Under the pieces are notes generated by a model, which saw nothing but the letters and a program-made list of their open reading frames with translations, did no database searches and was not told the DNA's origin. Of a stretch of 64,000 nt of DNA, positions 1-64,000 are shown piece by piece (within the stretch, counting starts at the first letter, position 1; each line of letters starts with the position of its first letter). The position numbers and the translations under genes were made by a program. Source of the DNA: Neckera pumila (Eukaryota > Streptophyta > Bryopsida > Hypnales > Neckeraceae); NCBI GenBank assembly GCA_963969595.1, contig OZ018418.1:11351001-11415000 (forward strand), read 5' to 3'.

Positions 1-735
1 AAACAAAAATAGAAGCTGTAAATATTCTGCTCAAGAAGTTAAGATTCATGAGTGGAAACAATCCATGCAAACTTTTCCAAAATGGACCACGTAACTATGA
101 AAGAAGACCCCCGTCCAGTGGTTCAAAGAAACCTCATTCCATAAGTCCAATTCAAAATAGTACATGTTGGAGTTGAAACAAAAATGTAGAAGTTGTAAGT
201 AGTCCGCTCATGAAGTAAAGATTCATGAGCAGAAACAATCCATGTAACATTTACCAAAATGGACCACGTAACTATGAAATGGAACCTCTGTCCTATGGTT
301 CAAAGAAACCACATTCCATAAGTCCTATTCAAATTAATATCGTTGGGATGAAAAAAAAAATGTAGAAGTAGTAAATACTCCGCTCCTGAAGTTATGATTT
401 ATGAGCGGAATCAATCCATGCAACTTTTCCCAAAATGGACCACGTAACTATGAAATGGAGCCCCCATCTTGCGGTTTAAGGAAACCTCATTCCATAAGTC
501 CGATTCAAGATAGTACATATTGAGATGAAAAAAAAAAATAGAAGTCGTAAATATTTTGCTCGTGAAGTTAAAATCAATGAGCGGAATCAATCCTTGCAAC
601 TTATTCCAAAATGGACCACGTAACTAAAAAATGGGACCCCCATTGTGTGGTCCAAAGAAACCTCATTCTTTAAGTCCTATTTAAAATAGTACACGTTGGA
701 ATGAGAAAAGAAAAGAAGAAATTGTAAATATTCCG
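1..735. repeat. ~177-bp tandem satellite, four full units plus a partial
   Basis: Units begin near 1, 176, 351, 529 and 705 and share landmarks in order: an A-rich start followed by TAGAAG, GTAAATA.TCCGCTC, GAAGTTA.GATT.ATGAG, CCAAAATGGACCACGTAACTA, CCTCATTCCATAAGTCC. Units differ at many positions, so the array is old. The last unit is cut at about 744, where the neighbouring foldback-like element begins. No coding potential is seen. Confidence 0.85.
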
Positions 736-1024
736 CTTGTGAAGCAGGGCTGTCCGGACGCTCGGGCATCTGCGGCTGCGCCGGACGTCCAATGTCCAAC
801 TTCCGCTACCCTTCGGGCGTCCCGTGACATCTGAATTTTACATTTATAGAGTGAACGTTAAATTTTGGGCATCACCAACGGCCACCCGGCTCATTAGTCC
901 TAGTAATTTGCCCTCAATTGACGCCTCGTCCGCCACCCCATCTGACCCGACTGGCGGCCCGTCCGCTAGGCCGTCCGTCTTGATCGACGCCCCGTCCGCC
1001 TTCCATTTGCCAGTCCGTCCGCCA

Positions 1025-1520
1025 TTCGTCCGCTAATGTATATCTTATAATATACTATTGGAAAGGTATTGTCAAGAGCTTTCCAATGGTATATTATGCG
1101 TCCGATTTGGCCAAAAACTCCAACGGTGGGATCCTTCCAAAGATTGGGGTCCGCCAAGCCGTCCGCTAATTTATAGTCCGCCCAGCCGTCCGCCTATGTG
1201 CCTGTCCATCCGCCTATGTGCCCGTCCATCCGTTGTTATGTGCTTTATAGTATACCACTGAAAAGGTAGTGTCAAGAGCTTTCCAATGGTACATTATGTG
1301 TTCGCTTTTGCCACTAACTTCGGCTGTGGGACCCTTTCAACGATAGGGGTCCACTAAGCCGTCCGCCTATCTACCTAGCCGCCTAGCCGTCTATCTGTTA
1401 TTGTATGCTTCATAATATACCAATAGAAAACTATCATTGAGAGCTTTTCCAATGGTATATCATACGTCTAATTTGGACAAAAACTTCAACAAGGGGACCA
1501 TTCCAAAGTTTGGGTGCTAG
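1025..1520 (-). repeat. Left subterminal repeat block of the foldback element
   Basis: Three ~190-bp units contain a dyad (near 1047, 1250 and 1420), then a G-rich stretch resembling GGGACCCTTCCAAAGATTGGGGTCC and runs of CCGTCCGCC. They are the reverse complement of the units at 4735-5480, which makes this block one arm of a very large inverted repeat. Confidence 0.7.
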
Positions 1521-2851
1521 CCATTATTCTAATTCTTGTAATCTTCAACACTCTTGGAGTTCTTATCTTCACCTAAAAAGATCAAGTTGGTCATTATTCA
1601 AAAAACACAAGTGGCTCGCTTGCAATTGTATTATTAAAATCTTAGTATGCTTGATTAGTAAATATTACTAAGAGTCTAACCATATAGTTTTCCTTCTTTC
1701 AATTCAATCAATATTGTAATCTCCAAAATTGTAGATTGATTATGTAACTTTCTATAAAATGATTTGTATATGCACAATTTCTTATCGTTACTACCTTTCT
1801 TAGATTATAAATTTGTGGCATACATTTAAAATTCTCTTTATGTTAATGCCTTTGGTCATATTTAGTTGATATTTATAGTAGTATTGAAATTTTCTTGTGA
1901 ATTTAATAAAACTATTTTTTGTGATTATATCTAGTTGTAATCATTAAAGTACAATTGTTAGTTTCAAGGTACCTATACTACTAAGTGATATTGTGTAAAA
2001 TTAGGTGTGATGACATTAATACATGTTAAAACATATGCCGTAAAATTTTGAAAAAATCCACAATGCATATTCATTGCCTAAGGTAGAGTGAGTCCTTTAT
2101 TGTGGTGGATAATATATGGCCGGCATACCCACCCTTGATTCTTAGAATGATTCACAATCCAAAAAGTTGTAAACTAGTTTAGGACCAAGAATCACCCAAT
2201 ATTTCTAAGAGTCCTTATTACAAATCTAATGTCCTATCCGGAACTTTGAATAGATTCATAAGTTTCACTATAATAATATATTCTAAAATACAAGTATTCA
2301 TTATTTATTTAATTGATATTCAATGCCATCATATTTAGATCACAAGCATGCAAGCATTTTTCTTTGTTCAATGAAAATCTATTGATTTACTCCAATGAAA
2401 TCCATATTTCCCTTTGAAGCTCTAAAACGCAATTGTTTTGAAAAATCATTGAATATTACATAATATACATGTTTGGTCTTGAAAAGATTAACGAGCTCAC
2501 GTGGACATGGGTGATTATTCATTTCTCCAATATAGCACCATCTAAGAAAATTATAAACTTGCTTGTATAGTTGTAATTTAATAATACTAATCCCTTGAAT
2601 TTGGCATGCACCCTAAGGCCTAAGTTCAAATCCTCTTCAAATCAGGATTGCACGTTTCACACTTTCGCATTTGCATATTACAACAATATGAATTAATGAT
2701 ATCATTTATAATGTAGAAGTACATAAATGAGGTCCATAATTGTCGTATATGAGGGGTCATCATATTTGAGATCAATCACCTTCTTGACTACCGAAGTACC
2801 AATATTTTTGGTATGGGATACATTGTTGATGGTTTGTAAATTAAGATGCAA

Positions 2852-2864
2852 ATATATATATGTG

Positions 2865-2960
<96 letters not shown>
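2852..2960. repeat. (TA)n microsatellite
   Basis: About 100 bp of almost pure TA dinucleotide with a TGTGTATG interruption near its start. The long YIYIYI reading frames on both strands here are artefacts of this repeat. Confidence 0.97.
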
Positions 2961-2963
<3 letters not shown>

Positions 2964-3385
2964 GATATAGGAAAATAACATTAATTACTTTGTCGTGTGA
3001 ATGCAATATTTATTCTTGAGCTACATTAAACTATGTACATTAGATTTCATTGAAGTGCTTAAAGCATTTTAGTAGCATCTTCTAATAGAATAATAAGTTA
3101 ATACAATTGCTTATACTATGTATACTTTGGTGTTTCAGACTATCAATGTATTTTACAATAAAACTTAAGAGAATACTTGAAGTTATAGTTGCATGTTCCA
3201 CATTGTACATTGGCACATAATAATTGATAAAGAAAACAAGGACCACATTGAAAACATAAATGAATAAGTTTGTGAGGTTTATATGTAGTATATTTTGATA
3301 ATGACATTTAAAAAGGATTGAAGGTCAAACATATTCCGCACATTGCGCCAATGTTTTTGGTCACTATTGTAAGATTCAAAATTTT

Positions 3386-3436
3386 GGATTTAGGATATAG
3401 GGTTTAGGGTATAGAGTTTAAGGTATAGGATTTAGA
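3386..3436 (+). repeat. Degenerate telomere-like TTTAGGG string
   Basis: Imperfect copies of TTTAGG and TATAGGG occur in tandem. It is interstitial and too degenerate to be a telomere. It is mildly informative because TTTAGGG is the common plant telomere unit. Confidence 0.5.
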
Positions 3437-3738
3437 TTGTACACAAAATAGTGAAATTAGGTAATCTCATACCAATTTCTTGACAATCCACACTATAGAA
3501 ATATTCATAGCTTTTGTGCAATGATGCATTCAATTTAAAGCCATGTATATGGCATAGATTTGTGTACCAGTTCAAGATTTAGTTCAGAGAGTGGCATGCA
3601 CCTCCATATGGAACAAGCATTGATCAATGAGGTAAATTATCTCAGATAAGGCAACCTAATTAACAAGGCAACCTAGTTTCACTATTTTGTGTAGGTTTTA
3701 ATTTGTTGAAAAATAAATTCAAGGACCCTTTCTTGCAT

Positions 3739-4642
3739 ACATTAACCCCTAAAGGACCATTTGTCCCCTTACTATCTAAAATTTTAATAATATTTTTTTG
3801 GAATTTTTTGAAGTTGTGTATTTTTGCGAGAGCTTTGTGAATATATATTTTTTAATTTAATTGATGCCCGGAAGCAAAAGTTATGGCACAATAAGCAAAA
3901 TTGGAGTTCGGCGGGCAGCACAAAAAAAATCACAAAAAGTGAAAGTAAGTTTTTTTCAAATTTTTTCTCAAAGATTATATTTTTGTCTAAATGTGAAGCT
4001 TTGTTTCATTCAATTTGGACTAGTAATGAGAAAGTTATGGACAATCTTTGTTTCTTGGGCAATTTAAGCATCTTCTTGAAAAAATAACTTATAGAATTTG
4101 TTTTTCAATGCAATTTTTAGAATTTTTCACAAAAAATTATTAGACAAGGTTAGATTTTCTTGCTAGAACAATCTCACCGCTGGGATTATTGTGATTCAAT
4201 TCCATCAAAAAGCTATTAATAATTTAGTTATTTCATCAATCTTGAACCCATTTCTACTTAACAATTTTTTAATGAGTGAAAATTAAATGCTTTTTATCTT
4301 GAATTTTTTTAAGAGATTCTTGACTCAATTGCTTAACATAGAAAAATAGAAAATCAAAGTCTATAGTGCAAAAAATTTGAACTAAAAAGATTCAAAGCCA
4401 AAAAATCTAGTCAAGCAAGGTGCAAAAAACTTGTATTCTTCACTTTAAATGCATATATCTTGCAATCTACATGGTGAAAGTTTCTAAAATTTCTACATGT
4501 TCATATACTAGTTAAGTATAAGATCTTACGATTGAATATGCAAGGAAAACAACTTTTAAAGCTCTTTTCTCTTTGCAATAGAAATGACAATTTGGAGTGG
4601 TTTTTGATAGGAAAAACACCTTGGTTCTTTAGGGGTTAATGT
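3739..4642. mobile_element. 904-bp MITE-like element, 20-bp TIRs, TGCAT target duplication
   Basis: The left end ACATTAACCCCTAAAGGACC (3739-3758) is matched on the other strand by the right end at 4623-4642 with one mismatch. TGCAT sits directly outside both ends (3734-3738 and 4643-4647), as expected of a target-site duplication. The interior is AT-rich and has no convincing open frame, so it is non-autonomous. A diverged copy lies at about 38435-39130. The superfamily is unclear: five base pairs is not the usual duplication for hAT (8), Mutator (9) or Harbinger (3). Confidence 0.75.
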
Positions 4643-4734
4643 TGCATTGGATGCTTGTAGCATTGAATAGCGATCTCTGGAAGCAAATATATGCTTTTTA
4701 GAATCCAATGTTTTAGTTGAAGCAGACAGTTGGG

Positions 4735-5480
4735 TGGACAAGCAAGTAGTCGTTGAGCGGACGAGGCGGACGGCTGGCAGACGGCTAGTAGACTCCAATC
4801 TTTGAAAAGGTCCCACCGTCGGAGTTTTGGGCCAAATCGGACGCATAATATACCATTGGAAGCTCTTGACAATACCTTTTCAAAGGTATATTATAAGCAC
4901 ATAACAACGGACGGACAAGCACACAGGCGGACGGCTAGTCGGACGGCTGGGCGGACTACAAATTGGTGGACGGCTTGGCGGACCCCAATCTTTGGAAGGA
5001 TCCCACCGTTGGAGTTTTTACCCAAATCGGACGCAAATATACGATTGGAAAGCTCTTGACAATACCTTTCCAATGGCATATTATGAAGCACATAACAGCG
5101 GACGGACGAGCACACAGGCGGACGGCTAGTCGGACGGCTGAGCGGACTACAAATTGGTGGACGGCTTAGCGGACCCCAATCTTTGGAAGGATTCCACCGT
5201 TGGCGTTTTGGGCCAAAGTAGACGCAAAATATACCATTGAAAAGCTCTTGACAATACCTTTCTAATGGTATATTATAAAGCACATATTAACGGACGAATA
5301 AGCATATAGGCGGACGGCTAGTCGGACTACAAATTGGAGGACGGCTTGGCAGACCCCAATCTTTGGAAGGATCCCACCGTTGGAGTTTTTGGCCAAATTG
5401 GACGCATAATATACCATTGGAAAGCTCTTGACAGTACCTTTCCAATAGTATATTATAAGATATACAACAGCGGACGGCCT
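4735..5480 (+). repeat. Right subterminal repeat block of the foldback element
   Basis: Four units with dyads near 4848, 5036, 5230 and 5408 are separated by GGCGGACGGCT-type stretches. They are in opposite orientation to the block at 1025-1520. The open frames over this block are a by-product of the GC-rich repeats and are not treated as genes. Confidence 0.7.
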
Positions 5481-5634
5481 GGCGAACGGCTCGGCGGACG
5501 GGGTGACTGTATACCGTCGTCCACTTCAGTAAGCCGTCCGCCCGTTAAAATTATCCGACGGCTATCGCAACGTCTAGACGTCCGAACGTCCGGACATCCC
5601 AAAAATGGACGTAATTTTATTTAGGATGTAGCAT

Positions 5635-6215
5635 CTCGTCAACCCTGGATGGTAGAGATGGAAAAGATACGGGGTGAGCGCGGTAGCATTCTCGGAAGTT
5701 GCGCACGCGACTAACTTGGAGACTACGTCCGTGATTAGTCTACCCTAGTTCACTGGCCGGCCTTCCATTGCTCCAAATATGGTGCTTGCTACTGTCGCCG
5801 TTACTTGGATGGGCTTCTTCGGATACAGAATTGTAATAAGGAACTCTAGAATCCGGCTATGCCTATCCTCGATACAGTCATGAATATTGTATCCCTCCTT
5901 ACTATGCGCCGGAGCCTGGAACTTACTCTGCCTGGTCCTATTATTCCGGGCAGCTAAACCGAAACCAATTTTCTGAAACGAGTACACTTCTGCCCAGATG
6001 TCCTTCGTCCAGAGTTTGGGCTGGCCTCTCACAGTCAGCTGGTACTAATTTGGAACTCCTACTACGAGTTCCACAATGATCTTGTCATTCTTCCAACTCC
6101 AAGGGCGTTGCAACAATCCGGCGCATCCTATCGTCTCTGAGTCCTCCTCTAAGTGCTTCCGGACTTCCGGATCCTTAGAAATCGCCGGAGACATCATCCA
6201 GGCCGGTCCTGCCAT
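5635..6215 (-). pseudogene. Retroelement gag-like ORF fragment, two in-frame stops
   Basis: Reading from an ATG at 6215 (MAGPAWMM...), one frame runs about 190 codons and is broken by TAG at 6045-6047 and again near 5745, where the second sits where a Trp codon would fit. Segments such as PWSWKNDKIIVELVVGVP, RGQPKLWTKDIWAEVY and LTPYLFHLYHPG resemble the gag-like region of plant LTR-type elements; this is recognition by eye. The frame runs to the edge of the foldback element at ~5600 and ends there, so the rest (protease, reverse transcriptase, integrase) is missing. Upstream (higher coordinates) lies an LTR-like leader. Base composition is more GC-rich than the neighbours. Confidence 0.45.
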
Positions 6216-6538
6216 AATTTATCAACTGGCTAATGCGGTGCAATCGGCACCGACCTCACTGATCTCTCCCTAGCGTGGTCCTAAGTCACCACACTTTCAC
6301 TCTCTAAGTACACACCACAAGTACAAGAAGAAAGAGATAGAAGAAATGAAAACTGCGCCCTTAAGTACCCGACATTCGGTCGACAGTTCCCTAGGGGAAT
6401 GGCTATAAGACCATTCCCGTAATGGTGCCCTAGGAGGTCTAGGCTGGAAGGCTACCAGTCGTACGCTTTCCGGATCCGTCTTCCGTCCTACGGCTTCCGT
6501 CTTAACCGGAATATTTATCCGATTTAGGAATTATAACA
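6216..6538 (-). other. Possible solo or truncated LTR/leader upstream of the gag-like fragment
   Basis: On the minus strand this starts TGTTATAATTCC, contains pyrimidine-rich stretches (TTTCTTCTATCTCTTTCTTC) and leads into the gag-like ORF. The TG start is typical of an LTR, but no partner LTR was found in the window, so this is tentative. Confidence 0.3.
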
Positions 6539-6539
6539 A

Positions 6540-8072
6540 TCCAGGTATCAACTATTTCTAATTTTTTTCTAGCTGACCTGGATTCTTGGACACTAATAAC
6601 AAATTCAAAAAAAATTAGACTATACTAACCCAATTTTCTCCTATTTTCTATCTACTGGAGTTTTGTATTCCCATAGTTAGGGACTTTTGAAGTTTCAATA
6701 TGGACTTTGGCAAACAGTAAATGTAATTTTGTTTAGGGATTTTTTATGAAGAGGAAGAATATATTATTGAAATATCAACTTACCATATGTTGTATTTTAG
6801 GTTCAGAGTCCTAGAATTAATTTCCTTTCAAGTAGAAACATTTGTAGAAGTGTAGTTATAGACTTTAAAGGGTCTAGTTTCAGCCTTTTCTTCCAAAGTC
6901 CATATAAGGGTCAAAAAAAGGTCTTCTTCCAAATTTGGTTGGAGAACCTCGCATGAGAGGGAAATCTCCAGGTAGGCGTGATGTTGAAAATAGAAATTGC
7001 AATGTTTAAGCAGAGTTTTCCAAAGTGGGCAGGCAGGGTAGGATAACGTCACCAGTCCGTTTGATGAATTCCATTTGTTAGGGTTAGGGTTGTTGTGGAG
7101 GAACAATCCCACAACGGCTCCTATGAACACTTGTATCTTTGGCGATGGAGTTCTAGTCGTGTGCGCAACATAGGCTTTATTCGTTGAAATGAGACAATCT
7201 GCACATTTTGAGACTTCAACTCTAAACTTGTTATAGTGATTTATTGTCGAGTCGACAACAAGATGAGACTACAACCTCTGGGCAATCAGAGTTTTTTATA
7301 TATATTAATATTCTATAGCCTCAACTTACCAAATAGTCTTAAAATTGAACAATTATAAAGTTTTATCTTCGAATCAAAGATAAAAATGAGAATGCAAATA
7401 GTCTCAATATAACGAATTTGGCCATAACGTGTGTTCACATATCCTATTGTGACTGCTCCATGCTATGGCAAATTCAGCCTGGAAAGTGTTAATTTAGGGT
7501 ACAAATCACTCCTATTGTTGCTTGAGATTATTTTATCTTTTTTTAGGGTTCATTGTTTTAAGTCATTGCTGTCGGTCCATCAATGCTTTGGTGATTGCAT
7601 ATTGAGTCTGTTCCTCCGTGCACTGGTTGTTTAGTGTAGGAGTGTCTAGCGGTTTTGCTTTACTGCCCTTCTCAATGTAGAGGGTTTATAGTTTTAGGGT
7701 TAGGTGGTCCTAGGGTTAGTGCTTTTGGTGATTGTAGATTGAGTTTTTGTCTTTGGTGCACTCGTCTTGTAAGGTGTTCGTTTCAGGGTATAGCTGACTT
7801 CCTATCCGCGTGAGAATGTGTTGGCCAACGCTATTCTTGTCAGTGGTTTAGGGTTTGCCAATACAATTGTGTTCCTGGTTGCATTGGGACTTTGAAATGT
7901 TAGATTTAGAGTTTAGATGTCCAACGTTCTTGCTTGAGGGTGGATAGCAATCTATAGGGTTTATAGGGTATGTCACTCGGTCTTTGGTCACCATCAAAAT
8001 CTGTAGGTTTAATCGGATTAGGGTAGGCCGAGATTTTATTCTTTGGGCAGCATTTGTATTGTTTTGGAAGGA
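6540..8072. other. No gene seen
   Basis: Only short open frames without motifs. Several interstitial TAGGGTTTAG-like words occur between about 7080 and 7980. Confidence 0.4.
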
Positions 8073-8866
8073 ATGGGGAGTGCCAAAGCAGTCACAAGAA
8101 GAAGTGGGATCATACGTCCTGGTCCCGACAAAAGGGTTCATAGAGAGAGGGAGCAAGAACGGCAACAAGAGTGTAGAAATAGAAAAAGGATTGCGGCAGC
8201 ATTGCAAAAACAGATTGTTGAGGAAGAGATTAGGGAGAGGTAGAACTCTTCTGCAACTGGGGCAAGATTGAATCAAAGACGTGTTCGTCATGATGCAAAA
8301 GTCATCATTGATGTCGTGTCTTCCACTTTGAATAAATCTGTAGACTTAGTGCACCAAGAAGCCGTTTCGCAGGCCGTGTGGTCAAATGGACTTGTAGCCA
8401 TTGTTTTGCCAAAATCTCAGAGGCTTGTAGCTTAGCTTCAAGCTCAGAAGGAAATTATAGCTGGTTTGATGCAGTCACTGTCAGAGGTAAAGAACGCAAG
8501 ATGTAGGGCCGACCTTGTGACAAAGCATGCAATCTTGTGACAAAGCATGCGATCTTGACAGCAGCAGTCAGCTCAAGCGCTTCCACATCGAAGAGACAGA
8601 AGGTGCGTTTGTTGGGAATTCACCCTTGCAACGTACGATCGGCAATGCAACGATGGAGTTCAATGGAGAGCACATAGCAGATTGTGTGGGCACTCTCAGT
8701 GAGAAAAATGAGAATAGATGCTACCAGCGACTCTATGAAGGCAGCAATGATCGCCTGGTGGGTTGCTGAAACTCGGGCAAGTCCAAATCGCAAAGAAGTT
8801 GTGAAGCATTGGATGGCCCCCGGTGTTCGAGAGAGACACCACTGCCATTACTTGCTTGAATCAGGG
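8073..8866 (+). pseudogene. N-terminal part of a decayed transposon protein
   Basis: One frame starts with an ATG at 8073 (MGSAKAVTRRSG) and runs through a highly charged, coiled-coil-like stretch to a helical segment with AAMIAWWVAETRASPNRKEVV. It is broken by TAG near 8241, another TAG near 8432, a ~19-bp tandem duplication near 8515-8552 (GTGACAAAGCATGC repeated) that shifts the frame, and TAG near 8678. I read it as the first exon of the same gene as the fragment at 9772-11547, because N-terminal helical regions of this kind precede the Cys-rich and catalytic parts in this transposase group. The link is inference. Confidence 0.45.
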
Positions 8867-9771
8867 GTTTGTTTTTCAAAGTGCATGTAAACCTATTTGT
8901 TTGCCACTATGTTGAATTCCGTAGACTTGTAATTTCAGGAGAAATTTTGGGTGTATAGGTACAATTGCTTGGAAGTATCAGGGAATTAGAGATGGCTTAG
9001 AGTCTACACAAAATCATACCAAAATGGTTGTAGGAACTTGGGAGCTATAGTTAGGATTGAGGAAAAAGAACAAGGAGTTAGATCTGCTGTAGGGTTTAGA
9101 CGGAATCATAAGGAGAACGTCATGACATTGTAATGGAGTCCTCTTGATTTCTAAAGTTATTTGGTAGCACATATGTATCTTAGGGGTGAAGCATGAACTC
9201 GTATGTATTTTAGGGGTCCGTCATGAATTTGTATTCAGGATTGGGTAGGGGAAGTGAAAGTGATGGAGTTTGTCCATAGGCATAGAGGGTATTACAATCT
9301 TGCATGCATAGCAATGGAATCTTGTTGATTTAGGAAGTCACAATGTATTATGAATGTATTGTAGGGACAATAGTGAACTTGTATGTTGTTTAGGTTGGTT
9401 CATATTGATTTAAGGTGCATGCCATGGTCTTCATGTATTTTACGAACAAAATTTCAACTTCTAGAGAAAAATGTTGAAACCGTAGTAGCTAAAGGTACGT
9501 GCTAAAACTGGCTAAGTACTTGCATGGGCTATATTAACTCAGTGGGATGTCGAGATGCAGTATGAGTGACTATGATTGGATGGGTTTAGGATTTAGGCAC
9601 TCAAAATTCATCAACAATAGCGTGTGCTGTTTGTCTGGTAGATGGAGTTCTACTTACAATTCAATACAGCAAATCCAAGGGTAATTATAGGCAAGCGCAT
9701 GTTTGATTTCCTTTCAACCCTGGTTTGTCAAGAAACTAAAAGAATGAAATGTTTGTTGTTGTATATATCAC
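8867..9771. other. Probable intron or spacer between the two transposase fragments
   Basis: Low coding potential with many stops in all frames and no recognised repeat. Confidence 0.3.
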
Positions 9772-11547
9772 ATGGAGATGGAAGAGTTGAAGGTGGCTTT
9801 TAATTACATGAGAGTGAAGGCTGGGTTGCATCCTCTTGAGGGTTGTTTCTGTGATTATGAGGACATCCACCAATTTACAGCTGAGGGGCACTACTGTGCT
9901 AGTGTGTGCAATTTTTCTGGAGTGACAGCCATGTTTGAGGCCATACTGTGCCTTAAAAATGATGACAGCGAGTGGCATGCAAGGGAATGCGTTTTTAGAG
10001 AGTGTGTTAATTGTGGTGTAGATTTTTTATCCATCTGCCCAATGGAAGAGGAAGGATCAAATGCTGAACTTGTGAAGTGGAGGCATTTCTTGCTTGAGAA
10101 TATTACTACTAAGAAAGGACTAGTGAGAAAGACGTTGCAACTGGTTTATAAGGAAACAACCTCAAATGAGCTGGTAAGCTATCTGAAACCAAAGCTGCAA
10201 GCATTTGCACGCCACACTTTTGTGGCAAAATGGAAAGATGACTAGTTTAAGACATGCCTTGCCAATTTCTCGGCTGATAACATGATTTCTGTCATAGATT
10301 TTGCTGAAAACTATTCCTTTGAGGTCCCGAGTGAAGTTTTGTCCATGCATTGTTATAGTTATCAAGTGAGTATTCTTGTGCACATTTCTTGGGTCAGAAA
10401 TCTACAACTTGATCTTGAAGACGAGACTAATTGGAATATCATGCAGTATCACTTCTACATCAGTGATGATAAAAAACATGACAGCTATTTTGTGCAGCAC
10501 TATCTACAAATGCATTGGGACTCAGTTTTGGAGGGAGACTTTACTCCAATAAATCAGTGGATATGGAGCGACGGATGTTCTGGGCAATTCAAAAGCCAAA
10601 TTCCCTGGTCCTTTGTCAATCAATATCCAGAGATTATTAACGGCTGCAATTGTGTTTGGTCGTTCTTCAGGTTTGGTCATGGAAAAAGACCTCATGATGG
10701 CGCAGGGGCTGTATTGAAGCGGTACTAGCACAATGCTCAACTTGATGTGCGCGGCCCTAAACTAGAGGATGCCAAGATTGTAGTGCGGTTCTTGCGGGAG
10801 AAGTTGAGCGTGAGGCCCAAATCTTGCTACTCAGGTGAAAGAACACCGGTACAACAAACGTTTTGGCACATCCTAGAAGAGGATGTTGTCAGAGAGACCG
10901 AGTACAACTGAGAACCCATTAAGGGATGCCGAGATGTGCATCAAATTTGGTCTGTGGGTAAGTTGGATGTGCATAAGCTCCTGAAAAGAAGTTTGGCATG
11001 CTTTTCCCCTCCTTGTATTGAGTCAAATTGGGAGGCTTGTGAAAATTTGGCCTGGACTGGGTCATGGGAAGTAGAAATTCTAGTTGTCCATCAGCCTGGC
11101 TATATTTGAGGGGTCATTAGTGCTGAATTTGATGAGGAAAATTGGGACAAGTTTGGCATCAATGGTGCATATTTTGGGTCCTTACTTCAATTAGGGGACA
11201 ATTTTGCTATTTTGGCTGCTGCTGATAACAAGGAAAATGTTAATTTTCATATGCTTGTCTATACTAGAAAGATGTTTATCTATATTGAGCCATTTGAATG
11301 CAAGTGGGGCGAGTCCTTTGCCGTTGGTGACAAGGTAATCAAAGGAAGGTACTATCAAAGGTATGGATCTGGGACTTAGTCCTATGTTTTTTTGAGAAAA
11401 TCGCATTTGGCTCATTACAATGTTGAGTACATTAGAGCTATAAAGTTCCCCATGCTTCAATGTAACCACCGTGTTTCTGGAAATGACGTTGTTTACAAGT
11501 TGCCTGTCATAGTTGAGCAAGCAATTGATAAATATGCACAATTGTGA
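9772..11547 (+). pseudogene. DDE-type transposase-like gene (SDGC..QFK / HGK..DGAGA family), decayed
   Basis: A single reading frame of about 590 codons is interrupted by stops near 10243 (after KWKDD), 10726, 10909, 11108 and 11377. The first ~100 codons are Cys-rich (CFCDYEDIH, CASVCNF, CVFRECVNCGVDFLSIC), suggesting a zinc-binding region. About codons 260-310 hold WIWSDGCSGQFKSQ and then FGHGKRPHDGAGAVLKR, a motif pair found in transposase-derived proteins of many eukaryotes. The C-terminal ~110 codons form a small conserved-looking domain. The family name is not certain to me. No terminal inverted repeats were located. The number of nonsense codons makes an active gene very unlikely. Confidence 0.6.
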
Positions 11548-11559
11548 ATAGGGTTCAGC

Positions 11560-12783
11560 ACTGTGGTTTGGGGCTTATTGATGCCCTAAGTTGACTGTGA
11601 GTTGACAGCTCTTTGCCCATCAGATTGCATCACTTCTATTTTGATGGATTTTATATTGGATTATTGGACTCCAGCATTCATTGCAAGGGATTCTCAAATA
11701 AGAATGATTACTTGAGAAGGATTATGAGGAAGGATTTGTAAATTAGCATGATTAGTAAAGTAATGATAATGTTGGAATGTATTTATGTGCCATCATTTCC
11801 ATGCTGGTTGCTGAGTGCTCATTACAGTACAAAGGCACACTCTTGCCAAATGGCCTAGACTAGGGCATGGCTGCAATTGTTTTACCCCAAGGCTTGCATA
11901 AGAATTGCATTAGTGCTCTTGTTCTTTGTCAATTGTGTTTGGGGGTACGTGCCGCGGCTGGGTTTATTGTTTGAATGACGTGGGCAGGGTGCGCCACTGC
12001 ACATTCATTGTCCAGGCTGCAACTCGGGAAGTGGTGGGTAGGGTGTGCCACTACAAATCCACCTTCAGCAATTCTGGAGTTTGAAGCGGGAAGCCGCCAG
12101 ATTGCCTAGGAAGGAGGGGGCGTCGGATTGCAAGGCAAGTGCGCATGATAGCTAATTGGCTGGCGGTGGGTGCTTCTTAATTGATGAAAAACAACTACGG
12201 ATCCTGCGCTAAAACCGCAATGGTAGGTTTCTCTGTTTCCTTGCGCTTGCTTTGCTGAGTGTTCCCATGGGCACGTGCTTATTGTAGACTTCTAGAATGG
12301 GCTGGTCGCATGCGGGATGGATCGTTCTTTGGTGGATTTGGGGCGGGTGTTCTTTGGTGGGTTTTGGGAGGGAGAAGTTGAACTTGAGCTGGTTTTTGGG
12401 CTACTGTTTGGGCGTTAAGGTTGGGCGGGGTTTTAGGTTTTTGGGGGGGTGTTTTTGGGCGCAGGCTCACAGCAGGTCTCGTGGCCGTCAATTGCCTTTG
12501 AACTTGCTGGGTGGATGAATGGTTTAGGGGTTGGGGTAATGTATTAGGCGGGGATAAGATCAAGTGAGTTTGGTGGGCTATTCTAGCTGATGCAAATGCT
12601 TTCAGCTAGTTCATGTTTGGATTTTGGGATGCCATGCTCTTCCCATCTCACCGCTCCGTTCTGATGTTAGGGTGCAGTGAATAATGAATTGGTTCACCAA
12701 AATGAAGCCTCAGTAGAATTCCAGGAGTCCATACTCGTTGGAGTGCAGATGATGTTTTTGTTTCCAACATCTAGCCCCGCATT
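11560..12783. other. No gene seen; G-rich stretch
   Basis: Includes a strongly G/T-skewed segment at about 12290-12480. The Pro-rich and Gly/Trp-rich open frames there follow from base skew and show no motif. Confidence 0.4.
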
Positions 12784-13116
12784 GCCCTAAACCTGTGGGA
12801 TTTATATCCCAGCATTCTACCGAGGGATGCCAGATTGCTTGTGGATAGCATGTTGGCAATGAGGCGTGTGAACCACAAATGGAGGGCTATAGCTGATGCT
12901 TGTTGAGAAGGTGCAGCTCTCTGTGCTTGCATGGTTTTTGCTCATCGATTTTGCCGTGCCAATTACATGCACTACTTGCAACTGCACATGTGCAAAATGA
13001 TCTTTGTTCTTGGGCACTCCATAGTGCTTAGGATGGAGCACAATCGGGTCCTACTTGGCGACATTGGCAGCCTCTCAAACCACCAATTGTATGACTTGGT
13101 GTGGCTGCTCAGATGA
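12784..13116 (+). pseudogene. Unrecognised ORF fragment, weakly F-box-like start
   Basis: A frame of ~110 codons is broken once by TGA near 12903. Its first third, LPRDARLLVDSMLAMRRV followed by NHKWRAIAD, recalls the Leu-Pro ... Val-x-x-x-Trp spacing of an F-box but is shorter than the usual ~45 residues. The remainder has no motif I recognise. It may be an exon remnant of a gene or element; I would not assign a function. Confidence 0.22.
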
Positions 13117-13261
13117 GTCAGATGTGACGTCCTGTATTTCAGAGGTTTTGGCCTCACAGCTCCTAGCTTTGGGTTCTATGCGACTCTACCAATGGCAATT
13201 AGTTCTTTGGAGCTCATGTAGTTCTAGTGATTGTGGATTTACTCCATTTTGTACAAGGCAG

Positions 13262-13345
13262 CCTAGGATACATAGGTAGTACAGGCAAAATAGGTAGAAT
13301 ATGGTACATAGGCTGAAATAGGTACAATAGGCACAATAGGGCCAA
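13262..13345. repeat. Short ATAGGTACA-type minisatellite
   Basis: Degenerate tandem copies of a ~12-bp unit around ATAGG(TAC/CAC)AATAGG. Confidence 0.6.
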
Positions 13346-14269
13346 TTTTTGGAAGGTAGAATGTAGACTACTGTGTATAGGTTATCTGAAAACTTTGAGG
13401 TAGAGCTTTTCAAACTTTGACATGATGCACTGAATTTTGGAAAGCAAATTTTGAATCATCCTAAACAAATGCGCCATTTTGGACATAGCGCAATTCTCTT
13501 GGAAGTCAAAACTTTCAACCAATTATGCTTCCAATTTTTTTATTAAAATAATTTCGCAAATGCCAGCCTTACAATATTTCTAGTCAGCTAATTTGTATTG
13601 TGTAGCGGAGCTTCTTGGAGGCAACAGCTGTTCCCTTGAGGTAACTTAAAAAAATATATCCCACACTTTTGAAGGCATATCTGAAATTCAAGGGTGGGAA
13701 TCTATGGCCGGCAGTGGAGGTGCCGATTTTGAAAGGCCTGCAATTAATTTGCTTTTGCATAGAATTTCAAACCAGCCTTACATGCACAACGGCGACTCAG
13801 TTTAAAACTACCATGATACAACTAGCAATTCTCCTTGAAGGCAGATGCTGTGCATTTGGTTTCAGTATTCAAGGCATTATATGGAAGCCCTGAAGCGTGT
13901 TTTCTTCTGAACAGTGAAAGTTGGATCTTGGAATTTGTATATAAATTGGATTTCAAATCCCTTTGTAAGTTGGATTACAAATCCCTATTAGATTTTGTAT
14001 TCCAACAATAGCAAGCACAAGATTCAAACTAATAAAATGTTGTGGACATTGGTATTTAAAGTTTGTTACTCTAGTACCATAATCCAAAATCAAACTAAGT
14101 CTAATTTGTTCCAGTCTTTTCTTATTTTCATAGCCCTTTTAATCATAAAATCATTTTAGAGATTTATTGTACCTTGAAATAATGGTAACATCATTTTAAC
14201 AAGAAAACACTTACAAGGAATAAGAAATATTAGGTCCAAGTACTTCTAATTCGAAGTTTGTGGTTCATA

Positions 14270-14640
14270 GTCCTATATTTCCCTGGAACTCATTTTCATT
14301 TAGAAAATGAAATTGAGTATTGTAGAATGAAAAACAAGGGGCCCACTTGTATTATATTTTATTTTTCACCAAGCTTGCATTTCCCTAGAATTCATTTTCA
14401 TTTAGGAAATGAAATTGAGTGTTGTAGAATGAAAAAGAAGGGGACCATTTGTATTATATTTTTTTTTCACCAAGCCTGTATTTTCTTGGAACTCATTTTC
14501 ATTTAGAAAATGAACTTGATTGGAAGAAAATTAATTGGGGGTACATGTGTCTATTTTTATTTTTTTTGCACTTTGGATAGCAATCATTTTGGTTTAGAAA
14601 ATCAAAATGATTGGAAGAAATTTACTTGGGGGATGTCTTG
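14270..14640. repeat. ~102-bp tandem repeat, three units plus a diverged one
   Basis: Units start near 14281, 14383, 14485 and 14570. Each opens with TTGGAACTCATTTTCATTTA and contains the short palindrome CATTTTC.TTTAGAAAATG, followed by GTAGAATGAAAAA, AAGGGGACCA and a T-rich tract. The last unit has diverged (ATCATTTTGGTTTAGAAAAT). The open frame over the array is not regarded as a gene. Confidence 0.8.
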
Positions 14641-14649
14641 TTTTGTTCC

Positions 14650-16086
14650 TCAACCATCATTGTTTCCTAAATCAACATCACTAAGCTGTACAATAAGACG
14701 GGAAGCCCAAATTCACTGGTATGCATTAAATAATGTTCCTAAACATAAGTATTCTATAGTTTTTGTCCACCTGTTTCAGAAAAATAATAATGTTGGTGTA
14801 ATAGAATTTTCAAGGTTTTCAGGGTTACAGCTTACAGCTTACAACTTTTTGAGTTTAGGAACCTCGGGAGGGTGGGTGGAGCATCCCTTATTAGGGCTAT
14901 TCCTAGCAACTCTTTTACAGTCATTATCATGAAGACACTTAGAAATAGCATAAAGGTTCATTCCAACATGGTAACCAACACTTATCTTTGCAAAGCAACC
15001 GTTTAGTATAAATAATAACTTTGCTTGATTAACTACACAGCAAGTTTCTGCAGAGCTTCATACTTCATACTAATCAGATTCCTAATGTCACTTCATTCCA
15101 TCACCTAAATACATGCAAACTAGACATTCATGATTTAAGTGTTCCCAAACTAGAAAATCGCCATAGTCTTGGTTGCAGCTGTTGGGGTAGATTTGTCAAT
15201 GAGTCTGTGGACCTCACCTATACCCATGACCCACACAACATCACAATGTTAGGTAAGGTCGTAGACAAGGTGTCTACAGTCCACAGAGCTTGTTATCGCT
15301 GTCACATTTGATACAAAAGACCAACATCAAGCATACAACATATAAAAACAAGCGATCAAAAGAAATTATACGAAATGTCAAAAAACGGAACCTAAGATGC
15401 AGCCATCCCTGCTCCCCTTGTACCCAACAAGTTACTCCTTAGCCTCAATGTAACTTATTCACCCTCCAGCATTGATAGCAATACAAGAGATTAGGAATTG
15501 AGGCGATCGAAAAGCAATCCAAGAATCGGTGTCTTTACTCGAGTTTAACTGTGCTTTTATTTCATACCGAGTCAATCCAGCGGCTCAGCAGTCAACATGG
15601 TCCACCTGATGTGGCTTTACAATTTGCAAATCAAGCCCAACCCACGATCCAACATTTCCACTCAGCTAAAAGTAACTGAAGGTAACTGGTAATTGAAGGT
15701 AACTGATCAATACCCATTTGGTACATCATTCAAGGCTTAGTGGGTTGATTCAAAATTATTGAATTAGATGGAGTACTACTATGAATTATTTTTGTAAGTA
15801 TAAGGCTTAATTGAAGGATTAATTAGTCCTCTTCATTAGTAAATACCTTATAGGACTAAAAGGGAGGGAGGGTGGGACATCTAACTAAACTAATAATCAC
15901 ATTTACTCAAATGATTTACTACATGTGACTACACCATTTTAATATATAAGTTAGGGGCATTATACATCCTTACTATATAACTCGCATTTCATTTCTTATT
16001 TTCCTATTTTTTCCACAAGTATGTGACTAAACACTCATGCAAGGAAAAAATAGTCCTATATCATGTTACATACTATAACATGGCTT
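14650..16086. other. No gene seen
   Basis: AT-rich sequence without repeats or motifs that I can support. Confidence 0.4.
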
Positions 16087-16130
16087 GTGGTTTAGGATTT
16101 AGGATTTTAGGGTTTAGGGCTTAGAGCTTC
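16087..16130 (+). repeat. Degenerate TTTAGGG-like string
   Basis: About six imperfect copies of TTTAGG/TTTAGGG in tandem, interstitial. Confidence 0.5.
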
Positions 16131-17110
16131 GTTGGTTTGCTTCCTTCTTCTAGATGTACTCTGTTAATTCTTACAAATATAACTAGTAAAGGTACCCTCA
16201 GTTGACAGTCTCTAAAGTCCAACCTGCCCTTTCCGGTTTCACCAAAGTAGTTCAATTTAATGCGAGCATTTTGGGGGAGGACTCTCAGGGTACCATTGCA
16301 CTTGAAAGCGCCAAACATGCAGCTAAGTTTCCAAAATACAGTCCGTACCCCTCACTGTCAAGAATGGCTTTGTCATTCTGAGCCTCACGTAATACTTGGA
16401 AAAATGGCGCCCTCAAGCATGAAACTTTGGCAAAATACTCACAATACCAAAACAATGAGATCGTACAAGGCACCTGATAGGTGTGAATAGTGTCACCATA
16501 TTGAAAGTGCCACCATATTCATAATACATTGCACCCTAAAGTCCGGATTACTTGCATCCTAACGTCATAATTCAATAGCACATTCCTTACACTACCAAAA
16601 GACTCCAAAATACTTGCACCCAAAAGTCCAAATGAAATTGCAAAAACACTGACACGTCCATGATACTGGGAATATTGGCACCCTATAGTCCCAAAGACAT
16701 GCACAATACTTGGAATACAACAATACTGAGAATACCAGCAAGCAATCATTGCTGAGTATACAGAAAAGCCTCAAATGAACAAAAGCCTAATGTTCTCTAC
16801 CTTGTACAATCTTCACACTACCAACACAGTACCCGCACAATTTTGAACAAGTTCCAATTATCGTCCACAATCAAGTTGCAATATTAGTCGGGTGTTACAA
16901 ACATGAATTCTAGAAAGTTGCTCCCTGCAATTCCGCAAATTTTTTTTATATATATAAGGCCGTGACAGTGAACTCGGAATTCATAATCCATGAATTTTAG
17001 GCCCCTCTACAACCACAATACCTCCAAAACTACAGAAGATCACAGGAATCTCCAAAAATAATGTACAAATCCTAAATAAACTAAAAAAGAAAAAAAATGC
17101 ATTCTTGTAC
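16131..17110. other. No gene seen; loosely periodic sequence
   Basis: Between about 16480 and 16760 phrases like AATACTTGCACCC(A/T)AAAGTCC recur imperfectly, suggesting an old minisatellite. No coding feature is supported. Confidence 0.35.
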
Positions 17111-17119
17111 ATTATACAC

Positions 17120-20100
17120 CTATTTGGATGTGGCACCCTTCCCAGTTTTAGTCACCCTGGAGACGCTCACTCGTTCGGTAATAGGCTTCCTGCCACCTCT
17201 TCTAACACGCCCTTTCTTCCCTGCAATTTTTGTGGCTACAGGACTTCTCTCGTCACCTTCGCCCTCATTGTGCTGCTCACTTTCTTCAACTCCTTCCGCC
17301 TTTGGGCTGTCACTCCATGAGCCCTCTTCATTGCTGCCATCCTCAAATTCGTCCATCTTCTTAAAGTTCCATGGATTAACTTCTATCTCCTCCACAGGCT
17401 GCGTTTTTTGACCACCCCGCTTGCGTTTTGGTGAAGGCTTATCCACCCCAGTTTCTAAGACCACGCCTCTTCTATGCTCTGGAGAGTGAGATCCCTTTGG
17501 AGCTCCCTCGTCAGTGCTCTTCCCCCTGCTACGTTGATGGCTGCCTCTCCCAGTCATAGTCATAGCCTCCGTCCCTCACCCCTCTACTGATGTCTTGGCA
17601 TTGCCAAAATTCTTCTTCAAATTCTCTACAGATTTGGTTGTGAAAGCCTGCTCTTCCATGCTTTTAGGATCTGCCTTGTCTTCAAGGAGTTTCTTGCGCT
17701 TGGGAGAGTTGTGTCCTCCTATGTCCATGCCATTGTCTTTCCCCGATTCTTGCCCTCGCTTGTTGGATGAGTCAATATATGAAGCCTGGGGTCCATCGTC
17801 AGTTCTAATTGCCGTGAAAAATCTTGGAAGCTTCCGATTGAAGGACTCTGTGCGTCAGAATGTGTTGGCTGGTAGTCGTTTGTCAACAATGACCTGGAGG
17901 TTCGACCTAAATTTGCATTCAGCGAAAAAAAACTCAGGGTCAGAATTAATGAGCTACTCATATGAAACACACATGCACTTGTATCAACATGGTGAACTAC
18001 AAACAACTTTTAGTACAGAACATGAACTCCCAAACACATGTACAAACTAACTTGTATTATTTTGACTTCCTCGAAGCCTATATGAACAAATTTGCATGTC
18101 CACTAATGCACTATGAATTCAAGGAACTTGAAGTAAGGTACAGTGAGGAATCGTAACTGCTTCAGAACTACGGTGTATTCATATGAACTCATTATGAATG
18201 ATAATGACAAAATATAAACATTTGTATTGCACAGTGTCTCTACTGTAGTAGCCACCAACATACATGACCTTCTCGTCAATTAACCTGGACTTACAACCAT
18301 CTTTTAGAACCTTCACTAACAATGGTATCGGGTCTATGCACCTCTAAGACACGTATGGCCATTAGACACACCAAAAACCCTAAATACTACCTGCAGCTCT
18401 AGAAATACTCTAAATGCACACACCAAAATCCCTAAATACTACCTACAGCTCCAGAAATACTTCAAATTCATCACAAACATTCATTCCATACCCTAAGCTG
18501 ACCCGTATGACCATTGCACACACTAAGTACCCTAAATACTACCTACAACTCACCCTGAACTCCTAAGTCTTTATAGACATTCATTGCAAACCCTAAACTC
18601 ACCCGTATAACCATTACACACGCTACGTCCCTCAAGTAATTCTTACAAAGTCTTGAACAATGAAACATCTCCAAAGCGGTTCATTGCATAGACTACGCCC
18701 TGCCAAACAATTCTCACACATGTACGCTAAACCCTAGAATTCAGAGCCCAGCTGAGAAACTGTATAGGTCATTGCAATTGCAGAATCTTACCTTCGCAAG
18801 GTGCGCCCACATTCACAGACTTGCATAGGTCCCAGGACTTCACTGGGGATTTGTTCTTTTTTCCCTGAAGCTTTAGGATCTCGACCATAACCCACCAATC
18901 TTTATGGGGCTCTGCATAGCAACCCTCAAACATGCACTTTAGATCTCTTGAGAAATGAGTATACGCATACCACGTGTGGTAAGCATGGTGGCATGATAAC
19001 AGCCTACAGTCCCACACAGGGTCAAATTCTTGCATGCAAAACGGACAAGCACCAAGTTCTATCCCTACAATCGATACATCAATCAACTCACTATGAACAT
19101 TAAAAAAAAGGAGAGGGGATGGGTGAAGGGTTGGGCGTTGATAGCTGGTCTTCATTCCCTTCAATTGCTCACTCAAAGCAACTCTGTGCAACTTCCACAG
19201 CATCTGTTTCTTCACTGCAGTGGTCCACAAAAACTCAACCTCTTGGCTTTGCAAAGGAGACCGCTCCTCATCCATACTCCCTGATCCAAACAAATCCCGC
19301 AATTGCTCACTAAACCCTCGCTGGGACTCCACCTTCTTGACCACCGCAAGCTCTCCAGACGTAGCATCAATTTGAACTTCACAGCTTAGCTCAATACTCT
19401 TCAGTGCCGCCAATTTTTCCTTACACCTCCCACGTTCTTCCTACAATGCAACCAGCTTAGACAAAGAATTCTTCAGAAGTGTTTCTCCATATTGCACTTG
19501 TAAAGATATTCTCACCAGCTCCATCCTTGCAGCATCCATTTTTATACACAAGCAAGAAACAAGCGCATCCAATGGGGGAGTTTCTCTTTCCAAAATGGAC
19601 AGATGCTCCTCCCACTCCCTAATCGCCATACCTCTCACGTCTATAGCGGACTCCAACTCAATGCCACTAGGGTGTCAAAATTCTGAAGAGGTCAACCTTC
19701 TCTGACCTAAAGCGGTGGCAATGGTGCCCTCTTTGTCCTGGTCATCGCCGCTCACCTCCAGCACATTCTTGTCGCCAATTTTGATGGCTTCCTTCTCTTG
19801 GTTTATCCTCCTCAGTTGATCGCGGCAAGTCCACTCCGCATGGACACACCAGTTGACGGATTTCTTGCCTTTCTTCTTCTCGTACATGAGGCCTTTTGCT
19901 TCGGCAAGGTTGATCAATCTCGTATTTGGCACCTGAGTGCGTTGATGAGTGATCCACAACGTTTCTACCCTTTTCACAAAGTCAATATCCTCTGAGTACG
20001 AGTAACTGTAGCCATTGCTGCCCACCTTCTGCCCAAACAATGCATCTACTTCCAATTCCTCTAAGTGTACTCCAAATTTCAAGCGCTTTGGTACTATCCC

Positions 20101-20720
20101 TTGGTTATTCAAACCATAAGCTTTCTCAAACACTGATCGTGCAATTGAGTCGGATTTGTTCCAACAAAGAGAAGGTTGCCCCACATACAATGGTTTGACC
20201 CACGAGAGAGAGGCAGCACCTTCTAGCTTCACGTTCTTCCTCTTGCCTACTCCAAACTCGCCACTCCCTAACCCTAAACCTTCCGTAATACTCATTGCAA
20301 AAAGCAAGTACTTGAATACAGGCACGGAGATTGCTACAGTATCTAAGATGTAATCAAAACATGTAGCAACGAATGTCGAACTTGGTATCCCGAAGGCCTT
20401 TGGCATGACGTCCAAATGGCCACAACCTGCGAGGTGCCAGGCCAAAACAAGCTCAATAGTGAACCTCCGTTCTCAACTGTTCAAATCAAGAGGGATCCCA
20501 TGGACATCCCAGATCCGGCGCGCCTGGCCGTTAACTAACCTTGCGGCAGCGTAATTTTTGCAATTAAGGCCCCGCATTGCACCAACCGGAGCTCCTGCAC
20601 ACATGCTCTAGTAATCAGTGCTGCCCAGCTCCCCAATTTATCATCCCTAACCGTCATAGACATAGGAACAACCATGAACTCTTGAATTGTCATACGAGAG
20701 CCACTCAACCATGCATTCAC
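17120..20720 (-). pseudogene. Decayed gene for a coiled-coil, RING-like zinc protein
   Basis: On the minus strand one frame runs from about 20580 to 18794, broken only by TGA near 20473, TGA near 19677 and TAG near 19441; an upstream piece (20720-20580) joins after a one-base shift. The second half holds a predicted coiled coil (REWEEHLSILERETPPL onward) and then a RING-like set of cysteines and histidines at 19055-18890: CPFC, SCHHAYH and CMFEGC. A good donor (GAAG|GTAAGA) lies at 18794. The last part, 17925-17120, starts after a plausible acceptor (AAATTTAG) and is Lys/Arg/Glu-rich with nuclear-localisation-like clusters, with TGA near 17872 and 17577. The product could be a nuclear ubiquitin-ligase-like or element-encoded protein. 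I do not recognise the family, and the splice phase across the intron does not fit perfectly. Confidence 0.5.
18355..18640. repeat. Minisatellite in the intron of the RING-like pseudogene
   Basis: Imperfect repeats of about 53-60 bp carry CACACACCAAAA.CCCTAAATACTACCTACAGCTCC and CATTCATTGCA.ACCCTAA. The CCCTAAA words are probably chance or telomere-like drift. Confidence 0.5.
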
Positions 20721-20729
20721 CCGTAAAGG

Positions 20730-22300
20730 TTGCTCACCTACCTACAAGACTTGAACTATATATTTCCACAATCTTCAAAGGAGACATCATTCCACACTGT
20801 ATTCATGGAACGACGCGTTCCGAAAGTTATTAACACAAATTATTGTCTTCTGGAGTTCACTTTGATTTCCCGTGTTCAACCTCCAAATAGTAAAAAATCC
20901 TCTTCATAATAGTGTATGTACAAAGAATTACTCTAATCCAATTAATTTCTACAATGACAATTTCAAGTACAAAAATTGCTCCGGTAGTTCACGACGTCAA
21001 ACACACAACAACATCATGCTTCCTGACTCACACAAAATGAGTATTTCCTCAACATTACTTCTCTCCAAACGTAAGCAAAACTTGCACTCATCCATCTGTG
21101 AGCCCCCAAGTTAGCACTTGAATCTCAAAATTTTCTTTTTTTCACATTTTGCTCACATTTACAGTTAATTAGGGTTTAAAAGATAGTATAAGTATGTTCA
21201 TGTGACATTTGGAGGAAATCCCTATAAATGAAATATGATTTAACCAAAAAACCTGGAACCACTCTAATCACTACTATGAGCTAATATTAAGTCTATTTAA
21301 GCATTTGAGAAAACATTTGAGGATTCAGGTGGTATTAAACCTGAAGGCCAAACCACAAAACCACCTAGAAATGGACTTTTGAAGGGCATGTAAAATACGG
21401 ATAGAAAATAGAGGATAAAAAAGAAGCCAGGGAGCAGTATAGGTAAAATCATAAACTAGGATTATGAGCAATCCACGAGCAAAGAGCGGTGGTTTTGACC
21501 AGGAAACCTGCCAGGAGTGTAACAATGAAGCTGGATGGCTAGATTCCTTGACCAAGAATGATTCCCCTCCCGGGAGGAAATTAACTCTATATCCAGAATG
21601 ATTTCTCTCCCCGGGTGGGAATTAAACTAGAAGGAATTAAATTAAACAATCCTTTGACTAGTACAAGGAACATTGTAAGTTTGTGCATGGCACTTGGAAA
21701 CTTCCTAGAAGTTGCCCAAAAAATTTTGTAATTTTCCGAATTGCGAAAAATGACTCCCTGGAAAGTCAATCATGTTTTTACGCATTGGAAAATTCCTAGA
21801 AAATCCCAAAGTAGCGGTAAAATCCTACTAACAATTAGGATAGAATGTTTAGTGCTAATAAAGTGCCCAACGATATTCCATTACATTTCGACCCCAACAA
21901 GTACTAGAACCGGCGATGCTAACGGATTTTTAACGGATTTTAAAACATTCATTACGTTGACCGGCACACTAGGAGCTCCCGATTTCCGATTGGAGTCAAA
22001 TCAGACTCTTTTCTTATTGTTTTGGACCTCATTGACAACTTTGGCTAGTCAAAACTTGAAAATATAATTGTCTCCAACAATTGGATTTTTACCCTTTTTA
22101 GTGATATGCTAAACGTTGGTTTTTACATACAAAACGGCCTGGAAATAGGAGGTAGGGGGATTCTTGGACGAATTTGGGTCTTCTAAAGACAATGGCATGA
22201 TTGGTTTAGAGTTTAAAGCATTTCTCCAAAAGTTAGAGGGATCACTGCAATAGTGTAGAATTTTAATTAGTAAATTTGAAATTACCTAGGAAATAGAAGT
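20730..22300. other. No gene seen
   Basis: Two near-identical GC-rich words (TCCCCTCCCGGGAGG and TCTCCCCGGGTGGGAATTAA) occur near 21560 and 21608. No gene or element is supported. Confidence 0.35.
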
Positions 22301-24480
22301 AGAAAATTGGAGGGAAGGTGAGGCCTTGAGCAAGTATATAAGGCCTCCCCCTCCCCTCACTTCACACCCCTTTTCTTGCATTTGTTAAGTTGCGCCATAC
22401 GCGGCCACGTTGTTGAGATTTTTGGTATTTTGCCAAAAAACTCTTTGTTTTCATTTCAATTCAAGAACTATTTGTTTTCAAGCATACCTTGGTGTTTGAG
22501 CTCTTTCAAAGGACGTTGGAGTCCCTTTGAATTGCTTATTGGCTTACACGTGCTTGAATTGAGATTACCCGCGTAGTATGTGTTTTCTTTGTTGAGATTT
22601 AGGAAATTGTGGTTTCTAACCCCTTCAAACCGGGCCCCTTGTGTGGGATATCTTGACTCACGTCATAGAACATCCTCCTAGAGCCTTGACCTTTGAAAAT
22701 GTTGTCCGTAGAAGAGTCATAAGTGTTTTAGAGAAGTTTGGATTGGAACCAAACTCTTGTTGTCAAGAATTCCCTTGTCAAAGTTGTCCAAAAATTGAGG
22801 TTAACCCTTCTAATACGGCAAAGCTATTGCCCTGGACTTAGTTTCATTTCATTTAGAATTTTCTTGCCAAAACTTGTCTAGAAGTTTGATCCCTATTCTC
22901 CCAGACGGCAAAGCTTTGCACTTAGTTAGAATTTTCCATTTTTAAATTTGTATTAAGGAGTCCTCAAAGGGAGACCCAGTGTGGCGAGCAACAGCCATTA
23001 GAAGTAAAATTGAAAATCCAGTTAAAAAACATCCAGGGACAAGAACAAGCAAGGAGGACCAGAACGAGCAAGGAGCCAGAACGGGGAGCTGGCTGGAGGG
23101 CAACCACGTGTCCAGAGCTGTGGGAGACTGACGGGCTGCTGTATTGATCAGTCGTTAATTGAGAGTCCAGAGACTTTGTTAATTAGGAGTCCAAAAATTT
23201 GGAGAGTCGGGCTTAGCAAAAATTTAGATGGTCATCCATGTGGGAAAGACCACAATTAGACTAATTTAGAGAGGGAGAGCTAACCTTTACCCAGTTAAAT
23301 TTTTGAACACCAGACTTGGATTTTTAAAAGATTTGGACCTTGAGAGAAAATTCGTAGTGGTGGTTTGTAGTTAGACACAAATTATAGAACTTGTTGATTT
23401 AAGTTCAGTGGAACTTTGGAATACCCCAGTAGAGGCTGATTTCTCATTGTACTAAGTATTTTGAATTTCCAGAAAGTGAGAAAACCTCAAAAGCTTAGAA
23501 ATTTCAGATTTCACACAAGGGAGAGAAGTACCAGAGTTCCCTAGCAGGCCACTAAGCTCTAATTTCAGATTTCACACAAGGAAGAGAGTCTCAGAGTCAA
23601 CTAGCAAGCTATCAAGCTAGAAATTTCAGATTTGATAAGGACCAGAGAACATCAGAGTTCCAGCAAGCTATTAAGGTTTTTTTTTTAGATTTGCACAAGG
23701 ACTAGAGAGTCTTAGAGTCAACCAGCAAGCTATCATGATAGAAATTTTAGATTTGCAAAAGGACAGAGAAGTATCAAAGTCACCTAGTAAGCTATCAAGC
23801 AAGAAATTTCAGATTTGCACAAGGACCAGAGAAACATTAGAGTCCATATAGTTAGTAGCCAGCCAGTTTGTTTCCAAACTTAACTAGCTCATTCTCAAGT
23901 CAGCTCCAAACTTTGGAAACTTCAAATGAACAAAACTTCCGAGCAAACAATGGGAACTAAGACAACAATTAGGACTTAGTAGTTAAAGAAAGAAGAAGAA
24001 GGGAAGGTTATTGATTAGAACCACCCATATAGAATAGTTTAACTTTGGTAATTATAATTAGCATTTAGATTAGAAGACAAAAGGAAAACAACGAAAAGGA
24101 AGAATATTGGATCTCCAAATATTTTCACGTTAGTTATTAGTTAGAAAAGGTTAGATAAAATTTGTTTCGAGACCTTGTTTGATTCCAAAGGAATTAGCCA
24201 AAAGTTGGTATTAGATTTTGTTAGATTTTATTCTCGCAAAATATCTCCAAAAGTCGGTATTATATTTGATTAGATTTATTTTCCTAGGAACTATCTAGGA
24301 AAGAAAGAAAAGAAAAGAAAACACTTAGAAAAAAGAAATTGGGATTTCTAAAACCCATTAAAAAAGGTTACAACAAACACCCGTCAAAATACCAAACACG
24401 GAAGATGGAGTTGGAGCGTACAATTGACCAGTGGGTGGCTTTGTACAATGAGGAAAGCAACAATGTGCAGGTTAATAACT
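22300..24480 (+). other. Possible retroelement promoter/leader region
   Basis: TATATAAGGCC at 22334-22345 followed by a pyrimidine-rich stretch looks like a TATA box with a start site. About 2 kb downstream a short ORF (MELERTIDQWVALYNEES) starts near 24404 and runs into GTTAAT, which could be a splice donor. A long untranslated leader with tandem repeats would suit a large LTR retroelement, but no second LTR, tRNA primer site or polymerase domain was found. Confidence 0.22.
23495..23830. repeat. 61-bp tandem repeat, six units
   Basis: The word AATTTCAGATTT(CACACAAGG) recurs at about 23501, 23562, 23623, 23685, 23743 and 23805, each followed by (G)AGAGA..(A)TCAGAGTC..CTAGCAAGCTATCAAGC. Spacing is 58-62 bp. 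Confidence 0.85.
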
Positions 24481-24837
24481 AATTAATTTTTACTGATTGT
24501 TTTATTTCTTTTATTTTTTCCAAGTTAGTAGATTAGATGTTAAACTTTCCGAATTGTTAGTGAACTTGGAATCTTCATAGGAATTTGGGAAAAAACCCAA
24601 TAGAGTTTATGAGAGACTTTTGAAATTTTACTATAGCAATCATACAAAGATTTTACCACAATTAAAAAAAGTTACTAGAATTTATTCCTAATAAAAACGT
24701 AGCCGTAAAAAAAAAGTTACCGAGAGAAATCTTTTAGGAATCTTTCAAGGAATAACTTAGAATCTTTTTTAGAATCTTTATCAAATCTTTTAGGAATCTT
24801 AGGCTACAAGGTAAATGTAGCGGTAACTTAGAACTTT

Positions 24838-25330
24838 AGGGTAAAAAGGAATTACAGGAGAATTTTGATGAATCGAACAATGGTCAACATTCACCCGTAA
24901 ACAACAATTATCCAGGAAGTCTAAAGTACGAAGCTTTTACCTTCTCAAAAACTTTAAGGTAGAATTAAAAGATAAGAATATTGATGTCAAAAGACAAAAG
25001 TTAAAATCCCAAATTTATCCAATTAGTATGAATTAATTGAGAATTTATTACTGAGGATAAAAAGAATTATAAAAGGTAATTTATTCAATTAAGAATTAAT
25101 TAGGAAAATTTTAGGAATATTAGAACACAAAGTAAAGGTAGAAATAATTTAGAACCTTAAGGTAAAAAGGAATTACACAAGAATTTTGATGAATCAACAC
25201 GGTCAAAATTCACAGTATACAACAATTACCTAAGAAGTCAAAAGTTAGAACTTAGAGCAAAAAAGAATTACTTAAGAATTTTGATGAATTGACACGGTCA
25301 AAATTCATAGTAAATAATTTTTTAAATTAA
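24838..25330. repeat. Three dispersed copies of an ~85-bp AT-rich repeat
   Basis: Copies near 24838, 25160 and 25255 share AAAAAGGAATTAC, AAGAATTTTGATGAATC, ACGGTCAAAATTCACAGTA and AACAATTACC..AGAAGTC. The spacing is irregular. Confidence 0.65.
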
Positions 25331-25339
25331 AAAGCTAAA

Positions 25340-28300
25340 GTTAAGAGTTTTACCTTTTTAAAGAGTCAAAAGCAAAGGTAAAATGATAAAAACAACAATC
25401 CCCTAGGACAACAGTAAATTTCAAGTTTATCTCACTAGTTTGAAGTAGTTTAGAGTTTATCTCAAAGTTTACTAAAAATAAACTAAGTTAGAAATTCATT
25501 CCTTACTATTTAGAAATCTCCATTAAAGTTAGAATTCTTTGTCATTTAAGGAAAGGGCAAAACAAACCTTATAAATTAAGTTATTTTCTCCATCTTGTTT
25601 AACTAACGACAATTGGACCTCAATTTTGACAACTATAGTAAAAACCGACGCCAATTCCAACAAGTGGTTCAATTTGATTATTTTGATTAAGTATTAACCA
25701 ATAAACAATTAGGATTAGGAAAACAACAAAGATCCATTGCTTGGAAGGCTCAACTAGATTACAAGTTGTTAGATACCCCTTAGGAATTTGACCTCACAAT
25801 TACAAGAGCCTGGCTTTGTGTACACTCTATTCCAAGGGTGGGAATAAAACGCCCACACCATTGCATTTGACAAATACCAAGCCTCTACCGTCATAAGCTC
25901 CAGGACTATGGATATCATGTATTGACTTCTAATTACATATCTTGAAATTTGATGTGTGACCAGTACTTCTTCTCATACTTAATATACTTGTAACAAATAA
26001 ACCATTCTCAGTAGGTTGAAATGCTTGACAATATGACTAGCAGGTCTCCCTCTCCTTAGATTCAATCCCGTAAGCACTCCTACTGTGAACAAAAATCCGT
26101 CCTTGCCTTCTGCTTATGAGTCAATGCTTGTCCCTAAAAATGCACCAGCAAGTTGTCGCCAAAACACAACCGTCTCACCAAAATAATCCCTCTTGTATCA
26201 CTCCTCCCTTCCACTAAAATTGCCACAGTGGTCTCTCTGCATCTACAATTCTTGCAAAAGGGTTCAACGTCACTGTAATTTAGAACAAATTTTTGCAACG
26301 GCATCTTAAGACCATTACATGAAGGCCTTCTTCTTCAATTTGTTCATGCATTTTGTTCATCTATCAAATACCATCACTCAAAAGTTGCTAATGCTAACGA
26401 ATATGAGCCGTAAGAAGACAAATAGGAAAACGTGATGACACCGGACAAAACAATCCTTGAAATCTCTTAAAATTGGCCTTTTGAACACAACGACCAGTAC
26501 CGCACAAATATGTTGGAAATACATAACAAATTGGCAATGTCATATTATCATGAATTTGGACGGATACACAAGGATCCCTATTCCCAACCAATCCTTCTCA
26601 TGCTTCAACACTTGCACACTTGGAAAAAAATAGATGGTGGAAGTCATATGAGTAACCACGTTCTCTGCACAACAGCCACACCTTTTGCTTACAAAAATTT
26701 ACTAAATCACAAACACAATTAGCGATAACCGTTTCAAGGATTTCCTGCACGTTGTGACATGTAAAGATTAGTAGTCAACTAGTCATACCTCTAGATAAAT
26801 GTCACAAGAACAATGACTCATTGAACAAAAGAAAGACAGCACCATGACTTCATTCCTCTTCCTAAAAACATCAGCAAAAGCGGCAGTGTCTTTACATTGT
26901 CTATCAGTATTCCTTCAGTAGGCTTCATGACCACTATTGGAAAGATGATCCATTCCATTTCCCGGGTAGCAATATAACAACTACAGACTCTTTCAAAGAA
27001 GGTAATTGATGGAATTGTGTTCCTTCATCTTCTCTAACCTTCAAGGAAAAAGTAGACTACGGTTACATTTCCCAATTGCCACCTATATTTTTTAACTCTT
27101 CTCAGCAAATCAAGTGGGGACACGATAGTTCATCGATTAATGATGGGACTGTGTTCATGCATTTTCCTGGCTGTCCCTTCGTTAATTTCAACTTCTCCAC
27201 TATAGTGCAAACTGATCTTCAAATATATCACTAATAAGACATCTTTTCAACAGATTCACACTAATTTCCATTGCATTAATTGCGCCTTTGCAATTGTCTA
27301 TCAAGCTTTCACTGTCACTATTAGTAGGTACTCGTTTTCCGACTATCATTGTCAAACAAAAATTAACTTTTTTCTACTATGACAAGACAAGGTAAAAACC
27401 TCTTTGAATTTACTACTCTCTTTGCCATTGCTTCTTATAATGCACTCTCAAAATCTTCAAGACGGATGTCCGCAGGTCTGAGATATAAGACCCTCTCATG
27501 TAACCAACTGCCTTCACACACCTATGTTTACTCAAAAGCTTTCACAATTAGTATCACAATGTCATTTCATCATGCTACATTACTATTTGTATCATACAGA
27601 GTTAAATTGATTTTGCAATCATGGTATGATGCTCATTATTGAGAATTAAGTATGCAATTCACACACTTACTCCTTAACGTTGCTTCTTTCAATACTGGTA
27701 GTCATTCACTGTGGCATTGCGGAACTTCATGACAGCTTAGCATACCTCTCACCAATCAAACGTGTCTGGGCTTCCTACTAAAAATACTTGCTATCCATAA
27801 AACTTGGCACGAGACTTTGAAAATGAGAGGTGCAGCACATATAGCAAAATGAACCTTGCCATGCTGGAACAGTAAAAGAAAGTAGCTGCTTTTTTCGCGA
27901 AGACTTCATTAGAAATCCAATATTCTGATCCAATTCTCAAGGATGAAATGACGGACCCGGTTACACTGGAAATCACCCTCAAATAAAATCTACTTCCAAC
28001 ATAGCCCTGCACAGTATGTCACCTATAGAGCGAAATCAACTCAACTACAATTTCCAAAACCCATTGTTGGATCTCATGAAATGTATGTCACATGGCACAC
28101 TGTCTTACTACAAAAGGCACTCACATTAAATCTCCGAATGCCTTGTGTACTTCCTCTTTTTTTTCATCACAAAACAATCTGTCAACCTACATTAGTGCTC
28201 AGGTTTGATTCAGAAATGGACATGACTACGTACCTTCTTTAAGAGTTCACAAAACATGATATCCCTATATTACTTCAACAATTTTTGGTAATAAGCCGTA

Positions 28301-29150
28301 TTAGGCCTACAGACAATGTTCTTTCAGAGAAGTATTTAGGGGAACAAAGAAATGCTGCCTAAATATTCTGGTAATTAGATTCAATCCCTTGTATATGTAG
28401 CTTCCTTCCAAGTTCCATTTGGCGTCCACTTCCAAATCAAACACATGAAAGTTCATAAATTGTGATCTTCAAAATCAGCCTGCCGCGTACTTTTCCATTT
28501 CTCTGCATCGACCAATAAACTACTACAATCAATGACAAAACAGGAGTCCACTCAATTGCATCCAAGTTGACAAGATGATAGAAAATTTGGCAAGCTCTAT
28601 ACTAGAAGACAGCTAATACCTGCTTCACAATTTCTACCTTACTCTCTTCTCTCATCCTAGTGCCATTCTTGGTTCAGCTATGCTAATATCCAATTCCAAT
28701 AAAAGACAAAATATAAATTACACATCAATGATTATTGATCACTAGAAAATCCCTCTTTGAATTACATAGATGCCAGATTCATTCCACCTCTCAAATGAGA
28801 CTCCGACAAGCTACTAGATCTTCAAGAGCTCATATTAAATGTCCGTCAGTAATCTATAAGTACTCTTCAATTAACCCATTCAGCTTTCCAGTTCACTGAA
28901 GCTCATCCACCACATGTGGGAGCCCGGAAAGTAGGATAAGTCTTGTTAATGAGGAAAGTAGAGGAAAGGGTTAATAGGGGTACAATTTTTTGGTTTATCC
29001 AAGGATGAACTAAACATCTTACCACAATTAACGTTCCTTGCTAATAGAATAATGGTAGATAGATAATTAGGTTAAGACCAAAAGTTAAATTTTCCTATTC
29101 TTAGTGAGAATTGGAACCGGATTGAGATCCAGGATCGTTCCAAATATCGT
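25340..29150. other. No gene seen
   Basis: Short open frames only; none shows composition or motifs of a protein. AT-rich, no tandem repeat noted. Confidence 0.35.
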
Positions 29151-29154
29151 AGCT

Positions 29155-29462
29155 GGGTATCAGAAGATACCAGGGAGGGTATCAAAACACCTATCAAGAG
29201 GTATCTTTTGAGAGTTACCATTCAAAGGAGGATGAGTCACCCAGTTAGTCAGCAAAGGAGGAGAGCAGATCCAAATCCAAGTCCCAGCCCGACTTGGAAG
29301 AGGAAGAGGAATTCGACCTGGCCACGATTTCTCCGTCTAGCTTCAAGGAAAAGACTTCAGTTAAGGGTAAGAAAGCTAAGCCTTCATCTAACAAGAAGCA
29401 ACCACCAAGGAAGGGCGTCTCCAAAGCCGAGGAACCTTCTCCAAAGAAAGGTAGAAAGTAGA
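29155..29462 (+). pseudogene. Charged, low-complexity exon fragment
   Basis: One frame reads a Tyr/Gln-rich start, then SKEDESPS, an in-frame TAG near 29240, an acidic block (DLEEEEEFDLA) and a Lys/Pro/Ser-rich tail ending in TAG near 29460. Composition suggests the tail of a nuclear or chromatin protein or of an element ORF. No family can be named. Confidence 0.25.
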
Positions 29463-29499
29463 AGTAGAAATAGAAGTTCTTAGGATAAGTCTAGGAATA

Positions 29500-32400
29500 G
29501 TAAATGGAAAGTTCAGTTCAATTCAATTAAGTGAAGTTTAGTTTAGGAAAGTAAAGTAAAAGATAACTTAAGTTCAGTTAAGTGATGGAAAGTCAAAGCT
29601 TTTGAGTGTTAGAAAGTTACTTGACAGTTGCTTTTGAGCTGTATGCACTTGGACATGAGTTTCTAGGATTTTAGGATCTGAAGATCCACATTTTTTGGAT
29701 TGGCTTGTAGTTAGAAAGTTAGCTTGGAAGGATAAGGAATGACACCTGTCTTTCCCTGGTCCTCTCGATTTTGTTCCTTGGGTCTTTTAGGGTTCCTTGG
29801 AGTTAGTATTTAGAGATTGGAAGTTAGTTTCAATTCTGGGCATTTTTATACTCTTGTTTTTCTATACAATTTAGGCAAAGAAAGCTTGGATTTCAACTCC
29901 ATGAATACTGGTCTGAAAAGTCTTGGTCTTGTGTTGAGGGGTTAGGCAATGCTTTGACCATTGCTAGTTTAGGTAGTTTGGTAGTAGAAACTTGAGAAGA
30001 GGGGTAGTCCCCGGATTCTGTCTGGATCCGCGTCTGAGAGTATTGAGGATTGGTTCTGTAAACTTTGTGTACTAGGAGGAAATTCCATCTACTGATGTTT
30101 CTTGGGAGTCTTTTGAGCAAGATAGCCATTCCTAGGTTAGGTGAGTCCTTGAGAGGAAGGGCAAACGCTAGTTGACGTCTGAGAGGTCTTGCTGTAATTG
30201 GAAGAGAGGAACTAGAAGGTAGGAGGAATCTTCTAGTTAGCGAGGTACCACATCCCACTCTTTGGATTGCATCTGGATAAGTCTGTCATTGTAGTAACAT
30301 GGGGATTGTAGGGATTTTTTCAGTGACCTGCTGGCACGGATTATTTTCCGAGTTAGTTGTGAGGAAGAATTTGCATCCCATTTTTTTCTGTCTTTTTGTT
30401 GTTTTCTTTTTAGTGAAGTCTTCAATCACTTTAATCATCTAGAGGGTAGGATTTACGCGTCCTTCCTTAATCTAAGAGCGGACCCCTCCGTATATGAGGT
30501 TAAACTTCTACTTTTTGTTACCAAGGTTACAAGGTACGGATCTGGATTTGGAAGAGGAATAAGATTATGACACTCCTTCCGATTCCACATCTGCACCGCT
30601 GGATACTAAGTTGTTGATCTAGATAGGGAGAAGCACAGGATAATGACACTCTTCTATGTTTGATGAAGTGGTATGAAATAATATGAGTTGATTGAGAGAA
30701 TATTTTAGAATTACGGGTGTTTAAGAGGCAATTTCCAGATTTCAGTTCCGTTTTTGTTGTCTTGGTTGCGGTTTCCTAATCCTATTCCGGATATATTAAG
30801 GATACTACAATTAAAGTCTTGTGGGAACGATACATGAGTCATTCTGGGTGTTTTATCATTTAAAACGCTTAAAGGTAGGATTTGTGCTTCCTTGTGCTGC
30901 GACACCATATCCTTTTACAAAGCATGACAATAAATTCCATAATCCTATTGTACATGGATGTGATGAATTAAACAATGTGCTTACGGTAATCATACTTCAA
31001 CATAGGAGTTTCTTCTTTGACGGCTCAGCATATCAAAAGGCGATATGATCTGCGTCCCCACTCCCAAATAGTTTTGTAACATCACTCTCCCCATGGAAAA
31101 AACAGAATTCATTTTCTGTATAAGGGAACATCTCTCCTTCTGCATACTCTCTTGTGAGGAAAAACTTGAATGCTTATATTGCAATAAGAGAAGCCAAATC
31201 CATTATCTCCTGCACCAAAATACTACAACAACTTCATGAAGTGCAGCATACAACATTGATTGCGTCAACATCATTGACAACAATGCAACTATCTTTGCAG
31301 AGTATCCCGCCTCACAAGAAATTCATAATGCCTTTGCATGCATTGCCTCTTTACGGAAGCAAGACATCTGCTTCCTAATCAGATCTCAAAACCCGTCCTT
31401 CACTGACCTCATCTTGAAATTGTAGACATGCGGCTCCGAATTGGCAAATTCCCAATTCTTACCCAAGAATTAAAAGTTTTGACCATTCTGCATTCACATT
31501 TAGTGCCCTTTTACTAAGTTAAAGACATGTATATGACAACGCCAAGTGGCTATAGATCATGTCCAACGAGTCTTCATTTTTGAGTCGAAGTGCACATGTG
31601 AACAGAATCTACGATTGACTTCCAAAAATCACTCACTCTTCTTCTCCAACATTGCACCATCGAGTCGTCACCGTGACGCCACCACTTGACAAAACCGAGG
31701 CTTCTATTTCCATTACTCCCATGCACTCAACTTGACACAACATTCTCCTACAAATAAACTATAATTGCTACTTCACTCATCACCAATATAATTTACTAAG
31801 GACTTCTGTCACCAACATCTTCAAACCATAGCAGTCCCACATTCCATTCACAGGGATTGAAGGATTTGTTGATATAAATGGAATGCCATTACTCTCAAAT
31901 TGGAAAGTTCAAACCAAAGAATGACAAGTGCTCATTACTTAGCCGTAACAAGAAAACATCACACACTTCACGGCAATTGAGGACACAATCCTCTCAAACT
32001 TTTCCACATGCACCAACCTTCAAAATTCCATGAACCCTATTGCATACCTGTCCTTGAAATAATGACAAGGTTTAGGGTCTTACCCATCATGCAATAAAAC
32101 GCGTACAGAGGATTTTTGTATCTTCCTCGCTACCTCATGCTTTAAGTTTAGCAAATGCTTGTCTAGTGAGAAGAAACAACAAAACACGGTGCAACTCATT
32201 TGAGTACCATCTCTTAGAAAACAACTTCTGATTACAAAGATTACCTAATACGTACACATGATAATTGACAACCATTTTCAAAATGTGTTTCACGACCAGG
32301 CACTTGATGGTCATTACTGACATAGTCAGCATGGAATATGACTGTGACAAGAACAAGGATCAACACTGCAAAACTAGTAGTTTAGTCCTCTTCCACTGAA

Positions 32401-33110
32401 CAAGAGAAAGAGACTCTCACTTTCAATATTCAATGATTAGGTACTCAATCAATTGCACTACCGACCAACAACGCTAGCGTGCAAGCTTGAGGCTGTGAGC
32501 CTGGAGCCTAAAGAAAAAAAAATTCCATTTTTGTGCTTCCAAATTTTTTTTTGCTAAAAGAATTCAAAAAAATGATTTTTTTTTGCTGTTTATGGTAAAA
32601 TTGGGATCTATAACCTTGTAATTTATGACCGTGGATTATTAAATATTTTATGTGTTTTTTGGATTTTTTGTAGTAGAAAGAATCCATTGCATTGTGAGAC
32701 CGAGAGTCATTTCTTATGGGTTTAGGGTTCTTAAGAAACCTAAGCTCCAAAAAAAAAAAAGGGAGGGTGACCACGATGTTATCCCAAGAAATATAGAAAA
32801 AAATGAGGGGTCAAGTTGAGAGCGGGAGTCATTTCTCATTGAGGTTAAGGTATTTAGAAAATGTAAGTTCGAAAAAAATTAGAAAAGTGAATAGGTGCTT
32901 GCGGTATTGTCCAAAAAAGTATAGAAGAAGAAATAAGGGATGAAGTTGAGACCGAGAGTGATTTATTGTTGGGACTATGCTTAAGGAATTACAGTTGGAA
33001 TGGATTTTGAAAGCAAATAAAGAAAGCCCAGAAACCAATTGAAGCCAAGTCTATATATATATTTTTTATTATTCTATACGTGTTTTTATCTATACATTTT
33101 TGTTTTATCA
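29500..33110. other. No gene seen
   Basis: Minus-strand open frames at 29893-30425 have no recognisable motif. Near 32470-32510 the sequence GCTAGCGTGCAAGCTTGAGG and CTGTGAGCCTGGAGCCT resembles words at the truncated end of unit 1 (46737-46790). Poly-A and poly-T rich at 32510-32780. Confidence 0.35.
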
Positions 33111-33121
33111 TATTAAACAAA

Positions 33122-33203
33122 ATGGCAGAGAACCCTTGGGGAATATAATTCTCTACATAATCACGAAGAAAAGGCTATTCCCCCAGAGGGCCCACTGCCA
33201 TAT
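33122..33203. repeat. Imperfect palindrome 3' of gene A1
   Basis: TGGCAGAGAACCCTTGGGGA pairs with TATTCCCCCAGAGGGCCC plus ACTGCCA across a ~25-nt centre. It resembles the intronic palindromes of this region in its GGGG/CCCC arms, but lacks the TCGGATCCGA core. Confidence 0.6.
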
Positions 33204-33666
33204 ATAACCATCGAACATGAAACCTCTTATAGTGGCACGTTCCAGAATGCCAATCATTATGGGACATATGAATAGGAACCCTGGAACATTGGTCTTGTCA
33301 CTCTTCCTTCATCTGCTTATATACTTGATAATAAAAAACTATGAAGTGCATTAGGTGGGTTTCAAATAGTGTGTTTGCCAATTTTGATTATCTTGGTACC
33401 TTGTGATAATTGAAATCTATAAATACTAGAAGACGTCCTGGATCTCAAAAGAAATGGAAGAAAAGCTGAAATAAGGGAGGACTGGAATCAAGAGTTAAGA
33501 TCCCCTTAAAAAAAAAAAGTATTACAAAGAAAGGGGACAAAATGAACAGTAGATTGGATATAGATCCGGACATTAAATGCACAACAGTATGCATCAAATC
33601 ATTTCAATTGTAATATATAAAAATGAGTCCATTACAATTGAATAACATTGGAAAATGTGGCCATGC

Positions 33667-36600
33667 CTATTTTGGAAGTGTGATCATTCCAACTCGAACT
33701 AGCAGTAGCTTCAATTCATTGAAGCTATAACTTGGTGTATGAATGAATTTGTCTTCATTGACATCCATTTTGCAAAAGTACCTGTACAAATAGTACCAGT
33801 GCTTGCAATTCATGTATTGTTGCCGACCTCCTATAGCGGAAACTGCCATATTCACAAAGTCTGGGCATGTGCATGTCGGGAATTGGCCCAATGTAACTCG
33901 GTATGCATTTTTGTTAAAGTCTGACCCTGTCTCTAACTCTACAATTGCACCAAGGCCTGGGAAAGGGAGCAATGTTACTCCTATAATTCGCCCTCTAACA
34001 TTACCTGCACTTTCCCACTTGTTCCGTTGTTCGGCAGTAGGTGCGTTTGCAATCCTTCGAATGGCTCTGCTGTTCCTCACAGTAGAATACACGTCCAAGT
34101 TCTGCAGTGGAGGTTGGTCACACAAAACAGGTTTGAAAATCTTTGACATATTGAACAGTCGACGTGGGGACAATATGGGTCGTTCCTGGAGGCAAAATCC
34201 TGCATGTTGCAGCAACAATGTCTCTTCTCGATTTAGGTTAGTTCCCAATAGAACTAGCCAAACCTCCGGCACTTCCGGCCACTCCAGAACCCACTTCTGC
34301 TTTGTACCTTTCACGCATCGTTCAATGTCATCCCAGCAGAACTAGAAATCAACCACCACCTCTCGCTTGCTTCCATACTCTTCTTTTCTACCGCGGTAGG
34401 TAGGAGCTGGAGTTCCCTTCTTCCCTTTTGCAATCTTACTGGTACACTTGATGTTGGATCTTTGTTGTTGAGCTTGACATCTTGCGTTAGATTTGTGGCT
34501 GATTCTCGTAATGTGCCATTTTGATGTATCACAATCGCTTTCAAATGCTACCGTAACGTGTTGAGCAAGACTTGTTTGAGGTTGTTTACCTTTTTTTCCA
34601 AAAGCCTAAGAAACAATTGTGTTGGACCTTGTTCTCACACGAGGTTGAGAGAAATTAATTTTATCCGGTCTGTGTGAATCTCCGACATCACCAATGGGCA
34701 CATCCAACTTCCTCTTTGTGCTCCCAAATATTTCTTCTCCTTCTAAGTGTGGTACTTTGGTTCCCACACCCCCTGACCCCAATGCGTATCCTTTCAGGTT
34801 TGCACGGTAGTTTGTCATTTGCATCCAGGCACGAATACAGTCATCACATGTAGCGTCAAACAAGTTGTTTCCTCGCTTTTCGAACATTTGTAGCCACTTG
34901 TTATGTACCGTTTCAAATAAATTACAAGATGGCAAGTCCGCCATCTCCTCCAAATTCAATTTCTAGAAAATCCACAGGAGATGGTAAAATAGTTAGTGAA
35001 TAGTAAATGACATTCAAAATTGTAGAAACATGGAACTTCTGAAATATTTCGGTGCATTGGTTCTGTAGTATCATAAGGCAAGGGATTCATAATGACAATA
35101 CATGTAGGAATATATTGCTACTGAGATAACAAAGCATACTTCTCCCATCTTATTTTCCTATAAAAAAAAACCCTCTAACATTTTCTATTACCAAAATTGG
35201 ATTTTGTATTTCAAAGAACAGAAATCAAGGGGTCCTGGTGACACGTCAAATACATCCATCGGATCCGACGGATGCTATAACAGTGTTTCCAAGACCCCTT
35301 GTTTTTGGTACTATAAAAAAAAAATACCACCATTTTAATAAAATTTAATTAATAAAATAAAATTTGATCAAATAGGTAGAAGATACTACGACAAGTTGAG
35401 CCTTGGAAATTGAAATACTTCTACAAATTCAAATTCAAGGTTCACTCACCATGTCCATAAAGCCTCCCCATTGACGGTAGCGGAAATGCCAAAATGCCAA
35501 CTAGTGATCTAAGTGATGTAGAGCTTCTTCGTTGGCAGCTCCAGACGACAACCACCAAGATCGTATTGCAAGGTAACGGACCTTGGCTTGGTCCATATTC
35601 TTTGAATCCTTGTATTGTTTGCACAATATAATGTGTTGCTGTTGGAATGCTTCCTTGATGTACTTCTGCGTATGCTTGTGAAGAGAGGTACTCCAATGCA
35701 ACAAACATGTCCTCTCACGATTCTCCATTTCAACATCGGCGGAACCACTACCATAGACTATGCGGACCGCATTCCAATTGGCCATAGCGCTATCTGCCAT
35801 AAATCCTTTGAAGTTAGGGTTTCCCACTCCCTGGCAATCCATGACCGCGTTCAAGCTCCGCCAACACTATACTTGAGCTTCGGTATCTTCGGATTGCATA
35901 TCACACATTGCAATAGTCATCACCTTCTGATACTTAGTATCATACACGTGGTAGGCCATTGTGGTCCATTCCTTCACGAGCTTCACGTGGTCAAACATCA
36001 ACCACGCATTTTGCAAATCTACTCCCGGTTGCATGCGCCTTACGAGGTCGACTCCACTTCCTGGTCCTTCCGTAAGCATCTTGAAAATGTATACCTTTCC
36101 TTGCCTTGGCCTAGGAAGACGCTGTCATGTATGAACTCAAACTTTGCTTCTTTCTTCATGGTCATGATGTTGTCGTTTATCCCTCCTCAATTGTTAGAAC
36201 AAAAAGAAAAGATCACATTGCGAATACTTAGACTACTCAAGTACTGGAAGCGGTCCATGACCTCTTCCATTTCTTCCACTTTCAACATCTTCTTCTCTCC
36301 TTCTCCATTGTGAAATAAGTGGCTTACAAGAAAGTCTTTACTAGCAGCAAGAGTGATTGCGGAGTTTGTGGCCGTGGGTGTTTTGGCCACTTGCTCCGCA
36401 ATGAGTCCGCAAATCCTTTCAGTAGAATCTCTGTACATGCCTTTAGCAACACGGTGACCATGCTCTCCAAAATGAATAGCAGCCCTACTCATGTCTGAGT
36501 TATTTGTGTATGCAAAGTATATCCTAGCGTTGCATGCGCCAAGACACGTAGGTGCAATCTTGCAGACCTTGCAAACTAGGGTAGACTCTTTTGGGGGACA

Positions 36601-37607
36601 CCCACCAGCAATAAAAGGAAACACAGTATAGCCACTCTATTCAGTTTCGTTTCGCTTTGAAGCTCTCTTCAAATACTTACAATTGGCATTCTCACAGGCA
36701 AGATGGCCAGCACAATACGACTTACGGAATTTGAGGTTGTCAGCGTTATAAATGTTCGTGGTCACTAGCTTGCACCACGGATGTCCATCATAGCGCTTGT
36801 CCATTCCTTCCAAGTTCTTGGCTCCGATGAAGATGAAGATGACCCACAAGGAGGCAATTCAAAGATGACATCCCCGTCGAATACTGGTGGAAAAAATGGA
36901 ACCTGTTGGTGCTTCACAGTGCTCAGATCCATTGTCGACAACTCGTTTCGAGAGCGATGCATACTGGCAAGTCTCTTGAGACACTCCATTATGCTTGCTT
37001 TTGCTAGTACAGGTGGTTACAAAGGTTGTACTGACAATGAGGAATTAGAGAGACTCCTTGATGGGGTTCCAGATACTAATTTCACAAAATTCGTCTCTCC
37101 CAGTTCAATTTGGACAGAACAACTCTGATTCTCAGCATTGACATTGGGAGACTCTCCTTCAGATTTTGTAGACAACTCTATAATTGGATCTAATCTCTCC
37201 TCTTTTACAACAGGAAGTACTACAGACATCTGTAGGATAGGTAGAGTTCCTTTAGGTGTACTAGGCGACAAGGCATGAGGATTGATCGGCATATTAATAG
37301 TAGAATTATCTGATTGGCGACTCTGGATTTGTGTAGATGCATCTAGCATAGAGAGTGGAAGTCCGTATGCTCTATAGTTTCCAGGAGCAAGGTACCAGCA
37401 ATGCGTTCCATCCTCCACCGATGTCGCAACTGGGACAAACTGTACCACTTCACCTGATTCCGACCTTTTTTCTTCCTCAATATAGATGGAGGTTTCTACA
37501 AATCTGAAGCGGACGTGCAAAAGGTGACAAGGAACTCTAGCGCGTCCACCTTCTACTATTGGAAACACAAGAGGAATGTCATGACCATCAACTCTAAGCA
37601 AAGCCAT
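33667..37607 (-). pseudogene. Gene A1: GCM-type zinc + MULE-like DDE + SWIM transposase, broken
   Basis: Two exons: 37607-35450 (2158 nt) and 34962-33667, with a GT..AG intron. The start ATG (MALLRVDGH) matches that of A2. Domain order: ~95-residue N-terminal domain, SUMO-interaction-like PIIELSTKSEGES, GCM-like zinc region (TTNIYNADNLKFRKSYCAGH, CENANC, CKVCKIAPTC, HFGEHGH), DDE core (MFDHVKLVKEW, FMADSAMANWNAVRI, CLLHWSTSL) and, in exon 2, a SWIM finger (CTCPDF ... NCKHWYYLYRYF). Against A2 it has two one-base deletions (near 36827 and 36095) and stops near 37019, 36638, 36188, 35867, 35505, 34606 and 34347. Most stops replace Trp, Gln or Arg codons. It lies divergently to B1. A functional ancestor would bind element ends and catalyse transposition in the nucleus. 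Confidence 0.8.
35220..35310. repeat. Palindrome with TCGGATCCGA core, A1 intron
   Basis: The outer arms AAGGGGTCCTGG and CCAAGACCCCTT flank an inner dyad CATCCATCGGATCCGACGGATG. It lies about 150 nt from the donor, the same place as the palindrome in the A2 intron, although the arm sequences differ. Confidence 0.85.
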
Positions 37608-39896
37608 TGCTGAAACCTGCAGAGACACTCCAACAACATGAAAAATTCAATCAACAAATACATAAGGTAAAGAACCAAACTTTCAATCCTCTATGATTGG
37701 GGATCCTCTATAGCTTTATTTTGGCTAGTCCTATGTATTCATTGTGCAGCCAATCTTTAATGCCATATTTTTCTATTGAAGATATTGATTGCAAGGATTC
37801 TGCAATTGTTACCAAAAGTTTCATATCTCTTCTGAAATTGAATTGAGTGCTTTATATGGCAAAGGAATATAATGAATTAATGTTCCTTGATTATTAGGAA
37901 ATCAAATAAGAATGCTTTATAGAGAATAAGTGGAGACGGCAGAGTAGGATTTTTTATCAACATTTCTAACAAAAAATACAAAAAATATGTACATGTGCGA
38001 ATGCACAGTATACTGGATCTAAGTAGGAAAAAACTAATCCGTAAAAATCCAATTTGAATTTTGAACATGACCTCAGCTTTTCTTTATCACTTTGCTACGA
38101 ATTCCTTATAATATACCAAAGAAAAATTGACCAATTTTTATTGAATTTTCTTCTCATATTCTACTAAGGTAACATTCAAAATCATAGCACATTCAGATCC
38201 AATATCATAAATTGTAGAATTAAAGATTTGGAAATTCTCCTTACAACTAGGATTAATTGCGCAATTCCTTTAATACTTGGTCCACATTATAATCACATGT
38301 AATACATATTAGTCCAATGCAAATGTATATAATTTGTATAAATGTAGACAATTCAACTTATAAAAAAGTAAAAATTAATGCGCATATACATATTCTGAGA
38401 TAAATATATATTTTTAAAATCATAATATATAAATGCACTAACACCTGAAGGAACATTTGTACCTTTGCTAGACAATTTGAGTTTGAGAAAACTCTTCCGG
38501 TTTTAATTTTTAGTGACAAAATCATTCAAAATTCTTGAGGCTTCATTCATTTGGAAGAGCTCTACAAATATAAAATTTTAATTTTACTAGATTCAAATGC
38601 GCAAGTACTTGGGCATAGAAAGCAAAATACGAGTGCTCTTACTAGCCCAAAAGAAATGTGAGGAAGTCAATGTAAATCTTCTGCAAATTTCTTTCTCATA
38701 AATAATGCTATTCATTACGTGGGAAGCTTGGTTTAATTTTATTTGGAGTGCTAATGAGAAGTTCCCGGACATCCAAAGTTATTTGGGATATATAAGCATC
38801 TTCATACGATTAAAACTTCTAGAGTTCATTTTTTTGTACATTCACTAGAATTTCCCAATAATAATTTTAGACAAGTCTATAATATCTTATTAGCAAAATT
38901 TGACAATTCAGACTGCTATGATGTAATTTTTCGCAAAAGCTATAAACAATGTAGTTTTGTCTTCAATTTTGAACCCACATTTTCTTCTTGAAAGTTTAAT
39001 GTAAAAAAAATGAAGTGCGTTTCTTCTAGAAATTTTTGGAATGATTCTTATTTCATTTACTAGATACATATGTAGAATATCAAAATCTATTTTGCAAAAA
39101 CTTTGACAGTGGACCTTAGGGATAAATGTGTCTATCATTTCCCAACAAGAATTTCAAACATTACCACTTCAATTATGGAATATCATTATGTATATAAGCA
39201 ATATTTCTTTTGCACTTTGGAACACTACAAACATTTTGTTGATAGTACCATTCTTAAAAATTCATATATCATAGTGTAATCAACATTATAATGAGGCCAT
39301 GTTTTCAATCCCAAGACTCATATGTCTATAACTTGTCATATTCTTTGAAAGAAATAAACAAATGCCTAGGTTGTGACAATTTATTGTAATACAGAATTGA
39401 GGGCATTATGAAATGCAACATTGTCAAAAGCATTATTTTTCAAATTCTAGAAGCTCGTGCGTAAAGAATCTGACTACGTATTGAAATCATTGCTTATTAA
39501 TTTTGTGGTTTAGTCTTCAATATTGACATAGCCTCCAAAAGTCATTTCGTTTTGTACATATTTTATTTGAGCGGCACGATTATAAACTTGCCATCTGCAT
39601 CTACTTTGACAGCCTATTAACACGATTCTCATTACGATTGAACTTCATGTGACGGTGTTAGTCGTACAACCTCACTGAACATAACAAGGGGCACTCTTGC
39701 ATTTCAAAATCATTCCTATGGTTCTCAGTTTTCTTCAGTTGCTGTCAATGAGTGCGACTAGGTTCTTCCATTTTCTTGGTTGCTCATGCTTGTAGATTGC
39801 AAAGTAATTGAGTTGATTAGAGTAAAATTGAGAAAGAGAGGAAGGAGACGTGGTTTGCTTTATTTTTCATCTGCCAAGGCTTTGAGATGATCCAGG
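37608..39896. promoter_or_regulatory. Shared upstream region of divergent genes A1 and B1
   Basis: 2.3 kb separates the two start codons, and genes point away from each other, so promoters of both must lie here. It contains a diverged ~700-bp MITE copy. Core promoter elements cannot be assigned with confidence in this AT-rich sequence. Confidence 0.4.
38435..39130. mobile_element. Diverged copy of the 904-bp MITE
   Basis: It starts CACTAACACCTGAAGGAACATTTGT and ends GGACCTTAGGGATAAATGTG, matching the ends of the 3739-4642 element. Interior matches include GGAAGCTTGGTTTAATTTTA, TGCTAATGAGAAG and AAGCATCTTCATACG. It inserted between the start codons of A1 and B1; unit 2 has a different MITE in the same interval. 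Confidence 0.6.
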
Positions 39897-40298
39897 ATGA
39901 CAAGAGGACCGAGAGTTCCGCCGAAAGCTACTGAGACGACACATGGCGATCTTTGAAGAATTCTTCGATTTGAAGCTCAGATTAGTGCTGGAGAAGAGGA
40001 TGCCCCTAGTGATGGTGTTGAGGCAAGACAAGAGATGTTTGCAAAGAATTCAAATGCACACCGCCAAGGAAGGATTGAGGACAACCTAAACGTAAGAGCT
40101 TTTTTTTGTGCTTTTCATTATCTCATTAGCCTGTTCTCTAGTTAGTTCCTCAAAGATCAACATTGTAATAAAGGTTTGTGGTAACTTGACTGAGTCTTTT
40201 CAACATACTGAGGTGTCAATTGCTTTTAGATGCAATGTATTTGGGGGTAGATATAATTCAGCCACAGCTTTAGGATCTACAAGTGACAGTCATCTGGT

Positions 40299-40438
40299 CG
40301 GTTGGTACACCTACTCGGGCAACCGGCTGGATCTGTCAACTAGCAAAGGTCCATCTCCTCCCTGTAGGATCGACGGTCCACGATTGACTGCCCAGTCGAC
40401 GCTCCACCTGCTTGCGCCACCGCGTGAATACCAAACTT
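40299..40438. repeat. Long imperfect palindrome, B1 intron 1
   Basis: The left arm (GGTTGGTACACC, GGCAACCGGCTGGATCTGTC) pairs imperfectly with the right arm (GACGCTCCACCTGCTTGCGCC, ATACCAAAC). The centre contains GGATCGACGG, close to the core of the other intronic palindromes. Confidence 0.6.
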
Positions 40439-41143
40439 TTTTTAGTAAATCTTGGGCAAATACCTGATCGCACAGGCTAGGAATCTGGGTAACTTTCAAA
40501 TTAACTAGGTCCCGACCTGGCGCCCATGGACTTCGTCGATTCGAAGGATAACATCGCAATCTCTAATGTACCCCTGATAGCCCGATAATTGGAGGAGTTC
40601 CATTCTATTTTGAGCATCCGCTGATTTCCATAATTGCGCCATTTAAACTGGATCTCAAACTAAGCTTATCCGAAATGAATACCGATGTGTGAAGCCAGGC
40701 CGCGGCTAACATTTCCATTATCACGTTAATCTCTTCAATTTTTTCAGTCTCTCCTTCACAACTCGCCACATTTTGTAATTTTGTTGTCTTCTTGAGCAGA
40801 GGAGGATGACGAGGAGTACGCGTAGCAGGGCGAGAGGGGCGACTATAAGTTTTCAAAACCACTCCAGAAGATCCCAATCCAAGTCACAAGTAATGATTCA
40901 AAACTCTTTCAAATTCATTTGAGTCAATAACTGTCGGTAGCAAGCAGGTTTCAGGCAGGTCCAAGCAGGGACAAACACCGGGAGTGTGCAAGGGTAAGCT
41001 TGATTTCTACATATTGAAGTAGACACTAATCTTTTTGTGCCTTGAAATCTCACATCCAAACTGCGGGTGCTCGCCGAACGGGATTGTCAACATTGGATGA
41101 GTACTCTGTAATTGGGTTCTGTGGAAATCTTGAATTAGCTTTT

Positions 41144-41953
41144 GGAGGGGTGCAGCTCAGTCGGCCAAAACCTTTGTCGGATCCGACAGTACTCAATAGT
41201 GACTCAGCTTGACCCCTCGATTCTGAACGTGCACTCAGAAATTTTGTTGGCTTCACAGTTAGTTGATCTAGTTCCTCATTCTTTTTGCTTTTAAGGGGGT
41301 GCAGCTCAGTTTGCCAAAACCTTTGTCGGATCCAATAGTACGCTAGAGTGACTCAGCTTGACCCCCCGTTTTTAAACGTACAGTCAAAAATATTGTTCGC
41401 TTGACAGTTTGGTGATCGAGTTCCTTATCCTTTTCGCTTTTTAGGAGGTACAGCTTAATTGGCCGAAACCTTCATCGGATTCGTCAGTACGCTAGAGTGA
41501 CTCAACTTGACCCCGGATACTAAACGTGCATTCAAAAATGATAATGGCTTGACAGTTCGGTGATCGAGTTCGTCATTCTTTTTGCTTTTTAGGAGGTGCA
41601 GCTCAGTTGGCCAAAACCTTCGTCGGATCCGACAGTACGCTAGAGTGACTCAGCTTGACCCCCCGATCCTGAACGTGCATTCAAAAATACTGTTGGCTTC
41701 ACAGTTTGTTGATCGAGTTCCACATTCTTTTTGCTTTTTAGGGGGTGCAGCTCAGTCGTCCGAAACCTTTGTCGGATCTAAAAGTACCGTAGAGTGACTC
41801 AGCTTGACCCCTTGATTTCAGCGTCCATTTATGGTTTCACTATTTCTTGATCGGGTTCCTCAAACTAATCAAAAACTAGGGGGTGCAGCTCAGTCGGACG
41901 ACACCTTCGTCGGATCCGACAGTATCTTAGAGTGACTCAGCTGGACCCCCTGA
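41144..41953. repeat. Six palindromes in a ~148-bp tandem array, B1 intron 2
   Basis: Copies start near 41144, 41294, 41441, 41590, 41739 and 41877. Each ~75-bp palindrome pairs GGGGGTGCAGCTCAGT with GACTCAGCTTGACCCCC around TCGGATCCGACAGTA. Core variants are TCGGATCCGA (three copies), TCGGATCCAA, TCGGATTCGT and TCGGATCTAA. Spacers share GTTGATCGAGTTCC and end in CTTTTTGCTTTTTAG, which looks like a 3' splice site placed just before each palindrome. Confidence 0.9.
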
Positions 41954-43666
41954 TTTAAGATCACCCCTTTCAAGTTTCTGTTGATTTCAAATAAAAACTT
42001 TGAGTATCTGTAGATTACTGAAGGTTTCAATTGACTTCTTTGGCTCTCAGAAGATTTAGAGACAGCTATGTAGATTTTAGAAGATTTGAGTACATTTCTA
42101 TAGATTTTAGAGCTTCCAAAGACATTTAAGAAGAACTTTGTAAATTCTAATGGTACAAACATAGTAGAACTCAGAGGTAGATATCAAAGGTTTGAAAGGA
42201 ATTTCAAGATTTGAATAAAAATTTTGGATTCAATTATAACTTTGTACAAAAAAAAAAATTTGGAGGATTAGAAAAAATTTCAATAATTTGAGATTGAACC
42301 TTTGATTAAAATATACAAAATTACAGGACTGCATCTACAATTATGAAGGCTTGCTGGAAATCATAGATTTTTTGAATGCTTGCTTATCAATACATTTTGA
42401 GCTTTATAAATTCAAATGCACTTGGTAATCCTTCACAAGTGTAGATATTGGTGACATCAATTTTTCAAATCATGGCAATCATCATTTCTTGAAGGTTTAG
42501 ACGAATTTTTAGTTTCAGAATGTGAGTTCTTCATTGTTATGGATAAAGAGTTTATCTCTCATTATTTCATCTTTCATCTACGAATTCTCTAGATTTGGCA
42601 ATTGAGGTGCTTCATGAAATTTTGTTGATAGCAAATTGAATATTTTTGAAGCATTTTTGAAGGAAATCATAGATGAAAATTCTCTTATTGCTTTGGTTTG
42701 CGGTGTCCCTATAATACAAAGTTTGAATCCATTTCCAATTTTCTAATAGCGGTTATTAAGATTTCAAAGGAATATTGGTGAGTATTGTCAAAAAATTCCA
42801 TGTGATATAAGTTGATTTGTCAACGTAAAGAGCAGGGTCCATGTCTGGTGATTTCTAAGTTTTCTTAAACATAAAAATCTCTCTTGATTTCTGAATCTGG
42901 CAATGTTGCATATCCCCAGAAGGCTGGAGGTGAACAAGACCTATTTTCACCCACTCTCATGCCTCCTATTGATACAGAGACTCATGAAACAAGACTTTCT
43001 CAGCCACTGGTACCAATGTAGGAGAATGTCGTGGACTCTAGCGATTCCGAAGAAGAGAAAGGCGATGAAGAAGATGAAGCTGATGAAGAGGACTTGGTAA
43101 GCTTTGCGGATGTGATGGACGCAGCTGACTATGCATTTGATGCTTTTGAGAGTTCTGTGCTTAGTAGTGTCAGTGACCCTGGAGTAGCAAAACGGAAACT
43201 AAGCCTCACACCAAAAGCGAAACGTAGGCGTCTTGACTTGATCCTTGAGATGGCTAGAAACCGTCCAGACAAGTTTATGTCTCTCGAGAGTTCGGAAACG
43301 GAATATAGCTCAAGCAGTCAGGAGTCCATTATCGTCAATGGTCCAATGAAGGAAAAGACTTGTCACTGCGCTTGTAGTAGTGTTCAAGTTATACGAGAAC
43401 CTGTTTTCATCCACTTGAGCTCTAACTCAGAAGAAGATGTCCAAATTGACTGAATTTCTTTGAGTGGAATCATTTTTGGAATTTCTTGCTTTGGACCTTT
43501 GAATGTGGAATACATGTAATTTGCAAACCTACACTTGAACCTTCAAATGATTGAACCTAAATGCATTCATTTTTCCTTGGATTTATTTATTTATTCTTGC
43601 TTGAAACTTCAATTCTGTGAATGCAAGTATGTGGATATTGGTTAATTCTTTGATCTGAACTTGCAG

Positions 43667-44343
43667 ATGGATGTGACTCCCACAAACCTTTGGCATGAAG
43701 ATACCATTCACGAAACTCCAAACACCGGAGAGTCCTCCCAACCACATATTTTAGGTGAAGAAGAAGGTGAAGAGATGGAGGAACTTGTGCCCAATGATGT
43801 GTTGGAGGCTGACAGCAAAGACTTGCTGGAAGACGATCTACGATAGTACCACAAGGTGGATTCCGTCAACACAATTGCATCATTGCGGATGAAGCCGGAT
43901 CACCTATTCCGTCTTCAAATCCCGCTTTGTCGCATGGTGCCAATGCCCATGGTGAGGCCCATCCTCTCCTGTGACCTTGATTTCTTGGAGCACGAGTTCA
44001 CTAATGGTTACCGAGATGGAGCTGCAGTATTCTATGTCACCACCACAGATGAAGGCGGTGAAAGCTCAGACTTCACGGTAGTGGAGATGGAGAAGTGGAG
44101 TCCACTATGGAAGGAAGGAAATGCCATTTTCAATGCCCATGTCGAGTCCATACAGGAATTGAGGTTCTTGAAGAACCTCAAGTTCTATGTTTGTGATGGT
44201 AATCACAGACTCATAGCATGGATGAACTACATCACAAAGAAGCACCCCACAGACAAGGAGTGGCACTATAGTGTTGACTCAATCATTCTTGATACAAAAG
44301 GCAAGACCAAGCTCATCATGCATGTAATGCATGACATAAGCAA
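43667..44343 (+). CDS. B1 exon 4, ParB/sulfiredoxin-like domain
   Basis: The exon follows TTGCAG and opens at once with ATGGATGTG, as in B2. An acidic leader (EEEGEEMEELVP) leads to a TAG near 43844, then to the domain: IPLCRMVPMPMVRPILS, a ~75-residue insert, and FYVCDGNHRLIAWMNYI. ParB-N and sulfiredoxin families share a fold in which a G/D-x-H-R motif binds nucleotide phosphate; here it is DGNHR. A donor follows MHDISK. In ParB proteins this fold acts as a CTP-dependent clamp or nuclease; activity here is unknown. The first in-frame Met after the stop would be in the domain itself. Confidence 0.7.
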
Positions 44344-46344
44344 GTAAGAATCTTGTTTCCTTCATTTAGTACTTTACTTTTAACTTGTTTTTGTTGAATT
44401 TAAATTGCTGCATTTTTTGTGATTAAAATTAATACATTTACTTATATATAAACTATGATTTTGACCTAGAATTAAGAGTACTGTTCCATAATGGCTATAT
44501 GTTTGTAATTCCAAAGAATCCAAGTTCAAATATCATATCAAGGGATTTCTAGAGATGGTTCTAAAATGAAATGAAATTTCATGTTTCTCAATTAATTTAT
44601 TTATAGAAAATATTCAGCTGACTAAAACATTAATGTTCAAACAATATGAACTATCAATTCTGACATATATTTGAGAAGCTTCTTGTATATATTTTTTAGA
44701 AAATATTTTCTTGTATATAATAGAGATGTGGAAGTGTTTTTGAGCTCCGGAATGTGTCTATTTATTTCAAGAGTTAATCAGCAATTATCAATACCTAATA
44801 ATATTATCCATAATTTAGAACATTAATTGTCAAAGGAGGAAAATATATTCAAATTATCTTCTTATCATTTTATTGAAATTGTTGAACAAGGTCTAAAATC
44901 TGAGTGCACATAGTACCTAGCGGACCCTGAGAGTGATCTCCTTATGTTAAACCTTCACTTTCAACTTATTTTCAGTAATTCAGAAATTCTGCAACTTTTA
45001 TGAGGTAAATTGGAGAAATATGGTTTGTGTTATTGTGTACTCTCCAGGTCTACCGAGGACTCGCATGTCAAGACCAATTTGGTGCACACGTTATACAGGG
45101 TGCAAAAATATGGCCTCCTTCCTATAGAGCGGTTCAAGGAAATGTTGAGGCCGTCAGAAGTCTGAATGTGTGGTCCCCATAAACCCAAGAAAACTTGGTA
45201 TGCTATGCCATAGCAAGTCTTCACATCCTTTGTTTTCCGGGTAAGAATATACGTGAACTGTCATTCTTTCCTTATTATTCTATTGATTTCGGCCATGTTT
45301 TACTATTTTGAATATGAAATTTTTTTCCACTTGTGCAGCAAGAGATTGCCCAATCCGTAGATGCAGCGAGTCGAAGGTATAACAAGATTACGCTAGAAGA
45401 GGAGAGAACTCCAGAGGAACTTGCAAAGGCAATGAGAGCCGGAGCAAATGAGAAAGCCGGCAAACTCAATATCAAAATGACTAAGCTGGTCGCGGTGGCC
45501 CATCCAGCTAATACGCCTAGTTTTCTACAAGAGGTGCTTTTTAGGCCTTTATTTTGATTGTTTATCATTGATCTCATTTGAATTTCAGAATAGTAATGAC
45601 AATGCTGTTATTTCTGTGGTCAGATTGAAAAATATTGGAGCTCCAATGAGGTCCCGGAGATGACACTGGAAAAGCTACAGATGGTTGCCACATGCAATAC
45701 TATGGCAGAGCACAAAATCAAGTTCCTCAAGTGGTGGAATTCCTCACAACCTTCACGTGAGGCTAGACGCTTTCCGCCTAAACCAATGTCAAAGATATTA
45801 TTTGGTCCTTTCTTGAACCATTGTGTTTGGTATGCAGCGGTAAGTACTTCTCTATAGATGTATTTTTTAATTTTAAAATTGGCCATATTTCATTTCAGTG
45901 GGATATATAAATATTTTTACAATTGCAATGCATTTCGTATCATGTAATCGCTAACATTTCTTATCTTATCACAGATTGAAGATGCAGTTGTGTACTTCTA
46001 TGATGATGTTGTTAGGCAGGACAACATCATAATCAACATGAAGGTTCCCTTACAACCAGAGACCTTACCAAAGTATCTGGAAGGTTGGAGGAGGAAGATT
46101 TGGGATCAAGGATTCTTGCCCCATCTTAGAGGAGCGAATTACTTCAAGAAAAGCGACAACTTCAACAATCAAGAGGGGTCCCAACAGGCAGTGCGAAGAG
46201 TTCTTTTCCAGTATGTCTCCAATACTAGGTATTAATAATATTCATTTTGAAATGGCTATCTGAATTCATGAGGGCCTTCTTTATCGTCAAAAATCAAATT
46301 CTTTAAGAACAAGTTGTGCTAAAAGTTAGGGAAGGATCAAATCC

Positions 46345-46418
46345 AAGGGGTTCGGGAGGAGACTCTAGGACATCCGTCAGATCCGACGGATGTTCTAGAG
46401 GTTGTCCAGGGACCCCCC
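46345..46418. repeat. Palindrome in B1 intron 8
   Basis: Inner dyad ACATCCGTCAGATCCGACGG plus ATGT, then CTAG/CTAG, then outer GGGG/CCCC arms. It starts about 134 nt after the donor. B2 has a palindrome at the matching place (124 nt from its donor), expanded to three copies. Confidence 0.85.
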
Positions 46419-46729
46419 ATTTTTGTCCCGTCAAAGTTTCACAATGTAATTTCCTGACCTCAAACTTCTAAATAGATTATAATTTTTGATTTGTGGTAGA
46501 AGTATATGAGAGAGAAGCTATATTTTCTCTAAGTCGATTTCTCCCAATTCTACCTTCATGTCTGTTGTCTCTTCTGTTGCAGATACTTCAAATTTGAACT
46601 TGAAGGAAAAGGAGCAATTCCAAGGGCGGACCTTCCACCGTTCCTTTCGAATTTTTTGGACCGCAGTTCTCTGAATTGCATGTACACAACAAATCAGCTT
46701 TGGACATTTACCACGGCTCATCTCAGCGG

Positions 46730-48528
46730 CAGGGTTGCTAGCAGGCGAGCCTGTGAGTGGAAACCTGTGAGCATGTGAGCCTGTGAGTGGGAAAATTTTA
46801 GGGCTGCAAAATTACGTGAAGACCTATGACTGTGGGAATTAGGGTGTTCTATATTTCAAGAAATGAGAGACCATTTTCTTCAAATTGAGGCACTTCTATA
46901 AATTATTTTGTGAAATCTTATTTGCAATAATAGAATTTGGTAGTTTTTGAATGTAATCATCCTGAAGGGGTGCAATCCGTTAGAAACCTAAAGATATTGA
47001 ATTAGGATAAAGTGGATAATTATTAGTTCAGTATTATTTCTTGCGTATCATTTATTTTGCACTTCATTAATTTATGTAGTTTTTGAATTTGGCTCACTAA
47101 TAAGTGCCTTATAATAATTGCAATTTCCAATTACCACAAATACATTACATGCTATATTAGTTCAATTCTTGTATTACTCACAATCATAGAAATTGTTGTA
47201 CGGTTTAGTGTTATAAATGAAGGTGCTTCATTGCTAAACCCCTTAGCGCTCCAACATATACAAATTCCTACCCAAATTTACAAACCTCCAAAATATATTA
47301 AGCAACTTTGATTAAATGCCAATTTGATTTGTCTTTGAAGAATAAGTTTTTAAAAAATATTTCAAGAAGTACCAACCAAATATGAAGTTAAATTTGGAAA
47401 GAAGTATAATCTAACAATTTTAGGTGAACTCAGTGAGTGCCTGAAGGTCTTCACAAAAATGTTATGTTCCAAACCTACTTTCTGGAGAACAATAATGCTA
47501 TGGTCACCGCAAATAAAAGCTACAAATGCAATCCCGAGCTAAAAAGAGAGCATTCTAGCAATTGTTGAATTTCAAATCATTGTTATCATGCAGCCAAAAA
47601 GCATTGTTGGTATGCAATCAAAAAGCAGTCAAAGCTATACCCTTAGATTTAAATTGAAGCCCAATTTGTGAGGAAATGAGTGTAAAAAAGCAAGTCAAAC
47701 AATGACTTTGGTTAAAGAAATTAGGCAAGTTCAACATCCCATCATCGGGTCAACTGAATGTGAGATTTGGATAATTACATAAAAACTAAGTCAAAAAACT
47801 CTTATAGTTGTCTAGACATGTACTGGCTACATAAAAAATCTTAGTTATTAGTATGTTATACGATTCAAAATCCAAGCCTCATCAAAAACTAGTATAGGCC
47901 AATTGAAATGCTATATAGGTAATCAACTAGTACGTACCTAATGTTAAATACAATGGAAATTTAGTTGTGCTTAAAAAAAGGGTAGGCTAAATACAACAAA
48001 GACATCAGGTGATTGGTAAATATAGCACATAAGTTAATCAATTGGGCTTAATAAAAATCTGGATTCAATACAGCATAGACTGCATGTGATAGACTAATGA
48101 TACATTTTCAATTCGAAGAACTTAAAGCGGTTTTAGGGTTAGATCATCAAAGCTTATAGACTCTAGAATAAAAAGACAATACATTCCCAAAATATAAGTA
48201 GGACTGAATGCTAACCCTTAACGCATGACAAAGACATCTCTCCTAGTCAATTAATAAACTGCCGGATACCTTAAATCCAACTTTTTACTACAACATCCAA
48301 TTATTCCAAACACTAGATTTATTTACCATACTCTCGAAGACATTTTACATATTCTACAGAGAATTTGTCAAATCATAAACTTGTTTCCTATGTTTCTATT
48401 TCAATCAATTATTGCAACCAAAAGGACATCACGTATTGCTGAAATGAAATGGGAAGGAAATACGCCCCATGATGTAGCCATAAAACACACAAATCCAACC
48501 AAAATAAAAATCAACCAACCATACAATA
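46730..48528. other. Spacer between the two units; no gene seen
   Basis: It begins with CAGGGTTGCTAGCAGGCGAG and repeated GAGCCTGTGAGTGG words to ~46790, then AT-rich sequence without coding potential. The start may be the end of another element that truncated B1. Confidence 0.4.
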
Positions 48529-48556
48529 ACTCACGAGATATGTCAATCTCGTGAGT
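48529..48556. terminator. Perfect 11-bp hairpin abutting the B2 stop codon
   Basis: ACTCACGAGAT, a 6-nt loop, and ATCTCGTGAGT. The hairpin touches the B2 stop (complement of 48557-48559). Plant genes do not use hairpin terminators, so it may be a 3'-UTR structure, a binding site or an element-end feature rather than a terminator; the type given is only the nearest available. Confidence 0.45.
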
Positions 48557-48904
48557 CTAAGTTGCAATAGACTCTGTTGCCGAGTTGTCCGCAGTAGACG
48601 ACTCAGAAGTCTCTCTGCCCTCAAACGCTGACCTGTCTATAAAATCTAACACATTTAATGCATAGTTATGTTTTTTGCGCTTAGGTTTAGGACAGCTGAA
48701 ATCCACAAATGCCAAGGCAATTTGTTCGGCATACACCGGAAGATCAAAAGTCTTCTCCGGACTGAAAAGAAGACTTCTGTTCTTCATAATTGCATCTGCT
48801 GCCATCAACCTCAAACGACTGCAAACATATATGATGCACTGTTAGATTTTTAAATCGCAAAAAGGACCATGCCTAGAATCATGAGAAAAATATTGCAAAC
48901 TTAC

Positions 48905-49936
48905 TTACTGCTTTTAGTCTTCCGAGCAAACTTCTTTGGCACTACGGCTGACAACTCAGGATCCTGTGATGCAACAATTGCCGGTGCTGGCTGTGTCACT
49001 TGTGTGGTCACTACAGTCGGAGCAACTTTCTTTATAGGTTCCAGCAAGGCATCAAAAATGTCTTTGTTCTCCTCCAAGGCCACGACGTGACGGCCCAAGC
49101 CACGACAAACAACAATCGATGCACTTGAAATGAACAAATTCAAATACTTCAGTTCAACAATTCATTTTGCTAAAATTAATTGAATTAAGCAATAAATAAA
49201 TTAAAGACTAACCTGTAGATGCAGTGCAATCTACCACCAAATCTCCTTCAACGATTGTGCCTTCAATGAGGACTTGTAAGAACCGAGGGTCCTTTTCACG
49301 ACCTGCTCGCCATGGTTTATCCCCATTCATTGCCATGTTCCCATTGAAAGTATAATTGTTGATCATGTCATTCCAAACAAGGTCTATATTAGCCTTCTTC
49401 ATTGCCAATGAACGTTTGAAACAAAAATTCGATTTTGCCTCATCGCCAAGATCCTTTACAAGAATGCTGACACCAAACTTCATTGTCTGCAATCATTCAA
49501 ATGGTCCAATAAGATACATGTAAGAAATGAAGCTAACAAGAGGAACAAACAACTAACACTCCACTTCTAAATAAGTAGAAAAATTACCGTGGTAGCATGA
49601 TCAATTGCCGATGTCAAAGGGAGACGGTTCACGCCCGTTAATTCCTTGAAAATCACCATCGGGTATGTCACACAATCCTGCGATAGTGTTCCTGAAATCT
49701 ACACAGTAAGAGTGAAAAATCACCATGCAGCCGTCGTCTTGCAAATTTTTCTCTACAAAAGCAAATGCCGACTGAAGAGCTTCTTGCTCTGCATCTGCGT
49801 TCCATGTGGGCACCTCATATTTCGTTGGAGACACTCCGGGCACGGGCAAATTGTTTGGACAGTCAAAAATGACAAGGTCCACGCCCGGAAACCGATTCAA
49901 TTCACCCCCATACATACAAGGCTTTCCTCCCGACAA
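48905..49936 (-). CDS. B2 exons 10-12, permuted (beta-class) methyltransferase-like domain
   Basis: Exon 10 has PGVDLVIFDCPNNLPVPG, in the position of catalytic motif IV (usually DPPY or SPPY), followed by EQEALQSAFAFVEKNL and DDGCMVIFHSY as the next strand-helix pairs. Exon 11 ends with EGDLVVDCTASTG, an AdoMet-binding motif I, preceded by EKDPRFLQVLIEG (motif X-like). Exon 12 continues GRHVVALEENKDIF, matching motif II and the acidic residue that binds the AdoMet ribose. Order IV then I is that of beta-class N6-adenine/N4-cytosine DNA methyltransferases. The catalytic box DCPN is not canonical. There is a frameshift near 49700. Confidence 0.65.
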
Positions 49937-50966
49937 CTGCAAATATACCACAATATAATGAATTCAACATCAATCCAAAGAACATTTATGACGCAAAGCT
50001 CCGTCATGAAAGTCAAATCAAAATCATAAGAATATTACCTTCCGCAAAAATTCTATCACCTCCGTGTAACAATTCGGTGGATCGGACTCAAAGTTCTCGA
50101 CCAAGTCCTCAATGGAGAGATTCACAATTAAATCCTCCGTGTTGATTGCATCGTCTTCCTCCAAGGCAATCACCTGCGTTCCAAAAGTGATAACATCTTC
50201 CGTCAAGTGCAGTAATGCCTTCCTCTTCACCCCGCTTTCAGATCCCGTCTGCATTTGAGAGCCTTGGTCTCCTGTCGAAGATGCAATAATTGGAACACCT
50301 CCATCGACCTTCTTCTTTTCTTTCAACTTGGCCTTCTCCTCCTTCTCTTTCTCCTTCTCTTTCTCCTTCTCCGCCAACCTCTCCAAACGATCTGCTTCTT
50401 TCTTTTCTTTTGTGTTTACCAATACGACGAGGTGGGCCGTTTTTTTCCTGTCGTTGGCCTCCCTTCTCGCAATGGCCCTTTTCTTTTGCTTCTCTGTCAA
50501 GCATGCAAACTCATCCACCTCCAAATCAATGACACCTTTGCCTTCCAGAGCTGCCCGTATCTGTATCTCTGATGGATGAGTGAAAGTGATGGAGCAATCC
50601 AAATACCAACCACCACCACTAAGATGAGCTGTTGTGAATGTACGCATCTGGCTTGGAGTATACATTCCGGTTTTGGAAGTCCGGTCTAACCATGTAGACA
50701 AAAAAGGAGGGAGGTCGTTCCTTGCAATGGCACCTTTCGGTTCAAGCTCAAGCTTGAAGTAACTGAAATTCAAGACAAAACAATCAGTATAGAAGCTCCG
50801 GAAATTGAAGAACAAAATCATAACATTCTCTTTGAAATAATTTGAATAAAGGGAAACCCTTCAACCGAAGGTCAAAGATCAAAGTAGTGAAAGATCATAA
50901 TCCACGCATTCATCATTCAAACCTTCATATTATCCATGGTAGCTCATATTAATAAGAACTAAGAAC

Positions 50967-51356
50967 AGAACCAAAATTGGAAGTAACTCAAAGTAACTCA
51001 AAAACCAGCATCGGATCTGACGGTAGCTTCTGAGGTGTACAGAGGTACTCCCCATATTGGTTCTCATACAAAGAACATTCTAAAGAAGCCAAAAAAAATT
51101 TGGAATTGAAAATAAGAACCAGAACTAAAGGTACCTCAAGGTACCACAAAAACCACCATTGGATCCGACGATGGTTCTTAAGGAGCCTTGAGATACCCCC
51201 ATTTCTGGTTCTCGCAAAAAAAATATTTATGAAAGGCAAAAAAAAATTGGGAATTGATAGGGAGAATCAAAACTACAGGTACCTTGAGGAACCTCCTGAA
51301 CCACCATCGGATCCGATGATGGTTCAAGAGGTACATCAAGGTACCCCTAATTCTAG
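50967..51356. repeat. Three ~98-bp palindromes in B2 intron 8
   Basis: Palindromes at 50967-51064, 51115-51212 and 51263-51356. Outer arms begin AGAACCA and close with TGGTTCT; next come GGTACCTCAAGG-type arms. The centres are TCGGATCTGA, TTGGATCCGA and TCGGATCCGA. B1 has one copy in the same intron, so tandem growth happened in this copy. Confidence 0.9.
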
Positions 51357-52743
51357 ATCATGGAAAAGAGACAATAAAAGAATTAAATTAAATGTACCTT
51401 GAACACATAAACATAAATTCCAATAACATTAAGCATCCAAAAACTAAGAATTATAGTACTAATAGATAATGAAATCTTACCGGAACAGAACCCTTTGAAC
51501 AACCAAATTTGTGCCCTCAAATGTCATGAATGAATCTCCCTTTTTAAAGTTGTTGTTGCCTCTCAAGAATGGCCCAAACCCTTGATCCCAGAGCCTCCTC
51601 CGCCAACCCTCAACATACTCAACCAAGAACTCTGGCTGCAGCGGGGCGCCGTAGTTTATTGGAACGTTGTCTTGCTTTACAACGTCATCAAACTACTCCA
51701 CCGCTGCATCTTCAATCTAAGAAGGCAAATGATTGAAATCAGATGAAAATAATCAAATGAGTTAAATATACAAATCTATGTTTAACATTACATACTTATA
51801 TTCAACTACTACTAATAGTCTAATACATAATCACTTACCCCCGCATAAAAGATAAATTTGTTCAAGAATGGTCCAAGGTGAGTTTCAGAAACGGGCCTTG
51901 CCGGAAACTTCCTTGCTTCTCAAGATGGATACGAGGAATTCCACCACTGCAATAACTTCACCTTGTGAAAGGATGTCGTGCAATATGTTGCGACCATCTG
52001 TATATTCTCCAAAGTCATTTCTGGAACCTCATTAAAAGTCCAGTGCTTCTCCACCTGTAACAAAAACCAAAATATTTCCATATCAATTATCAAATGCATA
52101 TTCATGTGATAAATTTTAATTACTCTGTCAAAAATGCAACTCACCTCCTGCAGAAATCCAGGTCCATTCATTGGCTGTGCGACTGCCAAGAGTTTACCCA
52201 TCTTTGAGTTCAACTTCTAATTCTTCTCTTTTCCACCCACTCGCATGGCATGAGCAACGCCCTCATCAGACTTGTTTTTGAATTCTGTTGTCTTGTTGTA
52301 CTTCCGGATCGCTACATCCACTGCTTGTGCAATTTCTTGCTGGAAAATCGAAAGAGCTTATAAACTGAACAATATATGAAAATTAAAATAGCAGGTTATA
52401 TAACAATACACTTACAAGATTATCAAATAAAATTCTTACCCGGAAAAAGAAAGAAGTGAATACATCTTGAGGCATAGAGTACTACTTCTTTATAGGCTTT
52501 GCAAAACATCGTTTCACTTCTGATGGCCTCAACATTTTGTTGGACTTCTCAAAAGGAAGAAGACCGTACTTTTGAACACGGTATAAATCGTGAACCAAAT
52601 TTGTTTTCACATATGAGTCCTCCATCGCTCTGCATGTCAATGAAAATTGTGGATTGGTTTTCTCAAACAAAATTCAACAAAAGGATTATGAAATGGCTAT
52701 AAGTAATCATAATTGCAAAAATAAAAGATACGCAAGAACTTAC

Positions 52744-53408
52744 TTGTTTATGTCATGCATGACCTGCATGACCAATTTCGTCTTTCCTTTTGTTTCCAAC
52801 AAGATGCAGTCTACGAGGCAATGGAAAGTTGGGTTTAAGGATTCAACCCTGGTAATGTAACTCATCCACGCATGAAGTCTGTGATTACCGTCGCAGACAA
52901 AGAACTTCTTGTTCTTTAAGAAACGCAATAAAGGCTCCGTCTCTAAATACTTGTTGAAGACATCATTCTTCTCTTTCCAAATATAATCCCAGCGGCTCAT
53001 TTCGTCATCCGTGAACTCTAAAGATTCTCCTCCCTCGTTTGTGGTTGACACATAAAATATTGTTGCTCCCTCGCGGTATCCAAAGACAAACTCGGTCTCC
53101 AGTTTCTTCACATCGGAAGACAATATTGGCCTCACCATTGGCATCGCAACAAGCCGGCAGAGTGGAATTTGAAGTCGAGACAACTTCTCAGGCTTCATTC
53201 TCAGCATGCCAATGATAGCAACGGAGTCCACCTTCTGAAGTTGTCGAAGCTCGTCCTCCATCAACTCCTTCTCTTCATCTTCCTCCACATCCTCCTCCAT
53301 AAACAGAGGTGCATCATCCCCTTCAATATCCGACTGAGCTTCTTCACCAGCATCCGGGGGTTCCAACACTTTTTCTTCCTGTGTTTCATTCAAAGGACTC
53401 ACATCCAT
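52744..53408 (-). CDS. B2 exon 4, ParB/sulfiredoxin-like domain, intact frame
   Basis: About 221 codons, open throughout. It follows an acceptor (GGATTTCAG) and starts ATGGATGTG. An acidic leader (EEDVEEDEEKELMEDELR) precedes IPLCRLVAMPMVRPILS and, after GYREGATIFYVSTT and an insert, KKFFVCDGNHRLHAWMSYI. The DGNHR box and preceding RPI strand are the ParB/Srx-like hallmarks. The exon ends LVMQVMHDIN with donor GTAAGT. It is the only B-gene core exon free of stops in this window and is best suited for homology searches. Confidence 0.72.
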
Positions 53409-53615
53409 CTGAAATCCAAGCAAGCATAAAATAAATTACAATCAAATGTACAAAATATAATCAAGAGTGGATTTTGCAAAACCATATTATTGGCGAAAGT
53501 AAAATAGCAATATATATCAAAATGTAAATAGTGTCATTTGTACAAGAAAAAGCCAATTATAACCATGGCCCATATAAAAAGAAACTTCTTGAGAGAGCAA
53601 CCAAGCATGTTTTGT

Positions 53616-54086
53616 TTATGAAGACTCTATGTCTACCGGTTCATCCGAGTCAGAGCTCAGATGAATAATGACAATCTCGTGTCTTGGGTCACTAACACTA
53701 CAAGCACATTGGCAGAACTCTTCTTGCAGAGGACTACAAACAGAAAATGAATAATTGGATGATAGACTATACTCAGTCTCTGAGCTTTTTGATGAGAACA
53801 CCGGCTGTCTTCTCTTCAATTTTCTCTGGGAACTGAAGTCATTTTCACGTGATCGTTTCTTTAAGTCTGCAGGACGATGAATTGCATTCACAATTGCACC
53901 GGTGCTTACCAAGTCATCCTCATCAAGTTCTTCCTTTTCAGAGTCACTAGAGATGTCCACATTTTCTTGGACAGGAGTCAAAGGCTCAGATTGACCTCTA
54001 CTCTCCTGGATAGGGACAAGTTGAGCAGGTGCAATGGTTTCTAGATCCAAAGAAGAGGCTCCATGACCAACACTGGCATCTACGGT
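53616..54086 (-). CDS. B2 exon 3, acidic with two SUMO-interaction-like motifs
   Basis: 157 codons including a terminal TAA. It carries ENVDISSDSEKEELDEDDL and, near the end, EIVIIHLSSDSDEP; hydrophobic tetrads followed by Ser/Asp/Glu match SUMO-interacting motifs. A basic middle (KKRSRENDF, RKLKRRQ) could be a nuclear signal. The B1 counterpart also ends with a stop at the same place, so this may be the true end of a first product made from exons 1-3. Confidence 0.55.
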   Translation of the reverse strand, partial: TVDASVGHGASSLDLETIAPAQLVPIQESRGQSEPLTPVQENVDISSDSEKEELDEDDLVSTGAIVNAIHRPADLKKRSRENDFSSQRKLKRRQPVFSSKSSETEYSLSSNYSFSVCSPLQEEFCQCACSVSDPRHEIVIIHLSSDSDEPVDIESS

Positions 54087-54341
54087 CTGCACATATAAAA
54101 TCAAAACAATTCATCATATATGATATCCTAATTTTTTGAGATTCCAAATTTTAACAATAATTTATAAGTAACAAAACTTTTAAATATTTCGTCACATTCA
54201 CATTAGCTAAATTTTGATGTTCAGACATAACATGATACCAGAGATTGCAAATTTGGCAAACTCCTAAAGTTCACTTAGAAGCAATGACAGGTTCATTTCA
54301 CCTATTAATGACCTATTTCATGTCATTTTTATCGTTCTTGG

Positions 54342-54512
54342 AGCATGAATTAGAATTCTAGCGCATTTGGTAACATACGGGTATCAAAAGAAGGGGTAGC
54401 CCTAGCAACCATGAAAAGTGAAAAAAAATCCAAAGGTCCTTTCTATGGTTGCTGAGACCACCCCTTCTTTTGGTAACCGTATGTGACCAAATACGCTAGA
54501 ATTCTAATTATG
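54342..54512. repeat. 171-bp foldback hairpin, B2 intron 2
   Basis: A left arm of ~75 nt (GCATGAATTAGAATTCTAGC, ATACGGGTATCAAAAGAAGG, GCAACCAT) is repeated inverted on the right (GAATTCTAATTATGC end). The AAAAGAAGGGGT segment also occurs at the right end of the A2 intron palindrome, linking it to that family although the centre lacks the core. Confidence 0.85.
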
Positions 54513-54919
54513 CCAATTGATAGAATAAATATTTTCTAGAAAAATGAACAAACACTTTTCTGCGCCCAATAAATTCAAGGAATCACTAGAGCTTCATCCA
54601 AATAAGAAATAGAAAGGAAATGACATTGCAAGAAAATAATAAATTACTAAATAGAAAAAAAAATGAGAAAAAAATATTATAATGAATAATTGGGGACCAA
54701 ATTTTTTTTTCTTGTTATACATTAAAATAAATAGCATAATATTATGGATTAAAAATAAATGGAGTGAAAAATGAAAATAAAGAAAGGAAATCTTAAAAAC
54801 ATTAAATAAACATCAGAATAGAATATTGGGAATCGAAAGAAGAGAAATGTATAAAGAAACTCCAAATTATTGTGACCTCTTTCCAAATATTTGACAAGGA
54901 AACTAGTCTGATATTCATA

Positions 54920-55022
54920 GGGTTACCAGAATTCAGGATATCAGCCGGTACGCGCAAGGGCACCTTTGGGTCCGACAGTTCGTTTTGGGATGGCGGCGAG
55001 TACCGCTAATTCTGGTACCCGC
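54920..55022. repeat. Palindrome, B2 intron 2
   Basis: GGGTTACCAGAATTCAG pairs with CTAATTCTGGTACCC; the centre has TGGGTCCGACAG. Confidence 0.75.
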
Positions 55023-55321
55023 ATGGTTCTCATTGAAATTTGTTGAACAGTATCACTCTTGCCGTGCTGGTTCTACAAATACTGAAGAGGAAAAATATTT
55101 GTCAATCTAATTCTTATTTGCCTGAATACTTGAAATGGAAAGATCTTTCTTGACATAGAGTCTCGCTGAGGCTGATCCAAGCCAAATCTAGTAGAGCCAA
55201 CAATTCAGACCCCAATATTTAGGAACTTCGCAGTATTCAAAGAAATCGGTAGCTTCCAAATTATGAGGTTGGACTTGGAGTGAGTCGGGCGCTTGGGACC
55301 GGATGGAGACTGAAACGCTGA

Positions 55322-55413
55322 TGGGAATCGATTGTTGGACTAGCGGCAGACACCCTGGATTGGGTCATCGGATCCGACTTGGATGTTTCGGCTGCCGGCC
55401 GCTATCCCAAGAA
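55322..55413. repeat. Palindrome with TCGGATCCGA core, B2 intron 2
   Basis: Arms AGCGGCAGACACC and GGCTGCCGGCCGCT surround ATCGGATCCGACTT. Confidence 0.7.
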
Positions 55414-55818
55414 ATGGTTCCCTACAGGTTTTGAGGATTACTCTTCCTAGATTTAGAGTTTCCAGAAACTGCGAAATACTGTCATTAAACCAATCTTTAC
55501 AGCTATACAGAGCTACTCCGAGGATGTGTGCAAACGAGCAAGATCCGAGATGCTCGAAATTTATGAAATTTGACGAATTAAAGAGACAGGGCGGGCAAAA
55601 CAGAGTCTATGTGCTCATGAATTGGACCCAGGTTTGCAAATTCCTGAATTTTGTCTTCCTCTCACGATCAACTTCTTTGTAAGAATTGCAGCTCATACAT
55701 TCTTGCAATCTCTCCCTTTGCAACAGTTACTTGAGCATCACACAGAGTTTTGGAACTAACTGTCTAAATGCAGAAAATGAACGGAAGGCCTGCCTCATTT
55801 TTTTGCAGGGAACAACTT

Positions 55819-55919
55819 TGGTACTGGTTCTAAGGGTAGCCGCAGTCCCCGCGACACAGACCTTCGAATCTGACAGGGGTGTCAGCGCTGCTCACCACTA
55901 CTCCAGAAATTGGTACCCC
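55819..55919. repeat. Palindrome, B2 intron 2
   Basis: GGTACTGGTTCT pairs with AGAAATTGGTACC; the centre is TTCGAATCTGACAG. Confidence 0.65.
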
Positions 55920-56343
55920 ACCGCGATTAATTTAACTATGTTCTTGCTTCCTCATTGTTTGATCTCTTGCTAATCACGCTAAGTATTCTAATCTCCCAAA
56001 ACTCCAGACATTGACACAATGACAACTCAATGACAATACCTGATCCTTGCGACAGAAACACAGAACTTTTGCTTAAGAATTCATAAAATACTTTCTCAAC
56101 AAACACAGACCGTCATGATACATTCAGATTCATTCGATTTCATCTCCAAGGTCGCTTATTTTCTTGAACTGATGGTGCTTAAGTTCTAAAAACAGATGAA
56201 CAAATAAACAAAATGCTGATAACTAATGAGAAATGTCAAACCTGGGCTCTTGCGGACGGCCCTAGTAATCCTTCAGCTGCAGGTGTTCCAGCTTCCAGCC
56301 TCTTGCGACTGCGAGTGCTTTGCGTGTTTGTCATTGGAGCAGT

Positions 56344-58858
56344 CTGAACATGAAGAATTCAATAGGAAACTGAAATGAGACTGCAAACGATTTGCGGAAG
56401 TGACAAGAACGATCAGACTCCTAGTGAGCGCAGCACCAGCAAGAACTTCTTTGGCTAAGTGCAGTTTTTGAAAAGAAGGGGTCATGCGGAGTCATTTTGT
56501 ATTTCCAGCCGACGTCTGTATCTTGACAGCCGAGTCCACCGAGAATTCTGCGCGGGTGTGGTTGAACATTAAAGAAGTTGCTAAATTCAAATTCGGTGAA
56601 GATCTGACGAACAAATGAGCACTCCTCGAAGGTGAGAAAATCTGGGAAGCCACATCCTTTCATCCCGTCTAATTTTTCGGTAACCTCATCTCTAACCAAG
56701 TTCCAAACTGATACGTTGAGAATTTTTTGTTCTCAGGAGTTTTGGCATTCATCACCGAGATTCTGAAAATTAGAGTGGATTGAACCTCAGGTCTGAAAAT
56801 TTAGCAAGATTGAAAAATGCTATTTATGAACCCACCGGTGCTTCATAAATTTTAAACCCGCCACTGCTTCATATTTCATCCAAAATGGTGGACCGCAGCA
56901 GTAAATAAGCTCAATAATTTGAAAGAAAAAAAGTAGTTAAATGATTTTGTGCCACAGTTGAATTGTGGCAATTGTCAGTTGACTCTGAAATTGGATTTCA
57001 AGGCTCGTAAAAAATGGCTTCTAAAGATTTTCATTACTATGCAGGTCAAGCGGAGCCATTTGAAGATTTCTGTTTCTATTAAGAATTAAATCCATTTGGT
57101 TCATTCTCTACCATTTTCTTAAAACTGTCGCCTGAGGTTTAAGCAAAAATTCCCAATTTTTTATAATAATTGACCATGAAGATTGCGAATGTGATTATTT
57201 CCATCCACATTCCTCTGAAATTTAGAGAGAAGATCTTGCTTGTGAACACAAAAGTCCGCCCTTGCTGATGCATTCATTCATGCAACTCATTCTAGAATTC
57301 AAAACCACTATTAAGCCATTTCACCATTTTATGCAGCGCTGGAAGATCAAGTGTAAACTATTTTAACAAAATTAAGGAATGAGGATTTGGGGGTATAACC
57401 GACAGATACAATTGGGCATTATTTTCCTTTAAGCTATGATTTTCCATAACTTTGCTATCACACTAATGAATGAAATTAATAAAATCATGAAATTTTCTAA
57501 GGAAGTAATTATTTTAGATAATACAATATATTCTAAAGTGTCCAATTTCTCTTAAATTTATTTATGAGGTCAACCCCTTGTTTAATTGAATAGGATTTGT
57601 TGTTTAACTGCTCATGTAGGCACTAAACTGAACAAAAACTTAATTCAAATATAGTTTAAGAATTACTCCTCCTCCCGGAAATGTTTATAGAAATTACCCC
57701 ACAAACAGAGATAACTGAAACATGCCCTAATATTTTATTTTGCTGCCTTGTTGTAGGATTAAACTTCAGGGGTCAAATGCAAGAGACACCATTAATCTGT
57801 GATAGAAATGGATTTTTGCTTTTTAAGATTGTTCACTACTGCAAATATTTTATGGAAATAAAGATGTGTGTTTGACATTTAAAACTTAATAGGTTTTTGT
57901 TTGAACCAGGTTCCAAGCTCTTCTAGTCTATTGAAAATGGACTTGATATTACCATTAAAAGTTTAACACATTTCACTTTATAGAGAATATGCATTGATTG
58001 CATTGACACTAAGAATGTCCATTTCATTTTAATAACTAGACTAAGTAGAAAAAGTATAAGCTACAAACCTAGAGAGAAAATAATATATTCTGGATAAAAC
58101 AAATTGCACAACCTATTCCTACTTTATCCAAATATAACTTTGGGTTAACCCCACGATTGATTTTCTTGGATTTGTTCAATTATTGATCCAAGGCATTAAT
58201 GTTGACAAATTCTTCATTCCAATCAAACTGATCAATTTTTGTTGCTGTGCATAAGGTTTTAAAAGACTAAAACCACAATATTGAGAATTGTAACTTGCAC
58301 CATATTTCCTTCATAATTTGGAAGCTTCAAAGCAAAATGAGTGTGAACAAAACTGTAAAATCAACCTACTCTATACCCATATCAATCACATTTGTCACCT
58401 ACCACATTGATAATATTTCTAAAGTGGAAGGCATAAAGTAAGTTTCTTTCTATAATTATTATTGGTGAAAAATTTGGTGGTCACTATTAAGATTTCTACT
58501 GATGATTCTGGCCTGAAGTCCAAGACATTATTACGAACTGCCAAAGAGTTCTATTCTTTGGTGTCACTGAAAACAAAACAACTTCATCTTGCTCTCACAA
58601 GTTGTAACAGGGTGCACCAAACCTAAATGTTCTAGGTTCTTCAAACTCAAGTACTATACCATGACACTTTGCTTCTTTGAAGTCCATGGATTCCTAACTC
58701 TATAATGAACGTCACAATAGTGTTAACTCAATATTGAATCAAAACTCTACTTTCATTCTCATCTCTCAATACCATATTAGAGTTTTCTTACAACTGTTGA
58801 ATAACTTGGACGACAGAAAGCATTTCAAAGGATGAAGGTACGATAGTGATATGCTTAC
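56344..58858. other. B2 intron 1, no other feature seen
   Basis: 2.5 kb of AT-rich intron. An open frame at 56421-56699 on the minus strand (MVRDEVTEKLDGMKGCGFPD) reads like possible protein but has no counterpart in B1 and no motif; it may be a fragment of an unidentified gene. Confidence 0.35.
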
Positions 58859-59050
58859 ATTGAAGTTGCTGTGCTCCCCAACAACATTTTGAACCGTAGC
58901 ATCCTCAATTGCTTGTTGTGGTGAATCTGCGCACTGGCCTTCAGTGTCGTCTTCTCCGTGAGAACCTCCTCCCTCAAAGCGTAAAGACTTCCGGAGTTCG
59001 CTTGCTGTTGCCTCATTTGTTTTGGACACTGCTTTCTTCCGTCGTGTCAT

Positions 59051-60368
59051 CCTAGCTCTTCTGAGTGCCTTAGAAGTCGAAAAGTAAAGAGAACTTCGTT
59101 TCTTCCTCTTCTTTGTATGCACAAATACAACAAACACTAAGTTCTGTTGCTCTAGAAGCATGAGAAAGCACAAGAACACATCAACACTCCTCAACAAAGA
59201 AACTAAGGCTACACTTACACAACCAAACTGAAATGACTCTTTGCTGAGGAAGGGGCACATATGTAGTCGCTCAGAAGCTGGGCGTCGCACACAAAATTGA
59301 TGGCATTCAATATTGTGTACATGTCAAAGGCATGCTTGGAATTGACAAGTGGTAAACCTGTCACGTAGTAAAATGCACCGTCAGTTTTTGAAACTACGTA
59401 GCCGCCAGTAGTAAAGTGAGTCTGATGACGCCTTTTCTTTTGATGTTGCTATCCAAGTGGGGATCCATAATTACAAATTTGTGAGCGCAAAAAAATTTGT
59501 GCATGCAAATTTATGGTACTTCATAGTACTGCCTATTCACTTTAAAAATCTTCTTTAGTATTAGAGCCCCAAAATATAAGACCCTCTGCAATGTTGTCAC
59601 GATATACAGCCCAGTATCGGTATAGCTAACTTTTGAATGCTAATCAATTTGAAATTGAGAGTTGTTTTATTGAAAGCGCATCAGAAAAAACTTGGAAAAG
59701 GAACACAAACGTTTAAAACAAGACATTGGACAAGTACTTCAAAAGCAAGATAGAAATCTGAAATTATAGAGGTCTTACCAAATCACGGCTTCCTAACCAA
59801 AATTTGGTCAATGACCCTCCACATTTGATAATTTCCAAAGTGTTTACGATCAAATGTTGCTCTGGTAACCATGATTTTCTAAGACCTCTATAATTTCAGA
59901 TTTTTACCTTGCTTTTGAAGTACTTGTCCAATGTCTAGTTTTAAATTTTTTTTGTTCTATCTCCAAGTTCTTTCCGATGCACTTTCAATAAGACAATTTT
60001 CAAACTTGAATTGTTTAGCATTCAAAAGTTAGCTATGCTGATACTGGGCCGTATATCGTGACATCATTGAAGATGGTCTAAAGCGTGCCCATTAAAATAT
60101 CTGACATAGCCGCCTAGTCTTATTTAAAATCTGTCTGAAAGACGAAGCTTCAGAAAGTAGTTTGCGACTTCATGAAAGAGGTAACTCATAATTGAAGATG
60201 AATTTGAAATCGCAGATATCTTGGCAAACCCCACATTGTGCTAGCATCCTTCGCAATCACTTGACACAGTTGTGAAGGTTTAGTACTGTTAAATGATATA
60301 GATGGGCTTTGTATTGCCTATCAAGGATTGCTTTTGTTTCCGCTTCGCATGTTGAGTGTGTTGTAATC
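59051..60368. promoter_or_regulatory. Shared upstream region of divergent genes B2 and A2
   Basis: 1.3 kb between start codons, of which 499 bp is a MITE. Without the MITE the gap is about 0.8 kb, compatible with a bidirectional promoter. A minus-strand open stretch at 59220-59440 (GGYVVSKTDGAFYYVTGLP) may be a 5' exon or an unrelated coding remnant; its phase with exon 1 could not be settled. Confidence 0.45.
59580..60078. mobile_element. 499-bp Harbinger/Tourist-like MITE with TAA target duplication
   Basis: The ends are GACCCTCTGCAATGTTGTCA and the matching CATTGAAGATGGTC, with TAA directly outside both (59577-59579 and 60079-60081). The two ~200-nt arms are inverted copies of each other around an ~80-nt centre, so the whole element can fold back. 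The TWA duplication and terminal sequence suit PIF/Harbinger MITEs. It has no coding capacity and sits in the B2/A2 promoter interval. Confidence 0.85.
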
Positions 60369-63300
60369 ATGGCTTGTATTCGAGTAGATGGTCATGAGGT
60401 TCTGTTGGTGTTTCCAGTAGATGAAGGAGGGCGTGCTCGAGTACTAAGCCACCTTCTTCATGTACGCTTTAGATTTGTAGAGTCCTCAATCTATGTTGTC
60501 GAAGAGAAGAAGTCCAAGTCTGGAGAATTACAGCAATCCATCCCGGTTGTCAAGTCTGTCGAAGAAGAAGGTCACTGCTGGTATTTGTCTTTGGGGAATT
60601 ACAGAGCTTATGGACTTCCCTTGTCTTTGTTAGGTGCACCAACTGAGATTGTAAGTCGGCAGTCAGATAACTCCACTGTGAATATGCCATACATATCTCA
60701 AACCGAAGGGCCTAGTCCGCCACATCAAGTGTTCCCAACCCTCCGTAGCAAAGCAATTCTCTAAACAGTGAAGGTCAAGAAATTAGACATTGTCATAGAG
60801 TTGTCTAGTGAATCGGAAGGAGAATCTCCCGACCTCACACACCAAAAACAATCTTGCCGAATTCCATCCATCCCAAGTGAGAAAGCAAATGTAAAATGCT
60901 TATCAAAAACCCCATCACATAGTCCAGCCCAGTCTTGTTTCTCACGTCCGCCACTACATCCAACACCCGTTGACCGTGTAAGTATCATAGAATGTTTGAA
61001 GAGACTTGCCAATATGCATCGGTCGCAAAACAAATTGTCAATAATGGATCTCAACAACATCAAGCATCACCGTGTCCAGTTTCTTCCGCCAGTATTCAAT
61101 GGAGATGTCATCTTCGAACTACCTCCGTGCCGGTCATCGTCGTCTTCATCGGCAGCCAAGAACTTGGAAGGAATGGACAAACAATATGATGGACATCCCT
61201 GGTGCAAGTTGGTGACGACGAATATTAACAACTCAGACCATCTCAAGTTCCATAAGTCATACTCCGTTGGTCATCTTGCTTGTGAAAATCTAGAGTGTGA
61301 TTATTTGAAGAGAGCTTCCAAAAAAAACGAAATAGAGTGGAGTGGTTATACAATGTTTCCTTCTGCAGTTGGAGAGACGCCTCCCAAGGATTCTTCTTTA
61401 GTTTGCAAACTGTGCAGGACATCACCTACGTGCTTGAGCACATGCAATGCTAGAATGTATTACAGCTATAGTGATAATTCTAAAATGAGTAGGGCTGCCA
61501 TTCACTTTGGACATCATGAGCATCATGTGGCAAAAGGCATGTATAGGGATTCCACAGAAGAGATTTGTGGACTCATTGCAGAGCAGGTGGCCAAAACACC
61601 AACAGCCACCAACTTTGCAATTGCTCTGTCTGCTAGCAAGGAATTTTTAACAAACTACCTATTTCACAATGAAGAGGGAGAAAAACAAATGTTAAAGGGG
61701 GAGGAGCTGGAAGAAGTGATGGACCTTTTTCAGTACTTGAGCAGTCCAAATATAAGAAATGTGATATCATCATTTCGCTCAAACAACCGGGGAGGTGTTA
61801 TAGATAGCATCATGACCATGAAGAAAGAGTATAGGTTTGAGTACATTCACGATAGCGTTTTCCCTGGACAAGGGAAGGAGAAGGTTTACATATTCAAGAT
61901 ACTTACCAAAGGGCCAGGAAGTGGAGTGGACCTGGTGAGGCGCATGCAATCCAGAGGGAATCTCCAAAACGCGTGGATGATGTTTGACCACGTGAAACTT
62001 GTGAAAGAGTGGACCGTAATGGCGTGCCACATGTATGATCCGGATTACAAGAAGGTTATGACCATTGCAACATGCAACATGCAATCTGAAGATACTGAGA
62101 TCCAAGTGCAATTTTGGAGGTGTTTGAATGCTGTAATGTCAAGAGACGAAGTAGATTATCCTAACTTCAAGGGATTCATGGCAGACAGTGCTATGGCTAA
62201 TTGGAATGCTGTACGTATTGTCTATGGATCTGGTTTTGCCACTGATAAAATGGAGAATTGTGAGCAGACGTGCTTATTGCATTGGAGTACATCTCTACAG
62301 AAACACACTCAGAAGCACATCAAAGAGGCATTTTAGCAACAACACAATGCACTGTGTAAACAGTACAAAGATGCTAAGACTATGGAGGAGGCAGAGACAC
62401 GTTACCTTGCAATTCGGTCGTGGTGGTTTTCCTCTGGAGCTGCCACTGAAGATGCACTTCATCACTTGGATCATTGGCTTGCATTTTGGCATTTCAGATA
62501 TCGGCAATGGGGAGGCTTTATGCAAATGGTAAGTCCGCAAAGAAGTTAAAGTAGCATGTGCAATATTGCAGTTTTTGAATACTAGTATGTATAAAAGTTT
62601 TGTTCATATTTGATTTGATTAATGTTACGAGAAACAACCTTTGTATTTTAAATTTTAAATTTGTTTTTCTTTTTTTCTTTGAGTGTTCCAGAATAGGGGT
62701 ACCTTGAGGGAGCCAGAACACTACCGTCAGATCCAACGGTAGTATTTGGGTAATCGCAGGGTACCCCTTCTTTTGGTCCAACTTTGGAATTCAAAAACAA
62801 AGGAATGATATTTTGTATTGTTTGTCTGTTAGAATGTTTTTTTTCAAAAGAAAAATATTTATATATTATTTTCTTCTAAACCCAGAATGTTGTTTAATTG
62901 TATTGACGTACATGTGGACTAAGTTTTCTGAGTTCACAGTGATTAGTGAGCTTTCATATATGAAATTGTACTAATGAATTTTTTTTTGAGATGGATTTCT
63001 AGGATTTGAGTTTAGAGGAGCTGGCAGATATGCCATCCTGTAACTTGTCTGAAACAATTTACAACAAGTGGCTTCAAATGTCGGGCAATCAAGGCAACAA
63101 TTTATTTGATGACACTTGCGATGATATTATCCGTGCGTGGACCCAAATGACAAACTACCATGCTTACTTAAAAGGGCATACATCTGGATCAGGTCCATCG
63201 AAGGGGGAGTTAAAATTGAGAGTTGCAAGACAAAGTGGAGACCCTAGGAAAGTAGTAGAGGCATTGAACACATTGCCCGGAGCTAAGGGTGTTGGAACTC

Positions 63301-64000
63301 GCATACCGCACTTGGAAGGAGAAGAGATTTTTGGAAGCACAAAGAGGAAGTTGGACATTTCCATTGGCGATGCAACAGACTCACATCGACCTGACAAAGT
63401 GAATTTCTCCCAACCTTGTCTTCGAACAAGGTCCAGTACGGCTTTCACAAAGACCTCTGAGGACCAAGGGAAGCAGCCGGAGGTTCATCCATCCAAGCAT
63501 ATTACGATTGCATTTGAAAGCGATTGCGATACGTCAAAGTGGCACATTGCAAGGATCAGCCACAAATCAAACGCAAAATGTCAAGCTCAGCAACGGACAT
63601 CGAATATCAAGTGCATTTAGGAATCATTGCTAAAGGACGGTCGGGAACACCAGCTCCCACTTATCGTGGTAGGAAGGAAGATTACGGCATAAGGCGAGAA
63701 GTGGTGGCAGACTTCTGGTTTTGTTGGGATGACACTGAAAGATGTGTAAAAGGTACTAAGCGCAAGTATGTTATAGACAAGCCAGAGGTACCGGATGTTT
63801 GGCCTGTTTTAACCGGGACTAACCTCAATCGAGAGGAGACATTGTATCTACAGCATGCTGGTTTCCTACTCCAATCGCGGCCTACATTATTACCACGACG
63901 ACTCTTCAATATGTCAAACATTTTCAAGAGTGTCTTTTATAATCAACCGCCGCCACAGGATGCAGGTGTGTATCCAACGGTTAGGAACAATTGTATCACT
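60369..64000 (+). pseudogene. Gene A2: GCM-type zinc + MULE-like DDE + SWIM-class transposase, broken, runs off the window
   Basis: Exon 1 60369-62528 (exactly 720 codons), GT..AG intron, exon 2 from 63003. Start MACIRVDGHEVLL. Codons ~138-152: VIELSSESEGESPD (SUMO-interaction-like). Codons ~275-390: GCM-like zinc domain (TNINNSDHLKFHKSYSVGHL, CENLEC, CKLCRTSPTC, HFGHHEHHV). DDE core: Asp ~540 in MMFDHVKLV, Asp ~606 in FMADSAMANWNAV, His ~638 in CLLHWSTSL, the layout of MULE transposases. Lesions: TAA at 60762, TAG at 62334 (Gln in A1) and a frameshift near 63600-63620, after which the other frame continues (TYRGRKEDYG, DFWFCWDD). The SWIM finger seen in A1 would lie beyond the window. It is the better preserved A copy, with 522 uninterrupted codons. 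Confidence 0.82.
62686..62780. repeat. Palindrome in the A2 intron
   Basis: Outer GGGGTACCTTG and CAGGGTACCCC, inner ACTACCGTCAGATCCAACGG plus TAGT. It starts about 157 nt from the donor, matching the A1 intron palindrome in position but not in arm sequence. Confidence 0.85.

What the first reader, a model, noticed from the sequence alone, without database searches (positions are those of the whole stretch)
33667..64000. A two-gene mobile-element-like unit (GCM-MULE-SWIM transposase plus ParB-methyltransferase), present as two diverged inverted copies
A and B are divergently transcribed in both copies and share exon lengths and splice sites, although the copies have drifted far apart. Recent local duplication is therefore unlikely, and the pairing of A with B looks like a stable property of the element. 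Seen: gene order, motifs, matching exons. Known: MULE transposases often carry SWIM and WRKY/GCM-type zinc domains. Inference: B is a cargo or accessory protein that helps maintenance, marking or transposition.
Basis: partly seen in the sequence, partly recalled or inferred. Interest (0 to 1): 0.88.

Follow-up and report, generated by a model that had tools for sequence, protein, structure and literature searches.

The report
Plant jumping gene with ParB-methyltransferase-like partner
A large jumping-gene family in a land-plant genome carries, back to back with its likely transposase, a second gene that resembles a phage-type DNA methyltransferase with an altered catalytic motif joined to a ParB-like box, and the two copies in this window sit one inside the other.

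Summary
Copy 2 (46730-65164, running past the window end) is inserted into an exon of copy 1's B gene with an exact 10-bp target duplication: the "inverted copies" are a nested insertion. The element is 17.2-18.4 kb, with imperfect 25-bp terminal inverted repeats, 9-10-bp target duplications and divergent genes A and B. Of 198 listed A loci, 134 have a divergent B within 20 kb (random 2.2); all five subfamilies sampled in sequence have B. A exon 1 and B's ParB-like exon show purifying selection. B's C-terminal part is homologous to phage adenine methyltransferases, but catalytic motif IV is altered in all five, so methylation is unlikely. ParB (GxxR box) and GCM/MULE/SWIM labels rest on motifs only. 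New here: subfamily-specific palindromes in the A intron, B intron 6 and arrays between the genes; 21 of 23 sites of one lie near listed A/B loci, and 48 of 50 listed sites (81 in all) of the other lie between A and B. ParB-methyltransferase accessory proteins are already reported in algal transposons (PMC12477816): a new variant of a known kind.

The parts
32466..46729 (-). Copy 1 of the element, first part (resumes at 65175-68144 outside the window, in L057); A1 + B1
   Evidence: about 94-95% identical to genomic copies e1 (L051-L053) and e2 (L054-L056)
46730..64000 (+). Copy 2 of the element, nested in copy 1 (ends at 65164, outside the window); B2 + A2
   Evidence: Starts CAGGGTTGCTA at 46730, ends ..GCTAGCGTTGTTG at 65164
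46720..46729 (.). 10-bp target duplication ATCTCAGCGG of copy 2; second copy at 65165-65174
   Evidence: Exact match on both sides; copy 1 sequence resumes behind it
32456..32465 (.). Target duplication of copy 1, CACTACCGAC; partner CACTGCCAAC at 68145-68154 (8 of 10 match)
46730..46754 (+). Left terminal inverted repeat of copy 2 (about 25 bp, imperfect) followed by GAGCCTGTGAGC-type subterminal repeats
   Evidence: 16 of 25 positions match between the two ends of e1
33667..37607 (-). A1, transposase-like gene: exon 1 about 37607-35450, exon 2 about 34962-33667, broken; SWIM-like CxCx(n)CxH in exon 2
60369..64000 (+). A2, transposase-like gene: ATG 60369, exon 1 to 62528, exon 2 from 63003 to beyond the window; stops at 60762 and 62334, frameshift near 63600
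42998..46729 (+). B1: GxxR-box (ParB-like) exon 43667-44343, then 45048-45240, 45339-45533, 45624-45839, 45975-46210, and an exon from 46583 cut at 46729 by copy 2
48557..54110 (-). B2: GxxR-box (ParB-like) exon 53408-52744; further exons 52629-52440, 52339-52145, 52054-51839, 51716-51481, 50762-50039; methyltransferase-like exons 49936-49588 (motif IV DCPNN), 49486-49213 (motif I region), 49123-48905; last exon 48818-48557
   Evidence: model transferred from the near-intact relative L058; the last five boundaries are read from the splice motifs
41135..41959 (+). 149-bp tandem array between A1 and B1, unit core GTCGGATCCGAC
   Evidence: same array in e1 (L052 2798-3609)
46363..46400 (.). Palindrome in B1 intron 6 (GATCC core)
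51115..51345 (.). Two palindromic hairpins with GGATCC core in B2 intron 6 (51115-51212, 51278-51345)
35253..35274 (.). Palindrome CATCCATCGGATCCGACGGATG in the A1 intron
62721..62742 (.). Imperfect palindrome CTACCGTCAGATCCAACGGTAG in the A2 intron

Best explanation
A family of large DNA transposons, Mutator-like in behaviour, in a land-plant genome. SHOWN: 17.2-18.4 kb elements, imperfect terminal inverted repeats, 9-10-bp target duplications, nested insertion in the window, two divergent genes kept together across the subfamilies sampled, purifying selection on A exon 1 and on B's ParB-like exon. A is most likely the transposase (motif evidence). B is a roughly 1,080-residue protein with a GxxR-box ParB-like N-terminal region and a C-terminal adenine-methyltransferase-like domain that keeps parts of the cofactor site but has an altered catalytic motif. 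INFERRED: B no longer methylates; it acts as a DNA-bound accessory protein that recognises the element's own palindromic noncoding sites (A intron, B intron 6, tandem arrays between the genes) and there either keeps the element from being silenced, as VANC proteins do for Arabidopsis VANDAL elements, or helps assemble the transposition complex.
For: Ends and target duplications: four elements with both ends read. Pairing: 134 of 198 listed A loci with a divergent B within 20 kb, subfamily A-721 29 of 31; the five subfamilies sampled in sequence all have B. Selection: dN/dS 0.06-0.24 for A exon-1 pairs and 0.11-0.27 for ParB-like-exon pairs with finite dS above 0.3. Methyltransferase homology: PHROGs E 3.4e-7; hhalign against a Streptococcus phage MissD adenine methyltransferase, probability 93.5%, E 2.2e-7 over 189 columns, and against a Ruegeria phage one, 55%, E 1.2e-4 over 63 columns; Pfam PF01555 E 1e-4, below cut-off; solved DpnA structures E 0.005. 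Motif IV: MissD DIPYNL aligns with L058 DVPEGL; the Tyr position is E, N or D in five subfamilies. GxxR box at least 90% conserved in 41 aligned sequences. Palindrome CCGTCNGATCCGACGG: 23 places in 339.5 Mb, 21 near listed A/B loci (random 0.7), 7 just after A exon 1 and 10 at 1.6-2.0 kb past the ParB-like exon. Second palindrome: 81 sites, reversed control 0; of the 50 listed, 48 inside a divergent A-B interval.
Against: No profile identifies A as a Mutator transposase, and no significant match shows the ParB fold (hhalign with P1 ParB aligns the box only, P 0.28). Both structure models are unusable. Selection was not measured on the methyltransferase part. Nothing shows that B, rather than A or a host factor, binds the palindromes. 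Copy 2 has no tandem array. Four of the 21 near palindromes lie elsewhere than in those two introns and two of 23 have no listed neighbour. 64 of 198 A loci have no listed divergent B, among them all 27 of subfamily A-754, although the one A-754 copy whose flank I read has B.
Confidence: 0.6

Rival explanations
1. B is an active self-marking DNA methyltransferase: it binds the element and methylates it, as suggested for the algal ParB-methyltransferase transposon proteins.
For: Same two-part architecture and opposite-strand gene, 1104 aa, in Ectocarpus Sola1-1_Ec32 (PMC12477816, passage seen); clear methyltransferase homology.
Against: Motif IV lacks the usual aromatic residue in the five subfamilies sampled, and motif I reads D-x-TASTG in the three subfamilies where it was covered (copy 2, L058, L061), not the DPFxGSGT type (recalled, seen in the phage enzymes).
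Confidence: 0.12
2. B works directly in transposition (synapsis, end binding, target choice) and the palindromes are part of that machinery.
For: B stays with A in the subfamilies sampled; both show purifying selection; some Mutator relatives have a second gene, e.g. Mutyl with MutB in antisense (PMC6446971, table passage).
Against: The palindromes lie in introns and between the genes, not at the ends.
Confidence: 0.2
3. The palindromes are binding sites of A or of a host factor; B has an unrelated role.
For: A has a conserved Cys/His (GCM-like) N-terminal region that could bind DNA.
Against: No direct evidence either way.
Confidence: 0.3
4. B is passenger cargo captured by chance, as in Pack-MULEs.
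For: Mutator-like elements often capture genes (general knowledge).
Against: B has the same place and orientation in subfamilies whose B proteins are only about 27-50% identical, and its ParB-like exon is under purifying selection as A is.
Confidence: 0.03
5. The window arrangement is a local inverted duplication.
For: Inverted orientation of the copies.
Against: Exact 10-bp target duplication around copy 2, and copy 1 sequence resuming behind it.
Confidence: 0.01

Closest known systems
ParB-methyltransferase accessory proteins of algal transposons (Ectocarpus Sola1-1_Ec32, 21.5 kb; green and red algal elements cited there)
   Same: Similar protein size (1104 aa against about 1080), ParB-like plus N4/N6 methyltransferase architecture, coded on the strand opposite to the transposase in a large DNA transposon (PMC12477816, passages)
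   Different: Here in a land plant, with 9-10-bp target duplications (Sola elements make 4-bp ones: recalled), with an altered catalytic motif, and with element-specific palindromic sites. Their sequences could not be compared, so whether their motif is intact is unknown to me.
Mutator-like elements (MULEs), including MuDR and VANDAL
   Same: 9-10-bp target duplications; transposase candidate with C-x2-H after a conserved D and a SWIM-like C-terminus; an accessory gene
   Different: No Pfam MULE match; accessory gene unrelated by domain to those named in the passages seen of PMC6446971 and PMC5735166
VANC anti-silencing proteins of VANDAL elements
   Same: Element-coded protein; element-specific noncoding motifs that form tandem arrays and differ between families (PMC5735166, section 8 and passages)
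   Different: Different domains; targets here are palindromes; binding and hypomethylation untested
Phage and bacterial ParB-N6/N4 methyltransferase fusions (survey PMC12704722, passages; Bce_0392 in PMC5512222, passage)
   Same: Domain order ParB-like then methyltransferase (order recalled for the fusions); GxxR box
   Different: Intron-bearing eukaryotic transposon gene; altered catalytic motif; a middle region of about 500 residues without recognised domains
Retrotransposon-coded methyltransferases (DIRS1-like, PMC3266345, passages; DNMT retrotransposons, PMC5890265, abstract)
   Same: Transposable elements carrying methyltransferase domains
   Different: Retrotransposons; the DNMTs are active cytosine enzymes (abstract)

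Membership tests
Mutator-like superfamily | Target duplication of about 8-11 bp (range seen in table passages of PMC6446971) | tested here: met
   10, 9, 10 and 10 (8 of 10 matching) bp in four elements
Mutator-like superfamily | Terminal inverted repeats (14-500 bp per PMC6446971) | tested here: met
   about 25 bp, imperfect, 16 of 25
Mutator-like superfamily | Transposase recognised by a MULE or FAR1 profile | tested here: not met
   no Pfam family of that kind in 36 A proteins at E up to 1 nor for the five sequences at E up to 10; so formal membership is not claimed
Mutator-like superfamily | Two conserved D followed by C-x2-H, and SWIM CxCx(n)CxH | tested here: met
   D534 and D600 invariant, C629-x2-H632 at least 90% in alignment A5, 36 sequences; SWIM-like motif in A1, L059 and A2; motif definitions recalled; third catalytic acid not assigned
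N6_N4 DNA methyltransferase | Sequence homology to the family | tested here: met
   PHROGs 3.4e-7, hhalign 2.2e-7; Pfam 22.7 bits, below its 26.7 cut-off
N6_N4 DNA methyltransferase | Catalytic motif IV with an aromatic fourth residue, DPPY type (recalled; DIPY in the phage enzyme) | tested here: not met
   DCPEN, DCPNN, DVPEG, DYPDG, DVPEN in five subfamilies
ParB-CTPase fold | Box II P motif GxxR | tested here: met
   GNHR; H invariant, G, N, R at least 90% in 41 sequences; motif definition from PMC12704722 passages
ParB-CTPase fold | Significant profile or fold match | tested here: inconclusive
   only sub-threshold matches; model pLDDT 40
Algal ParB-methyltransferase transposon accessory proteins | Homology to the published proteins | not testable with these tools
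   sequences not held; architecture alone compared
VANC anti-silencing proteins | Binds element motifs and removes DNA methylation | not tested
   needs bench work

The most novel reading that the evidence does not exclude
A plant transposon has a ParB-parS-like module: B is an NTP-switched DNA clamp that loads at the element's own palindromic sites and arrays, spreads over it and shields it from silencing, with a dead methyltransferase domain as a cofactor- or DNA-sensing part. Site sequence and B co-evolve, splitting the family into subfamilies with private sites.
Probability: 0.15. Interest if true: 0.9.

Novelty: new variant of a known kind. Interest (0 to 1): 0.62.

Why it matters
The published idea is that ParB-methyltransferase proteins let transposons bind and modify their own DNA. 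Here the enzyme motif is altered in each subfamily sampled while the gene is kept beside the transposase, which points to a binding or shielding role instead. The rare, element-associated palindromes give concrete candidate binding sites, so the role of this class of accessory proteins becomes directly testable in a plant.

Tried and rejected
Local inverted duplication: rejected by the target duplication. 'Many A copies lack B': first lists suggested this for subfamilies A-721, A-754 and B-254; reading one flank of each (L060, L061, L065) showed the partner present, so capped hit lists explain at least part of the gap. Viral origin: one viral-contig scan with A found no relative. Full-length B against the protein database found nothing among the 7,994 candidates scored, probably because B is split into exons there; the ParB-like exon alone found 61 relatives. 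Solved-structure searches with A and with the ParB-like exon gave only chance matches. Phage and plasmid searches with the ParB-like part gave chance matches only.
Full report
WHAT IS THERE. The window is part of an unnamed 339.5-Mb assembly, C11:11351001-11415000. Five LEAFY SAM-domain matches over the family cut-off, best E 1.5e-27, mark it as a land plant or close kin (distribution of LEAFY recalled); that it is a moss is my guess from size and chromosome number, not a result. Copy 1 starts at 32466 and is about 94-95% identical to two genomic copies, e1 and e2, which end at the same points. At 46729 copy 1 stops inside a B exon; at 46730 a new element starts with CAGGGTTGCTA. It ends at 65164 with GCTAGCGTTGTTG, and copy 1's B exon resumes behind an exact repeat of ATCTCAGCGG. 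Copy 1 then runs to 68144. The 'inverted pair' is a nested insertion.

ELEMENT LIMITS. Four elements have both ends read: lengths 17,500 (e1), 17,525 (e2), 18,435 (copy 2) and about 17,234 (copy 1 without the insert, by subtraction). Target duplications: GTTGCAAGTT (10), CAAAGAGTG (9), ATCTCAGCGG (10), CACTACCGAC/CACTGCCAAC (8 of 10 match). The terminal inverted repeat is imperfect, 16 of 25 positions in e1. Both genes lie inside the ends.

PAIRING. After merging and dropping second pieces of the same locus, 198 A loci remain: 134 have a divergent B within 20 kb and 4 have only a tandem one; random A positions give a mean of 2.2, maximum 7 in 300. Subfamily A-721: 29 of 31. Subfamily A-754: 0 of 27 by list (1 of 27 has a listed B within 20 kb in any orientation), but the one copy whose flank I read has B on the opposite strand upstream of A (tblastn E down to 1e-14). 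The five subfamilies sampled in sequence, by one to three copies each, all have the pair: copy 1/e1/e2, copy 2, L058/L060, L059/L061 and the A-754 copy of L065. Against this, 64 of 198 A loci lack a listed divergent B; some are fragments, others may have a B beyond the capped lists, and I did not read their flanks.

GENES. A: long first exon (about 720 aa), then a second exon with a SWIM-like CxCx(n)CxH. Relatives: 104 proteins in the public database, E of 4e-54 or better, none with a precomputed Pfam domain. The alignment of 36 sequences (35 of those 104) shows invariant Cys/His residues in a GCM-like region, invariant D534, D564, D600 and a C629-x2-H632 at 90% or more. No relevant Pfam or solved-structure match. 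'Transposase' is thus inferred from motifs, position and the 9-10-bp target duplications. B: about 1,080 aa in at least ten exons, model from L058 with one in-frame stop and an unknown 5' end. The N-terminal exon carries GNHR, matching the GxxR P motif of the ParB-CTPase fold (PMC12704722, passages). Searches give only sub-threshold hits, some of them at that motif (ParB-like partition protein E 0.16 and 0.039, DndB 0.094, DUF1015 0.014); hhalign with P1 ParB aligns 13 columns at the box, P 0.28. The C-terminal part aligns over 189 columns with a phage adenine methyltransferase (probability 93.5%, E 2.2e-7), the motif-IV block before the cofactor block. Where that enzyme has DIPYNL, B has DVPEGL (L058), DCPENL (e1), DCPNNL (copy 2), DYPDGF (L061) and DVPENL (L065). 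The cofactor end keeps an acidic residue in A(F/L)E in the four subfamilies where it was covered, and D-x-TASTG in three.

SELECTION. Nei-Gojobori estimates: A exon 1, dN/dS 0.06-0.24 for pairs with finite dS above 0.3; ParB-like exon 0.11-0.27 likewise. ParB-exon pairs at dS 0.1-0.2 give 0.25-0.44, and very young pairs (dS below 0.1) 0.39-0.82 in A and B together, as expected for copies decaying after insertion. Many pairs between subfamilies have saturated dS and say nothing. The methyltransferase exons were not tested. The window copies are dead: stops or frameshifts in all four genes.

OTHER GENOMES. The ParB-like exon has 61 relatives with E of 7e-28 or better. Two contig lengths occur in both the A and the B list (555,475 and 185,737 bases: P0054/P0116, P0031/P0118), so the pair probably shares contigs elsewhere; hosts are unnamed.

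INTERNAL SITES. A palindrome with GATCC core lies in the A intron and in B intron 6 of both window copies and of e1, imperfect in the A2 intron. Its form CCGTCNGATCCGACGG occurs at 23 places in the genome (pattern read backwards: 2 forward, 1 reverse): 21 lie within about 12.5 kb of a listed A or B (random 0.7, maximum 4), 7 of them at 183-391 bases after A exon-1 hits, 10 at 1,565-2,040 bases after ParB-exon hits and 4 elsewhere; two have no listed neighbour. Copy 1 and e1 also have a 149-bp tandem array with core GTCGGATCCGAC between the genes. The L058/L060 subfamily has a different 285-bp array, about 11 copies, with core GTCTCTCGGGCCCGAGAGAC: 81 sites genome-wide, pattern read backwards 0; of the 50 places listed, 48 lie inside a divergent A-B interval (15 pairs) and 2 lie 1.9 and 3.5 kb upstream of an A; the other 31 places were not shown. 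Copy 2 has hairpins but no array. A looser hairpin scan found none in window 1-32465 nor in 9.5 kb of e1 flanks. VANDAL elements show a like pattern: family-specific motifs in noncoding parts, expanded as tandem repeats and bound by VANC (PMC5735166, section 8 and passages).

WHAT IS KNOWN. [quoted passage not shown] So the idea of a ParB-methyltransferase transposon partner is not new. My ten literature searches (listings, with passages of a few papers) showed no report of it in a land plant or a Mutator-like element, nor of an altered catalytic motif or palindromic sites; most subscription papers are not held, so this is a weak negative. The main text of PMC12704722 has no occurrence of 'plant', 'moss' or 'transpos'.

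VERDICT. Element, nesting and pairing are firm. Methyltransferase ancestry of B is firm; its inactivity is likely. The ParB and Mutator labels are probable but formally unproven. A binding and shielding role at the palindromes is a hypothesis.

Noticed in passing
G000:C11 (the window's contig): C11 (12.3 Mb) is enriched in B loci: 26 of 175 on the eleven large contigs, 2.1 per Mb against 0.29-0.63 elsewhere (binomial 1.6e-9; A 17 of 197, p 0.001). One query came from C11 and lists were capped, so part may be bias. It may be a sex or otherwise little-recombining chromosome; not tested.
   Followed up: partly
A5 alignment, residues about 133-145; window about 53620-53670 and 43400-43450: Many A proteins carry a hydrophobic-acidic stretch (such as VIELSSDSEGE) that looks like a SUMO-interacting motif; an open stretch in the B 5' region, 43% identical between copies, ends in a similar one (IVIIHLSSDSDEP). 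Motif recalled.
   Followed up: no
window 43214-43450 and 53625-53861: Reading frame past a conserved GTAAGC donor stays open and is 43% identical between copies: perhaps a second, short B product by intron retention.
   Followed up: no
window 1024-5483: Inverted repeats, arms up to 186 nt and 92% complementary, about 4 kb apart: another repeat element.
   Followed up: no
window 9748-10728: Two adjacent open frames (165 and 160 aa) that look like part of an unrelated DNA transposon protein (impression from recall).
   Followed up: no
window 58900-59184 (-) and 39762-40034 (+): Weakly conserved block (63% DNA) starting about 1.2 kb (copy 2) and 2.2 kb (copy 1) upstream of the A start codon; may hold the B first exon (MTRRKKAVSK...) and a shared two-way promoter.
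   Followed up: partly
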